NCBI GenBank assembly: GCA_024516035.1 | Contig: CM044961.1 | Location: 7,225,928 to 7,289,927 of the forward strand | Source: Bactericera cockerelli | Lineage: Eukaryota > Arthropoda > Insecta > Hemiptera > Triozidae | Direction: 5' to 3' | DNA: 64,000 nt | Part shown: positions 1-64,000 of the stretch, piece after piece | Layout: the number at the start of each line of letters is the position of its first letter | Numbering within the stretch: the first letter of the stretch is position 1 | Translations under genes and position numbers: made by a program | The notes under the pieces: generated by a model | What the model was told of the DNA's origin: nothing | Seen by the model: the letters and a program-made list of their open reading frames with translations, nothing else | The model's database searches: none

Positions 1-835
1 GTTATTATTATGGTTACTGGTCAGATTACCAGTAGGTAAAACATGATCGCTTTCTATTTCTAAACTTAAATCTATGTTTTTTGAGAATTTGTTCTCATTG
101 TAAATCGGGCGATTTGAAGCTGTATCGCTAACATTGTCGGGAGAAGCCAAAAATATGGCTCATGTCACTGTTTACATAGGGTGGTATTGTTGAATGTGGT
201 GGTAGGCTGTGCTGGGGACTAGGAACTACACTGGATTGAATATATGGGGCTGACGATGGTGGCATACTCATAAAAGGTGGTAATTGGTAGTGCTGTTCTT
301 GTTGCTGATAGTGTCTGTGAAGTGTGCCCAACAATTGCTGTACTTGATGTTGTAGCATCATTTTTTGTTGACTGAGAATTTGTGACTGACTCATCTGATT
401 TGTGTACGCCCATTGGAGTTCATTTGGTTGCTGTACTCGTTGTTGCAGTGGCGTTTGTTGTTGTGCTGTCGGTTGTTGTGGCAAAATTTGCTGACGAGGA
501 TCCAGCTGTGCTGAGGGTAAAGAGTGCCGGGAAGTTGATGGTTGCAACAAAGAATGATTCATCTGTGCTGCGTACGTACATTGCAGTTCCGTTGGTTGCT
601 GTACTCGTTGCAGTGGCGGAGTTTGTTGTTGTTTTGTCGGTTGTTGTGGCAAAGTTTGCTGACAAGGGTCCGGCTGTACTGAGGGTAAAGAATGCCGCAA
701 TGTTGATTTTTGCGATGAGGCATGATATTGTGGAGCCGTGTGGTGTTCTAAAATATGATGCTGTGGCGACTTCGTATATTGCGGAGTTCTTGGCACTTTT
801 TTTAACGGTAGTTTTTTGTGGGATATTAAATTCAA
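1..835 (-). other. Gln/Pro-rich ORF, probable retroelement remnant
   Basis: An open frame of 235 codons covers 835-128 on the minus strand. It has no ATG at its left end and opens at a TTG. The protein is rich in Gln, Pro, His and Ser and contains two tandem modules of about 57 residues, each with RHSLPS, DP.QQ, LPQQPT and QRVQQP. After the stop near 128 another frame stays open to the window edge, which suggests a frameshift. Composition resembles the Gln-rich tail of the LINE ORF1 protein at 43.7-44.4 kb, so a relic of a similar element running off the left edge is my best guess. A host low-complexity gene is possible. It abuts the PGAP1 acceptor at 867 on the opposite strand. Confidence 0.4.
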
Positions 836-867
836 TAATTATGTTTATCTCACTTGTTCCCATCCAG

Positions 868-1136
868 AGGTTCAGCGGTAAATCATACAGGGTGGCTCAG
901 AATCTCGGCTCTCAGATCTTCTCCTCGGAGGGCGCCTGGCTTGAGTACGCCTCTCTACAGGGTGTTCTCGAATACAAGTCAGGCGTGCGAGAAACCACCC
1001 ACATACTCATCAAGATTCTCCCGCTGGCTTCCAATCCGCAACACGAGATGATAGCCATCGATACCATCAATGTGCCGGGGGACCATTGGTTGTTCGCATG
1101 TACGGCGTCCGAGTTTGACGGGAAGAAGAAATTTTG
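868..1136 (+). CDS. PGAP1: PGAP1 exon a (lumenal domain after the lipase)
   Basis: The acceptor TTCCCATCCAG ends at 867 and the donor GTAAGC starts at 1137. The frame begins RFSGKSY and ends KKF plus two bases of a Cys codon. It contains the WLFACTAS segment. The minus-strand Gln-rich ORF stops right at this acceptor. Confidence 0.8.
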
Positions 1137-2476
1137 GTAAGCTTTTTTTTATTTATTATTTTTTAACAATTTTAGCACATGCATATTTTACTTAAAAAAA
1201 TATCATCATGGTGGGCGTCTTCGTGAACGATGGTAGCCAGACAGTGGAGGAATGACTCAGCACTTCTACCACTGTCTTTACAAGGAGGTTAATAATTGAC
1301 AAGGGCCCCCAGAACCAAGCCAATGCTGGTCTACTCCCTGTTTATAGTCCCCCTTACTCCCTGTTTATAGTCCCCCAGCCAGACTAAAAAAGTATAATAA
1401 CGGTTTTTAAAAAAAATTGGTTTAAGGTCGCTTTCAACTGCATGGTCATATCACGACATGTTATGGAGGCATTCGCAGGAAATTCTCAAACCTGTTACCC
1501 ACTTTTGATCTATAACACTGGCATTATTTATTTGTATTTTATAAATCAACATTCTCTTTCATTCCATTTTATAATAGGTAATCTATTTTTTTCTTCTTCT
1601 TTTTCTTACAGTTTATTACAAATCCTTTATTTATACTGCCTGTGTTGGACTAAAGAGTACCTTTTTTTGCTAACAAGGTTTCATTTTTAATGTTATTATT
1701 ATCTATTATCACTTTTTTTCAAGTAAAATTTTTCATCAAAAGATGAAAGAGTTTGTTATTTGTATTCTATAAATCAACATCCTCTCTTATTCCATCTTCT
1801 CCTTTTTTTTTTCTTTTTTTTCTCCCACAGTCAGGTGGGCGAGAACCTATCAGGTGAAGCTAGATTCCTACCCAGCATTAAGGGCAAGCACCTGCGTACC
1901 TACTTAACCCTGGATGAGCTACGCAGTAATAAACACACCCACGTACTCATTACCATACCTCCCCATTATGAATATGTAAGTACCTATATCCTGCATAGCT
2001 GGTAGTCATGTATATGTAAGTACCTATATCCTGCATAGCTGGTAGTCATGTATATGTAAGTACCTATATCCTGCACAGCTGGTAGTCATGTGGTTAACGC
2101 GCTAGTCTGGTAATCCAAGTAGCGTAGCGATCCGTTGTTTCGAATCCACCGAGTGCAAGGATTTTTCCTCGTGAATTTGAGTTTGTGACTACATAATAAT
2201 AAGACTCTGAGGGTTAGGAGGAAATGCTTTGAGCATTAACCTCTTCTGGTGGTTACCTTCCACTAAAGAGTTTTAATTAATATAAGAACAAAAAATATCA
2301 AGCAAAATGCCAGTTTTGCAACGCCAAGAAAAACAAAACGAGCGTGTATATTTACACTAAACCTAGTTCGTATGTATTTTCTTTTGTAATTTTGACTTTC
2401 TTAAATAATAGTTTATTACAAAATTCTTAATAGAACAAATAAAAAAAACGAATTATTTTAAAGATAGAAATACTTG

Positions 2477-2507
<31 letters not shown>

Positions 2508-5500
2508 AAAAGGCGTGTACCTTCAAATAGTCAGATAACAACAATATTTCTGTAACATTAACCCTGGTTTGTTCTCGCTCCTCAGTTTCGCATCTCATAC
2601 GACATCTACCGACCGCAGGACCGAATCTCCTACGTCTCTCTGCTCTCCCTGCCCCTCCTCTCCTCGTTTCTCCCCTCCCCTCTCTCATCTCCCCCTCTCA
2701 TTCTCTCTCTCTCCCACGACCGGCTGTCTCTCTCGCACACGCTCATTCTGGACCAGATGCAGTATGTGTGGCTGGCCGTGCGCATGCGCATGATACCTCA
2801 TTGTGACCCCGCCCATTCGTACCATCAGAGTGTTGCTACGGTGCGTGAAAGGGTTAATTTTGTACAATAATTTCATTATCATTTTTTACTTCTGAAATGT
2901 TTTTAAAAAATGTATATAGTTTTTTTTGATAGTAATTTTAGTATGTATACTAAATTTTGTTACTTCTTGGAGAAAAAAATATCTTTCAACAAATACTTAA
3001 ATGATGATTGATGGAACCCTATCATCAATTTTAGATCTGGGGCTAAATTTAGCCTTCAAATCCTAGACTATGGGTAAGAAAATCTGTATAGAATGTAAAA
3101 TGATTTGAAGATATTTTTTCTATAGCCAAAGGAACTATCTAAATTTCGCCATGATCCATAATGAATCAAAATTTAGCTTAGAACCGCTTCATCTATTTTC
3201 ATGCCTTAACCCAACAACTCACACTTCAGAAGAACTAGTAAATTTTTCTGTATACATATATTAAATTTCATGGACATTCTGAATACATATGTATATACAT
3301 ATATCAATTTTCATGGACATTCTGAATACATAAATATGTACATTGTACATACAGGGTGGACACAAAGTCTCACCCCACTCGGCGCGGTGGCCAGTAACTG
3401 TACAACCAGCCCAACACTAACACTTTCAGATAAGGTTGAGTATGTTTGAAATGTGTAGTTGAGAGGATTTCTCATGAAAAAAAAAATCATCTTTCTACCA
3501 ATTCTTTTTCTAAAGATACAGCATAGAATAGATACTGGGAGTGGGGTCAGACTTAGTGATCACCCTGTATATACAATTATACATAATAATGTATCAAATT
3601 TTATGGACATTCCTCAAATTAACCCTTTGCAGGTCCGCGTGCCCTGGAGTAACCAGAACACCCACCACGTCATCTGGCGCAACGTGTCCTCTCACACATT
3701 CCCCATCAGTCTGTATGACCCCCGGCCCGGCCCCTCCAGGGACCAAGTCTCGGTCACCTTTGAGCTGGATCCCAGCTGTCGCTATCTAGTGACGTGAGTA
3801 TAGTTATCATATTTGTGTTAATCACTTTCGTGATATCACAACTAATCAAACTCGCTTTACTAAATCTACTCTGACCTCCAGGTTACACTTCCGCCGCTTT
3901 ATCGATCAAGCTTCTGTAATGTGGGTGCGAAAGTTTTCAACATTTTACCAACTGATATAAGAAATATAAATGATTTAAAAATACTTCGATTGGAATTGAA
4001 AAAATGGTTTAAAAATGAAGATAATAAAAATAAATTAATTAAACTCTGGGATTGAATAAAAATAATTACATTAAATGAATAACAATATCAATAAAGATCT
4101 ATTAATTCACAAAAACAATCAATCTTAAAAGTAAAAGAATATAACTAAGAATTTAAATAAAATAGAAATTTAAATTAAAAACATGTAAATTTGCAGATTT
4201 TGGTATATACAAATATGACTTTTTTGTACGGTAGGGTCCAACACATGCTAACGCACTCAGGATCCTACTGAAACTTTGTGAAGAGAAGAAGATGATTATA
4301 TGTAAATAAATACATATATTTCAAGTATTTGTTGAAAAAAAAAAAAAAAGCTACTGAGGTCGGTAGTGACGTGAGTATAGTTATCATATTTGTGTTAATC
4401 ACTTGACGTGAGTATAGCTATCATATTTGTGTTAATCACTTGACGTGAGTATAGCTATCATATTTGTGTTAATCACTTGACGTGAGTATAGTTATCATAT
4501 TTGTGTTAATCACTTGACATGAGTAATAGTTATCATATTTGTGTTAATCACTTGACATGAGTAATAGTTATCATATTTGTGTTAATCACTTGACATGAGT
4601 AATAGTTATCATATTTGTGTTAATCACTTGACATGAGTAATAGTTATCATATTTGTGTTAATCACTTGACGTGAGTATAGCTATCATATTTGTGTTAATC
4701 ACTTGACATGAGTAATAGTTATCATATTTGTGTTAATCACTTGACATGAGTAATAGTTATCATATTTGTGTTAATCACTTGACGTGAGTATAGTTATCAT
4801 ATTTGTGTTAATCACTTGACGTGAGTATAGTTATCATATTTGTGTTAATCACTTGACGTGAGTATAGTTATCATATTTGTGTTAATCACTTGACGTGAGT
4901 ATAGTTATCATATTTGTGTTAATCACTTGACGTGAGTAATAGTTATAATATTTGTGTTAATCACTTGACGTGAGTATAGTTATCATATTTGTGTTAATCA
5001 CTTGACGTGAGTATAGTTATCATATTTGTGTTAATCACTTGACGTGAGTATAGTTATCATATTTGTGTTCATCACTTGACGTGAGTATAGTTATGATATT
5101 TGTGTTGATCACTTGACGTGAGTATAGTTATCATATTTGTGTTAATCACTTGACGTGAGTATAGTTATCATATTTGTGTTAATCACTTGACGTGAGTATA
5201 GTTATCATATTTGTGTTAATCACTTGACGTGAGTATAGTTATCATATTTTTTTATTTTTTATATAAAGATGAGTTTTTCACAGCCTTTTTTATTTCGTAG
5301 CCATAAAACAGGAGCTACTGTAGACGCTTGTGGTCTGTGTTGTAGCCTGCCTATGCCGTAGTATGCCTCCCCTCTGATGGGCGAGAAGTGACACAATACT
5401 TCCCAATTAGGTGCTGGGTCAACACGAGCGCACCGGAAGGTATCCCTTACAAACAATTGTAACCAATTTAAGAATACAAATTTGTGTCGGCACGGGGAAT

Positions 5501-8500
5501 TGAACCCAGGACCTTCCGCATGGCAAGCGAGTGCTTAATCACTGAGCTAATCGCGCGCTCTGTGTTAATCACTTTCGTGATATCACAACTATTCAAACTC
5601 GCTTTACTAAATCTACGCTCAAACCGGGACTTGAACCACCGACCTCCAGGTTACAAGTCCGCCGCCTTATCGATCAAGCTACTGAGGTTGGTAGTGACGT
5701 GAGTATAGCTTTCATGTAAATACGACCCAATGAAGGTGAACGAGAACTAATGTCCTACATAAAGGGCGGGGTTATTGTCTGCGGCAATCTCTTCCACCCA
5801 ACCCTTCTGATGATACTGCAATCGCAGCACAAGTCGTCACATTTGATGAAGTTGACCATGTACTTACCACAACCTTAGAAACCCCAGAAACGTCCCGGTA
5901 GCTCAGTGGTAAAGGCGGCACTCTGTGAATCCACAGGTTCCAGAGGTCGTGAGTTCGAAACCCAGCCGGGACATGACAAGTTATCCTCACATTTGGGATT
6001 TTTACCACAACCACATAAGGGTTGGGTGGAAGAGATTGCCACAGGCAATAACCCCACCCTTTAGGTAGGACATTTCTCTCTTTTTTTCCTTCTTGTATAT
6101 TTGTTTAATCTTTTTGTTTTTCTTTATATTTCATTGTGTTCTACTGTATATATTTTTTGTTCTACCTAATAAAGCTTAAAAAAAATAAATAAATAAAATA
6201 ATATGTCTTGGGCTTACTGCTGGAATAATGGGAATTTAATAGTCCTTATTGGGCAGTATGAATAAGGCGATATTATTATTGTCTTATTTATTATCTTCAC
6301 AGGGCGCATCTCTCTCTACTGGACTCACTCCGCTCCTTCATATTCTCCTGCTCGCCCATGCTTCTCTCACATGGGCGCCCTTCTCCTCGCCCATCAGCTG
6401 TCTATTATCTACTAACTTGTCTCATCTTCACAGGGCGCATCTCTCTCTACTGGACTCACTCCGCTCCTTCATATTCTCCTGCTCGCCCATGCTTCTCTCT
6501 CACATGGGCGCCCTTCTGTTCCTCCTCGCCCATCAGCTGTCTATTATCTACTAACTTGTCTCATCTTCACAGGGCGCATCTCTCTCTACTGGACTCACTC
6601 CGTTCCTTCATATTCTCCTACTCGCCCATGCTTCTCTCACATGGGCGCCCCTCTCCTCGCCCATCAGCTGTCTATTATCTACTAACTTGTCTCATCTTCA
6701 CAGGGCGCATCTCTCTCTACTGGACTCACTCCGCTCCTTCATATTCTCCTACTCGCCCATGCTTCTCTCACATGGGCGCCCCTCTCCTCGCCCATCAGCT
6801 GTCTATTATCTACTAACTTGTCTCATCTTCACAGGGCGCATCTCTCTCTACTGGACTCACTCCGCTCCTTCATATTCTCCTGCTCGCCCATGCTTCTCTC
6901 TCACATGGGCGCCCTTCTTCTCGCCCATCAGCTGTCTATTATCTACTAACTTGTCTCATCTTCACAGGGCGCATCTCTCTCTACTGGACTCACTCCGCTC
7001 CTTCATATTCTCCTGCTCGCCCATGCTTCTCTCTCACATGGGCGCCCTTCTCGCCCATCAGCTGTCTATTATCTACTAACTTGTCTCATCTTCACAGGGT
7101 GCATCTCTCTCTACTGGACTCACTCCGCTCCTTCATATTCTCCTGCTCGCCCATGCTTCTCTCTCATATGGGCGCCCTTCTTCTCGCCCATCAGCTGTCT
7201 ATTATCTACTAACTTGTCTCATCTTCACAGGACGCATCTCTCTCTACTGGACTCACTCCGCTCCTTCATATTCTCCTGCTCGCCCATGCTTCTCTCTCAC
7301 ATGGGCGCCCTTCTGTTCCTACTCGCCCATCAGCTGTCTATTATCTACTAACTTGTCTCATCTTCACAGGGCGCATCTCTCTCTACTGGACTCACTCCGC
7401 TCCTTCATATTCTCCTACTCGCCCATGCTTCTCTCTCACATGGGCGCCCTTCTGTTCCTCCTCGCCCATCAGCTGTCTATTATCTACTAACTTGTCTCAT
7501 CTTCACAGGGCGCATCTCTCTCTACTGGACTCACTCCGCTCCTTCATATTCTCCTGCTCGCCCATGCTTCTCTCTCACATGGGCGCCCTTCTGTTCCTAC
7601 TCGCCCATCAGCTGTCTATTATCTACTAACTTGTCTCATCTTCACAGGGCGCATCTCTCTCTACTGGACTCACTCCGCTCCTTCATATTCTCCTACTCGC
7701 CCATGCTTCTCTCTCACATGGGCGCCCTTCTCCTCTTCCTCCTCGCCCATCAGCTGGGTGAGCTGGGGGCGGGCGGCTCGTGTTCTGTGTTCCCGGTGGC
7801 TATGGCTCAGAGCGGAGGGCGCCCCAAGTTCGCTTTCAGGATTCTGACTGGGGTGTCCTGCAGTGTTCTGGCGGCTCCTTGGTAAGTTTTTTTTCCTCAC
7901 GAGGTATGAGTGGAACTCCTTGGTTTTTTTTTTTTTTTTTTTTTTTTTCTTAACTTAAGTTTTATTTTGTGGGCCAATTATTGTAAAATGGATTAGATCC
8001 CGTAGAAATTCTAAATAAATAAAAGTATTATTTCTCTCTACTGAGGTCCCTTAGTTTCATCATAAAACAATAACAACTATTATTATTTTATTTTATATTA
8101 GAACAAGATAGGGAAATTGTGAAATGGGTAGTTCCCGTTAATTAATTTAAAATTTAAAAAAAAAAATTAAAAAAAACTAGGTACCATCTCCAGCGGGGCA
8201 GACATTTTGCTCTGTACTTGGATGTTCGGGGTCCACTCATACCTTGTGAGGAAAAATGAGTAGCTGCTTTGATGTGAAGCAGCGACCAGTGGCGGAATTA
8301 CAGGCAAAAAAATATTCTGCACTACCCACTAAAATTGTGACATAGTAACACAAAGAAAAAACATTATCATTATTACTAACTCTGTACATCAAATGATGTT
8401 CTTTCCTCTTAACTCTTAAAACTAATGAAAGCCCTCAACTCGGATTAAAGTACGCTGTGATTGGTTGAAACTCCGACTTGAGTGCGTGTCTGGCTTATCT

Positions 8501-11500
8501 TAACTATAATTTTGTTTCATAATTTGGCCTTTATGCTCAAACTAAAAAAAAAAACTAACTAAAAAGTTATCATATTTGTTTTAATCACTTTTGTGATATC
8601 ACAACTACTCAAACTTGCTTTACTTAATCTACACTGAAACCGGGACTTGAACCACCGACCTCCAGGTTACAAGTCCGCCGCCTTATCGATCAAGCTACTG
8701 AGTTCTAAAAAAACTAACTAATTAATGATATAAACTGAAACTGAATCATTCATTCCAGGGTGCCCGGGCTCCTGACTCCCGACACCAGCCGCCTGTACGC
8801 CCAAGCTCTGGACGCCGCTATGGTGCCGGTGGCTCTGTACGCCGCGGCTCTCTCCTGTGTGCTCCTCACCGGGTGTATGGGACTTGTGGCCCTTGTGCTG
8901 TGGGGCAAGACGATGAACTCTCTAGCCGTGGGGTGAGTTACCTTGCTTACTAGCTGTGGGGTGTATGGGACTTGGGGTGTATGTGGGGCAAGACAATGAA
9001 CTCTCTACCCGTGGGGTGAGTTACTAGATGTGGGGTGTATGGGACTTGGGGTGTATGTGGGGCAAGACAATGAACTCTCTAGCCGTGGGGTGAGTTATTA
9101 TTATTATTATTTACCACTTAATTGGTCAACTACATACATTCAACAAAATAGGACATGATAAAAAAAAAAAACAAACAAAATAGAATATGTAGTGAACCAA
9201 GGGGCGAGGTTAAAGCCTGTGGCTTTCTCTTCCACCGAACCCCATAAGTTATCTTACTTACTAGCTGTGGGGTGAGTTACCTTACTTACTAGCTGTGGGG
9301 TGTATGGGACTAGTGTCCCTTGTGATATGGGGCAAGACAATGAACTCTCTAGCCGTGGGGTGAGTTACCTTACTTACTAGCTGTGGGGCAAGACAATGAA
9401 CTCTCTAGCCGTGGGGTGAGTTACCTTACTTACTAGCTGTGGGGTGTATGGGACTCGTGGCCCTTGTGATGTGGGGCAAGACAATGAACTCTCTAGCCGT
9501 GGGTTGAGTTACCTTGCTTACTAGCCGTGGGGTGAGTTACCTTGCTTACTAGCTGTGGGGTGAGTTACCTTACTTACTAGCTGTGGGGTGTATGGGACTT
9601 GTGTCCCTTGTGATGTGGGGCAAGACAATGAACTCCCTAGCCGTGGGGTGAGTTACCTTACTTACTAGCCGTGGGGTGAGTTACCTTACTTACTAGCTGT
9701 GGGGTGTATGGGACTCGTGGCCCTTGTGATGTGGGGCAAGACAATGAACTCTCTAGCCGTGGGTTGAGTTACCTTGCTTACTAGCCGTGGGGTGAGTTAC
9801 CTTGCTTACTAGCTGTGGGGTGAGTTACCTTACTTACTAGCTGTGGGGTGTATGGGACTTGTGTCCCTTGTGATGTGGGGCAAGACAATGAACTCCCTAG
9901 CCGTGGGGTGAGTTACCTTGCTTACTAGCCGTGGGGTGAGTTACCTTGCTTACTAGCTGTGGGGTGTATGGGCCTTGGGGTGTATGTGGGGCGAGACAAT
10001 GAACTCTCTAGCCGTGGGGTGAGTTATTATTATTATTATTTAACACTTTATTGGTCAACTACATACATTAAAAAAATTGGACATGATAAAAAAAAAAAAA
10101 AAAAAAAAACAAAATAGAATATGTAGTGAACCAAGGGGCGAGGTTAAAGCCTGTGGCTTTCTCTTCCATCGAACCCCATAAGTTACCTTACTTACTAGCT
10201 GTGGGGTGAGTTACCTTACTTACTAGCTGTGGGGTGTATGGGACTAGTGTCCCTTGTGATGTGGGGCAAGACAATGAACTCTCTAGCCGGGGGGTGAGTT
10301 ACTTTACTTACTAGCTGTGGGGCAAGACTATGAACTCTCTAGCCGTGGGGTGAGTTACCTTACTTACTAGCTGTGGGGTGTATGGGACTCGTGGCCCTTG
10401 TGATGTGGGGCAAGACAATGAACTCTCTAGCCGTGGGGTGAGTTACCTTGCTTACTAGCCGTGGGGTGAGTTACCTTGCTTACTAGCTGTGGGGTGAGTT
10501 ACCTTACTTACTAGCCGTGGGGTGAGTTACCTTACTTACTAGCTGTGGGGTGTGTTACCTTGCTTACTAGCCGTGGGGTGAGTTACCTTGCTTACTAGCC
10601 GTGGGGTGAGTTACCTTGCTTACTAGCCGTGGGGTGAGTTACCTTACTTACTAGCCGTGGGGTGAGTTACCTTACTTACTAGCTGTGGGGTGAGTTACCT
10701 TACTTACTAGCTGTGGGGTGTATGGGACTAGTGTCCCTTGTGATGTGGGGCAAGACAATGAACTCTCTAGCCGTGGGGTGAGTTACCTTACTTACTAGCT
10801 GTGGGGCAAGACTATGAACTCTCTAGCCGTGGGGTGAGTTACCTTACTTACTAGCTGTGGGGTGTATGGGACTCGTGGCCCTTGTGATGTGGGGCAAGAC
10901 AATGAACTCTCTAGCCGTGGGGTGAGTTACCTTGCTTACTAGCCGTGGGGTGAGTTACCTTGCTTACTAGCTGTGGGGTGATTACCTTACTTACTAGCCG
11001 TGGGTTGAGTTACCTTACTTACTAGCTGTGGGGTGAGTTACCTTGCTTACTAGCCGTGGGGTGAGTTACCTTGCTTACTAGCTGTGGGGTGAGTTACCTT
11101 ACTTACTAGCCGTGGGGTGAGTTACCTTACTTACTAGCTGTGGGGTGAGTTACCTTGCTTATTAGCTGTGGGGTGAGTTACCTTACTTACTAGCTGTGGG
11201 GTGAGTTACCTTGCTTACTAGCTGTGGGGTGAGTTACCTTACTTACTAGCTGTGGGGTGAGTTACCTTACTTACTAGCCGTGGGGTGAGTTACCTTACTT
11301 ACTAGCTGTGGGGTGTATGGGACTTGTGTCCCTTGTGATGTGGGGCAAGACAATGAACTCCCTAGCCGTGGGGTGAGTTACCTTACTTACTAGCCGTGGG
11401 GTGAGTTACCTTACTTACTAGCCGTGGGGTGAGTTACCTTACTTACTAGCTGTGGGGTGTATGGGACTCGTGTCCCTTGTGATGTGGGGCTAGACAATGA

Positions 11501-14500
11501 ACTCCCTAGCCGTGGGGTGAGTTACCTTGCTTACTAGCCGTGGGGTGAGTTACCTTACTTACTAGCTGTGGGGTGAGTTACCTTACTTACTAGCTGTGGG
11601 GTGAGTTACCTTGCTTACTAGCCGTGGGGTGAGTTACCTTGCTTACTAGCTGTGGGGTGTATGGGACTTGGGGTGTATGTGGGGCGAGACAATGAACTCT
11701 CTAGCCGTGGGGTGAGTTATTATTATTATTTAACACTTTATTGGTCAACTACATACATTAAAAAAATTGGACATGATAAAAAAAAAAAAAAAACAAAATA
11801 GAATATGTAGTGAACCAAGGGGCGAGGTTAAAGCCTGTGGCTTTCTCTTCCATCGAACCCCATAAGTTACCTTACTTACTAGCTGTGGGGTGAGTTACCT
11901 TACTTACTAGCTGTGGGGTGTATGGGACTAGTGTCCCTTGTGATGTGGGGCAAGACAATGAACTCTCTAGCCGTGGGGTGAGTTACCTTGCTTACTAGCC
12001 GTGGGGTGAGTTACCTTACTTACTAGCCGTGGGGTGAGTTACCTTACTTACTAGCTGTGGGGTGTATGGGACTAGTGTCCCTTGTGATGTGGGCAAGACA
12101 ATGAACTCTCTAGCCGTGGGGTGAGTTACCTTGCTTACTAGCCGTGGGGTGAGTTACCTTGCTTACTAGCCGTGGGGTGAGTTACCTTACTTACTAGCCG
12201 TGGGGTGAGTTACCTTACTTACTAGCTGTGGGGTGTATGGGACTCGTGTCCCTTGTGATGTGGGGCAAGACTCCTCTCTAGCCGTGGGGTGAGTTACCTT
12301 ACTGACATCACGATTGTGACTTACACAAATAATATGGAAGACCGACCTGAGAAGCTTGATCGGACTTGTAACCTGGAGGTCGGTTGTTCGAGTCTTAAGC
12401 TCGTTAAAAAAATTAGTAGATTGAGTTTAAGTTTTTTTTTTTTTTTTTTTTTTTTTTTGAAATCGCGTTTCCGATAGTTTCGGGGTCACAAAAATATGCT
12501 GTTTCTTTGGTTCTTCACTGGCTCTCCGATAAGTTAAAAGTGTACAGAAACGGTCAATTGTCAGATAGCTTGACAACGTGACAACGATTCGCCAACAATT
12601 TTATTTTGAAAAATGCAGGTAACTCGTTTTTTGAGCGAGGCCATCAATTATGTCATCGAGAGAGTGATGAACACATTTTTTAATTCACTGTATCCTAACT
12701 GCGAGATATTGTAAATAAATTAATAATAATTGACAAAAATATGATAAAATAAAAAGTATTACATATTTCTACACTCATTATTCATTATTATTACATTTAT
12801 GGTTGAGTTGTTATTTGAACAAGGATGGTGATTGTTTAGTATCCTCTATGTAAAATCATTTTTTTTTTTTAATGTCTATTTTTTACAGTTTCCTCGCCAA
12901 GATTCTGAAGGGCAGTACGTTGTATTCTGAGTGGAGCATGAAAATCCTGGAGAAGTTGCCTGGCCTAGTGGCAGCTCTGATGCTATCCATAGCCCTGAAT
13001 ACATGCGGGGGTCTTGCCTTTGCTCTGGGCCTCTGTCTCTACTTCCTCAAGGTAATACTACTAGTAATAATAACAATACTTCTAGTAAAAATAACAATAA
13101 TTCTAGTAATAATAACAATAATACTAGTAATAATAACAATAATTCTAGTAATAATAAGATACTAGGTAATACTACTAGTAATAATAACAATAATTCTAGT
13201 AATAATAAGATACTAGGGAAGTAGCCTGGCCTAGTGCCACCTAGTGGCAGGCTCTCATGCTATCCATAGCCCTGAATACATGCGGGGATTGCGGGGTATT
13301 AGTATTAATACAGGGTGTCTACTGGTCAGGGAAAACCTGGAAAACCTGGAATTGTCAGGGAATTTTTCGAGACCGAAAAAGTCAGGGAAAAGTCAGGGAA
13401 TTTTTTGAAAAAACACCATAAGTCAGGGAATTTTGTGAAAAAACACCAAAAGTCAGGGAATTTTTTTCAAGATCCAATTTTGTCATGAAAATGAAAAATA
13501 AAAAAAATTTGCCTGCGGCGCCACTGTAATCCAGCAGTGTGATAATGCTTCTTTGGTAAGAAACACAAAACACTCTTAATCACTTTTATATAAAATTAAC
13601 AAAATTTTAGCAGGTCTTATATAATATTCATATAACGTCTCCTTAAGAAAGTAGACTGGAGAAACTGGAAAAATGGCCTGGAAAACCTGGAAAAGTCAGG
13701 GAATTTTACTTTGACCATTTAGTAGACACCCTGTAATAATACCAGAAAAATACTCATATAATACTAGAAAAATACTCGTATTAATAATACTAGAAAAATA
13801 CTGGTATTAATAATACTAGAAAATTTGCCAGGTCTAGTGGCAGCTTATTTTTCAGGTGTTTTTTTAAATTTTCAGGAGGAAGGGGTTTCTAGTTTGAATG
13901 TACTATACAAGTTTTGCGGATTGCATACTTTTTCAGGCGTTTCTTCAAATTTTGGAGGTTTGACCGATGAGAATAATATTTATCTCGTGACGCTGGCTTT
14001 TCCCGGCCCCACTCAGGCTGGGTGAGGTCAATGTGAGTAGCAGGTTTGTGAGTTTCCTGCGAATGGAGGGTAAAACCCCCGTCGTGATATGACCATGGCA
14101 GTTGAAAGCGACGTTAAACCCCACTTAAAAAAAAGAGAATAATATTCTCGCCTAATTAATTATTAGGACGAAGTCCAATTATTCGGGCAGTGAGCGCAAG
14201 GCGTATTATTATGTGGCCAAAATTGGGAATGGGAAGATAACTTGTCACGTCCCTGCTGGGTTTTGAACCCGCGACCTCTGGATTTCCAGACACCTTGACC
14301 ACTGAGGTATTGGGACTGGCCTTTTCCGGTAGCTCAGTAGTCAATGCGTCTGTCTGATAATCCAAAGGTCCTGGGTTATAAACCCAGCCGGAACTTGACA
14401 AGCTATCTTCTCATTTAGGATTTTAGTCACATGATAAAAAAAAAAACTTAGGTTTACTGATGGATTAATAGGTCTCATTAGTCTTAATCAGGCAATACAA

Positions 14501-16870
14501 CATAGGCGAATTCTCTTCCCCACTCCAGCGAATGCAAAAATTAGGGAACAATATAGCTGACAAAGTAGATATGTTTTTTTGTTGTCAAAATGAATTATGT
14601 ATGTGATTTTTATTTTAATAATATTGTAATAAATGGGAATACATCCCGTCAATTCTTGTTTAAAAAAAAATACAAACTAGGCGAAAATAATATTATATTT
14701 TCGTATTTTAAATAACAGTTTCAACAAATTTCTTTAGTAAAAAAAAATAATATTTTTTTATTGATTTTTTTTTCAATTGGTATTAATATTGTTGATTTTT
14801 TTTCAGTTGGTACTTCTGTACGAGGAAATATTCGAGAAGATTCTCCTCCTGCCCTGGAACGTCCTCAAGAGATACCTCATCAAGCGGATGAAAAGATACC
14901 GGCAGTCTAGACAAGCCCTAGCGACGGCAGATTCCTCCCCTGAGGTAAACGCTATCGAAACGACAGCCAGCGAAACAAAAGCCAGAGCCACTCCCAGTTT
15001 ATCAATTGAAGCCAAACCCAACACGAGTCGTGAAACTAATCTCAACACGAATCAACTCATTGAAGCTGATGTATGTGCAAGTCAATCCAATGAAGCAATG
15101 CCCAATGCAAGTCAATCCAAAGAAGACGTCTATAGTCAAAATACACGATCCAGTAGTGAGAAAACAAAAATTGCCTCGGAAACCAAAACTAGCAGAGATG
15201 AAAAAATTGACAGGAGTTACCACTCAAAAACTAACCACAAGCAAATAAAAGGAAAACTCCACAGCAAAAAACCAAGTCAGAATGAACAAGCAAGTCCTAC
15301 TAACACAAACATTATGGATGAACATGATAATGACAACGTAACAGCTAACAGCTCATCTGTCCTAGATAATGGCTCCGGTATTAGTAGCAATCAATCAGAT
15401 CGGTCAAAAACAGCGTTCGATGAAAATAAAAAATCAAAAAATAGCTCTATTAAAAACACGAATGTTACAAGAAGTGACTCGCTCAATAGTAATTCAGGAG
15501 CGAGGCCTCTGGTCGTAAGAAGCAACTCGGTCAAGACTGACGACGAGCGACCAATGGTCGTAAAAAGTGACTCGGAAGAAGATGATGACGATGAAGTGAC
15601 GTTCAGGGATCTGAACTTTCATTTCACGCTGTTTCTTTTGTGGATGATCTGCACCCTGGTGAGCTTTCCTAGCACGCTGGTGTGGGCCAAGAACTTTGGG
15701 TGAGTTGAAGCCAATTTTGAAAAAACTTTTTTTTAGCCCCATTAACGCCTGAACTGTTGGAAAACGTTGATCCATTTTGAAAAAATAAATATCAATACTT
15801 CTGATAGATCAACTGATAGAACTATCTAGTAAAATTCAGAAGGTAGCAAATATTGTCAACAATGAGAACTTTGATGTTATAAAGTGGTAACATGTACCGT
15901 ATTGAACCAACAGGTCAGAAACTTGCACTGCCTCCATCGTTGCCATTTATGGCAACGCTAGGCGTCAATGGGTTAATGTTCAAACGCAATGTATTTCACT
16001 GCAATTACATGAACTCAATACTTAGCCTAGATAAGATTAAAAAATTCTAAACCTAGTTGTTGCTAACATTCTTTCTTAAAGATATTTACATTATTTGAAA
16101 GGTCCAATTTAGAGGAGTGTTGATTGTATAGTAACATAGCAGATATTAATGGTGACTTTTAATTGATTTAACACCAAGAAATGAGACTTTCTTTAGACTA
16201 AGAGTAAAGATTCTCTTTAGTCTCATTCTTGTATCAACAGAACAATACTGTACGAACGCATTGAAAGACCATAGCGACAGTTGTTTTACGATGAATACTG
16301 GACCGTTTTTGTCTGTGTGTCGGTTCCAAGATAACTCCGGAACTATTAATCAATTTACTGTATATTTATACATTACTGTATGTTTACAATTATACATTTA
16401 AAATATATTAAATATTAAAATACAATTTGCGCTTTTGGTATGTAGTTATCATATTTGTGTTAATCACTTTCGTGATATCACAACTACTCAAACTCGCTTT
16501 GCTAAATCTGCGAGAAAATCCTTCTTTAACTGAAGAGAAACTGTAGCGCCAGTTCCGCCGCTCTTTCGTCGCGCCTGATAACAGGGACGGGTTTTTTTTT
16601 TTTTTTTTTTTAGTTTTCATATTTGTGTTAATCACTTTCGTGATATCACAACTACTCAAACTCGCTTTTACTAAATCTACGCTGAAACCGAGACTTGAAC
16701 CACCGACCTCCAGGTTACAAGTCCGCTGCCTTATCGATCTGTTAACAGGGACGGTTTTCTGATTGCAGGGACACAATGCAGCTCTCTCCGGATCCCATGA
16801 GTACACACGCCGCCATCATGAGTGCCTGTGCCGCCCTCCTGTGGCAAGCGGACCTGCCCAAGCCTGATGC
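868..16870 (+). CDS. PGAP1: PGAP1-like GPI inositol-deacylase, central and C-terminal exons (5' part missing)
   Basis: PGAP1 is a multi-pass ER membrane protein that removes the acyl chain from GPI-anchor inositol. Nine exons join in one frame: 868-1136, 1831-1975, 2586-2840, 3633-3793, 7648-7881, 8759-8932, 12889-13051, 14807-15699 and 16769-16870 (about 799 codons). Recognition rests on the post-lipase segment ending in a Cys-x(4)-NLS-x(6)-LP pattern, created exactly by splicing 1136 to 1831. It is supported by a series of hydrophobic segments and by a late LPS-LVWAKN-type segment. The N-terminal lipase with its catalytic Ser is upstream of the window. No stop codon is found after 16870, so the last exon(s) are missing or unrecognised. 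A hydrophilic insert of about 240 residues in the eighth exon is unusual for the family. Several introns contain tandem copies of their own splice sites. An exon 1 of a PGAP1 lies separately at 55220. Confidence 0.82.
1137..1830 (+). other. PGAP1 intron with repeat fragments
   Basis: This intron contains a dispersed repeat (about 1217-1391) that recurs inverted at 30553-30810 and direct at 38776-39055, with the phrase 'tggtctactccctgtttatagtc'-like minisatellite inside. A second fragment (1425-1510) matches the repeat at 55945-56060. The rest is T-rich. Confidence 0.6.
1831..1975 (+). CDS. PGAP1: PGAP1 exon b
   Basis: The acceptor TCTCCCACAG ends at 1830. Its first base completes a Cys codon, giving CQVGENLSGE then RFLPS, the hallmark Cys/NLS/LP stretch of the family. 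It ends PPHYEY in phase 0 at donor GTAAGT (1976). Confidence 0.85.
1976..2085 (+). repeat. Three tandem copies of the 5' splice site (40-bp unit)
   Basis: The donor TAT/GTAAGTACC is repeated with a 40-bp period at 1976, 2016 and 2056. Each copy ends in AGCTGGTAGTCATGT, the 5' edge of the SINE that follows. Only the first copy is next to coding sequence. Confidence 0.9.
2068..2277 (+). repeat. tRNA-derived SINE, family D
   Basis: It starts CTGGTAGTCATGTGGTTAAC with a tRNA-like box A and has a box B-like TTTCGAATCC. Inverted relatives are at 59685-59800 and 61256-61475. Confidence 0.7.
2586..2840 (+). CDS. PGAP1: PGAP1 exon c
   Basis: The acceptor CTCGCTCCTCAG ends at 2585 and the donor GTGCGT starts at 2841. 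It is in phase 0 on both sides. It reads FRISYDIYRPQDRISY, then a Ser/Pro/Leu-rich stretch, then LDQMQYVWLAVRMRM. The C/T-rich middle encodes low-complexity sequence. Confidence 0.72.
3350..3571. mobile_element. Fold-back element, CAGGGTG ends
   Basis: It begins TACAGGGTGGACACAAAGTC and ends with the inverse GTGGGGTCAGAC...GATCACCCTGTA. These are imperfect terminal inverted repeats flanked by TA. The interior is short and non-coding. Confidence 0.7.
3633..3793 (+). CDS. PGAP1: PGAP1 exon d
   Basis: The acceptor ACCCTTTGCAG ends at 3632. It reads VRVPWSNQNTHHVIWRNVSS and ends CRYLV plus AC. It continues in phase 2 into exon e, where G completes Thr. The donor GTGAGT is at 3794. Confidence 0.8.
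3787..4379 (-). mobile_element. SINE family A inserted at the splice donor, split by a LINE tail
   Basis: A minus-oriented tRNA-derived SINE occupies 3803-3914 and 4352-4363. It is flanked by the target-site duplication TAGTGACGTGAGTATA (3787-3802, repeated at about 4364-4379). The duplicated target is the exon-intron junction itself, so the insertion copied the 5' splice site. The SINE is interrupted by a poly(A)-ended LINE fragment. Confidence 0.85.
3915..4351 (+). mobile_element. 3' end of a CR1/Jockey-type LINE
   Basis: A short open stretch reads VFNILPTDIRNINDLK and then KKWF, typical of the C-terminus of CR1/Jockey RT proteins. AT-rich 3' UTR and a poly(A) run (about 4336-4350) follow. 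It is inserted inside the SINE. Confidence 0.7.
4364..5246 (+). repeat. 24-copy array of a 37-38 bp unit carrying a 5' splice site
   Basis: Each unit has TGACGTGAGTATAG (or ACATGAGTAATAG), which is the exon d donor, followed by the end of SINE family A (TTATCATATTTG, GTTAATCACT). I count 24 donors from 4369 to about 5228. Variants are clustered, as expected from successive tandem duplication. Confidence 0.92.
5258..5559 (-). repeat. tRNA-derived SINE, family C
   Basis: The inverted tRNA-like head lies at about 5490-5559 (CGGCACGGGGAATTGAACCC). The tail ends in CACAGCCTTTTTTATTTCGT. Relatives are at 22100-22190 (head), 23492-23560 (tail), 39205-39545, 39800-39896, 48025-48325, 57465-57700 and 60950-61040. 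Confidence 0.75.
5560..5707 (-). repeat. SINE family A with second copy of the target duplication
   Basis: An inverted family A copy ends GCTACTGAGGTTGGTAG and is followed by TAGTGACGTGAGTATAG (about 5691-5707), the same duplication found at the exon d donor. Confidence 0.75.
5892..6200 (+). repeat. SINE family B, full copy
   Basis: The tRNA-like head CCCGGTAGCTCAGTGGTAAA includes boxes A and B (GAGTTCGAAACCC). The body carries GGGTGGAAGAGATTGCC and the tail ends in (AAATA)n. A body fragment in inverted orientation lies at about 5745-5805. I treat it as a SINE and not a tRNA gene because the body and many relatives follow it. Confidence 0.75.
6260..7647 (+). repeat. Array of eleven tandem 3' splice sites with partial exon e
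   Basis: The acceptor and about 90-100 bp of exon e are repeated. The exon starts are at 6303, 6434, 6573, 6704, 6835, 6968, 7098, 7231, 7370, 7509 and 7648, with spacings of 130-139 bp. Nearly every spacer has a perfect TACTAAC branch point, a pyrimidine tract and CTTCACAG. Only the last copy continues into the complete exon. In most inner copies the coding frame runs into a stop formed by the TAC-TAA of the branch point. Confidence 0.95.
7648..7881 (+). CDS. PGAP1: PGAP1 exon e (membrane segment)
   Basis: This is the last of eleven acceptor copies. It reads AHLSLLDSLRSFIF, then MLLSHMGALLLFLLAHQL (a membrane segment), and ends VLAAP plus TG at donor GTAAGT (7882). Splicing to 8759 restores Trp. 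Confidence 0.8.
7882..8758 (+). other. PGAP1 intron with two SINE insertions
   Basis: It contains a T run, a SINE of another family at about 8183-8310 (CAGCGGGGCAGA, ACTCATACC; inverted relative at 24085-24225), and an inverted SINE family A at 8563-8704 flanked by AAAAACTAACTAA. Confidence 0.65.
8759..8932 (+). CDS. PGAP1: PGAP1 exon f (membrane segment)
   Basis: The acceptor TTCATTCCAG ends at 8758. It reads VPGLLTPDTSRLYAQALD, then the hydrophobic AALSCVLLTGCMGLVALVLW, and ends NSLAV plus GG at donor GTGAGT (8933). It is phased correctly with exons e and g. Confidence 0.82.
8933..12300 (+). repeat. 3.4-kb array of exon f 3' ends and 5' splice sites
   Basis: The array is built from a 28-bp unit (GTGAGTTACCTT, CTTACTAGC, GTGGG) and a 60-bp unit that is the last 60 bases of exon f. 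Each unit restores GGGGTGAGTT, a strong donor. The exon-derived copies share changes absent from the true exon (GATGTGGGG for GCTGTGGGG, GACAATGAA for GACGATGAA), so they come from one variant copy. A block of about 150 bp with TTATTATTATT, a poly(A) run and CTTTCTCTTCCA is carried along three times, at about 9092-9248, 10021-10183 and 11714-11864. Confidence 0.95.
12336..12470 (+). repeat. Degenerate SINE family A
   Basis: It begins ACCGACCTGAGAAGCTTGAT and has GTAACCTGGAGGTCGGTTG and a box B-like GTTCGAGTC. It ends in a long T run. Confidence 0.6.
12889..13051 (+). CDS. PGAP1: PGAP1 exon g (membrane segment)
   Basis: The acceptor ATTTTTTACAG ends at 12888. It reads FLAKILKGSTLYSEWSMKI, then the hydrophobic LVAALMLSIALN and LAFALGLCLYFLK. 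It ends in phase 0 at GTAATA (13052). Confidence 0.82.
13052..13300 (+). repeat. Donor-adjacent TAATAACAA microsatellite and partial exon g copy
   Basis: From the donor, CTAGTAATAATAACAAT units repeat to about 13216. They are followed by a partial copy of exon g (AGCCTGGCCTAGTG, TATCCATAGCCCTGAATACA) at 13219-13290. A further scrap is at about 13824-13845. Confidence 0.85.
13310..13735. mobile_element. Fold-back element, CAGGGTGTCTAC ends
   Basis: It begins ACAGGGTGTCTACTGGTCAG and ends AGTAGACACCCTGT. The arms contain repeated AAACCTGGAAAA and GTCAGGGAATTTT. Confidence 0.75.
13990..14460. repeat. Cluster of three SINE fragments
   Basis: A fragment at 13990-14130 has CCCACTCAGGCTGGGTGAGG (family shared with 27363-27500 and 55945-56060). 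An inverted family B copy lies at about 14213-14317 and a direct family B copy at about 14323-14460. Confidence 0.65.
14807..15699 (+). CDS. PGAP1: PGAP1 exon h with long hydrophilic insert
   Basis: The acceptor TTTTTTTTCAG ends at 14806. It reads LVLLYEEIFEKILLLPWNVL, then about 240 residues rich in Ser, Asn, Thr, Lys and acidic residues with loose internal repeats (SNEAMPNASQSKED, RPLVV and RPMVV, DSEEDDDDE). It ends with the membrane segment FTLFLLWMICTLVSFPSTLV and WAKNF, typical of late PGAP1. The insert lies between membrane segments and has no recognised domain. Confidence 0.8.
15742..15976. mobile_element. Possible TTAA-flanked MITE
   Basis: It starts TTAACGCCT and ends AGGCGTCAATGGGTTAA. 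It has an internal palindrome GTTGCCATTTATGGCAAC at about 15937-15955. The terminal repeats are imperfect. Confidence 0.5.
16443..16745 (-). repeat. Two SINE family A copies
   Basis: A truncated inverted copy lies at 16443-16512 and a fuller one at about 16592-16740. TAACAGGGACGG flanks the second copy (about 16580 and 16743). The second duplication lies just before the exon i acceptor. Confidence 0.75.
16769..16870 (+). CDS. PGAP1: PGAP1 exon i
   Basis: The acceptor CTGATTGCAG ends at 16768 and the donor GTAAGT starts at 16871. It reads DTMQLSPDPMSTHAAIMSAC then LPKPDA. It is phased with exon h through a Gly codon. The next exon is not found. Confidence 0.68.
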
Positions 16871-17582
16871 GTAAGTACCAAGCGCTTACCAGTGCAGACT
16901 TGTGGTAATTCCGGCGTTCTTTTTTTTGCCTTTAATTACATGATCAAATGATCATATCACAAAGGGGGTTTAACTCTCCATTTGGTTACTAAAGGTGACA
17001 ATAATTGGTAGTCAAGTGGTTTTTTGTGTTTTTATAATGAGAGTGGTGTGTTCAATATTGATTGCACCAACACAACCGAACGCTGAGTCTAGGTAGACAT
17101 AAGGGTAGTGCTGACATCACGCAGAATCTAACCATGTTATTAACTATACAGGTTCTTATTGAGCAATTATTTTCAAAGGGTTTTGATTGGAGTGGTCAAA
17201 ATTCAGGAGTTCAGAAATGATCTATATTTGTTTACCTTATTTCATTTACATTTTATCACAACTACCTGCTACCAAAGAAAATTATTTGTTTATGCCCCAT
17301 ATAACGATATCCGAGGTCAATGTTTATAAACATGCTTCTTTGAAACAGTAAAGGATCATGATGATAACAACATGACCAGTGACCACCCTCTATTGTTTTT
17401 TGTACCTTAATTCGCACCCTTGTACGAGTTGTTAGAGAAAGAGAAAAATACATTCTCAATGTAAATTTGTAAACCTAGAGACACCGCACATTTCCCCTCT
17501 TTGGTATCCTTACTCGGTGCCAAAGGGGAGGTTCATAATTATGACATGCTATATCTCGTCTACAATACTATACACCATATTA

Positions 17583-18402
17583 TACAGGGTGTCCAATTAT
17601 AATCGAGACATTCAAATATCTCGAAAAGTACTGACGATAGAAAAAAATCAGTTCAAAATCATTTTCATAGCTCTAAAGGGGGCATTTAATGTTGACCCCT
17701 AGAAGTCTCTCGGATGACCCCTTCAAGGTTATTTCAAGGTCACCTTTGGAATTTTAAATTGCATCCCCTATTTTTTATGCCATTTTTGAAATCTACACAA
17801 AATTTTAAGTTCTAAGAAATTCTTATTTGTAATATTTTTCACACCCAGTTTCACACACTTAAGGAAGTGTAAGATTTTTTCCCATCTTAGACCATGAGTG
17901 CGGCAACTGCGGCATATCAAATCAGTCTTATTTTAGGTGCTGAACGCGATAATAACATTGGTTTTCCATATTACATAATAATAAAAAATATCTCTAGTAT
18001 GGGAGACCCAAAAATTTAAGTAAAATGAAAAACCAATATTACTATCGTATTCAGCACAAATTGGACTGATTTGATATGCCGCAGTGCCGCACTCATGGTC
18101 TAAGATGGAAAAAATCTCACACTCCCTAAAAGGTGTGAAAAAAAATTACAAGTAAGAATTTGTTTGAACCTAAAAAATTATGTAGACTTTAAAAATTTCA
18201 TAAAAAATATGGAGTGTCATTTAAAATTCTAAAGGTGACCTTGAAATGACCTTGAAGAGGTCATCCGAGAAAGTTTTAGAGGTCACCATCAAATGTCCTA
18301 CTTAGAGCTATGAAAGTTATCTTGAACAGATTTTTCTCATCGCCAGTAGTTCTCGAGATATTTGAATGTCTCGTTTATAATGGGACATTGAGACACCCTG
18401 TA
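17583..18402. mobile_element. Large palindromic fold-back element, ACAGGGTGTC ends
   Basis: The left arm starts TACAGGGTGTCCAATTATAA and the right arm ends TTATAATGGGACATTGAGACACCCTGTA. The inverted copies run almost to the centre (about 17950-18030), giving arms near 400 bp. No transposase is visible. Confidence 0.85.
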
Positions 18403-18558
18403 CATCAATGGAACACCTGGATGCATGACTCGGTAATTTTTGGAAGGCCCAAATTGAATATATATGTATTGATAACAAGTTATGTACCTAGTTTTTAACT
18501 TCTCATGTTTACATTTTCAGACAAGTTGTCTAAATATACATCAATCTCTCTTTAACAG

Positions 18559-18729
18559 TTGGAAGTAGGAGGAAGAGAATCTGTATTCTTTGACCGTTTC
18601 TTTCATACGATATTCTTCAATCTTCATTCCCGTATCACCTCGATTGTGCGTATTTATGAGGGTGACTTCACTTTTCCCAAGTTCCGGGGTATGAAGTCAG
18701 CATCACTGAAGACATACATGAAATCGTGA
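18559..18729 (+). CDS. Unidentified terminal coding exon
   Basis: An acceptor CTCTCTTTAACAG ends at 18558, followed by 56 sense codons and TGA. The protein reads LEVGGRESVFFDRFF, contains HSRITSIVRIYEGDF, and ends LKTYMKS. Its composition looks coding, but I do not recognise the family. It cannot follow PGAP1 exon i directly because the phase is wrong. It may be the last exon of another gene, or of PGAP1 through an exon I missed. Confidence 0.4.
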   Translation: MEVGGRESVFFDRFFHTIFFNLHSRITSIVRIYEGDFTFPKFRGMKSASLKTYMKS

Positions 18730-18900
18730 TGCAGGAAATGATGAGTTTTTGTACAGGCTGATCAAGCAGGCGCAGATCAGCCTAATTATAAACTTAATGT
18801 GACATCAAATCATTTAAAAAAGACCGATTATAAACTTAATGAGACATCCTCTAAGCATTTTATACCACCTAACCCTCAGAGTCTTATTATTATTATGTGC

Positions 18901-19000
18901 NNNNNNNNNNNNNNNNNNNNNNNNNNNNNNNNNNNNNNNNNNNNNNNNNNNNNNNNNNNNNNNNNNNNNNNNNNNNNNNNNNNNNNNNNNNNNNNNNNNN
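18901..19000. other. Assembly gap (100 N)
   Basis: A run of exactly 100 N is the usual placeholder for a gap of unknown length. Gene content breaks here: PGAP1 3' exons lie left of it and 5'-less beta-mannosidase lies right of it. Confidence 0.95.
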
Positions 19001-19057
19001 GGGGCACTCTCTTGAGACAATTTTAGTTGGTAAAATCTGTAGAAAACACATTGTCGA

Positions 19058-19165
19058 TCACTCTGAAGCCAGTGTCGATGGCGCGTTGAATGCACCGGTT
19101 CTTGTAGGATCACCGAAGTTAAGCAACGTCCAGAGAGGTGAAGACTTCGTGATGCTGGCATCAGG
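19058..19165 (+). repeat. 5S rRNA-derived SINE fragment
   Basis: It has ACCGGTTCTTGTAGGATCAC and CGAAGTTAAGCAACGTC, the internal promoter region of 5S rRNA, but decays afterwards. It is a SINE3-type element and not a 5S gene. Confidence 0.75.
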
Positions 19166-19169
19166 GCTG

Positions 19170-19612
19170 TATTTAGGGGGGGGGCCCGGGCCAGGGGGCC
19201 CGGGCCCCCCCCTCGAGCTTGGCCACCCTCGAAATTCTTACTTAAACGCAGGCTCTCGTCCCGGGCCCCCTCGAAATTCTTACTTCAACGCAGGCTCTTG
19301 TCCAGGGCCCCCCTCGAAATTCTTACTTGAACGCAGGCTCTTGTCCCGGGCCCACCCTCGAAATTCTTACTTCGAACGCAGGCTCTCGTCCCGGGCCCCC
19401 TCGAAATTCTTACTTGAACGCAGGCTCTTGTTCCGGCCCCCCCCCCCCCCCCCCCCCCCCCCACGAAATTCTTACTTGAACGCAGGCTCTTGTTCCGGGC
19501 CCCCCCCCCCCCACGAAATTCGTACTTGAACGCAGGTTCTTGTCCCGGCCCCCCCCTCGAAATTCTTACTTGAACGCAGGCTCTCGTCCAGGGCCCCCCC
19601 TGCCTTGGATTT
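19170..19612 (+). repeat. GC-rich minisatellite of about 40 bp
   Basis: About ten units contain CGAAATTCTTACTT, GAACGCAGGCTCTTGTCC and a C run of 5 to 20 bases. Two C runs exceed 10 bases and may be assembly-sensitive. Confidence 0.9.
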
Positions 19613-20611
19613 TTTCTAGGCACATTACATATCTACATACGTACATGTTGATTCCTAAACACAATAAACAGTAAAAACCAACTACATTACAACACAATAT
19701 TATGTACCTACCAAGTAGAATCTTAAGTGGAAAGTGCAAAGTGCTGAGTTCTGCTGAGAGCTTGCAAAACAATCTACAAAATAAAACACGGTGCTTTTAA
19801 TTTATTTTTACTTTCCTTATCTTATAGAAAGAAAAGTAATGGAATCACCCAAAATTTTCGATAGTGAGTTTTCAATTCCAAAACACGTTTTAGGGTCACC
19901 AGAGCCTAAATCCAAAGTTTCAGCCATTGTTCTGTGTGTCTATCTGTCTGTCTGTAAACAGGATATATCAAGAACGGTAGAAGCTAGAGACTTGAAATTT
20001 GGCACAGAGGTCATAAATGTATAGAGGACGCAGCATCAAAAAATGCCACCGTTGGCCGCTTTTTGACAGAATTTGGTGGTTCTGGCTAAATAGTAAGAGA
20101 TATGAAATTTTCATGGGAACAAGTTTTTCTTTAAATAAAAAAACATTGGGGGTTTGTTCCGAATATTTTTTTCAATATCTTGAACTTTTTGGTACCCGTC
20201 TCTAATTACTGGTATTTTGGGAGGGTCCACGCGGACTAACTTTTTTTTATTTTTCCTAGATGTGGGTTGTGACATATCAATTCATAGGTTTTTTGAGGTT
20301 CTGAACAGAAATTTGATAACCATTTTTTATCTTAGAAAGAACCTTTAAATTTAAGGTGAAAAATGGATGGGTACAACGTAAAAATGTCACGTTTTTAAAG
20401 GTAAATGACATTTTTTCTCGAAATTTGAAGTGACGACTGATCAATTCAAAGTAAAAAAGTTCTAGGCAAGGATCTGAGCTTTCATTTGACATATCGATCA
20501 CAAAATTCTGATGATCTGTTCTTGAGCTACGCCGGGTAAAGACAAAATATTCGACACATTATCTCTCCATTTGTGTTTTTCGACACATTCTCTCTCCATG
20601 TGTGAGTGTGT

Positions 20612-20644
<33 letters not shown>

Positions 20645-21400
20645 GTTTGTGTGTGTGGTGTGTGTGTGCGTGTGGAGTGTGTGTGTGGGTGTGTGTGTGA
20701 TGGGCTGGCGAAGCGGCGCGCCGCTTACACTTGCCGCGGCGGGTGTAACCCGCTAGTAATATTATTATTATACTATTTGGGCCCCCCCCTGACGAAAATC
20801 CTGGATACGGCCCTGGCTGGCATTCAGGTCGGCATTTTCCTCTGTAGGTGAGAAATTCTACAGTTTATCCGGCAACCACGTCGACATCTAATTTAACACA
20901 AATTTCATGGTTGGGTGGAAGAGATTGCCAAAGGCAATAACCCCGCCCTTTAGTTAGAACATAAATATAATATGTATATATTTTAACTAAAAGGACAGAT
21001 TATTAATAATATTATAAATATAATAAAAAGTGGCCCAACACATGCTTTGCATTATAGGTCACTTAAACTTGCCATATTTTATTTTTTAGTTAATTAAAGT
21101 TATTTCTTTATAATTAAATTTATTGATGAAGATGAAAAGTATATTTTGTTTAATAAAGAAAAATCTTTCGTAAGTAAATAATAAATATTTATTTTTTCTT
21201 TATTTTTTTCTTCTCTTATATTGTATTTTAATTTGTAATTAGGTATTTGTGTTGTATATAATATGTCCAATTTAATAAAGTGTAAATAAATTCTTAGAGG
21301 CTTTTATCATTAGCTTAGGAAAAGAACCTTTGTAAAAATCCAATATTGTTAATAAATAAATAAAATGTTTAAAATAAAAAAATAAATAAATACTTATTAT
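19613..21400. repeat. Interspersed repeats and a GT microsatellite
   Basis: A repeat at about 19820-20560 starts AAGAAAAGTAATGGAATCAC and has TCTGTCTGTCTGTAAACAGG and CTTGAAATTTGGCACAGAGG. A (GT)n tract lies at 20594-20700. A family B body lies at about 20913-21290. A poly-AAATA-ended fragment at 21297-21400 recurs inverted at 29743-29826. No gene is seen. Confidence 0.6.
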
Positions 21401-21471
21401 AATAACTTTTTAACCTTTTTAACTGAACTTACTAATTCGTCCACTCACACCGGCTCCCTCCGCCTCACCAG

Positions 21472-21668
21472 GCCGCCACTTTTACTTCCAAGTGAACAAG
21501 GTGCCCATCTACTCCAAGGGCTCCAATCTGGTGCCCGTAGATGTGCTACCCGAGCGAGCCAATAACGAGTCCACCATTCGAAACCTGCTGCTGTCAACCA
21601 AAGAGGCCAATATGAACATGTTGCGGGTGTGGGGTGGGGGTGTGTACATGAGCGACTTCTTCTATGAG
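21472..21668 (+). CDS. MANBA: MANBA exon 1 of window (barrel start)
   Basis: The acceptor CTCCGCCTCACCAG ends at 21471. It reads RHFYFQVNKVPIYSKGSNLV and later MNMLRVWGGGVYMSDFFYE. The frame enters in phase 2, so upstream exons exist. The donor GTGAGT is at 21669. Confidence 0.88.
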
Positions 21669-24600
21669 GTGAGTTGTTGTTGTTTTTTTTTTTTTTAAGC
21701 TTTTTTAGGAGGACAAAGTACAGGTAACAGTATAAAATTAAGAAAAAAAAAACAAACAAATGATAAAATAAATAAGTAAAAAAAAAGAAAATAACAATAA
21801 TGTCCTACCTAAAGGGCGGGGTTATTGCCTGTGGCAATCTCTTCCACCCAACCCTTGTTGTTGTTGTAGCCAGCTTGGCTACAGCTGGAGGGGTGATTGA
21901 TGGTCTCCAGCCAACTTTATTTCAAAGTTGGCTCGTCCTGAACCACATATTTTTATGTGCGATCAACCATCATGAGGACTTGAACTTTTCTTCATAAGCC
22001 ATTAAACCCTTAGGAAACTGCAAGCTAGCCTGGCTTGTAAGGGTTGGCTAGTCTGTTCTCTGTTTATAGCGGGACACTGGTCTTTTCCCTGTTTAACGTC
22101 CTTTTGAGTGTCTTTTGATGGTTAAGCACTCGCTTGCCATGCGGAAGGTTCCCGGTTCGAACCCCCGCGCCGACAAAAATTTGTATTCAATTTTTTTACA
22201 TACAATATTACACATTACTTATATTACTTCCCCAGACGTGTGACGAGCTAGGCATCCTCATCTGGCAGGACATGATGTTCGCCTGCAACAACTACCCCAC
22301 CACTCCGGCCTTCCTGAGCACTGTGAGGGCCGAGGCCACACAGGCCGTCCGCCGCATACAGCATCATGCCTGTATGGCCGTGTGGGCCGGCAACAATGAG
22401 ATGGAGGCCGCGACGAGGCAGCATTGGTAGGTACTTTATAATAATAACTAGCCGTTTGCCCGTGCTTTGCAACGGGACTAAATTTCAAATTTACTAAGGC
22501 ATGGCCGTACTGCTGGACAGCAATGCCTTTTTGAACTTTTTATAATTTTTCTGGACAAAACGATAATGGTTTTGGGGGGGTCAATTCTGAGACATTTTTC
22601 GCTATGTCTTACCGTTTTGGCTAAACAACTCCGGACAAACAAACAAACAAACATAGGTAGGTAGGTAGGTAGTCCTTTTTTCTGTTTTATATATAGAGAT
22701 AATATACATACAAAAAATGTGTATGTATGCAGGCGCGGCCGGTGGGAAAATGTTTTGGGGGTGCTGCCACATAGACCAGACTAAATTAGGATTTATAAAG
22801 CCGCTCTTTCAGTATCTAAAGAGTTTGAGTTTGTTTACCATGCCAATCAAAATAATTATTCTAGAAATGTGTGATCATTTTCATTGTGTACGACCTAGGA
22901 CTTGAGAAAATCCTCTCTTTTTCTTCTTTGTCTGGGGGTGCTGTAGTCCCGCAGCTCCTTAGCACCGGCCGCGCCTGTATGTATGTATGTATATATTGTA
23001 TATGTATATATTGTATATAAATATTGTACGAGTGTGCTTGTGTGTATAGGTATATGTATTGTATACATATAGAAATCTAGAATTGTAGATAGGGTGACCA
23101 TGTTTTATACATTTCTGTAAATGTCAAATAAACAATACATTATAAAACTTTTTTTTCACACCACTATATTATAAAACAATTATGTATGTAAAACTGTGTG
23201 AAATGTCAACCCTCATTTTCCAGGTATATCTTTGGCAACGAAGAAGTTTACTATAAAGAGTACGCTGAACTATACGTTAACACTTTGAAGCCTATTGTCA
23301 ACAAATATGACCCCACTCGCCCATATTTGATATCGAGTCCGACCAATGGAATCGAAAGCGAAAAGTCCCAGTATGGACTTGCGAATAATCCCTACAGCAC
23401 TCTGTATGGAGACAGTGAGTTTTTTCTTCTTCAAGTCACTATTATTATTAACAAAGTCAATCAAGTTTGTTACACAGATAACGGTCAAGCTACATACCAC
23501 AAGCTACCAGTAGCTGCTGTTTCATGACTACGAAATAAAAAAGGCTGTGACACAATTTTTTGTTGTAAATATCTTAGACAAACTAAATTACATTTTATGT
23601 AAAGCAGCACATAAAATGAATTAAACGTTTCTCTTACCAGCAAAGTCATAATAGTATGATTTCTTTGACAGTTTCAAAAAAAAGTTTCGATATTATTTAG
23701 CCTTGATTGAATTCGATGTATTTCGATATATTTAAATGTATTTTTTTTTTCAATTATTGCACGTAGGTATCTACGATTTGAATGATTCATAAACTAACTA
23801 TACAGAAAAATCTTTTGTACTATCATTTCCGTGATCAAAGGACCACGGAATTTTTTATCTCTCACGACTGATTCTTTTTTAGGCTTTCATTTTGTTGGAG
23901 TGAGCGCTTTCTCTCTTGTAACCATTGGCTATCAGGATATGTATGTATGGTTTTATTTGTGGTGAAGCACAAGGTCTCTTCACAATTACTAAGAGCCTCC
24001 TTTACTTTTCGAATTATTCTATTTTACATTAATTTCTTTTTACTCTGGTAATGCCGCCACTGGTCGTTACTCATACAAGTAACTACTCATTTTTCCTCAC
24101 GAGGTATGAGTGGACCCCGAACATCCAAGTACAGAGCAGAAAATTTTCTGCCCCGCTGGGGATCGAACCCAGGTCACTATGCGTGCAATGCCTAGCGCGC
24201 TAACTCACTCTGCCACGCTCTCACAATTTTTTTTTTTTTTTTCTTCTTCTTTTTTTTCTTTTCTTTTTTTACATATATTAAGCATATTCAGAAAAATGTC
24301 TTATTTTTTTCTTGAACCTCTAATTCTCAAGTCTATGGATCTTATGATTGAGAATTGGTTGTTCATCCATACGAAGTTTTTCACCACACTGAAGGACTTA
24401 TTCCATTTGGAACTCAATACTGCTGAAATTCTTGTGAGGACCTTCTCAAATTCTTTGTGGAGTACACCTTCAGTGGAACTCACAAATAAATACTTGCGCC
24501 TAATCTCGCACCCTACAGCTCACAACTACAATTACAACTCCGACCTATGGAACCCGGCCAACGCTCCCGAGTCTCGCTTCTGCTCTGAATTCGGCATCCA

Positions 24601-27600
24601 ATCACTGCCCCAACTATCTACCCTGCAGAAGATAGCCACCGACGAGGACTTGGCTTCCGCCGATACCAAATTCTTTGAGTCCAGACAGCATTTGGGCGGG
24701 GGCAACTCCATCCTCCGGGAGGCGGTCGGCAAACAGTTCCACTTCAAAGAGAATGTGTCCTTCGAGTTCTTTGCCTATCTATCACAGGTATTGTCTTCTT
24801 ACAATCAGCAAAAATTACACTTCGTGTGGAAAAATAAAAATAAAAAAAGGATTGGGTGGAAGAGATTGCCTGAGGCAATAACCCCGCCCTTTAGTTAGGA
24901 CATATATTATGTATATATTTATTTATTTTTTCTTCTATTATATTGTATATTGTATTTTCATTTGTAATTATTTGTATTGTATATAATATGTCCTATTACC
25001 TAATAAAGTGTAAATAAATAAAGGGAGAGAGGCGTTTTCCCGTGAAACGCCCGTTTTGCTTGATAATTGGTATATACAAAAAAAAATGTTAAAAAAAACC
25101 CCCTGTCGAAACTATTGAAGAAATGAATTGAAATTATTTCCTCAGTAGCTTCACCGACCTCAGTAGCTGAATCGATAAGGTGACGGACTTGTAACCTGGA
25201 GGTCGGTGGTTCGAGTCCCAATTTCGGTACAAATTTTGCAGCGTGAGTTTGAATAGTTGTGAGATCACGAAAGTGATTACCATAGATAAAATATGATGTA
25301 TGGCCCTTTTAGAAGCTAATCAGGAGTTTTCGTAACCAGCGCCGATGACACGTTGAATACACCAGTTCTCGTTCTGTCACCGAAGTTAAGCAACGCCCAC
25401 CTCGTCCTGGCCCACAGTATTTATCTAAGTGGTTTCATGCCGCACCAACCATCGGGAGGACTTTCACCTCTTTATCTGCTCAAATCTCTTTAAACCTTAC
25501 CTCGTGAGGATAAATGAGTAGCTACTTTGTTGTAATCAGAGACCAGTGGCGAAACATGGGCAAAAAGCAAAATAGGATATTGGATATGGATAAGGCAAAG
25601 TCATACAAGTCTGCGCTTTCCTCTAAATTGTTATATAATAATAATAATAAAAGTAGTCACCTTGACTTCGGATGTCCCGAGTTCAATTCCCGGCGGGGTC
25701 GGAATTTTTTCGTGAGGACAGTTGTATAATGGGCAACGACCAGTGGCGGCATTATGAGATTGATATAGGAATATGATGGTTGGTTGGAGATATGAGATAT
25801 GAATGATATGATGCATTAGCATTAGTTCTAGTAATGTCGAATCTACTTACTAAAAATTGTGACATAAGATTGCACATATAACTAGCTCTCTGTCTCTATT
25901 TTCTTTAAAACCTGTAGTACATAGACTAGCCAACTGTAGACATTGAGAGCTTGAAAGAGGGTTTTGATTAGAAAAGGAAACAGGATACTCGAGATTTCAG
26001 AAAAGGGTAATTAAGAACAAGGCCGACACAATCTGGTCACATTTTTATTGTTTCTGTGATTATGTAACACTAGCGGGCTGTCGCCCGCTTTGCGGGCCGA
26101 GGCATGGCCCTAAAGCAAAAAATCCTTTTTCGCCAATGGCAGGTGTTTTAGTGGGAATTGCGGAAGCTACCTACCAAATTTCAGCTTCCTAGGACTTACC
26201 AGTTCGGAGAAACAGTGATGAATCAGTGAGTGAGTCAGTCAGTGAGTGAAACTCTCTTTTATAAGTATAGATAAGAGAATATTCATGCACACTTAATAGA
26301 CCTAAAAGGGTATGTTGCAAAATAAGAACAGTGAAGGGTCTGTTGCCGAGTTATTAGAAAACCAATACGATTGATTTTTATTACTCGCTAGAGGACTATA
26401 AACAGAGAACAGACTAGCCAACCCTTACAAGCCAGGCTAGCTTGCAGTTTCCTAAGGGTTTAATGGCTTGTACGGAAAAGTCCAAGTCCTCATGATGGTT
26501 GATCGCACATAGAAATATGTGGTTCAGGACGAGCCAACTTTGAAATAAAGTTGGCTGGAGACCATCACTCACCCCTCCAGCTGTAGCCAAGCTGGCTACA
26601 ACAACAACAACATTTTTATTAATAGATAATACAAAACATTTATTTTCCCTTCTAGATCTACCAGGCAGGAGCTATTAAGACCATCGTAGAGCAGATGAGA
26701 CGGGACAAAGGCATCTTCAGACCAGATGGCAGTGGCCACAATATGGGAGCTTTGTACTGGCAGCTCAACGATGTGTGGCAGGCCCCCAGCTGGTCTTCAA
26801 TTGGTGAGTGGTTGGTTGGTATGGTGGATTTCTAATTAGCGAGGGGTTGATTTTTTTGTTTGTTTGAAAAATCCGTTAAAAATCCGTCAGAAAGCACTCC
26901 TTCTCCGCCACATCCACCTGAAAGTAATAAACTTGAGTGACAAGAGCAAAAAGAAGAGAAAAAAAAATTAAATATACATTAATAATAATACTAACAAATA
27001 GTCCCAAATAATCAATCCTTCGCTTTCCAGACTACGACGGTAACTGGAAGATGCTTCACTTTTTCGCCCGCAAATTCTTCGCTCCTGTCCTCCTCTCCCC
27101 TCTTCTCAACACCACCCACGGGCAGGTGGTCCAAGTGGTTCTCCTGAACGACCTCCGACGACCTCTCTCCGATTTGGTGGTCACGGTTGAATCGTTCGCC
27201 TGGAATGACACCAAGCCCACGCAAGGATACTTTGTAAACCTGAGCCATGTGGTATGTTGATAACGTTTTATTTTGCCTTAATGTGGGCCAGCCTCCGTGG
27301 CGTAATGGTTGTGACTACTGCCCGTAGTCCAGACGTCTAGAGTTCAAACTTTTTGAAGAAAATTCTGTCCCTTCCAAACACGTGAGGCTGGCATTTCCCT
27401 ACCAAGGCTGGGGAGGTTAATGTGGGTAGCTGGTACGATTCCCAGCGAATGGAGGGTAAAACCCCCGTCCTGACTATCTCAAATCAGGACGTTAAAACCG
27501 AATGAAATCAACTGGTCACAATAGATCTAATTAGGTCGCAGTGTTGATTGTAAGGGTTTCACTGAAAACCCTGCAACCAGGTCAGATAATAATAATTATA

Positions 27601-30600
27601 GTAACACTGGACCGGGCTGGTAAAAGCCACCACCCAGCAGTATAACAACAGTTCCTATTTGAGCTCCCAACAAATCCTAACTTCAGAGATATTTTCGATT
27701 TAATCACGGTTGTGTAATTTGATCTTGTCTCAAGTCTCAAAGAAGGTAAAACCCCAGACTCACCCATGTAAAAACCTCACCCAGCCTGGTTAAAACCCAG
27801 ACTGGATGAAATGACTTTTATAATAATAATAATAAGCATATTTATTTATTTTCATATACATTTCAATTCTATTACAGCTCCATGAAGTACTGTTGTACTT
27901 TTTGGTTGCCGGTTTAAAAGTTTCGAATGTTAAAAAGACGTGAAGGGAAATATCAGTAGGTATTTATTTTCTCCGACCTCCGTGGCTCAGTGGTTAACAC
28001 TTAGACGACCGGCATGGTTTTTAGTGAATTCTCCCGTGGGACCGGCGATGTTTAGGCGTAGTGCATTTGTGTACCACCGGTGGTACACCCGGTCGTCTAA
28101 GTGCTAAGAGCATTGGTTACTGACCCGAAGGTTGCGGGTTCAAATCCCGGCCGGAGCGGAAATTTCTGACCGAAATTTTCCGTTACCGGAATGGCATGGA
28201 TGTAAAGGTAAAGTGCCCTGAAGTAATGCGAAAGCGGTTCCGGGGCACACTCAGCTTTTTAAAAAAAATAATAATAATAAAAAAAAAAGGTATTTATTTT
28301 CTATTTCAGTCAAGTAATGCGGTGGAGCGAATCCTAGCAAGGCCGCTGACAGACTTCATTCCCGCCAAGGCTGACCCGGCAGCCTACTACATCAAGGTGT
28401 CGGGGAGAGAGGCCAAACCCGTGTCCACCCCAGGAGTGGACTCCCGCATAGAGTCCAACATCCTGTATTTGGCACCCATCAAAAAGTCGGTCAAGTATTT
28501 GAAGGATCCTGATGTGAAGGTAAAAGAGCTGAAGAAGTTTATGGACACACAAAAGAAGATACGGAAATTAAGGGTTGTATGCAGAGTCCTCACTGTAGGG
28601 ATGCCTGGGTCATTTGTCCCTTCAGCTGATTTTGTTATTCAGAGACGTTTGTTTAAAGCGTCTGTGCGCATGTGCAATCAGATGTTTCTTTAATAAATAA
28701 TTCTCAAGGTCGAAGTATTCCCTATAGCAAGCTCGGGACCACCCTACAGTGAACCCCATAGGGATTACAAATCGTCTCTGCATACGAGCCTAATAAAATT
28801 GTATACACGCCTGATAACTATTTGTAGATATGCATTGTGCAATATTCATTTTTCACCAACCTCAGCAGCTTGATCGATAAGGCGATGGACTTGTTACCTG
28901 AAGTTCGGTGGTTCGAGTCCCAAGTTTAGCAAACATTTAGTAAAGGCATTTTGACTAGTTGTGCTTTCGTGGTTAACACAAATATGATAACTTTTTATTA
29001 ATTTTCTCTATTGAAATTAGTTTACATAAATTGAAAATTACAATTGGCAAGAATATTTGCCTAGAATACTATCTACAATTGGAAAAATATTATCCTTAAG
29101 CGGAAAAAAATATTTACTGAACCTACAAGTTGGAGTTATCTATGTCTGATAATTAACAATTATAATGAAAAAAAAATTGTATGAACGCCTGGTAACTATT
29201 GTAGATATGCAATGTGCAATAAACTTCATTTGTAATATTTTCGTGCTGATCAAAAATTTCGATTTTCGACATTTTAATTTATTTGAATTCTGGTTGATTT
29301 ATCATTGACTTCGATCTATAAAAAGTACTTTTAGGGAAGTATTACTTGTACTCAAAGTATATTTTTGTAAACCACAGTACAGGCAGTGTGCTAAGTATGG
29401 CCGCCGCATTGCCTCTTTGGACGGCCATAGCGAGTCTCTGTTTTAAATAGCTGCTGACTTGATGTCGCCTGTTACTTCAATCAATCGTCTTCCCACCTCT
29501 TTGACAAAGAGTTCTACGGATGCTCCCCACAGGCCGACGGTTTCAAAGGCCAGGGGCATGAAGAGGAAATTCTGTTTCATGATGTTTTCATACTTGCTTC
29601 TCTTTCTCTGGCTCGCCTCTTCCGCAACAGAACCTATTGTGTGGCTTGTTTTTGAGATATATGATGGACCAAGCTTTTCCACACACGTAAAATCAGTCAT
29701 TAATAGTATAAAAAGAAGTAAACATACAAAAGTTATGAATATTTTAACATTTTATTTATGTATTAACAATTTTGGATTTTTACAAAGGTTCTTTTCCTAA
29801 GCTAATGATAAAAGCTTCTAAGAAAGAAATAAAAGCTTCTAAGAAATATAAAGAAACAATAGTGTTCTGTTTCTTTAATTTATAATATTGGTAATTATTG
29901 AGCGATGATCATTTCCTTTCCAGATTGATCGTGTAGAAACTAGGCGACTCCCTGGCATCGATGATACCGAGTTCATCATTACCCTTTCAAGTGAGCATAT
30001 ATCTCTCTTTACTTGGATCAGCATTCCTGACGCTGAGGGCAAGTTCAGTGACAACGGGTTCAATATGATTGGTCACAAACAGATCAAGTTTGTGACGCAA
30101 GACGCTAAAGTGACTGTCAAGTACATACTGGACAATATCAGGATCATGAGTAAGTCAGTTTTGAAATTATTATTATTTAACACTTTATTAATATGGTCAT
30201 ATATACAACATACAACACAGATAATTACAAATTAATATCTCTATATATAAAACAGAAAAAAGGACTACCTACCTACCTATGTTTGTTTGTTTGTTTGTTT
30301 GTCCGGAGTTGTTTAGCCAAAACGGTAAGAGATAGCGAAAAATGTCTCAGAATTGACCCCCCCTAAACCATTATCGTTTTGTTCAGAAAAATTATAAAAA
30401 GTTCAAAAAGGCATTGCTGTCCAGCAGTACGGCCATGCCTTAGTAAATTTGAAATTTATTCCCGTTGCAAAGCACGGGCAAACGGCTAGTACAATATAAG
30501 AAGAAGTAAAAAGAGAAAAAAATGAAGAAAAAATAAATAATATTTTATCATAATATATTATGGCTGGGGTACTGGGGTCTGGCTGGGGGACTATAAACAG

Positions 30601-31850
30601 GGAGTAGACCAGCAGTCTGGCTGGGAGACTATAAACAGGGAGTAGACCAGCAGTCTGGCTGGGAGACTATAAACAGGGAGTAGACCAGCATTGGCTTGGT
30701 TCTGGGGGCCCTTGACAATTATTAGCCTCCTCGTATAGACAGTGGTAGAAGTGCTGAGTCATTACTCCACTGTCTGGCTACCATCGTTCACGATGACGCC
30801 ACCCTATGATGATGATATATTATGGCCTAGCTAAAGGGCGGTGTAATTGTCTTTGGCAATCTCTTCCACCCAACCCTTTTAGTTTTCTTTTATTTTAGTT
30901 TTCTTCTTTCACTTTGCCTTTACCCAAACCTATTCGGGGTCGGCATTGGTCAACCTCTTCTTCCTCATGGTTCAGGTTGGTTGGTTCTGGCATTCACGGC
31001 TGGATGTTTTTTCTAAAGCCAACCCTGAGGGAGCCAACAATTGTTGTTACTGTCATTTGGGCTAACAAAGCTAGTACCTTATCTGCTTAGCGTCCCCCAG
31101 TGAGAAAAGGGTTGAAATTATTTTCGTAATGGTGTAAAAATATAAAATTTGTCAGAAAACTATAATAACCCCCGTCGTTACTACTTCAAAGAATTGTTAT
31201 ATTATAATTAATTAGAATTATAAATATAGTGTTGAAATTATGTTTTAAAAAAAAAAATCAGGACGTTAAAACCAAATAGAATCAACCAGTCACAATAGAT
31301 CTAAACAGGTCGGTGTGATAAATTGCTGCTTCTCTTGTGGAACTCCAACCAGTCTATAATATAATAATAATTGCACTAATGGATGGTTATGAACATCAAT
31401 GTTAATAAAAAATTATTGCTTTTATCCACAAATTAGTGAGTCTTCCTTCAATGACTACTGCGGTATTGAAAGAATTACAAAATCTCCACAGAGGTATTAC
31501 AAAAACATCTATTGATTCCACCCCTATTCTTTACTAATGACATTTTATGTTTCATTCCTCCTGATTCTAAGGGCGGAATTAATAAACAACATCAATAACT
31601 TAAGTCGTTGGTAAGTGTCGGTTTTCCCTATCTTACACAGTACGCAATTCGTGACTTAGCGCCACAGAGGTATTACAAAAACGTCTATTAATTCCGCCCT
31701 AACTCTTCTTATTTTCCAGACATCCAATCCGATCCTGATTCCCATAAGCAACTCAAACTTTTCAAGAGCTCAGCTCCGCCTCAGCCTTCCATTCATTACT
31801 GTCTACTGACAGTACTTTTCCTGATGCAATACTTTGCTGTCCGGCGCTAA
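21472..31850 (+). CDS. MANBA: Beta-mannosidase (GH2), N-terminus missing
   Basis: Beta-mannosidase cleaves the beta-linked mannose from N-glycan cores, normally in the lysosome. Nine exons join in one frame: 21472-21668, 22236-22426, 23224-23414, 24519-24787, 26656-26803, 27031-27251, 28310-28519, 29924-30149 and 31720-31850. They give about 593 codons and a TAA stop. The GH2 acid/base motif NNE occurs in WAGNNEME (exon 2). The nucleophile motif is RFCSEFGIQS (exon 4). Human MANBA is near 880 residues, so about 290 N-terminal residues (jelly-roll domain and early barrel) are absent, probably lost at the assembly gap. The last 20 residues are hydrophobic with a terminal Arg-Arg, which is odd for a soluble lysosomal enzyme. 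Confidence 0.9.
21669..22235 (+). other. MANBA intron with repeat heads
   Basis: It contains an inverted family B body (about 21712-21858). A dispersed repeat at 21860-22095 (GTAGCCAGCTTGGCTACAGC) recurs inverted at 26385-26612. A family C SINE head lies at about 22100-22190. Confidence 0.6.
22236..22426 (+). CDS. MANBA: MANBA exon 2 (acid/base Glu)
   Basis: It reads TCDELGILIWQDMMFACNNY and ends MAVWAGNNEMEAATRQH plus TG. The Glu of NNE is the expected proton donor. The donor is GTAGGT, so the exon reads up to a TAG inside the intron. Confidence 0.92.
22449..22705 (-). repeat. Dispersed repeat, TAGCCGTTTGCCCGTG head
   Basis: It runs from ACTAGCCGTTTGCCCGTGCT to TATATATAGAGAT. The inverted copy is at 30238-30495. 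A related, diverged element with CCCGCTTTGCGGG is at 26071-26275. The class is unknown to me. Confidence 0.7.
23224..23414 (+). CDS. MANBA: MANBA exon 3
   Basis: It reads YIFGNEEVYYKEYAELYVNT, then DPTRPYLISSPTNG, and ends TLYGD plus A. The donor GTGAGT is at 23415. Confidence 0.9.
23415..24518 (+). other. MANBA intron
   Basis: It holds a family C tail fragment (about 23492-23560) and an inverted SINE at about 24060-24225 (GATCGAACCCAGG). No further gene is seen. An apparent ORF across 24110-24518 is intronic upstream of the acceptor CACCCTACAG. Confidence 0.6.
24519..24787 (+). CDS. MANBA: MANBA exon 4 (nucleophile Glu)
   Basis: It reads (T)HNYNYNSDLWNPANAPES, then RFCSEFGIQSLPQL with the catalytic nucleophile Glu, and ends FEFFAYLSQ at donor GTATTG. 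Confidence 0.92.
24788..26655 (+). other. MANBA intron rich in repeats
   Basis: It contains a family B body (24846-25020), a family A SINE in + orientation (25146-25292), a 5S-derived SINE (25336-25420, CACCGAAGTTAAGCAACGCC), the TAGCGGGCTGTCGCCCG repeat (26071-26275) and the inverted GTAGCC repeat (26385-26612). Confidence 0.65.
26656..26803 (+). CDS. MANBA: MANBA exon 5
   Basis: It reads IYQAGAIKTIVEQMRRDKG, then NMGALYWQLNDVWQAPSWSS. The WQLND-W motif is typical of the beta-mannosidase barrel end. Confidence 0.92.
27031..27251 (+). CDS. MANBA: MANBA exon 6
   Basis: It reads (D)YDGNWKMLHFFARKFFAPV, start of the C-terminal beta domains. It ends GYFVNLSHV at GTATGT. Confidence 0.9.
27252..28309 (+). 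other. MANBA intron with nested SINE and TTAA element
   Basis: A tRNA-like repeat lies at about 27288-27520 (CCTCCGTGGCGTAATGG). A second tRNA-like SINE at about 27971-28260 (CGACCTCCGTGGCTCAGTGG) is interrupted in box A by the TTAA element at 27994-28107. Confidence 0.7.
27994..28107. mobile_element. piggyBac-like TTAA MITE inside a SINE
   Basis: It runs from TTAACACTTAGACGACCGG to CCGGTCGTCTAAGTGCTAA. The central palindrome GTACCACCGGTGGTAC is at 28071-28086. Removing one copy leaves an intact tRNA-like head (GTGGTTAAGAGCATTGG), so this is a clean TTAA insertion. Confidence 0.88.
28310..28519 (+). CDS. MANBA: MANBA exon 7
   Basis: It reads SSNAVERILARPLTDFIPAK and ends KKSVKYLKDPDVK at GTAAAA. 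It is in phase 0 on both sides. Confidence 0.87.
28853..29000 (+). repeat. SINE family A
   Basis: The head ACCAACCTCAGCAGCTTGAT has box B GGTTCGAGTCCC. The tail ends GTTAACACAAATATGATAAC. Confidence 0.75.
29400..29700 (-). pseudogene. Retroelement protein C-terminal relic
   Basis: The minus frame contains SKTSHTIGSVAEEASQRKRS and MPLAFETVGLWGASVELFVK, then a stop before NRDSLWPSKEAMRRP. This resembles the C-terminal block found in many insect RT-element proteins (PLAFETLGPWG-type). It is interrupted, so inactive. Confidence 0.6.
29924..30149 (+). CDS. MANBA: MANBA exon 8
   Basis: It reads IDRVETRRLPGIDDTEFIIT, then WISIPDAEGKFSDNGFNMI, a late beta-mannosidase block. It ends in a single base A at GTAAGT. 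Confidence 0.88.
30150..31719 (+). other. MANBA last intron, repeat-rich
   Basis: It contains the TAGCCGTTTGCCCGTG repeat (30238-30495), a minisatellite with ACTATAAACAGGGAGTAGAC (30553-30700) inside the longer dispersed repeat to 30810, and an inverted family B body (30826-30890). Confidence 0.65.
31720..31850 (+). CDS. MANBA: MANBA terminal exon
   Basis: It reads (N)IQSDPDSHKQLKLFKSS and then the hydrophobic end HYCLLTVLFLMQYFAVRR before TAA. AATAAA follows at about 31874. Confidence 0.85.
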
Positions 31851-32639
31851 TTGATAAAATTATTTATGGATTGAATAAAAAAAAAACCATTTCCTTGTAC
31901 TTCAGCAAAATCTGATATTGAAGAAACAACTTAAACACTTTTTTCACCTTTTCAAATCCTTGCTTGTATTGTAATTAATTGCTGCTCATTAATGTGTCAT
32001 TCTTAATAATTTACTTCTATTGCTCATGAATCTATTATTATTACATTTTTTAAATCAATTAATATTTTTATTTTGACAACACAATACATGTTGTATACTT
32101 CCGTAGTACTTAAGTTGGAATTATAATTATAATAGGTATACTTCCACCTGACTGTGCTGTCCGGGCAAATTCTTCTGCTATAAAAATGGTACAATTATGG
32201 GTCAATCCAGGTCCCTAATGTTTAACAAGAGTACCTAAATTAAATAAAATTACTCTAAAAAATTCCACCCAAACGCTTGTGTTTGAAAAACTTCCTTAGC
32301 AGCGCACGGATCTGTTCAAATTAAAAATACTTAATAGTGTACCTCTTGGAAAAGAGGATAACATTCTTATTGGTTTATATTTTGCATTAAATAGGTGTGT
32401 TCACGTTGTGAAATATTCATTTATTCTATTTACTTGTTGAGTGTGAGTATAAAATAATATGTACATGTAATTATTATAAATTAAAAGCGATTTTTATTGC
32501 TATTATTTTTTGTTATTATTTAATTTACTTATAATACCTACTTACCCAACTTAAAAAAATGTTTCCGTACACTTGTGTTGACGCAGCACTTAAGTGGAAA
32601 GTATTTGTATCTCTTCTCGCTTCTCGCCCGTCAGATGGG

Positions 32640-33480
32640 AGTTACAATTACTAGGAATGGGAAGACTATAAAACTTAGACCAATAACAAAAATTACATCA
32701 AGAAAGGGCATATTTACAAAAGGTCATAGATTGTGACGAACAAGAATATGACCCTCTAAAGCAAATTATTAGATCAACATTAACCCAAAAAATTATTGGA
32801 AAATAACTAACAAGTGATGAGCATGATTTATTCATCACTCTAACAGTCAAACTTGGTGGATTAGCTATAATAAAGGACCCTACTTCCAATACAAATACTT
32901 TACATCAAATTTCCATGCATGCCAATGAAAGATTCATTGATGCCATTATCACAGGAGAAAATTTAAATACGTTGGAACATCAACACCATGCCACTCATAT
33001 ATTAGAGGAAGAACAACAGAAAATAAGAAAAAAAAAGAAAGTTTGAGTTCACAGAGTTATTTGAAAAACTAATTGAAAAATCAAAGAGAAGCATTAACAG
33101 AATAATAGAATCAAAAGCATCTCAATGGCTAACAATGATACCCACAGTAAAAAAGTTATTATATTTGTGTTAATCGCTTTCGTGATATCACAATGACTCA
33201 GACTCGCTTTACTAAATCTACGCTGAAACCAGGACTTGAACCACCGACCTCCAGGTGACAAGTCCGCCGCCTTATCGATCAAGCTACTGAGGTCGGTTGA
33301 TACCCACAGTATTAGATAGTACAGACCTGACAGCTTTACAATTTAAAGATGCTTTAGCCCTAAGATATGGACATGAGCCTTTGGGTTTACCGACAACATG
33401 TGATGAACGTCGAAAGTAAGGCTTTGATTTAAATCATGCTTTGAATGGCAAGAAAGGTGGTTTTATGAAGCAAGGACACG
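32640..33480 (+). pseudogene. Retroelement ORF relic with SINE insertion
   Basis: Broken frames read FITLTVKLGGLAIIKDPTS, later [20 protein letters not shown], then FDLNHALNGKKGGFMK. They resemble the part after the RT domain of insect/cnidarian RT elements (LPxRxGGLGI, HALxCKKGGF). Several stops are present. A SINE family A is inserted at 33150. Confidence 0.6.
33137..33311 (-). mobile_element. SINE family A with perfect target duplication
   Basis: GATACCCACAGTA occurs at 33137-33149 and 33299-33311 around an inverted family A SINE (33150-33298). This fixes the element's ends at the poly(T) side and at GAGGTCGGTT. Confidence 0.92.
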
Positions 33481-34141
33481 ATTAGCTTAAGATAAGATAG
33501 TAAGTAAGTCCTGGTATTGTTGAACCCTTAATGAAAATTGTCTGCTGGGTTGTCTTTTATGGCTATGAGATAAAATAAACTGGTGTGACATCACACAACT
33601 TTCCTTATACCACTCGAAAATAATTAAAATTCGGCTACTGATGACTCAAAACGGTAACAACGAAAAGTGAAAATCAAATTCGTAATCAATACTTTATAAA
33701 TTGGATTTAATAATTTTATTACATTATGTCACAACCCAAACTCGAATCTAAACTCGATAGTCTTGAGCCGAAAAATCCTAACCGCGCCGAGACTTGAACC
33801 CGTGACCCTTTCATTCAAATTACCCCTCTCACCCCTTTTACTGTACGCCTCAACCACTAAATATTTCTCCTTCCTTTGCGTAGTGCATAATCAATAATGG
33901 CCTTTACAAAGCGACAAGGGAGAGTGTAAACGCGTCCTAATCGGTAGGGAACACTTTTGCGTTTGTGATAAAAAAAAAAAAAAAAAATCAAAAAGTAAAC
34001 AAACAAGGCGCTGATAAATTTGAAGTTTAATTTTTTTAATGATTTTTGATGGAAGAAACCTCAAAAGTGTGGTGTAATTTGGACAAATTTCTTTGATTTT
34101 TTTAGTGATTAGACTGAAAAGAACCAGAAAAACAGTTCATC

Positions 34142-34221
34142 ATGGACTCAGGACCTGCATCGACAGAAATAATGATCATATCGGGTAATTCACACACCGA
34201 ATTGGCGACTCTGGTCGCTAG
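34142..34221 (+). CDS. PRPSAP: PRPSAP exon 1
   Basis: It starts ATGGAC after TTCATC and reads [20 protein letters not shown]. It ends AG at GTAAGT and joins to Ser. Confidence 0.85.
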
Positions 34222-37200
34222 GTAAGTTTATTGATTCAAGTGGTACCAGTCACTCAAGGATTATTTTCCACTGGTCCCCTCCTTACTAGACAATGTCAAG
34301 CCATCCTCATTACTGACTAGAGAAGAGTATAGAAAATGAATAAATCAATATTCCATTTTCTGTATATTGTATGATGGGTTTGAGCTATTTCATTATGTTT
34401 ACAGGAAAAAATAAAACGAGATTCTTGTCTGAGTTATATTTTTACTGATAATGACTGCAGTATTCTCTTCTTTCTAGTTCTATCCAGATTATCACCACAG
34501 ATAAGGAGTGATTTTCAAGAGCCAAATTCTTTGTTTGTAGCCTGTTGTATTTGAGAGCATCTTTGGTTTTCAAGTTATAATAGAAATCTGTAAAAATTAT
34601 CACCCCTTAATGTAACTATGTTTTTAAATGCAACTGACCTCAGTAGCTTGATAGGTAAGGCTGTGCACTTCTAAACTTTCTGCTTTGGATCCTAGCCTTG
34701 TTCAATTTTAATTGTTTGGGTTTCAGTTTTTGTGACATTACTCGGGTGATTGACACAATTATTTAAAATTCTTTTGTTTCTCTTCAAGAAAAGAAGTCTT
34801 ATTTTTTAGTTAGTGTATTTTCTTACCTTAATATGACAAAGAAAAGGAAATTTTTTTTACACCTGAACAAATTGCTAAAAGTTTAGTACCCCCACAGTCT
34901 GCTAGAACCAGGAGAAGTTGAATACCTGACCTGGACATCAACTATAAATTATTATTTAACACGTATGAGACGGGTCCTATTTTCTATAGTTTGTACGCTG
35001 GGACGGCTTCAAATTAGGGTATGTGTTCCAAATATGACAACAACAAAAAAAAGTTGGGACGGGCGAGTACAAAAATATATTAAAAATTGCATTATCTGTG
35101 CCCACCGGTGGGTCACATTACAAGGAAAATTGAAAAAAAACGTGACCCACCGGTGGGCATGCCGTCTCATACGTGTTAAAACTTTCAATTAATTATTATT
35201 ATTTGCTTTTCTTTCCAGCCGGTTAAGTATGAAGCTGGGAGGTTGCTCTGTGTATCACAAAACAAATAGAGAAACTATGGTTGAAATCAGTGACTCGGTG
35301 CGTGGGAAAGACATTTACATTATCCAGACAGGAACAAAGTAAGTGAATTATTTGTTGTTGTTTATCAAGGAAGTAATGGTACCATCACCAAGATATTTTC
35401 TGTTGAAAAATAAAAGTGGAAGGAAATTATATTGTAAGAAGTAAGATTTTATTTATTGTAGGTCTGGAAATTTTTATTTTCATTTGATAATTGAACTTAA
35501 ATTATAACAAAGCAAAGGAATAATAAATAAATTAATTGAAAAAAAAATATTTCTTTTTTGTTCAAGAAGTAATCATATTTTTTAAAAACTCTGATTGCTT
35601 GTATGATAAAAAAAACACATGATTATAATGCCCAATTAGGAGCAAAAAGTATCTATCTGATGTTACCAAATTCTCCACTAAATGAGAAAATTCAAGGTGA
35701 ATCCAAACAACTGGTTTGATGCTATAATCATGAAACAATTCCTTTTTTCGCCTTAAAATCTCCATCTGGTTTGTTGGTCAGCTATTATTTGGTGTAAAAT
35801 TGGTTTTTTTTAAATAATTAAAATGAATTTTTCTCTCAGGGATGTTAACAACAATATCATGGAACTCTTGATCATGGCATATGCTTGCAAAACTTCTTCA
35901 GCAAAAAGTATTGTTGGTGTCATACCTTACCTGCCATACAGTAAACAATGTAAGTAATTTATTTGATATGTACTTTTTGCTTTTTCTGGTACCTATACCA
36001 AAGCATAATAGAAATTAAATAGCTTTTTTGATCTCCCAATGCACTAAGAGTTTATTGGTAAAGTATTATTGGTTCTGTCTAAAATATCTTGTCTTTTTTT
36101 GAAAAAGATGATGAGAATTACACAAAATACTTTTAAATGTTTAATTGATCGAGTATTCTCCGTAAAATGAAGGGTAAATGAGTCTCCTGTGAAGAAGTAT
36201 TCCCTCAAGCCTATTTTTTCAACTTCATTACCTCTAATCTAATATTAATTAAACATTTAATGCACAGGTAAAATGCGGAAGCGTGGCTGTATTGTGTCTA
36301 AACTCCTAGCAAAGATGATGTGTACATCAGGTCTCAAGCATATCATTACAATGGACCTGCATCAGAAAGAGATACAGGGCTTCTTTGATTGCCCAGTTGA
36401 TAACCTGAGAGCCTCCCCGTTCCTGCTGCAGTATATTCAAGATAGTGTAAGTGATAGAGACTATACATTTTTTTTTTTTTGTTATCATATTTGTGTTAAT
36501 CACTTTCGTAATGTCACAACTACTCTCACCAGCTCCACTAAATCTACGCTGAAACCGGGACTTGAACCACCGACCTCCAGGTTACAAGTCCGCCGCCTTA
36601 TCGATCAAGCTACTGAGGTCGGTTATCTGAGCGCACGGCAGTGCGCCAGGCCAAGTTCCAGCAAGCACGGCAGTGTATTATAACTATACATAATAACATC
36701 ACTTCAATTATAGTGCACAATTAGGACTAATGAGTATTATAAATAAGCCCAATACAATATTCTAGAAATAAGCCCAATCCGTATTATTGTATTATGTGGT
36801 CAACATCTCAAATGGGAGGATAGTTTGTCATGGCTGGGTTTTGAACCTACTACCTCTGGATTAACAGACTGATGGCTTGACCTCTGAACTATTGGGACTG
36901 ACCAATTCTCCATTAAGTTTGTTGTATTTGGTTCTATAACAAATGTACTGCCCATTGAATATAATTATAATGTACAAAAGATAAAAATGATGATGATTTA
37001 ACACTTACATGACTGGTGGTCCCATTGATGGGACAGCTATGTTACAAATACATGGTCAAATATCCCTAATCCCACAATGACACACATCTTAAATAGTGTC
37101 TATTGTGTATGTGTTAAATCAAGAGATAACAAACAAGAGCACAAAGAAAAAAGAAAGATTGACTTAAAATAATTCATCAATTTGTATTATTCAATGATTG

Positions 37201-40200
37201 TTTCCAAAATGTTGAATAAGATTTTCCTCACACGGCTTTTAGTTTTCCCTACTTGCACATTCACATTTTTTGACAGTCTGAACAAAAAGAAGTTAAAAAC
37301 ACACTTTTCTTTTCCTTTCAGATTCCTGACTATCGTAATGCAGTCATAGTAGCCAAGAACCCTGGTGCTGCTAAAAAAGCCACCTCCTATGCTGAGAGAT
37401 TACGTCTCGGCATTGCTGTGATACATGGAGAACAGAAAGAGAGTGAGGCTGATGAGGTACGTGAGGACAACTGAGTACATGCTGTGAGGACAATTTAGGA
37501 AATATTGAGAGTGAAAAATTAGGAATATTAATGCTTATGAGCGAGAGACAATGTCTTAATGCTGTGATGAACAAAAATCAGAGAGAAGTTACAATACACA
37601 TTAAAAATCTCAGTTAAAAAACGTCGAGTGAGTTTAGGACTTGGTGGATGACCTCAGGTTCAAACCCTAGTGCTCTATTGACGCAACGCAGGCTGGATAT
37701 GTTCTGAGACACTCCTGTTTATACTGATTAAAATAGAGAGGTTAGTTGATGGCATGGCTATTACCTGCTGATGAGAGCAGATAAGCTCGAAACAGCTGTC
37801 CAGGTATGTTCTGATATTTATGTACATCTATTTATTTATTTATTTTTTATTTATTTAGAAACTCTTTATTAGCAGAACATATATACAGACAATGGTAAAA
37901 ATTAAATATAAAATTGATAGTATTAATAATATAAACAAGAAAAAAATAAATAAAATATATACATATGTCCTAACTAAAGGGCGGGGTTATTGCCTATAAC
38001 CTAGTACAACTTCTCACTTTTCTGTTTATACTGATACTGAATTTTTGTCATTTCAGGTGGATGGGCGAGCCTCCCCCCCGAACCCCCCCGTTCTCCCCCC
38101 CTCGCGTACCATGGAGATGGATGTGGGCGTGCCCCAGCACCCGGCCAAGGAGAAGCCGCCCATCAGTGTCGTGGGTGATGTGGGGGGCCGGGTGGCTATC
38201 ATGGTGGTGAGTTGGATCTTTATTCTTATCCTTTATGTATCCTTTATTCTTATTCTTTATTTATCCCATAAAATACGAGTATATAAGACCTGTTTGACTG
38301 CTGGAGTAAAGGGACTTTTCAGTCTTACCTCGGCAGTATAAACAAGGTATATTCTATTCTATTCTATTTATTCATCTTTTTTTTTTAATTCTAGTCATAA
38401 GTGTTATTATTGTTGTTTTTGTTTTTTTTTTTTTGTATTTTTTTTTTGATTTTGTTGTAAAAATGGGCTTAACTCGTAAACTTGTAAAAAAAAAAAAAAA
38501 AAAAAAAAAATCATAGGGTGGCTATCATGGTGGTGAGTTGTACCTTTATTCATCATCATCATAATAATAATAATAATAATATCGTCTTATTTATACTGCC
38601 CGATTAGGACTATTAAAGTCCCATTCTTCTAGCAGTAAGTCTAAGACATATTATTATGTGGTAAAAATCCCAAATGGGAGGATAAATTGTCATGTCCCGG
38701 CTGGGTTTCGAACCCACGACCTCTGGAATCTCTGGATTCACAGAGTACCGCCTTTACCACTGAGCTACTGGGACAGACGTGGCGTTATCGTGAACGATCA
38801 TAGCCAGACAGTGGAGGACTGGAGGAATGACTCATCACTTCTACCACTGTCTTTACAAGGAGGCTAATACATAATTGACAAGGGCCCCCAGAACCAAGCC
38901 AATGCTGGTCTACTCCCTGTTTATAGTCTCCCAGCCAGACTGCTGGTCTACTTGCTGTTTATAGTCCCCCAGCCAGACTGCTGGTCTACTCGCTGTTACA
39001 GTCCCCCAGCCAGACTGCTGGTCTACTCCCTGTTTATAGTCCCCCAGCCAGATTATCTTTATTACTTCCAATAATTTCTAATACTAGAAATCTAAAGTAT
39101 TGTGTACTTTTTTTCTTTTCTTTTTTGATAACACGTTGATATTCGGTCAAAATTTCCTTTAGTTTCTCCATGTTTCAGTCACCCTTTGAATGATGACTCC
39201 TCAATCTTTTGAGGGCACGAATAGCTCAGTGGTCAAGCACTCGCTTGCCATGTAGAAAGTCCCGGGTGCGAACCCCTGCGCCGACAAAAAATTGTATTCA
39301 AAATTTGGTTACAGTTGTTTGTAAGGGGTTGGTTACATAATTTGGTTACAATTGCGCACCTTCCGGTGAGCTCATAGTGACCCAGCGCCTAAATGGAAAG
39401 TACTGTGTCACTCCTCGCCCATCAGAGGGGAGGCACACTACGGTATGGGCAAGCTACAGCATAGACCACAAGCGTCTACAGTAGCTCCTGTTTCATGGCT
39501 ACGAAATAAAAAAAGGCTGTGAAACACCACTCATCTTATAATAAAAATAAAAAAATGTCATCCTAAGAATCATGAAACATGGAGGACAGGCACTGTCACC
39601 CTTATCAGGGTGACAAAGATACAAACGTGTTAAACAAAGTTATCGCCAAACAAACTTGAAGGGTGGTAACAATGCCTAGGACATTTTCCACCATGTTCAA
39701 GATAATACCTTTTTTGTAATTTACACACCTAGATGACACTTTGTTTTGACTGTGACAGTAAAAGGTCCATTGCAAATATTGAGCACAGCAAAGCTTTCAT
39801 TTCGCAATCTTTATTTTGTAGCCATGAAACAACAGTAGATACTTGTGTTCGGTGTTGTAGCTTGCTCATCCCATAGTATGCCTACCCTCTGTAGCATATA
39901 CAGGGTGGGGCAAAAGTCTGGAAACCCCTGAATAACTTTCGAATGGCTTCTTCGGTAAAATTAAAATTTTGTACGGTAAATCGGGCTAATAAGACCTTCT
40001 TTTAGAGTCGGGTCGATTTTTGTTTCCGGCCCCCATGTCGGGGCCAGGGGGGCCAACTTCATTTTTTTAAATACGAACCCCCACCTTGCAATACATTTTT
40101 GAAAAGGTCTTTAAATAACAAATCCATTGGTGCAAATTTTATTTATTTAATAATAACTGTTTGCAAATGGCGTCCAACTTTGTGTATGCAGTAAAGTCTG

Positions 40201-43200
40201 GAAACCCCTGAATGTCTTTCGAAAGGGCTTTCTCAGTAAATTTAAAACTGTGCACGGTAAGTCGGGGTAATTAGACCTTTCCAAAATTATAACGCAAGGT
40301 GGGGTTTTGTATTTAAAAAAATGAAGTTGGCCTCCCTGGCCCCGACATGGGGGTCGGTAAAAAAAATTGGTCCCATTCTAATATAAGGTCTAATTACCAA
40401 GGATTACCGTACACAATTTTAAATTTACTGAGAAAGCCCTTTCGAAAGATATTCAGGGGTTTCCAGACTTTACTGCATACACAAAGTTGGACGCCATTTG
40501 CAAACAGTTAATATTAAATAAATAAAATTTAAACCAATGTATTTGTTATTTAAAGACCTTTTCAAAAGTGTATCGCAAGGTGGGGGTTCGAATTTAAAAA
40601 AATGAAGTTGGTCCCCCTGGCCCCCACATGGGGGCAGGTAACAAAAATCGACCCGACTCTAAAAGAAGGTCTTATTAGTCCGGTTTACCTTACAAAATTT
40701 TAATTTTACCGAAGAAGCCATTCGAAAGATATTCAGGGGTTTCCAGACTTTTGCCCCACCCTGTATACTAAGTATATAAGCAATTTGATGTTGCTAGATT
40801 TTAGTCTAGCTTAAATTTCGGGGCGCGGCACCTGTCGAGACTTATCTGCTATGCCTACCCTCTGATGGGTTGGGATGTCACAGTAAAATTGTGATTAACA
40901 CAAATATGATATCTTTTTTTTTACTCGCCAGGATGACATGGTGGATGATGTACACAGCTTTGTGGCAGCGGCGGAAGTACTGAAGGATCGGGGAGCCTAC
41001 AAGATATACGTGCTGGCTACTCACGGGCTACTCAGTTCTGACGCCCCCCAGCTAATAGAAGAATCACCCATTGATGAGGTAAGTTTTTTAGTTATGGTGA
41101 AGTTATCGTATTTGTGTCACTTTTGTGATATCACAACTAGTCAAAGTCGCTTTACCATGCTTTATTTTGAGATCAGAAAATACCTCTCACAAAAGATAAT
41201 TTTTATAGAATGGACATAACTTTTTTTAAATAAAAAAGTTATGTCCATTCTATAAAAAAAGAGTTACTAGTGCATCAGTGTAAACATGTAGTGTGAATTT
41301 CGCGTCAATATAACTTTAGATAAATAAAAATATAAGATCTACCTTACTAATAACATCATATCAAAAAAAAAAAAAAAATATATTTATTTTTTAAAATTAC
41401 ATTTATAAATAGTATTTTTATTATTCCTATTCAATAAAAAAATTAATCAACAAAAATATATCGTAATACGTGAACTCATAACCAGTGCAACTATATCTAT
41501 GTAATAATGTTATAATGTGTACTATATCTATGTAATATCAAGTTCATACTATCCAAGTAACATTCCACAGTCAATGACAATACGCATCAGCATTATTTGC
41601 AATATAACACCAGCAGTGAGCAGTGATAGTGAACAGTCTCTAGTCTGGATAATGTAAACAATGCACTTCAGTCAGCACAAAACTTGAATAACCAGTATAA
41701 TCAAATAGAGTGGTCGTTCTGCTAAACGCCAAGAATACAAAATAGGCACCTGCATACAAAATAAGCAACCTACGTAAACAAGTTAATTCCAACGATTTAA
41801 ACCTAGATTTTCCTCCGGAAAAATGAACAACGATTACTCGACCTATTCAAGACCAATGACAAGAAGCCTTGATAAGAAGAACACGCGAAGTACGAGTTCC
41901 AAGGTAAACTACACCAATGATGACCTGGTAATTATAGAAGAGTTCAATAAAACAATAGAATCTATACCATCACAACACTTGAAAAATAAATTGACTGATC
42001 TCAGAAGTCTCTTCCAAACTAACACAATAAACAAACAACAAGACTTGGAAAAATCTGAAGAAACTCTGAATGAACTCCAACCACAAATTTTTTCTATGAA
42101 AACTGAAATCGCATCAATAAAAACAAAACTGAAAAACACACAAGATGAGAAAGCAAAATTAATAAATGAGAACGAAGAACAGTTATCAAACATATCTCAA
42201 GAAAATGTAAACCACAAAATCACAATAGAATCACTACAAAAACAAATACACTGTTTAAAAAGACTTATTGAAGAAAAAGATGACATTATCAAAGAGCAAA
42301 ATCAAGAAACGGCTGGACACACACTCACAATTGGAACAATGAAGAAAACCATAGAAAAACTAACTCGTAAAAACACACTGGTCAATTACTACCAAACAAC
42401 AAAATACAATAGCTCTTTTGATGTAAGCAGCTTTATTGATCACGAAAACCAATTAACTGAATATTACAATAATGAAGAAAGAAGTGAGAATAAACAAAAT
42501 CATTCAAACTCAGATATTTTCAATAGCCATGATATCACTCACTCTAGTGAAACTAAAACTTGCCAAGGAGCTGAAGGAAAACAAGAACAAACCACAAACT
42601 CCAAGAATAAATCACAACAAAGGATAATTAATACTACAAATACAAATGAAACGGAAACTCACGATGATGATGGTGATGATGATGATGATGATAACGACGA
42701 CAAAATAAGCAACAAAAACCAAAGTGAAATAAAACTCAATCATGAACATAATCACATTGAAGAACTCAATATTTCACCAGTATCACCTATTCAATCAAGC
42801 TACAATAATTACATAAGTCCTAACATTGAAATAATTAATGATAAACCACTCCAAAAAGAACTCGAAAACCTATGTATAATCAACAAAAATAAAATAAAAA
42901 CAAGAAACACGCAAAACATGCCTTTAGACTATAATCTCATTGAAAAAATCCCAGAAAATGATGAAGACAAGTCAGCCACAAACCAAAAAGAATCACAAAA
43001 ACACATCTCCAAAATACAGGAACAACTATCATTACATTCGCTACAGATCAATGAAATACTCGAATACATAAAACATTCCAAAGGAAACTGGTCAAATCTA
43101 ATTCACCATGAAGAAATCAATATAAAAGACCAGGAGACCAAAGGAGACAAGTAAATCTGCTATCTCATAGGAGACTTTCATCTCAAGGACATCAAAAAAG

Positions 43201-46200
43201 AACTACTGAAAAACTCAAAAATTTCCGAAACATACAACCTTCATACAGAAATTCAACCGGAATGCATCCTAAATGAAATAGTAAAACTAATTCCAACTAA
43301 CTTAACGAAAGACGACAGAGTAATAATATCCGGAGGTACAAATGACTTGTACTTAACCAAAGCCGAAGATGCAATCACAAATCTAAGAATATTAGTGAAA
43401 CAACCATGTCCAGTAATAATACTATCGATTCCACCTCAAAATTGTCTCCTTACTAACAAAGACATCACAAAACTCAATACCAAAATACGACATGGATTAG
43501 AATCAATTTCAAATTGTCATTTTATAAACGTGCAAAAATTCATTAAAATGAAAGATATAAATGAAAATGGCAAGACTCTTGGAGATACAGCAAAAAAATG
43601 GCTTGGAAGTAAAATAACAAAAACATTAGATTACATTCATAAACAAAAAAGTAGACCCCAAGCATTACAAAATCCAAGAATTGCTCTTAATAAAAATAGC
43701 AATCAAAATATGCATGTAAAATGGCAACAACAAACTAAAAAACAGATACATGATAAAACACGAAATCAGCAACAGCAGGAACATCACCAATGGCAGCAGC
43801 AACAGGAGCACCAAGAACGAAAACAACAGCAGCACCAACAACAACAACAGCAGCAGTGGCATCAGCAGCACCAGCAGCAACTACAACAGCAGCGGCAGTG
43901 GCATCAGCAGCAACAGCAGCACCACCACCAGCAGCACCAGCAGCAGCAGCAGCAGCAACACCAACAGCACCAACAACAAAAACAACAGCAGCACCAACAA
44001 CAAAAACAACAGCAGCACCAACAACAACAGCAGCAGTGGCATCAGCAGCAACAGCAGCAGCAACAGCAGCAGCACCAGCACCAACAGCAGCAGTGGCATC
44101 AGCAGCAGCAGCAGCACCAGCACCAATACCAGCAGCAGCAGCAACACCACCACCGCCAACAACAACAGTACCCACAAGAAAGACCCTTGAATCATGTTCA
44201 TCACACCTACTCAAATGATCTTCAATATCTAAGAAGCAATATCACTCCCACTCAACAACAAGCACCAAATGCACAAGCTCCAGAAATTTTACTCTACTCT
44301 GATCCCCCATCTCCTTGCGATAAATCTCACACAACCACTATTCAACAAAACCACATGCCGAGATCATCTCATAGTCATGTTGTACCAGCGCAGCCACACT
44401 CGTATCACCATCAATACCAACCTGACCCATATTTTTTTCATCATGCCGCAACCCCAGTCACATGGATATAACGCATCCAGGGCAACACATTTTTCCCAAA
44501 ATTCAAACCATACACCAGAAGAACAGAACTCCTAAAGGATTTACATTCATTCCAACAGTAAAAAATACGAAAAGAAAACAACACAATGGACAGTTAGGTG
44601 TCAATAGGAAGAACCTAGTAACTATAAATATTATAGGTAGTCAAAATACTTCCAAACAAAACAATGAATCTAAAAACATTACCATTTTTTATCAAAATGT
44701 AAGGGGTTTGCGAACAAAGACAAAAACCGTTTTTCTAAATACGTTAATTCAGGATTATGACATAATATGTCTAAGTGAAACTTGGTTATCCGATGACATA
44801 AATGATGGAGAACTTTTCAATATTAAATATCAAGTAGTGAGACAAGACCGTGATCCTAGAATCACCGGTAAAATAGAGGCGGTGGAATTTTAATAGCCCT
44901 AAAGTCAAACTTTCTGTTTGAAAAATATGAAGATTTTTGTACAATGAGTACAGAATTTGAAAATATTTGGATCAAAATTTCACAACCTTTTAAAATGAAC
45001 TTATGTGTCATTTATTTTCCTCCACCAATGAAATTAGAACACTTGAAAAGTTTTTCTAAATTAATTGATAGTCATAAAGTTGACCCTAATATGAAAACTC
45101 TCATAGTAGGTTACTTCAACATTAATGAAATTAACTGTAGTCAAACCGATCTCCTGAAAAGTAAAAATAAATGTTGTATAGAACTAAATAAATTATTGAA
45201 CGTAAATAATCTCACAAGTATTAATAACATTCAGAATAAATTAGGTAAAACACTAGATCTTGTACTCTGTGAAAAAACAATAATAAATAAATTACAAATA
45301 GATCAAGAAATAGGTATAGTAGATCCTGATCCATATCACCCACCTATCAAAATCACATTACATAAACCAAATTTGAGTCTAAAAAAGAACTTGATTCCCA
45401 AGCGCAATTACAATATAAACAAAGCAAACTGGATAAATATACAAGAAGATTACCTTAAAATAAATTGGTACAAATTATATGAAACAAATAACACTGAAGA
45501 AATATTCCAAATTTTCTATGAGCAATTATACACTATCCTTAACAAACATATACCACAACAAAAAACACATAAAATACAATATCCACAATGGTGGTCTAAA
45601 TACACAATAAAACTATACAAAAAACAGAAGAGAGATAAACGAAAACTAGTATTTACAAAAAAACACGAAGACAGAAAAGCACAAACGTTAAAATCATTCC
45701 GAACAAGCGTACAAAAAGAATACGAAAAATACATACAAAACACAGTCAAAGACTTAAAGAAGGACCCCAAAAAGTTTTGGAATTATATTAAAAGCAAGAG
45801 AAAGTTTTACACTCCAAGGTCTTTTATAATAGATGACGCACTCACATCGGATGAAACAGCAATAGCTGATGGATTTGCGAAGTATTTTGGTTTTGTTTAT
45901 CAAAGAATAAATACTCATTACGCACAAACAGGACACACAGTCTCAACATCAAATGTACATATCCATATATCAAATGTTACTAATAAAGAAATCCAACAAT
46001 CAATAAAAAATTTACCAACAAATAAAGGACCTGGACCAGACCATATACACCCCAAAATAATAAAAAATATGCAAAAAATCATAACACCCGAACTAAAATT
46101 ATTTATTCAATACATCAATAAAAAATTGTTCCTTCCCCAAAATACTGAAAACATCTATTATAACACCTGTGACCAAAACAGGTAATTTGCAAATGATGCA

Positions 46201-48520
46201 GAACTATAGACCTATAACAACATTGAATTCAATCGCAAAAGTATTTGAAAATGTAATTTACAACAAAATCCATAAAGACATTATGCAAAACATAACAACA
46301 CAACAACACGGCTTCCTTAAAAAAACGATCAACAGAAAGTAACCTACTGCTAATGGATATGAAAATAAAAGAGGCATTCAATAAAAAAGAACAATTAGAT
46401 ACAGTATATACAGATATATCCAAGTTTTTCGACCAAGTTGACTTTGATATTTTACTAAAAAACATGAACAACTTTGGTTTCACCGATCACAGTCAAACAT
46501 TTTTTAAATCGTATCTTACCGACAGAATAATACAAATTCGTTACGGAGATGCTCTCTCACAAACTATAACACCAACATCAGGCTTTCCGCAGGGTAGTAA
46601 AATATCTAGTCTGTTTGCTATTCTCATAATGAATGGAATAGTGTCAAAACTAAAACATTCTGAAGCGCTAATATTTGCAGATGACCTGAAAATCTTTATG
46701 GCCATTAAAAACAAAGAAGACTGCAATAAATTACAAGAAGATATAAATAGTGCATATAATTGGGTTACAGAAAACGGATTACAATTTAACATTGCGAAAT
46801 GCGAACAATTACAATATTGTAGAGGTAAAACCAACTATCCACATCAATACTATCTCGCTGAGAAACCATTAAAACAAATAACAGAGAAAAAAGACTTGGG
46901 CGTTATATTTCAATCGAACGGAGAATTTCAAACACATATACAAACTACAATCAGTAACTGCTTCAAACGAATAGGATTAATAAAGAGAAATGCACCACAA
47001 ATCCAGGACCTAGACACTCTTATTATGTTATATAACTCATTAGTTCGCTCAAAATTAGAATATTGTGCGATAGTATGGTGCCCCCGTACCAAAATTTGGA
47101 TAAAGGAAATTGAAAAAGTACAAAAAAGACTTATACAATACTTATTTTTCTTAGAATTTAAATTTTATCCTACTTACCCAAATGGAATAGCCTACAAACA
47201 ACTGATTGAACAACTTAACATACAGACTTTAGAAGAAAGACGAGAAGGACAGATGGTAATTTACCTACATAAATTATTCAATAATAAAATTGACTGTCCT
47301 GAAATTTTATCAAACATAAAAATAAACATTCCTAAACCAACACTAAGAAACAATAATTACAAAATATTTCATATTACATGTAATACTAAATACACGTCAT
47401 CACTGAACTACATACTAACAACATTTAACAATAAATATGAAAAACTAGACTTAGCCATGGATTATTCCCAACTATTAAAAGCAATAGGTAGGGAATATTA
47501 TATAGGTTACATTTAGCACACTACATTATCAAGTTATTGTTCATAAGATAATATATATATATTTCCTTAAAGTAGGTACCAAGTGTTTATCTTTCATTTT
47601 TAAATTACTATTATAATATCATGTAACCCTAGGTCCTTTTTCCCCCTTCTAATAATTTGTTTAAAATATTTCGATGTTTTTCTCTTTAAAATATAATATT
47701 GTAAATTAACCCTCTAATAGGGTTATTCACCCATTATAAATAAATAAATAAATCTATGGCCAACTTTCTTCTTTTTGCCCTCAGTTTTACTTTTAAATTG
47801 ATATATGTACTACATAAGAAATTAAGGATGTTAAAGTTAGGAGATAAAGTGATTCCTATTGAACATACCTGAACAATGGTTAAACTTCTTCTTTTATAGT
47901 ATTGTTTTTAGATTCTTCTTTTTTAATTTTGTTTATGTTAGTTTTACATTAAAAGCAGCCATGTTTGGAAGGTTTTAGGAAATCCCTGTCTTCGAAATTT
48001 GGACCAATTTTAAAAACAAATAAATTGAGCGTTTCACAGCCATCTTTATTTCGTAGCCATGAAACAACAGCTAATAGTGTAGACACTTGTGGTCTATGCT
48101 GTAGCTTGCCCATTTCGTAGTAAGCCTGTCTTCTAGTGGGCGAGAAGTGACAGAGTACTCCCGATTTAGGCGTTAGGTCAACACGAGCGCACCGGAAGTT
48201 ATCCCTTACAAACCACTGTAATCAAAATTTGAATACAATTTTTTGTCTGCTCTAGAGTTCAAACCCGGGACCTTCCGCATGGCAAGCAAGTATCTTACCA
48301 CTGAGCGAATCGTGTGTTCGTTGTTGTACTTGAATAATTTAGAATGACTAATTTATTTCAGGTCGTGGTCACAAACACAATACCACACGAGATTCAGAAA
48401 CTCCAATGTTCGAAAATCAAAACCGTTGACATCAGCATTCTTCTATCCGAAGCCATCCGTCGTATGCATAACAAAGAGAGTATGTCGTATCTATTCCGGA
48501 ATGTAACACTTGAGGACTAA
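34142..48520 (+). CDS. PRPSAP: PRPP synthetase-associated protein
   Basis: PRPSAP proteins are catalytically weak or inactive relatives of ribose-phosphate pyrophosphokinase that bind and restrain the active enzyme in purine and pyrimidine supply. Eight exons join in one frame: 34142-34221, 35219-35338, 35840-35949, 36268-36446, 37322-37456, 38057-38206, 40932-41078 and 48362-48520, giving about 359 residues. It has [32 protein letters not shown] and [10 protein letters not shown]. An insertion [11 protein letters not shown] is diagnostic of PRPSAP over PRPS. The active enzyme's PRPP loop (DDMIDT-type) reads [10 protein letters not shown] here. The start ATG is the first in the exon. Intron 7 carries a 6-kb LINE. 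The stop-codon region is tandemly repeated. Confidence 0.93.
34625..34690 (+). repeat. SINE family A fragment
   Basis: ACTGACCTCAGTAGCTTGAT head only, decayed after about 60 bp. Confidence 0.55.
34956..35179. mobile_element. piggyBac-like TTAA MITE
   Basis: It is bounded by TTAACACGTATGAGACGG and CCGTCTCATACGTGTTAA. CCCACCGGTGGG occurs twice, at 35101-35112 and 35146-35157, in an inverted pair that forms a hairpin. Confidence 0.9.
35219..35338 (+). CDS. PRPSAP: PRPSAP exon 2
   Basis: It reads (S)[19 protein letters not shown] and ends [10 protein letters not shown] plus AA at GTAAGT. Confidence 0.92.
35840..35949 (+). CDS. PRPSAP: PRPSAP exon 3
   Basis: It reads (K)[18 protein letters not shown] and ends [10 protein letters not shown] plus T. 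The [10 protein letters not shown] block is conserved in PRPS and PRPSAP. Confidence 0.93.
36268..36446 (+). CDS. PRPSAP: PRPSAP exon 4
   Basis: It reads (C)[17 protein letters not shown] and [19 protein letters not shown], ending LLQYIQDS at GTAAGT. Confidence 0.95.
36479..36905 (-). repeat. SINE family A and SINE family B, inverted
   Basis: A family A copy lies at 36479-36624 (ends AAGCTACTGAGGTCGG). A family B copy lies at about 36772-36905 with GGTTTTGAACCTACTACCTC. Confidence 0.7.
36998..37117. mobile_element. TTAA MITE, weak ends
   Basis: TTAACACTTACAT at the left and ATGTGTTAA at the right form imperfect terminal repeats. The internal GGTCCCATTGATGGGAC is a palindrome. Confidence 0.6.
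37322..37456 (+). CDS. PRPSAP: PRPSAP exon 5
   Basis: It reads [20 protein letters not shown], then [20 protein letters not shown] and E at GTACGT. It is in phase 0 on both sides. Confidence 0.95.
38057..38206 (+). CDS. PRPSAP: PRPSAP exon 6 (family-specific insertion)
   Basis: It reads [20 protein letters not shown] and ends [13 protein letters not shown] at GTGAGT. The Pro-rich stretch is the insertion separating PRPSAP from PRPS. Confidence 0.93.
38207..40931 (+). other. PRPSAP intron 6, repeat-rich
   Basis: It contains a second copy of the exon 6 end and donor at about 38516-38552, an inverted family B SINE (38573-38776) and the dispersed repeat with four imperfect TGGTCTACTCCCTGTTTATA units (38779-39055). 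It also holds a family C SINE (39205-39545), an inverted family C tail (39800-39896) and the fold-back element 39900-40766. Confidence 0.7.
39900..40766. mobile_element. Large nested palindromic element, CAGGGTGGGG ends
   Basis: It runs from ACAGGGTGGGGCAAAAGTCT to its inverse AGACTTTTGCCCCACCCTGT. Each arm holds two copies of AAGTCTGGAAACCCCTGA, so four related quarter-units are arranged as a palindrome of about 870 bp. No ORF is seen. Confidence 0.88.
40932..41078 (+). CDS. PRPSAP: PRPSAP exon 7
   Basis: It reads [20 protein letters not shown], then [20 protein letters not shown], and ends EESPIDE at GTAAGT. Confidence 0.95.
41823..44471 (+). pseudogene. LINE ORF1: coiled coil, esterase-like domain, polyGln tail
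   Basis: One frame of 882 codons carries a single internal TAA at 43152. The first 443 residues are Lys/Glu/Asn/Gln-rich with a probable coiled coil at about 60-190 and an acidic run (about 42660-42705). After the stop, [10 protein letters not shown] and [10 protein letters not shown] match blocks I and III of SGNH/GDSL esterases. The expected catalytic Ser is Phe (GDF for GDS) and the final His block is not visible. About 43766-44170 encodes nearly pure Gln/His. The frame ends TPVTWI, overlapping the ORF2 start by 10 bases. Confidence 0.75.
43766..44175 (+). repeat. CAG/CAA polyglutamine tract
   Basis: About 135 codons are mostly CAG, CAA and CAC/CAT. Interrupting Trp-His (TGGCAT/TGGCAG) punctuates it every 8-20 codons, suggesting growth from a QQQWHQQ-type module. 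All six frames stay open over it, which yields artefactual ORFs. Confidence 0.9.
44462..47516 (+). pseudogene. LINE ORF2: endonuclease and reverse transcriptase, frameshifted
   Basis: The start ATG at 44462 lies inside the end of ORF1. The endonuclease begins [15 protein letters not shown] and has ICLSETWL. The frame breaks near 44865, resumes as [11 protein letters not shown], breaks near 46145 and again near 46320 in an A run. RT blocks include [44 protein letters not shown] and the catalytic FADDLKIF. The RT motifs are intact but the frame is not. Confidence 0.85.
48025..48325 (-). repeat. SINE family C, inverted
   Basis: Tail TTTCACAGCCATCTTTATTT and head GGACCTTCCGCATGGCAAGC. It lies just before the last PRPSAP exon. 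Confidence 0.75.
48362..48520 (+). CDS. PRPSAP: PRPSAP terminal exon
   Basis: It reads [20 protein letters not shown], then [20 protein letters not shown], and ends RNVTLED before TAA. Confidence 0.96.
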
Positions 48521-48910
48521 AGGGTTAAGACCTAGATATTCCATCCGTTTATTGCATTATAAGGAAAGAATCTGTTCCGGAATCTGACACTTGAAGACTA
48601 AAGAGTTAAGACATACATACAATACATATTCCATCCATCATAAGGAAAGAATCTGTTCCAGAATCTAACACTTGGAAGACTAAAGGGTTAAGACATACAT
48701 ACATATTCCATCCATTATAAGGAAAGTATCTGTTCCGGAATCTAACACTTGGAAGACTAAAGGGTTAAGACATACATACATATTCCATCCATTATAAGGA
48801 AAGTATCTGTTCCGGAATCTAACACTTGGAAGACTAAAGGGTTAAGACATACATACATATTCCATCCATTATAAGGAAAGAATCTGTTCCGGAATGTAAC
48901 GATTGAAATG
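48496..48910 (+). repeat. Tandem array founded on the PRPSAP stop codon
   Basis: A unit of about 77-80 bp starts CGGAATGTAACACTTG and contains GACTAAAGGGTTAAGAC and ATTCCATCCATTATAAGG. It is repeated about six times at roughly 48496, 48575, 48657, 48735, 48812 and 48889. The first copy contains the last coding codons and the stop. Confidence 0.92.
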
Positions 48911-51470
48911 AAAATAAAATGAGAAATAAAATTTACCTATGTATAATCCGTTGTCTAAAAATATGTAAAACTGACCCTAAGTGAAGCAACTTTACTTGCT
49001 AATGAAATTTACCTATGTAACCTTTACTATACAAATACATGTTACTTAGGGAAAAACTGATACTGATTGAAGCAATAGACTAATGAGTTGATTTCTACAT
49101 CAGGCTTAACGGATCTTTAGCTCCCCCCCCCCCCTTCTTGTTTTTCCTTCTTAGCTAACACTCCAATAAAACGCTGGTCTTTGCAATCCAGGCTTATTCT
49201 ATCTCCATCTATTGTATGCATAAGAATAAACTTAGATTATATCTGTTCCAGAATGTAAGATTTGATTAATAAATATTAAAGAAATGGATATTCCATTAAT
49301 TCTCTGCAGAAAAAAAACCGCATTGTCTGGTTTTGGTAAAAAAAAATTGTCTCGCGTTTCAAGAAGTGTTAGTAAACTACTTTCAGGTAAGAAACAACAG
49401 TCATTGGGGTTGGTCAGGCTGTTCCAACAATAACAAATCCTGAGGAAAGACTATTGGCGCTTTTTTCACAGACAACTTTGTTAGTCTACTGTTGAATTTT
49501 GTATTTATCTTTGTTTGTTTAATTTAGAGCTCAAGTTATGTTGGGCCTTTTTTGTTGTTGATGGTGACACTCTAGGAGGACTGACTAAATCCTCCTAGGT
49601 GACACTAATAGAAGATTTGTGCTGTTGGCTTTGAAGAATATATAAGAAAGTCTTGAAAATAAAATTTAATCTAATAATATTATACCTTTGTTTTTTTTAT
49701 CATGTTTTATTATTTTACATAAGTTAAGAAATACTTTTTGATTTTAATCAAGCTTTTTTTTCATTTCACCTGAAAAGACGAGAAACTGTTGTAAGTTCTG
49801 AAATGTTACTTTAATCAAGTTTCTATTGGACAAAATTTCTAATTTCAAAGAAAATTCCTTTTTATTTAAAACTACATAGTGCTTTTAACAGAGTACTTCT
49901 AGTAATTCAAGATATTAGGGTTTAAACCCAAATGTTTTTATATAAAAAAAATAGTTTACAACAAGTTGTTTTTTTTTTTTTTTTAATGTAATTATTATAA
50001 ATTATTTTTAGGTATTTAAATACATATGAGGACAATTCTCGTTTTTTTTTATCGCTGCATCAATCAATGTTACCTAACAAGAACACAATGAAATGAAATT
50101 TAGATTCTAAATGTCTAATTATTTGACTTTCACCGTAGGCATCTAATTCACTAGTCACTTTGAACGAATTTTACTTTTCTACTTTCTATTACCTAAAAGG
50201 TATAAGAACATTGTATTTAAATAGTTAAGACAGTTATTTCTGTAGTCAAAATTTAATAACTACTTTTAAAGTAGTGATTAAAGAAGTATTTGTAATACCA
50301 AAAATTAAATGTAGTCTTATCAAAACATCCAGCATGATGACTTTCCAAACCTAGTTTTTTTCTTCCCTTTGAGGTCAAATATAAATAAAAAAAAAATCGA
50401 AATAGTTGAACTGTATCCTATTATGATTTTATTATAATCATTAGTTTGCAATTTTAATCACATAGCAATTGTTACATTGTTCAGATAACCAGATTTATTT
50501 TGAGAAATTTATTGTGTAATAGCACAGTTTTACAGGGTAACACATTCTTGATGTGTGTGAGAGGACTCGTATTTTAAAAAATCCAGCAATCACAGTCTAG
50601 CTAGACAAATAATGATCAAAGAAGATAGTGCATCTATTTTTAAAGCTGTAGATTGGGGATTTGATTATTGCCTGTATGAAATATTTTTTATCATTTCATT
50701 CAATAATGTTGGTAATGAAGATAAAAATTTCAATAATGTTGGTTGTTGAGAATCTTTCTGTTTTACTTAAATAAAAAAGAAATGTTTTTATTTATTTATA
50801 AATCTGCTTCAAAATTTCATCAGTGTTGATTTTATTAATTAGAATTCGGAACTCCTGGTATGTACTTCATTTTTACATAGTTTTTGATGATTTTCTTCAT
50901 GTCTACATAATTAATTTTATTTTATGAAGTTTTTTTTCATACCCTTTTTGGGGAATCAATTTTTCGAGCCTTCTTGTACATATTGCTCTAAATCTACTTT
51001 GAGAGAGATAATGTTGATATTATTGACTCCATTTTATCATACAGTTCTGTCAAATCCTACAATACCCAATTTTTTATATAATTTATTCTGTGTGTTTTAA
51101 CAATCTCTGACTGCCAAACATAATAACGAATAGTGGCGCTATCTACGAGTAGTTGATCTTTCATGGAACGAACTGTCGAAGATTTTAAGTTTTCCAAGTT
51201 TGACAACCTTCCTAACACTTTTTTACGGAATTGATGATTTTATTTTTGTTACACCATCTTTTTATTTTAACCATTTTTTGTTTGTTTATTATTACTTTAT
51301 CTGTATTTTCTAAATCGAGACTTCCTTGTAATGAAAACAGGAAACCAAAATCGCAGGGATCCAAATTTATTTGTATGCAATTTTGTATTCTAAGTTTTTG
51401 GTAAACATATTTTGTTTTTTGATAGGAAAAATTGGGATTTTAGGTCCTATATACCATTATAAGAGCTTAC
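48911..51470 (+). other. AT-rich intergenic or 3' UTR
   Basis: No ORF, RNA gene or clear repeat was recognised. A C9 run is at about 49123. Long T runs occur. AATAAA sites (about 49268 and elsewhere) could end PRPSAP transcripts. Confidence 0.6.
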
Positions 51471-51474
51471 CCTA

Positions 51475-51570
51475 GCTCTCGTTGATGACATGCTAAATAC
51501 ACTTGTTCTCGTCAGACCACTGAAGTTAAGCAACGTCCATCGAGGTCAGAACTTGGGGGATGACCACTGG
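51475..51570 (+). repeat. 5S rRNA-derived SINE fragment
   Basis: It has CTTGTTCTCGTCAGACCACT, GAAGTTAAGCAACGTCCATC and GGGGGATGACCACTGG, more 5S-like than the other two copies but diverged. Confidence 0.75.
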
Positions 51571-52679
51571 TAAAAAAAACATTGGTACCCATTTTTCAGA
51601 AATTTAACAAACATGAAAAACGAGTAGGACTGAGGACATTAGTGTAAAGTTTTTTGTACATTGAAAAAGTACTTTAATCTATATTTTATTAAAAGAATGT
51701 TTTAATTAAATTTATTTCTATACCTTCAAATGTAATGAAAATTACAGATAAATTTGGTATCATCACAATTTATATTTTAAATCCCAAAGTTATTGATAAT
51801 ATTTTGTGTATAGGTACAGTACATACTGTGTGGAAATTCACTTGTAAATTAGCTTAGACCATCACTACAAAATGTGGAATACTTAATACATTTACCTATT
51901 TAAATTAAAATATTGTTTTATCAAATAACCAAAACTTATGATGTACTTGATAGGTAATTTATGGAAATATATTGTTTTATCCATAGAAAACTATCTTTGT
52001 GACTTTGTCGTTTTTTTGTCCACTACTGTTTTGTTTTCAGGTGCAAACCTAATGAATGATAGTAAAAAAAAGAACCAAGTAGCTGATAATAGTAAAACAT
52101 TTTTTTTTTTTTTTTTTTTTTAATTTATCAAGTTCTTTATACAACAATAATAATTGATGTTATGTGTAGTGGTGACAGTGTTGTTGTTTACTAAATTAGT
52201 AATAATTTTCATAGAAAAAACTAACAATTTTCTCTCCTAATTCTGGACACTATTTACATGTACAATATAAATAAAAAAGAAAAACTTCTGTTGAATTATA
52301 CAATGATTGATGCTATGTGTAGTAGGTAGTGAAGTGTTTACTAAATATAGTATTATTAATAATTTAAATTGAAAAAAAAACTAACCAATTTTTCTACAAA
52401 TTCCCAACACTATTCTTACATAAAAACATAGAAAAGCATTTGTATATTTTTCTATATACGAGTATAATGATCTAAAATAATCAATTAACTACTATGAGAA
52501 CAACTTACGCCTCCAGCTGTACAACAACATTAAACAACCATAATATTTAAACCTAATTGCTATAGTTGAATACTAATTGTGTAATACCTACATTTACAGA
52601 CCTTAGGATAAAATAAAAAATCAAGGGAAAAAGTGCAATAAATTGCAATGTTAGGTAAATTAGGTATAGTATTGCTTTA
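51571..52679. other. AT-rich intergenic
   Basis: It contains a T17 run and two related stretches (52140-52260 and 52300-52420, each with ATTGATG, TATGTGTAGT and TTTACTAAAT), possibly an old duplication. No gene is seen. Confidence 0.55.
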
Positions 52680-52960
52680 TTAACACTCTTGCAACTGGCC
52701 CTTTTTTTGAATTCCACCCCCTAGGACTGGCACTCTGGAGGTAGCTTGCTACATAGGACCGGATTTTTTCCCCCTAGTATTTGTTTTGTTTTGCATAGTA
52801 AATTGGTCTTATGAGATACTGATACGGTGTACCACCCGTGGTACAAGCAGGCTTGAAATGAGTGATCTCAGTTGGCCACCAGTGGCCCAACCAGCAACCA
52901 GTCCATTCTGTGCAGACATGTTTGTACCACAGGTGGAACAACCGGTTGCAAGAGTGTTAA
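52680..52960. mobile_element. piggyBac-like TTAA MITE
   Basis: It runs from TTAACACTCTTGCAACTGG to CCGGTTGCAAGAGTGTTAA. Internal palindromes are GTACCACCCGTGGTAC (52829-52844) and GGCCACCAGTGGCC (52874-52887). Confidence 0.9.
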
Positions 52961-53052
52961 ATATTACTATTGGGGACTTGGTACCTAACTACATTTTTCA
53001 AGGCAGTGGGTTTTGTTGAGATCCTGAGCTCTGAAAACCATACATAGGAAAC

Positions 53053-54519
53053 TTAAGAAGACTTTTTCAATACTTTGAACAACGGTTGTGTAAAAGTCAG
53101 GAAACCATTCTTGAATTCATCCATTGAAAATCTGTCAACAGATGAAACAGCATTCTTGCTGATTCTTAGTTTGGTCTCCTGGGATAGATGTAGAATTAGC
53201 CGCAGAGCCTGAGCATATTCTACTTCATCAGAAGCTAGGAATCCATTTCTACATGTTTCTGGTTCTTCAATGACTATATCCATTTTAGGACCTCCTGACT
53301 TGTGTGCAATCATAATGAGCCCTGCAGCCATGCACTCTACAACACCAATTCCAAAGTGCTCATTCCACATTGCATGTAACCCTATCAAACCTTCACTGAA
53401 TTCTTCTTTCATCTCTTCATAAGGAAGATTGACTCTAAACTCAACATTATTCTCTAAAGACAAGTGCTTACACAAGTCTTGCATATCTTTCACACAAATC
53501 TCATCTTCTTCATTCCGAGTGGATCCAATGAATACCAACTTCAGATTATCCCACATTTCTTCACTTATTATTTGACGGAGTTGATACATTGCCCGCAACT
53601 GAAGAGGATGATCTTTTTCAGGTCGGAACTGAGCAACAGAAATTATCTTGACTAGTCCTCCCATATCTTTGTGGGTTATTTTCTTCAAGTCTTCAGTGTC
53701 ACAAGGTGGGTAGAGCTTGTAAGTTTTTAGCTGACAATCCCACAACTGAACAACATGTTCTTCTGTCCAGGAAGAGTTGACCATGATAATGTCAGCATAC
53801 TTTCCAACATGAGAGTACAACACAGCAAACACTTTGTAATAGAACAGCTTGAAACTGGTCAGAATGGGGTTGTTAGCAACTCTCTGACTGTTATTGTGAG
53901 TGATTACCCGTCTCGCTACTCTGGTCAACATTTCTTTAGTAATGGTAGGATAGTGTATGTAACAGGCAACTTTGCAGCCTCCAATGTATGAGAACAAAGG
54001 ATAGGTGAAGGCATAACCCATGGTATCAATGTAGATATCTGGTTGGAAAGACAAAAGAGCTTCTACACCCAGAATCATTGACCCGATACTTTGGCCTAGT
54101 AATGTGAAGTAGGGATACATATGGGCTTCTACAAATTTCCGCCTGTATAAATAGATGAATGTGATTGCCTTTTCTGGGAGAACAATGTTAAAACGCTGGT
54201 GTGCTCGCTTGATAATTTCAGAAGGGGAGGCATCCACATCTCCCGTGTAGATGTGAATCTTGTAGTTTGGGTACGTGTTGTGCAATGCAAGCACTGCCGT
54301 CCACAGAACTCTTTCACCTCCACCTCCTGCATTGCAGTAGGGGTGGAAAAATGCAACAGTGTCAATTGAGTTAGAGTGTTTCCTTTTCTTACTTACATAG
54401 AATTTGAACAGTACTATGGATATAGGTAGCACTATTATAAGGAGCAGAAGTAAGACTACAATAGTGTAGAATAAAATGATTAGCCACATGGTCACAGTGT
54501 TCCAAAAGCAGCAGAACAT
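53053..54519 (-). CDS. ALG11: ALG11 alpha-1,2-mannosyltransferase
   Basis: ALG11 adds the fourth and fifth mannoses (alpha-1,2) to the dolichol-linked N-glycan precursor on the cytosolic ER face, using GDP-mannose. The 488-codon frame is uninterrupted and of normal family length. An N-terminal membrane segment lies at about residues 10-40 (IVVLLLLLIIVLPISIVLF). It is followed by FFHPYCNAGGGGERVLW (Gly-rich nucleotide-binding loop), MGYAFTYPLFSYIGGCKVAC, and IMVNSSWTEEHV. The GT4 C-terminal EX7E region is EHFGIGVVECMAAG. It is intronless here, unlike its split neighbours. It lies head-to-head with PGAP1 exon 1. Confidence 0.95.
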   Translation of the reverse strand: MFCCFWNTVTMWLIILFYTIVVLLLLLIIVLPISIVLFKFYVSKKRKHSNSIDTVAFFHPYCNAGGGGERVLWTAVLALHNTYPNYKIHIYTGDVDASPSEIIKRAHQRFNIVLPEKAITFIYLYRRKFVEAHMYPYFTLLGQSIGSMILGVEALLSFQPDIYIDTMGYAFTYPLFSYIGGCKVACYIHYPTITKEMLTRVARRVITHNNSQRVANNPILTSFKLFYYKVFAVLYSHVGKYADIIMVNSSWTEEHVVQLWDCQLKTYKLYPPCDTEDLKKITHKDMGGLVKIISVAQFRPEKDHPLQLRAMYQLRQIISEEMWDNLKLVFIGSTRNEEDEICVKDMQDLCKHLSLENNVEFRVNLPYEEMKEEFSEGLIGLHAMWNEHFGIGVVECMAAGLIMIAHKSGGPKMDIVIEEPETCRNGFLASDEVEYAQALRLILHLSQETKLRISKNAVSSVDRFSMDEFKNGFLTFTQPLFKVLKKSS

Positions 54520-55219
54520 CTTTACATCAGCATTTCATCAAGAGATAGAACCTTATCTATTGAAAAAACACACTGAACACATCATCACTGAAAAGCTGAT
54601 AACAGTAACTTTTGGTAAACTGAATATTTTTTATTTAATGTCTTATGAATCAGATAATTAATATACAATCAACAGGATTCGAGTTTGATACAATATAATT
54701 ATAAATGAACACTTACAAGCGTTTTACCTAGAATTAATACCAATCGCTGGCAGATTATCAGATTTATCAGTAAAAATTATCCAATGAAAATTGTACACAA
54801 TTTGTGAAAAATCAAAATTCAAATATTATTTTTTAAATATTCGCGCTATATCTATGAGATAAATACACATACATTCATTGGTCGTTGTAAACGGAGCTTT
54901 TCACGCTCGCGCAAAGATGTACTGCGCAATTTTTTAAAAATTAGCTGCTTCACTTCTTTTGAGTATCCAACAAAATCCACTCAACCTTGACCTCATTGTA
55001 ACTGAAGTGTTTTTTTGTTTACTTTTTTTCATTTTTAAATCCAGAATCCATCAATTCACCGAAAAGAAAAATGATTTTCCCGGAGGTGTTTTTTATTTTT
55101 CGATCGTTTATTCTAGTAATTAATGTGTAAAGTGTTAATTTAATTACTTTTATTAAATTTACACGGAATTAAATTTACCTTAGACGGATTCTTTAATGCG
55201 GAATTCTTAACGGTATAAA
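54520..55219. promoter_or_regulatory. Shared ALG11/PGAP1 upstream region
   Basis: Seven hundred bases separate the start codons of two divergent ER-glycosylation genes, so both promoters must lie here or within the 5' UTRs. TATAAA at 55214 is too close to the ATG to be a TATA box. No SINE or MITE is recognised inside, in contrast to the flanks. Confidence 0.6.
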
Positions 55220-55369
55220 ATGGTTAGATCCAGTGCAAGAGTGTTGGGTCTTCTGGCCTTTTCAGTGGTAGTTTGCTTGGGATATCTAGTAGGAATTGTC
55301 AATTTTCTTGCAACTTTAGAAGAAAACAAATGTGATATGACTTATATGTACGAGTTTCCCCAGTATACG
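55220..55369 (+). CDS. PGAP1: PGAP1 first coding exon
   Basis: It starts MVRSSARVLGLLAFSVVV, with a signal-anchor membrane segment at about residues 7-30, and ends ENKCDMTYMYEFPQYT at donor GTAAGT. The ENKC-MTYM-E-P-Y block is the conserved N-terminus of PGAP1. Exon 2, with the rest of the lipase, is not found before 64000. It may belong to the same gene as the exons at 868-16870 or to a second copy. Confidence 0.88.
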
Positions 55370-57460
55370 GTAAGTAGGTACACTATATTTCTCATGGCCC
55401 TTAGGATAGATTATGCAGGTTGTAGTTGAAAAGCCTTTGAAGGGCATTTACCTTTCTATTCTATGTCTTCTATTCTGCATGTAAGAAGAGTCCTTAGGCA
55501 GCTCTGTTTTAATTGTAATTTTAAGGGGTTCTCTCATCAATTTGGATTAAAAGTAATAAATAAAATTGATTAAAACCCATGCTTTTCTCTTTGCTGAATA
55601 CATCCCTAGGTACTTGTTTTTGATGTGTATTTTTCTATAATTTCAGTTTAAAAAAAATAGGTAGTTACCTACTAACATATTTTTATAGCTTAAATATAAT
55701 TATTATTCCAGATAGATAATATTTGGCACTTAAAAAGGCAATAAACAGATAATTTGCATAATTGCTTGCACACCTCTTTCTTCCAAATTTTATGACCAGA
55801 TGCCCTTCCTCAATTCCTCACATGCACCCTGTGTTTTGGTTTTGTGGCCTGACAGGGCGAGTTCTTGATTTGTTTAACCCCCCAGTGTGACAAATATTAC
55901 ACCTTGCTCTATCATGTTAGAAATGCAATGTTTTTTTCTTCTCTTTAATGTCACTTTCAACTGCATGGTCATGTCATGACAGGTAAGTTACCCTCCATTC
56001 ACAGGAAACTCACAAACCTGCTACCCACATTAACCTCACCCAGCCTGGGTCAAGTCAAAATGCCAGTATCACAAAGTCTTCACCTTGCTGGACATTGCTA
56101 AAAAAATTGATAACATTGAAAATCATTAGCTGAATTTGACTATGTATGCCTATGTATCTATTTTTATTAGTGACATCATAGGTGTGTATTTTTGGCAAGC
56201 ACCTTCTGTTTGTTTATTACTCACATGTTTTGTGTGTTTGACAGGGGTGAAGTTTTGTAAGGTGTACACTATACATGAAAAAATCATGGTATCATTATTA
56301 AATCCAATCAAAGAACCAAGTTTTCTTTGTATTTAATTTCTTTACTTTTTTAGGGACTTTATTATCCATTAAATCATTAAAAGGGAATTTTTTCAAATGG
56401 AAATCACACCCTTGCTCTTGAATTTGAGAGTTATTAAAACATTTGGCCAAATATTCTGAGCACTTTATTCCTACTTTGTGTTTTTCTATAATTATGCGTA
56501 TATTCTATGACTGACATACTTCATTTTTTTTTATTTTTAATCTGGACAGTTATTATGACTTGTGAACAAATTTTCTCTTACTTTCCTCCACCCCTGAGAC
56601 TCTAAATGACTTTGTATGCATCTGCCAATGTTCCTATATCATTTTATTTACTTAAAGGTATATATATATGTATCTAAATATGCAATTAGCCAAGGTAAAG
56701 TCAGGGTCCTTTTACATATTTGAATTCCATGCTAATTCAAGCCTCTGTTATTGAACTCGAATACATATCATGATACTATTGCCATGCCTAAGATGTATTA
56801 AATTAATGTTTACAAGCAAATACCTAATGCCAATCAATGTGTTTACAATTTTTTATTTGGATAAACTCATCTGATAGACAAAATCTGTCCTTACTAGAGG
56901 GCAGAGTTATTGCCTATAATAATCTTTTCCACCCAACCCAACAACTGTTGAGCTTGGATGTAACTCTCCTAATCAGCTTGGATGTAACTTTGCAAGTTTT
57001 CCGGAAAAAGAACTAATAAATAACAGCAAGACAGATCAAATGAGACTGATTTGTCTTGTTTACTTAGCCCTTATTTACAGGGTGTTAGGTAAGTAAAAAA
57101 TTAAAGAAAAAAAATATCTGATCCAACAAAATAAATCGAATGCATGACATAGAAATACTTCTTCCTTGTACAACTTCCTCAACAGTTTTCTCTAAAACAA
57201 GTAAACATGGATGACAAAAAAAAAGTATGACGCAGACAACAGGGAGGCAGGGTCACAGAAAAGACAAAGGGTGCTCCATTAGACGCAGTGGCACAAAACA
57301 CAGGTAGCAGGCACCTTGCTGCAGGGGCACAATGTAAAGAGACATAATCCCAGCAGGTGTCCCCTTAGAATTGCCCAACAGAGGTGGATGGAGGGAAAAT
57401 AAAGAAAGATATACAGAGAAAGTATACCTAATTAAAATTAAAAGTATACAGTATAAAATT
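55370..57460 (+). other. PGAP1 intron 1, first part
   Basis: A repeat fragment lies at 55945-56060 (TTTCAACTGCATGGTCATGT, ACCTCACCCAGCCTGG) and an inverted family B body at about 56888-56942. I looked for a second PGAP1 exon and found none. Confidence 0.55.
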
Positions 57461-57464
57461 CGAA

Positions 57465-57700
57465 TCCCCTCGCCGACAAAAAATTGTATTCAAAATTTGG
57501 TTACCTACAGTTGTTTTTAAGGGATACCTTCTGGTGCGCTTCTGTTGACCCAGAACCTAATGGGAAGTATTGTGCACTTCTCGCCCATCAGAGGTGAGGC
57601 ATACTACGGGATGGGCAGGCTACAACACAGACCACAAGCGTATACAGTAGCTCCTATTTCATGGCTACAAAATAAAAAAAGGGCTGTGAAACACTGTGAA
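57465..57700 (+). repeat. SINE family C
   Basis: Remains of the head, then GGGATACCTTCTGGTGCGCT and CTACAACACAGACCACAAGC, and the tail GGCTGTGAAACAC. Confidence 0.75.
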
Positions 57701-57789
57701 AATAACAAAGCATTTATGGAATCAGTGAATCACTCGTAGATACAAAATCAAAGCATTCAAAGAATCAGTAAAGCACTCAAATTCAAACA

Positions 57790-58520
57790 ATGTATTTTTC
57801 TCATCGACATGTTTTTCAGAAACACCTATCTGATTTGGAGAAAAACCTCCAACATTTATTAACACTTTCCGTGCCGGAGACTCATTTTGAAATTATTGCC
57901 CAGTGCCGTAGCGATATTTACCATTTGGTAACACCGGCACAGGCTTAAATTTTTTTGAAGTTTTTCTTGTTCTGTGCCGGTGTTACCATTTGGTAACACT
58001 ATTCCATGTAAGGTGTTACCAAAAGGTAACACCGGGGTCGAAAAGTAGATGTCTTTGGTGTTATCGGTGTTACCAAACGGTAACACCATTTTCCTGAACA
58101 GGTGTTACCAAACGGTAACACCGGCACGGAAAGTGTTAATTATTACCTACCTACTTATGTGTTTTCAAACACCCAATTCTCTTTAAGGTGTTAACTCTTC
58201 AATTGTAAATAATGTGTTTTCACAGTGAAGTGTTTTCAGAAACACCTATCTGATCGGGAGGAAAACATCGAATACTTATCTTTTAGTTGTTTTACAACAC
58301 TTCAATTTCAAATAATGTGTTTTTCACAAAGATGTGTTTTCAGAAACACCTTTCTGATAGGGAGAAAAACATCGAACACTTATTAATTATTACCTTTTTA
58401 TGTGTTTTGGTGGGGAAAGACTTTCTTTGGGATTGGTAGGCAAGGTCATTCCATACAGTCATAAAACCAAACACTAATTACTTATTTACGTGTTTTCAAA
58501 CACCTATTTCTCTTTTAGGA
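57790..58520 (+). repeat. Locally repeated GTGTTTTCAGAAACACC units
   Basis: Five related stretches begin TGTTTTTCAGAAACACCTAT or TGTGTTTTCAAACACC, at about 57808, 58156, 58230, 58338 and 58490. Each has a short inverted repeat (GTGTTT/AAACAC). Most continue with GGAGAAAAACATCGAA. The TTAA element at 57859 sits in the first. Confidence 0.7.
57859..58139. mobile_element. piggyBac-like TTAA MITE with five palindromes
   Basis: It runs from TTAACACTTTCCGTGCCGG to CCGGCACGGAAAGTGTTAA. Inside are five copies of GGTGTTACC-N4-GGTAACACC or close variants, at about 57918, 57978, 58013, 58066 and 58102. Confidence 0.92.
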
Positions 58521-59034
58521 AACTACCTACATATAGGAAATCTGAAAGTTTGAGACTACAGCGAATGGTCTTATATTGACCCTTAAATTCCCTAATTAAT
58601 GATGAAAAAATACTCCCGATCCTAACATTTGACTGCCCCAAAACAATAACTGGCCCCTATAGAGGAAATAGAGATAAAAATCTGACTTTGGGTTTGAATT
58701 TTAAAAAAAATTAGCTTTGTGGAAACCGAGAGCGCTATCCAATTTGCTACGGTGCCTATTTTGTCACATAAATAGATAAAATCAGTAACAGTTAACAGGA
58801 TTCACACTGGAATATCAGATCAGTAATTTCATAGGTGACTAGGCTTTGGTATATAATTATAGATGAGGAAAGATGTGAAAGTTAGAATCAAACAGATCAA
58901 TATTTTTCATGGTTGACGGAGTTCAGCAGTGCTGTGTATTGTAGACCTCACTGAAAATATAAATCTAAAATTAGGTTTGGTGTTGCAAGGAATCAATGTG
59001 AAAGTTAGAATCAAACAACCTCTGTTAGAATCAT

Positions 59035-59470
59035 TTTTCTGTTAATCACTTATGTGATATCACAACTACTCAAACTCGCTTTACTAAATCTCCGCTGAAG
59101 CCGGGACTTGAACCACCGACCTTCAGGTTACAAGTCCGCCGCCTTATCAATAGAGCTACTGAGGTCTGTATGTATTAGGTACTGATCAAGGAATTTAAAA
59201 AAAGTTTTAAATGTCACAAACAGGTGAGAAGTAGGTATTTTGTAGATAAGAGACACATTATGTCTGTCCCGGTAGCTCAGTGGTAAAGGCGGCACTCTGT
59301 GAATCCAAAGATTCCAGAGGTCGTGGGTTTGAAACCCAACCGGGACATGACAAGTTATACTCCCATTTAGGATTTTTACCACGTAATAATATGTCTTGGG
59401 CTTACTGCTGAAATAATGGGACTTTAATAGTTCTAATCGGGCAGTATAAATTAGACGATATTATTATACC
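59035..59470. repeat. SINE family A (-) and family B (+)
   Basis: An inverted family A copy lies at 59035-59168. A family B copy at 59268-59465 has head TCCCGGTAGCTCAGTGGTAA and ends CAGTATAAATTAGACGATAT. Confidence 0.75.
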
Positions 59471-59684
59471 CAGTATTCACGTACCTATTCAGTATTTGGT
59501 AGTTTTGGTAGGCTTTGTTTGTCAACGAATTGGCCATGCATTGGAAGCAAGCAAGAAGGTTTGGTAATCAGGCATAACGCCAGAATGTCATGTACCAATA
59601 ACTGTTTCACAATGTTCCTTGGTCTCACTAACTGATACCCAATGGAAATTCTCTTGCAAGATATCTTACCATTGGTAGTCAAGT

Positions 59685-60235
59685 GGTTGATAATAATAAT
59701 AATAACACTCTTTAGTGGAAGGTAACCACCAGGCAAGGTTAATGCTCAAAGCATTTTCTACCACCTTACCCTCAGAGTCTCATTATTATGTGGTCACAAG
59801 ACGTTTTATTATGTGGTAAAAATCCCAAATAAGAGGATAACTTGTCATGGCTGGGTTTCGAACCCGCGACCACTGGAATCTCTAGATTCAGAGAGTGCCG
59901 CCGCCTTTACGACTCAGCTACCGGGACATACGATGATAAGTTGCATTGCGATGCATTCGCTGTATTACACAGAATAAAATGAATTAGCTTATGACGCCTA
60001 GGAAGGGTTTAGTATATACAGTGTGGTCCAGAAAACTTTCCCCTTGTAAGTGGATGGACACGTGGTTGTCTTTTCAATATAAAGTTAAAGTTATAATATT
60101 TGTGTTAATCACTTTCGTGATATCACAACTACTCAAACTCAAATTACTAAATCTACGCTGAAACCGGAACTTGAACCACCGACCTTCAGGCTACAAGTCC
60201 GCTGCCTTACTGATCAAGCTACTGAGGTCTTTTCA
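59685..60235 (-). repeat. SINE families D, B and A, inverted
   Basis: A family D tail lies at about 59685-59800 and family B at 59805-59931. Family A at 60085-60229 is flanked by an imperfect duplication, TCTTTTCAATATA and TCTTTTCATTATA. Confidence 0.7.
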
Positions 60236-60639
60236 TTATACTCGAGGCAATTATTTTAAACGTCTATAAACGGAAGGCAGACTTAGGACCAAATTATAAA
60301 ACAGGATCACAGTTAAGATAAGTGGACACCATACCTTAACTTTTCTATTACCTTAACTTTTCAAGAAGGGGGCCGAGATTTTTTTATATTAATTTTTCGA
60401 TTAAATTTCGATAGTCTTTCAATTCGAGTCCTGTAAAAAAAAATTGTAACTCGAGACGAGACTTGTATTACTATTATGATTATTGTTTTTATTATTATTA
60501 CTATTACTATATTATTATTGTTATTATACAACTCTTTATTAGGTATAGATAAAGTAAAATATTCACAGTACAGTTCCATGAAATTATAAAGAAAAAATAT
60601 ATAGATTGAACAAAGTAACAAGAACAAAAAAGAGAATAA

Positions 60640-61475
60640 AGCTAATGTCCTACCTATAAAGGGCGGGGTTATTGTCTGTGGCAATCTCTTCCAGCCAACC
60701 TTTTTGTATTTTGTTTGAAAAAAGTCTTAAACATAATACTATTATGTGTCAGAGAAAAGGGTAGCCACACTGCGACCTCTTTTCGAGACATCCTGTTTTG
60801 TTAATGTGTCTAAAACGGAGATACGTCGTACGTCATTATGTTAATATGAACGTCCGGAACACCACGTGACCGTAGCCTAACGGAAGGTGAGGCAGACAGC
60901 ATGTTGAAATAATGAAATTGCTTCAAATATTTATTTTTTTGCTTCTTCAAAAAGCAGGCTACAACACAGACCACAAGCGTCTACAGTAGCTCCTGTTTCA
61001 TGGCTACGAAATAAAAAAGACTGTAAAACACTCATCTTTAAAAAAAAATCATTTTTTTAAGGACAAAGAATTAAGGTGGTAAAAGAAAGAGATGGAGACC
61101 AAAAATGAGATAGAGAGAATGGTGAGAAGGACCTAAGAGAAAAAAACTGGAGAAAAGTAGACGCACTTAAAATGTAGAAAATTTTGGAAAGAAAGGATTC
61201 ATGAGGGGCAAGGACTTCGATTGTTATAGAGTTATAGAACTCTCTTTAAAATATTTAAATAATAATAACAACACTCTTTAGTGGAAGGTAATCACCAGGC
61301 GAGGTTAATGCTTAAAGCATTTTCTACCACCTTACCCTCAGAGTCTTATTATTATGTGGTCACAAACTCAAATTAATGATGAAAAATTCATGCACTGGGT
61401 GGGATTCAAACCAACGGATCCCTACGCTACCTGGATTACCAGACTAGCGCGTTAACCACTTGACTACCAGTGCAC
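60640..61475. repeat. Mixed SINE and LINE remnants
   Basis: It contains an inverted family B body (60640-60705), a family C tail (60950-61040), a scrap whose frame reads KRWRPKMR as at the end of RTE-type LINE proteins (61075-61205), and an inverted family D SINE (61256-61475). Confidence 0.55.
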
Positions 61476-61668
61476 GACTGTGTTCATTAAAAAAAACATG
61501 GGGCAAATGTCGACCCTTAAGTAGGTTCGGGAAAAGGCAGATTGAAAAAAAGAAGAGAGGTGGGGGTGGGGGCAAAAGGTGGAAGAAGTCAAGAAGAATC
61601 GATTGACACCAAAAAATCGAAGCCAGTACGGTTACAGAGTTATAACAAATTCTTGCTTATTTCCCTAG

Positions 61669-64000
61669 ACCTTCTTCATCACATGTGGTGTAGCTAATAG
61701 TTATACTCACGTTGAAACAAGGCACGATCTGTCTTCTGATCATTCACCCCTGGTTCTAACCCTTTCTGCATCGGTGATAACAAAAAATAAACCAGCAAGA
61801 CTTACCTCCCCAAGAACAGACTGGGAAACATTTAAATGGTTTATTGAAGACAAAATAAATATCAAACTAAGCTTAAAAAGCAATGACGATGTTGACAATG
61901 CAGCTCAGTACCTGACCACTCTTATACAAGAAGCTGCAATCTTTGCTACACCTCAAACCCGGCAGAAAGAAGAACACTTGAACTTACCAAAACATATAAG
62001 AGACCTGATTGCTGAAAAAAGAAGAATGAGAAATAAATGGCAAACACAGAGAAATCCATACGACAAAAGAATACTCACCAGCCTTACAAGAAAACTTACC
62101 TCGCTGCTTCATAAAAGACACAACGATGCACTTGGAAACTTTTTGACATCTCTCTCTATAAATGACAATTCTTTATGGACCGCAACTAAGGGACTCGAGA
62201 GGCCTCACAATCATGTGTCACCAATGAGAAATGCATCTGAACAATATGTAAGATCAAATGAGGAGAAAGCTAAATTATTTGGTGATCATCTGTGTTCAGT
62301 TTTCCAGCCATTTCCACCTGACCACGATGCAGACATGGACGAACAAACAAACATACAACAATTTCTGGAAGTTCCATGCCAGATGGCAATGCCTATTAAA
62401 GCAATTTCACCTTCTGAAATTAAATTTGCCCTAAGAAACATTAAAAAGAACAAGGCACCTGGATACGATATGATAACTGGGAAGATTCTTCAGGAGTTAC
62501 CAGACAAAGGAATTCTACTTATTACATACATCTTCAATGCAATGCTGAGACTTACTTACTGGCCCCTTATTTGGAAGTATGCAGAGATCTTAATGATCCA
62601 GAAACCAAATAAGCCTCCCGAAGAAGCTTCCTCGTATCGTCCAATCAGCCTTCTCCCATCATTGTCAAAACTATTTGAGAGAATATTCCTCAAGAGATTG
62701 ATGCAAGATGATTTTGCAAATAACATCATTCCTGACCACCAGTTTGGCTTTCGATCTGCCCATTCAACTATTCAGCAAGTTCACCGTGTAGTAAATGTTA
62801 TTGCATCAACACTAGAAGAGAAAAGCCACTGCTCAGCAGCGTTTCTAGACGTTACGTCAGCATTTGATAAAGTGTGGCATACTGGTCTATTGCATAAAAT
62901 AAAAACACTTCTTCCTCAACCCCACTACTTGTTGCTTAGATCGTACCTCTCAGATCGCTTCTTCAGAGTCAAACATGATGACCACTACTCAGACTATCAT
63001 TCTATTAAAGCCTCAGTACCCCAAGGTAGCGTCCTTGGCCCTTTCTTGTACGTCTTGTATACTCGTGACCTGCCAAGAACAGATGAAACCATGATTGCCA
63101 CTTTTGCAGATGATACTGCCGTTTTGTGTAAAAACCAAGACCCTACCAAAGCATCAGATTGTCTGCAAAACTACCTCATTGAACTTCAAAAATGGCTTAA
63201 AACTTGGCGTATCCATGTCAATGAATCTACAATACATGTGACATTTACTACAAGAACTACAAACTGTCCTCCAGTTGTCCTTAACAACAAACTCATACCA
63301 CAAGACGACAAAGTGCGATATCTCGGTATCCATCTAGATCGAAAACTTACCTGGAAACACCACATCTCTACAAAGAAAGATCAGCTAAAGCTAAAGCACA
63401 ACAAAATGTATTGGCTCCTAGGACCTAAATCCAAAGTCTCAATCCAGAACAAGATCCTCCTGTACAAAATGGTACTCAAGCCAGTCTGGACTTACGGAAT
63501 CGAGCTCTGGGGCTGTGCAAAACCATCAAACATCAACATCATCCAGCGGTTCCAATCTAAAGTGCTCAGAAACATCCTCGGTGCACCATTCTTTGTTTCA
63601 AACAAGACCATCCACGATGACTTAAAGATACCATTTGTTGCTGATGAAATAAAATCCCGACCACTGAACTACCAAAAGCGGATCCCTAACCATGAGAACC
63701 ACCTGATCCGAAACCTAAATCAACCTGTCTCAAACAACAGACGACTCAAAAGAACGTGGCCTACTGATCTGTTCCAGTGATTTGATTGAGAAACGTCTGA
63801 ATCACTGCTCAGGATGTTTGGTTTGCCTGAAACACCTGGACTGGCTGAAAAACAGTGTGATCTTTATTCGGGTTAGTTCGTAAAGCACAAGATGTGCAAT
63901 AGATACTGTTTTGCAGCTTCATCCTGGGTCTTGGTAAACTTTGCATCTTGGGAATTGATCCAGAAGTCATCATATATGCAAAGTGCATAAATAATATTGG
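61669..64000 (+). mobile_element. 5'-truncated Jockey-type LINE with intact RT frame
   Basis: The frame opens near 61669 inside the end of the endonuclease (FITCGVANSYTHVE, DLSSDHSPLVLTL) and continues without interruption to TGA at 63778-63780. RT blocks are NKAPGYDMITGKIL, YRPISLLPSLSKLFERI, AFLDVTSAFDKVWHTGLL, SVPQGSVLGPFLYVLYT, ATFADDTAVL and YLGIHLDRKLTWK. It lies in PGAP1 intron 1 in sense orientation. The 3' UTR reaches the window end. Confidence 0.9.
61774..63780 (+). CDS. Reverse transcriptase (Jockey-type LINE ORF2, partial)
   Basis: The 668-codon frame begins at a GTG only because of how the frame was cut; the true ORF begins upstream in the missing endonuclease. It encodes the full RT domain with FADD active site and the C-terminal region (ILLYKMVLKPVWTYGIELWG). 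The absence of any stop or frameshift over 2 kb suggests a young copy, but the missing 5' end makes it non-autonomous. Confidence 0.88.
   Translation: MITKNKPARLTSPRTDWETFKWFIEDKINIKLSLKSNDDVDNAAQYLTTLIQEAAIFATPQTRQKEEHLNLPKHIRDLIAEKRRMRNKWQTQRNPYDKRILTSLTRKLTSLLHKRHNDALGNFLTSLSINDNSLWTATKGLERPHNHVSPMRNASEQYVRSNEEKAKLFGDHLCSVFQPFPPDHDADMDEQTNIQQFLEVPCQMAMPIKAISPSEIKFALRNIKKNKAPGYDMITGKILQELPDKGILLITYIFNAMLRLTYWPLIWKYAEILMIQKPNKPPEEASSYRPISLLPSLSKLFERIFLKRLMQDDFANNIIPDHQFGFRSAHSTIQQVHRVVNVIASTLEEKSHCSAAFLDVTSAFDKVWHTGLLHKIKTLLPQPHYLLLRSYLSDRFFRVKHDDHYSDYHSIKASVPQGSVLGPFLYVLYTRDLPRTDETMIATFADDTAVLCKNQDPTKASDCLQNYLIELQKWLKTWRIHVNESTIHVTFTTRTTNCPPVVLNNKLIPQDDKVRYLGIHLDRKLTWKHHISTKKDQLKLKHNKMYWLLGPKSKVSIQNKILLYKMVLKPVWTYGIELWGCAKPSNINIIQRFQSKVLRNILGAPFFVSNKTIHDDLKIPFVADEIKSRPLNYQKRIPNHENHLIRNLNQPVSNNRRLKRTWPTDLFQ

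Follow-up and report, generated by a model that had tools for sequence, protein, structure and literature searches.

Why should tandem repeats lie across the ends of coding sequence, and do they lie there more often than chance would allow? The question is raised by a window of 64,000 nucleotides from Bactericera cockerelli (C7:7225928-7289927), studied together with a search of the genome (565 Mb in 1032 contigs). The original prediction held that at least seven gene boundaries in this window had each founded a tandem array.

The best explanation, and on balance a probable one, is that tandem duplications of 25-170 bp arose across coding boundaries, that the terminal copy went on working, and that the duplications later grew as minisatellites. 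Counted at the level of founders, duplications across a 5' splice site, a 3' splice site or a stop codon are commoner than those elsewhere in introns, whether they form more readily or are better retained.

The window holds part of PGAP1 (868-16870; a match to Pfam PGAP1_3rd), a beta-mannosidase fragment called MANBA here (best match PDB 6ddt, without a Pfam hit) and PRPSAP (best match PDB 2ji4). A minus-strand gene near 53-54.5 kb is presumably ALG11; its trial frame is full of stops, and its two ends enter the window count below unverified. Between PGAP1 and the beta-mannosidase gene (16871-21471) there is a gap of 100 N bases (18901-19000). The 3' end of PGAP1 and the 5' part of the beta-mannosidase gene are not found around it, and a misjoin is possible. 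A sequence on the right edge of the window (61700-63800) appears by eye to be reverse-transcriptase-like and coding.

Repeats at the coding edges of the window

The edge repeats described in this section are all on the plus strand. An example is the array at donor 2 of PGAP1 (1968-2091), in which a 40-bp unit is repeated 3.1 times and contains the donor after 1975. This unit consists of the end of exon 1831-1975, the donor, 20-odd intron bases and 13 bases from the head of a tRNA-type SINE. Introner-like elements would be recognised as mobile units, resembling one another, that bring splice sites into many genes. Among the matches listed for the donor-2 unit (at least 43), only three copies of PGAP1 are found besides SINEs, which account for the other 38 rows, and inspection of other units suggests local sequence.

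A larger array contains acceptor 5 of PGAP1 (6293-7735). Its unit of ~139 bp is made of the intron end, with TACTAAC and TTCACAG, and ~104 bp of exon 7648-7881. The unit is repeated 10.7 times, and the last unit is the real acceptor. At donor 6, a complex array (8899-12300) with units of 28 and 74-144 bp contains the donor after 8932. These units derive from the last ~60 bp of exon 8759-8932 together with the donor, and a SINE-like insert interrupts the array three times (from ~9098, 10026 and 11717). In PRPSAP, an array of 77-bp units repeated 5.2 times (48489-48900) straddles the stop codon at 48518-48520, beginning 32 bp ahead of the stop-codon end.

These four arrays (at 1975, 7647/7648, 8932 and the PRPSAP stop) contain their edge, as predicted. 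A fifth comes close to doing so: a TAA-rich array of 21- and 51-bp units near the PGAP1 donor after 13051 (13054-13290) starts 3 bases past that donor. The array proper occupies 13054-13217, and degenerate copies of exon 12941-13010 follow at 13207-13287.

At the other two boundaries no array lies at the edge itself. The donor that follows 3793 has no second copy beside it. The end of PGAP1 exon 4 and this donor are followed by an antisense SINE (3777-3827, target site TGACGTGAGTATAG), which is absent at the site in both of the further PGAP1 copies described below. The array attributed to the donor lies 573 bp beyond it (4367-5249), where a 37-bp unit is repeated 23.7 times; like the SINE, it is missing there from both further copies. 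This unit is a SINE target-site duplication (TSD) holding the donor, joined to 23 bp of SINE tail. In PRPSAP, the end of exon 38057-38206 and its donor make up a 36-bp sequence with a lone second copy (38190-38551). The second copy, at 38516-38551, is 94 % identical, lies 326 bp from the first and forms no array; an insert with a poly-A run separates the two.

One further edge of PGAP1 is duplicated at a distance. The acceptor of exon 868-1136 and the first 128 bp of the exon (824-995) have a second copy upstream of the window, at C7:7222345-7222512, and one in the further PGAP1 copy P1, at C7:248313-248480.

Two other repeats of the window can be mentioned here. A 38-bp tandem repeat in a dispersed element (1324-1385, 30577-30690 and 38903-39052) has no tie to an exon edge and is present in both further PGAP1 copies too. 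A CAG-rich repeat (43767-44172) lies in an open frame of what by eye seems to be a non-LTR retroelement; the apparent element (~41.8-47.5 kb) sits within a PRPSAP intron.

Three copies of PGAP1

Two further copies of PGAP1 are found on the same contig, P1 (C7:248884-261940) and P2 (C7:7309594-7328824). P2 is ~83 kb from the window copy, W. The exons of W, P1 and P2 are 93-100 % alike, and the three may be either paralogues or uncollapsed haplotypes. In each of them 9 of 9 exons have AG and GT borders. These are the same 9 exons, and no new intron made by duplication is found in W, P1 or P2. Exon 3 of P1 (C7:251263-251518) is one base longer than in W, which may reflect an assembly error or a broken copy.

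Most of the edge arrays are common to the three copies, with differing numbers of units, some being single. For instance, W, P1 and P2 have 3, 5 and 1 of the 40-bp units at donor 2, and 11, 5 and 3 units at acceptor 5 (one P2 unit is truncated). The same is seen in PGAP1 outside the window. Motif copies number 33, 1 and 9 for a 31-bp donor array upstream and 4, 8 and 2 for a 122-bp donor array, and a 148-bp acceptor repeat is present 2, 1 and 2 times. A 95-bp array at donor 9 occurs in P1 only. Head-to-tail units of ~10-170 bp, varying in number between copies of a locus, are what defines a minisatellite or VNTR, and the arrays have both features, the variation being seen in the three PGAP1 copies.

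In the 122-bp array of W, the donor of the first unit (L018, C7:7221676-7221800) reads GAG/GTACATTACATTACAT by eye. There is an apparent insert between repeats of CTRTCCGAGGTA, which hold the donor, giving a second, TSD-like donor copy (also by eye).

The copies also say something about the order of events. Donor 2 of P2 has a single unit (C7:7310965-7311004) with the SINE already there; thus either the insertion came before the expansion, or the array has collapsed. The SINE-like insert in the donor-6 array is present in W and P1 and has no counterpart in the inspected P2 units, so the insert is probably later than the array. In P1 the final 111 bp of PGAP1 exon 7 occur once more, together with the donor of that exon. 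The array of TAA-rich units at 13054 may therefore derive from a duplication that straddled the edge.

When W, P1 and P2 are tallied together, 10 of the 24 ends of 12 PGAP1 exons have an edge repeat in at least one copy. Included in this figure are the copy of donor 4 made as a target-site duplication and the exon-1 acceptor, whose second copy is spaced from the first.

Single-copy relatives allow the breakpoints of some founders to be read. Homology at the breakpoint is 1 bp for the 31-bp unit and 0 bp for both the 40-bp and the 95-bp unit. Little homology at the breakpoint is a mark of small tandem duplications induced by breaks, and the three founders examined, all with 0-1 bp, have the look of end joining or staggered-break fill-in. 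The donor-6 founder counts against this pattern, since by inspection it has GGGTG at both ends. Where the 31- and 95-bp units exist as single copies, no element is present at the unit.

Placement of founders in the window and at independent exons

Whether edges are over-represented depends on what is counted. In the window there are 15 arrays (period at least 20, score at least 100) and 56 edges. The count is post hoc, and some of its edges were placed by eye, namely the MANBA acceptor at 24519 and the ends of MANBA and of the last two genes. An edge is contained in 4 of the 15 arrays, and placement of founder units at random expects 0.73 (p 0.004). With a tolerance of 3 bases, 5 arrays are at an edge versus 0.80 expected by founder (p 0.0006). 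Placement of whole spans gives no excess for the window arrays, with 4 seen and 3.5 expected (p 0.48).

Some features of the window, such as the lack of hits in MANBA and the general richness of PGAP1 in arrays, count against the explanation. Exon ends straddled by a local direct duplication number 4 of 18 in PGAP1, 0 of 18 in MANBA and 2 of 16 in PRPSAP. Arrays make up 5770 of the 16003 bp of PGAP1, compared with 1717 of 47997 bp in the remaining window. Within PGAP1 the duplicated fraction on the intron side has no peak at the edge; it is flat at 20-22 % from 0 to 500 bp from the exon, in a profile that counts array copies as intron.

Independent evidence can be provided by exons outside the window. 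A sample of 60 exon loci from two protein families was chosen by protein-family match before the sequences were read. It comprises 40 kinase loci from 134 places (L044 spans two places) and 20 carrier loci from 147 places. The loci were hand-picked from the match lists, the choice falling on matches of partial coverage whose open frames are mostly short. L019-L038, which are full-length or nearly so with long frames, were left out, as were L079 and L006-L008. Near-duplicates are possible among the picks, and the acceptors of L050 and L051 are alike. A simple score was used to call splice sites; after inspection of the sequence, the donor of L089 was moved and the acceptor of L081 corrected. 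Three loci judged by eye to be edge-founded stand outside the counts: L082, at its stop, and L089 and L092, with repeats abutting the donor.

Of the 29 arrays in the first 50 loci, 9 straddle a called edge versus 1.5 expected by founder (0 of 20000 shuffles), one of the nine (L089) being a miscalled edge. Whole-span placement again shows no excess in these loci (9 seen, 11.2 expected, p 0.90). In all 60 loci, a splice edge is straddled by 8 of 31 arrays, and the founder expectation is 1.69 (p 0.00016). Barring exon-only placements raises the array expectation to 1.90-2.27 (p 0.0004-0.00125).

The excess is also found when duplications are grouped into families. Splice edges are straddled by 14 of 39 families in the 60 loci, versus 2.1 expected with the smallest founder (0 of 20000) and 6.1 with the largest (p 0.00055). 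When 7 stop codons are added and one acceptor (that of L081) is corrected, both steps being taken after the sequences were seen, 17 of 39 families are at an edge and 2.4-4.5 are expected (0 of 20000 shuffles). The edges hit, among 113, are 8 of 55 acceptors, 7 of 51 donors and 2 of 7 stops. Turning the low-complexity filter off gives 17 of 46 families (0 of 20000). Matching the GC content of the founder moves the expectation for the 17 of 39 from 4.5 to 5.0-5.5 (0 of 5000). By protein family, 15 of 31 duplication families at kinase loci and 2 of 8 at carrier loci are at an edge, and the carrier loci alone give weak support for the founder excess.

Raw coverage tells a different story. A local direct duplication covers 14 of 105 splice edges (13.3 %; 7 of 54 acceptors, 7 of 51 donors) and 768 of 5494 intron points (14.0 %), so there is no excess of coverage at edges. 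The predicted over-choice of exon edges thus stands for founders, in the window and in the 60 loci, and falls away for spans and coverage, and the inference depends on the founder count. This count is preferred because later copies cannot bring an edge into an array, which is an argument and not a measurement.

The founders have no uniform make-up. In the shortest edge copy of the sampled loci, the exon contributes 7-71 bp and the non-coding side 5-243 bp, and this wide range implies no fixed breakpoint. The eight edge arrays of the sample end 5-40 bp inside the exon. Stop codons, too, have founded arrays, in PRPSAP, in L061 and L080 of the sample and, by eye, in L082, which makes a purely splicing-based cause unlikely.

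How edge arrays may arise, and what is known of similar systems

The process would start with a tandem duplication of ~25-170 bp that crosses the boundary between coding and non-coding sequence. The terminal copy would keep its junction with the real exon, splicing or termination could continue, and the other copies would come to lie in non-coding DNA. The predicted identity of the first or last unit with the functional boundary is forced by the topology of a tandem duplication across an edge. Duplications at edges may be tolerated because the terminal copy stays attached to its exon. Founders probably form by end joining or staggered-break fill-in and not by slippage between pre-existing repeats. 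Once founded, the arrays grow and shrink as other minisatellites do and gather insertions, as the three PGAP1 copies show.

The edge excess suggests that small duplications are biased in their places of origin or of survival; the founder counts come from this one genome and, out of the window, from two families. Breakage or nuclease access at exon edges might produce such a bias. Alternately, homologous repair between diverged alleles or paralogues might run out of homology at exon ends, or purely intronic arrays might be lost preferentially while those at edges are retained. Such duplications are present at some 13-15 % of the exon ends in the sample (14 of 105; 17 of 113), and a number of the duplications have single-copy relatives. 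A wider model, which we put forward only tentatively, is that a genome-wide mutational process at coding boundaries makes low-homology "edge minisatellites" at ~1 in 7 exon ends, seeding introns with copies of splice sites.

Could the pattern have been made by noticing overlaps in an array-rich genome with edge-dense genes? Arrays are abundant, with 31 in 60 short loci, and the span nulls, the coverage comparison and the flat distance profile all lack the excess, as would be expected of chance. Chance is nevertheless unlikely: founder nulls are exceeded in loci picked before their sequences were read, the sampled edge arrays all end a short way inside the exon, and the single-copy states of the paralogues reveal founders that straddle the edge. 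An assembly artefact, whether false repeat expansion or uncollapsed haplotypes, is extremely improbable as the source of the arrays. Many kinase matches are paired on one contig with equal or nearly equal scores, and P2 is near W, as an artefact might produce. However, units differ by substitutions and indels, and copy numbers vary among the three loci. If the PGAP1 copies are alleles, then the arrays are polymorphic, not false.

The original prediction offered two causes of its own. According to one, a SINE inserted near a splice site copies the edge as a TSD, and slippage at the junction makes an array. This describes the 37-bp array well, its unit being TSD and SINE tail and the SINE being missing there in both paralogues. 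It may also describe the 36-bp repeat at 38516, which flanks an insert; the 40-bp unit crosses the head of a SINE, and the second copy in L053 adjoins SINE-like sequence. As a general mechanism it is very unlikely, given that the other PGAP1 units have no recognised SINE part. The 31-, 95-, 122- and 139-bp units are by inspection local exon and intron sequence, as are the inspected kinase units, and the donor-6 insert probably came after its array. The other cause, selection that retains extra splice sites as decoys or splicing enhancers, is scarcely credible. Apart from the three arrays named next, every unit does keep its dinucleotide in the arrays measured, among them donor a (24 of 24), L075 (7 of 7), the L058 acceptor (7 of 7) and donor 9 (GT in 15 of 15; variant fraction 0 versus 0.059 elsewhere in the unit). 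Yet GT is lost from 6 of 23 intronic donor-4 units and intact in 17 (variant fraction 0.130 versus 0.011 elsewhere in the unit), lost from 6 of 58 donor-6 units and intact in 52 (0.052 versus 0.058), and AG is lost from 1 of 12 L077 acceptor units and intact in 11. In the arrays measured, the dinucleotide is not clearly better conserved than the rest of the unit, several of the splits being biased (the splice dinucleotide itself falls within those of acceptor 5, L071 and the L058 donor, and its T within that of donor 4). Stop-codon boundaries, moreover, behave alike.

Duplication across coding edges followed by minisatellite growth would make this genome useful in two ways. It would permit direct study of the birth of minisatellites, the growth of introns and the tolerance of duplicate splice sites. 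It would also serve as a warning for annotators that intronic copies of exon ends are common in it. No founder bias to coding edges was found in the literature searched, most subscription papers being outside reach.

Several known systems share features with these arrays. Human introns of modern origin have reportedly come from tandem arrays (Zhuo et al. 2007); by its title, that work ties tandem arrays to splice sites. In worms, an intronic minisatellite is linked to regions of alternative splicing, according to the accessible part of one report (PMC4039745). Small tandem duplications can be made by CST-guided Pol alpha-primase fill-in (Schimmel et al. 2021, PMC8355091). The available portion of that paper describes short tandem duplications that originate at breaks, which non-homologous end joining then closes, much as is proposed here. 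The process depends on Pol alpha-primase, CST, 53BP1 and end joining. The breaks there are induced in cultured cells, and that portion has nothing on exon edges, whereas the present arrays are known from sequence alone.

Tandem duplication over splice junctions has been proposed as a source of introns and alternative sites, with few proven recent cases, as far as the accessible text of a 2016 potato study goes (PMC4974935). In potato, a tandem duplication over an intron-exon border made one intron. As here, the duplication crosses the boundary together with splice signals. By the same partial account, the potato case is one duplication with one new intron, whereas here there are many duplications, tens of units and no new intron seen.

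The closest comparison is with human segmentally duplicated genes, where variable minisatellites are found at exon-intron boundaries (De Grassi and Ciccarelli 2009, PMC2812944). The accessible part of that paper holds no test of a founder preference for coding edges. It describes human boundary minisatellites that change gene structure and can create introns, while exon positions are equal in the three PGAP1 copies. In both systems, to the extent that part describes the human one, the arrays lie across exon-intron edges and vary in copy number among recent paralogues.
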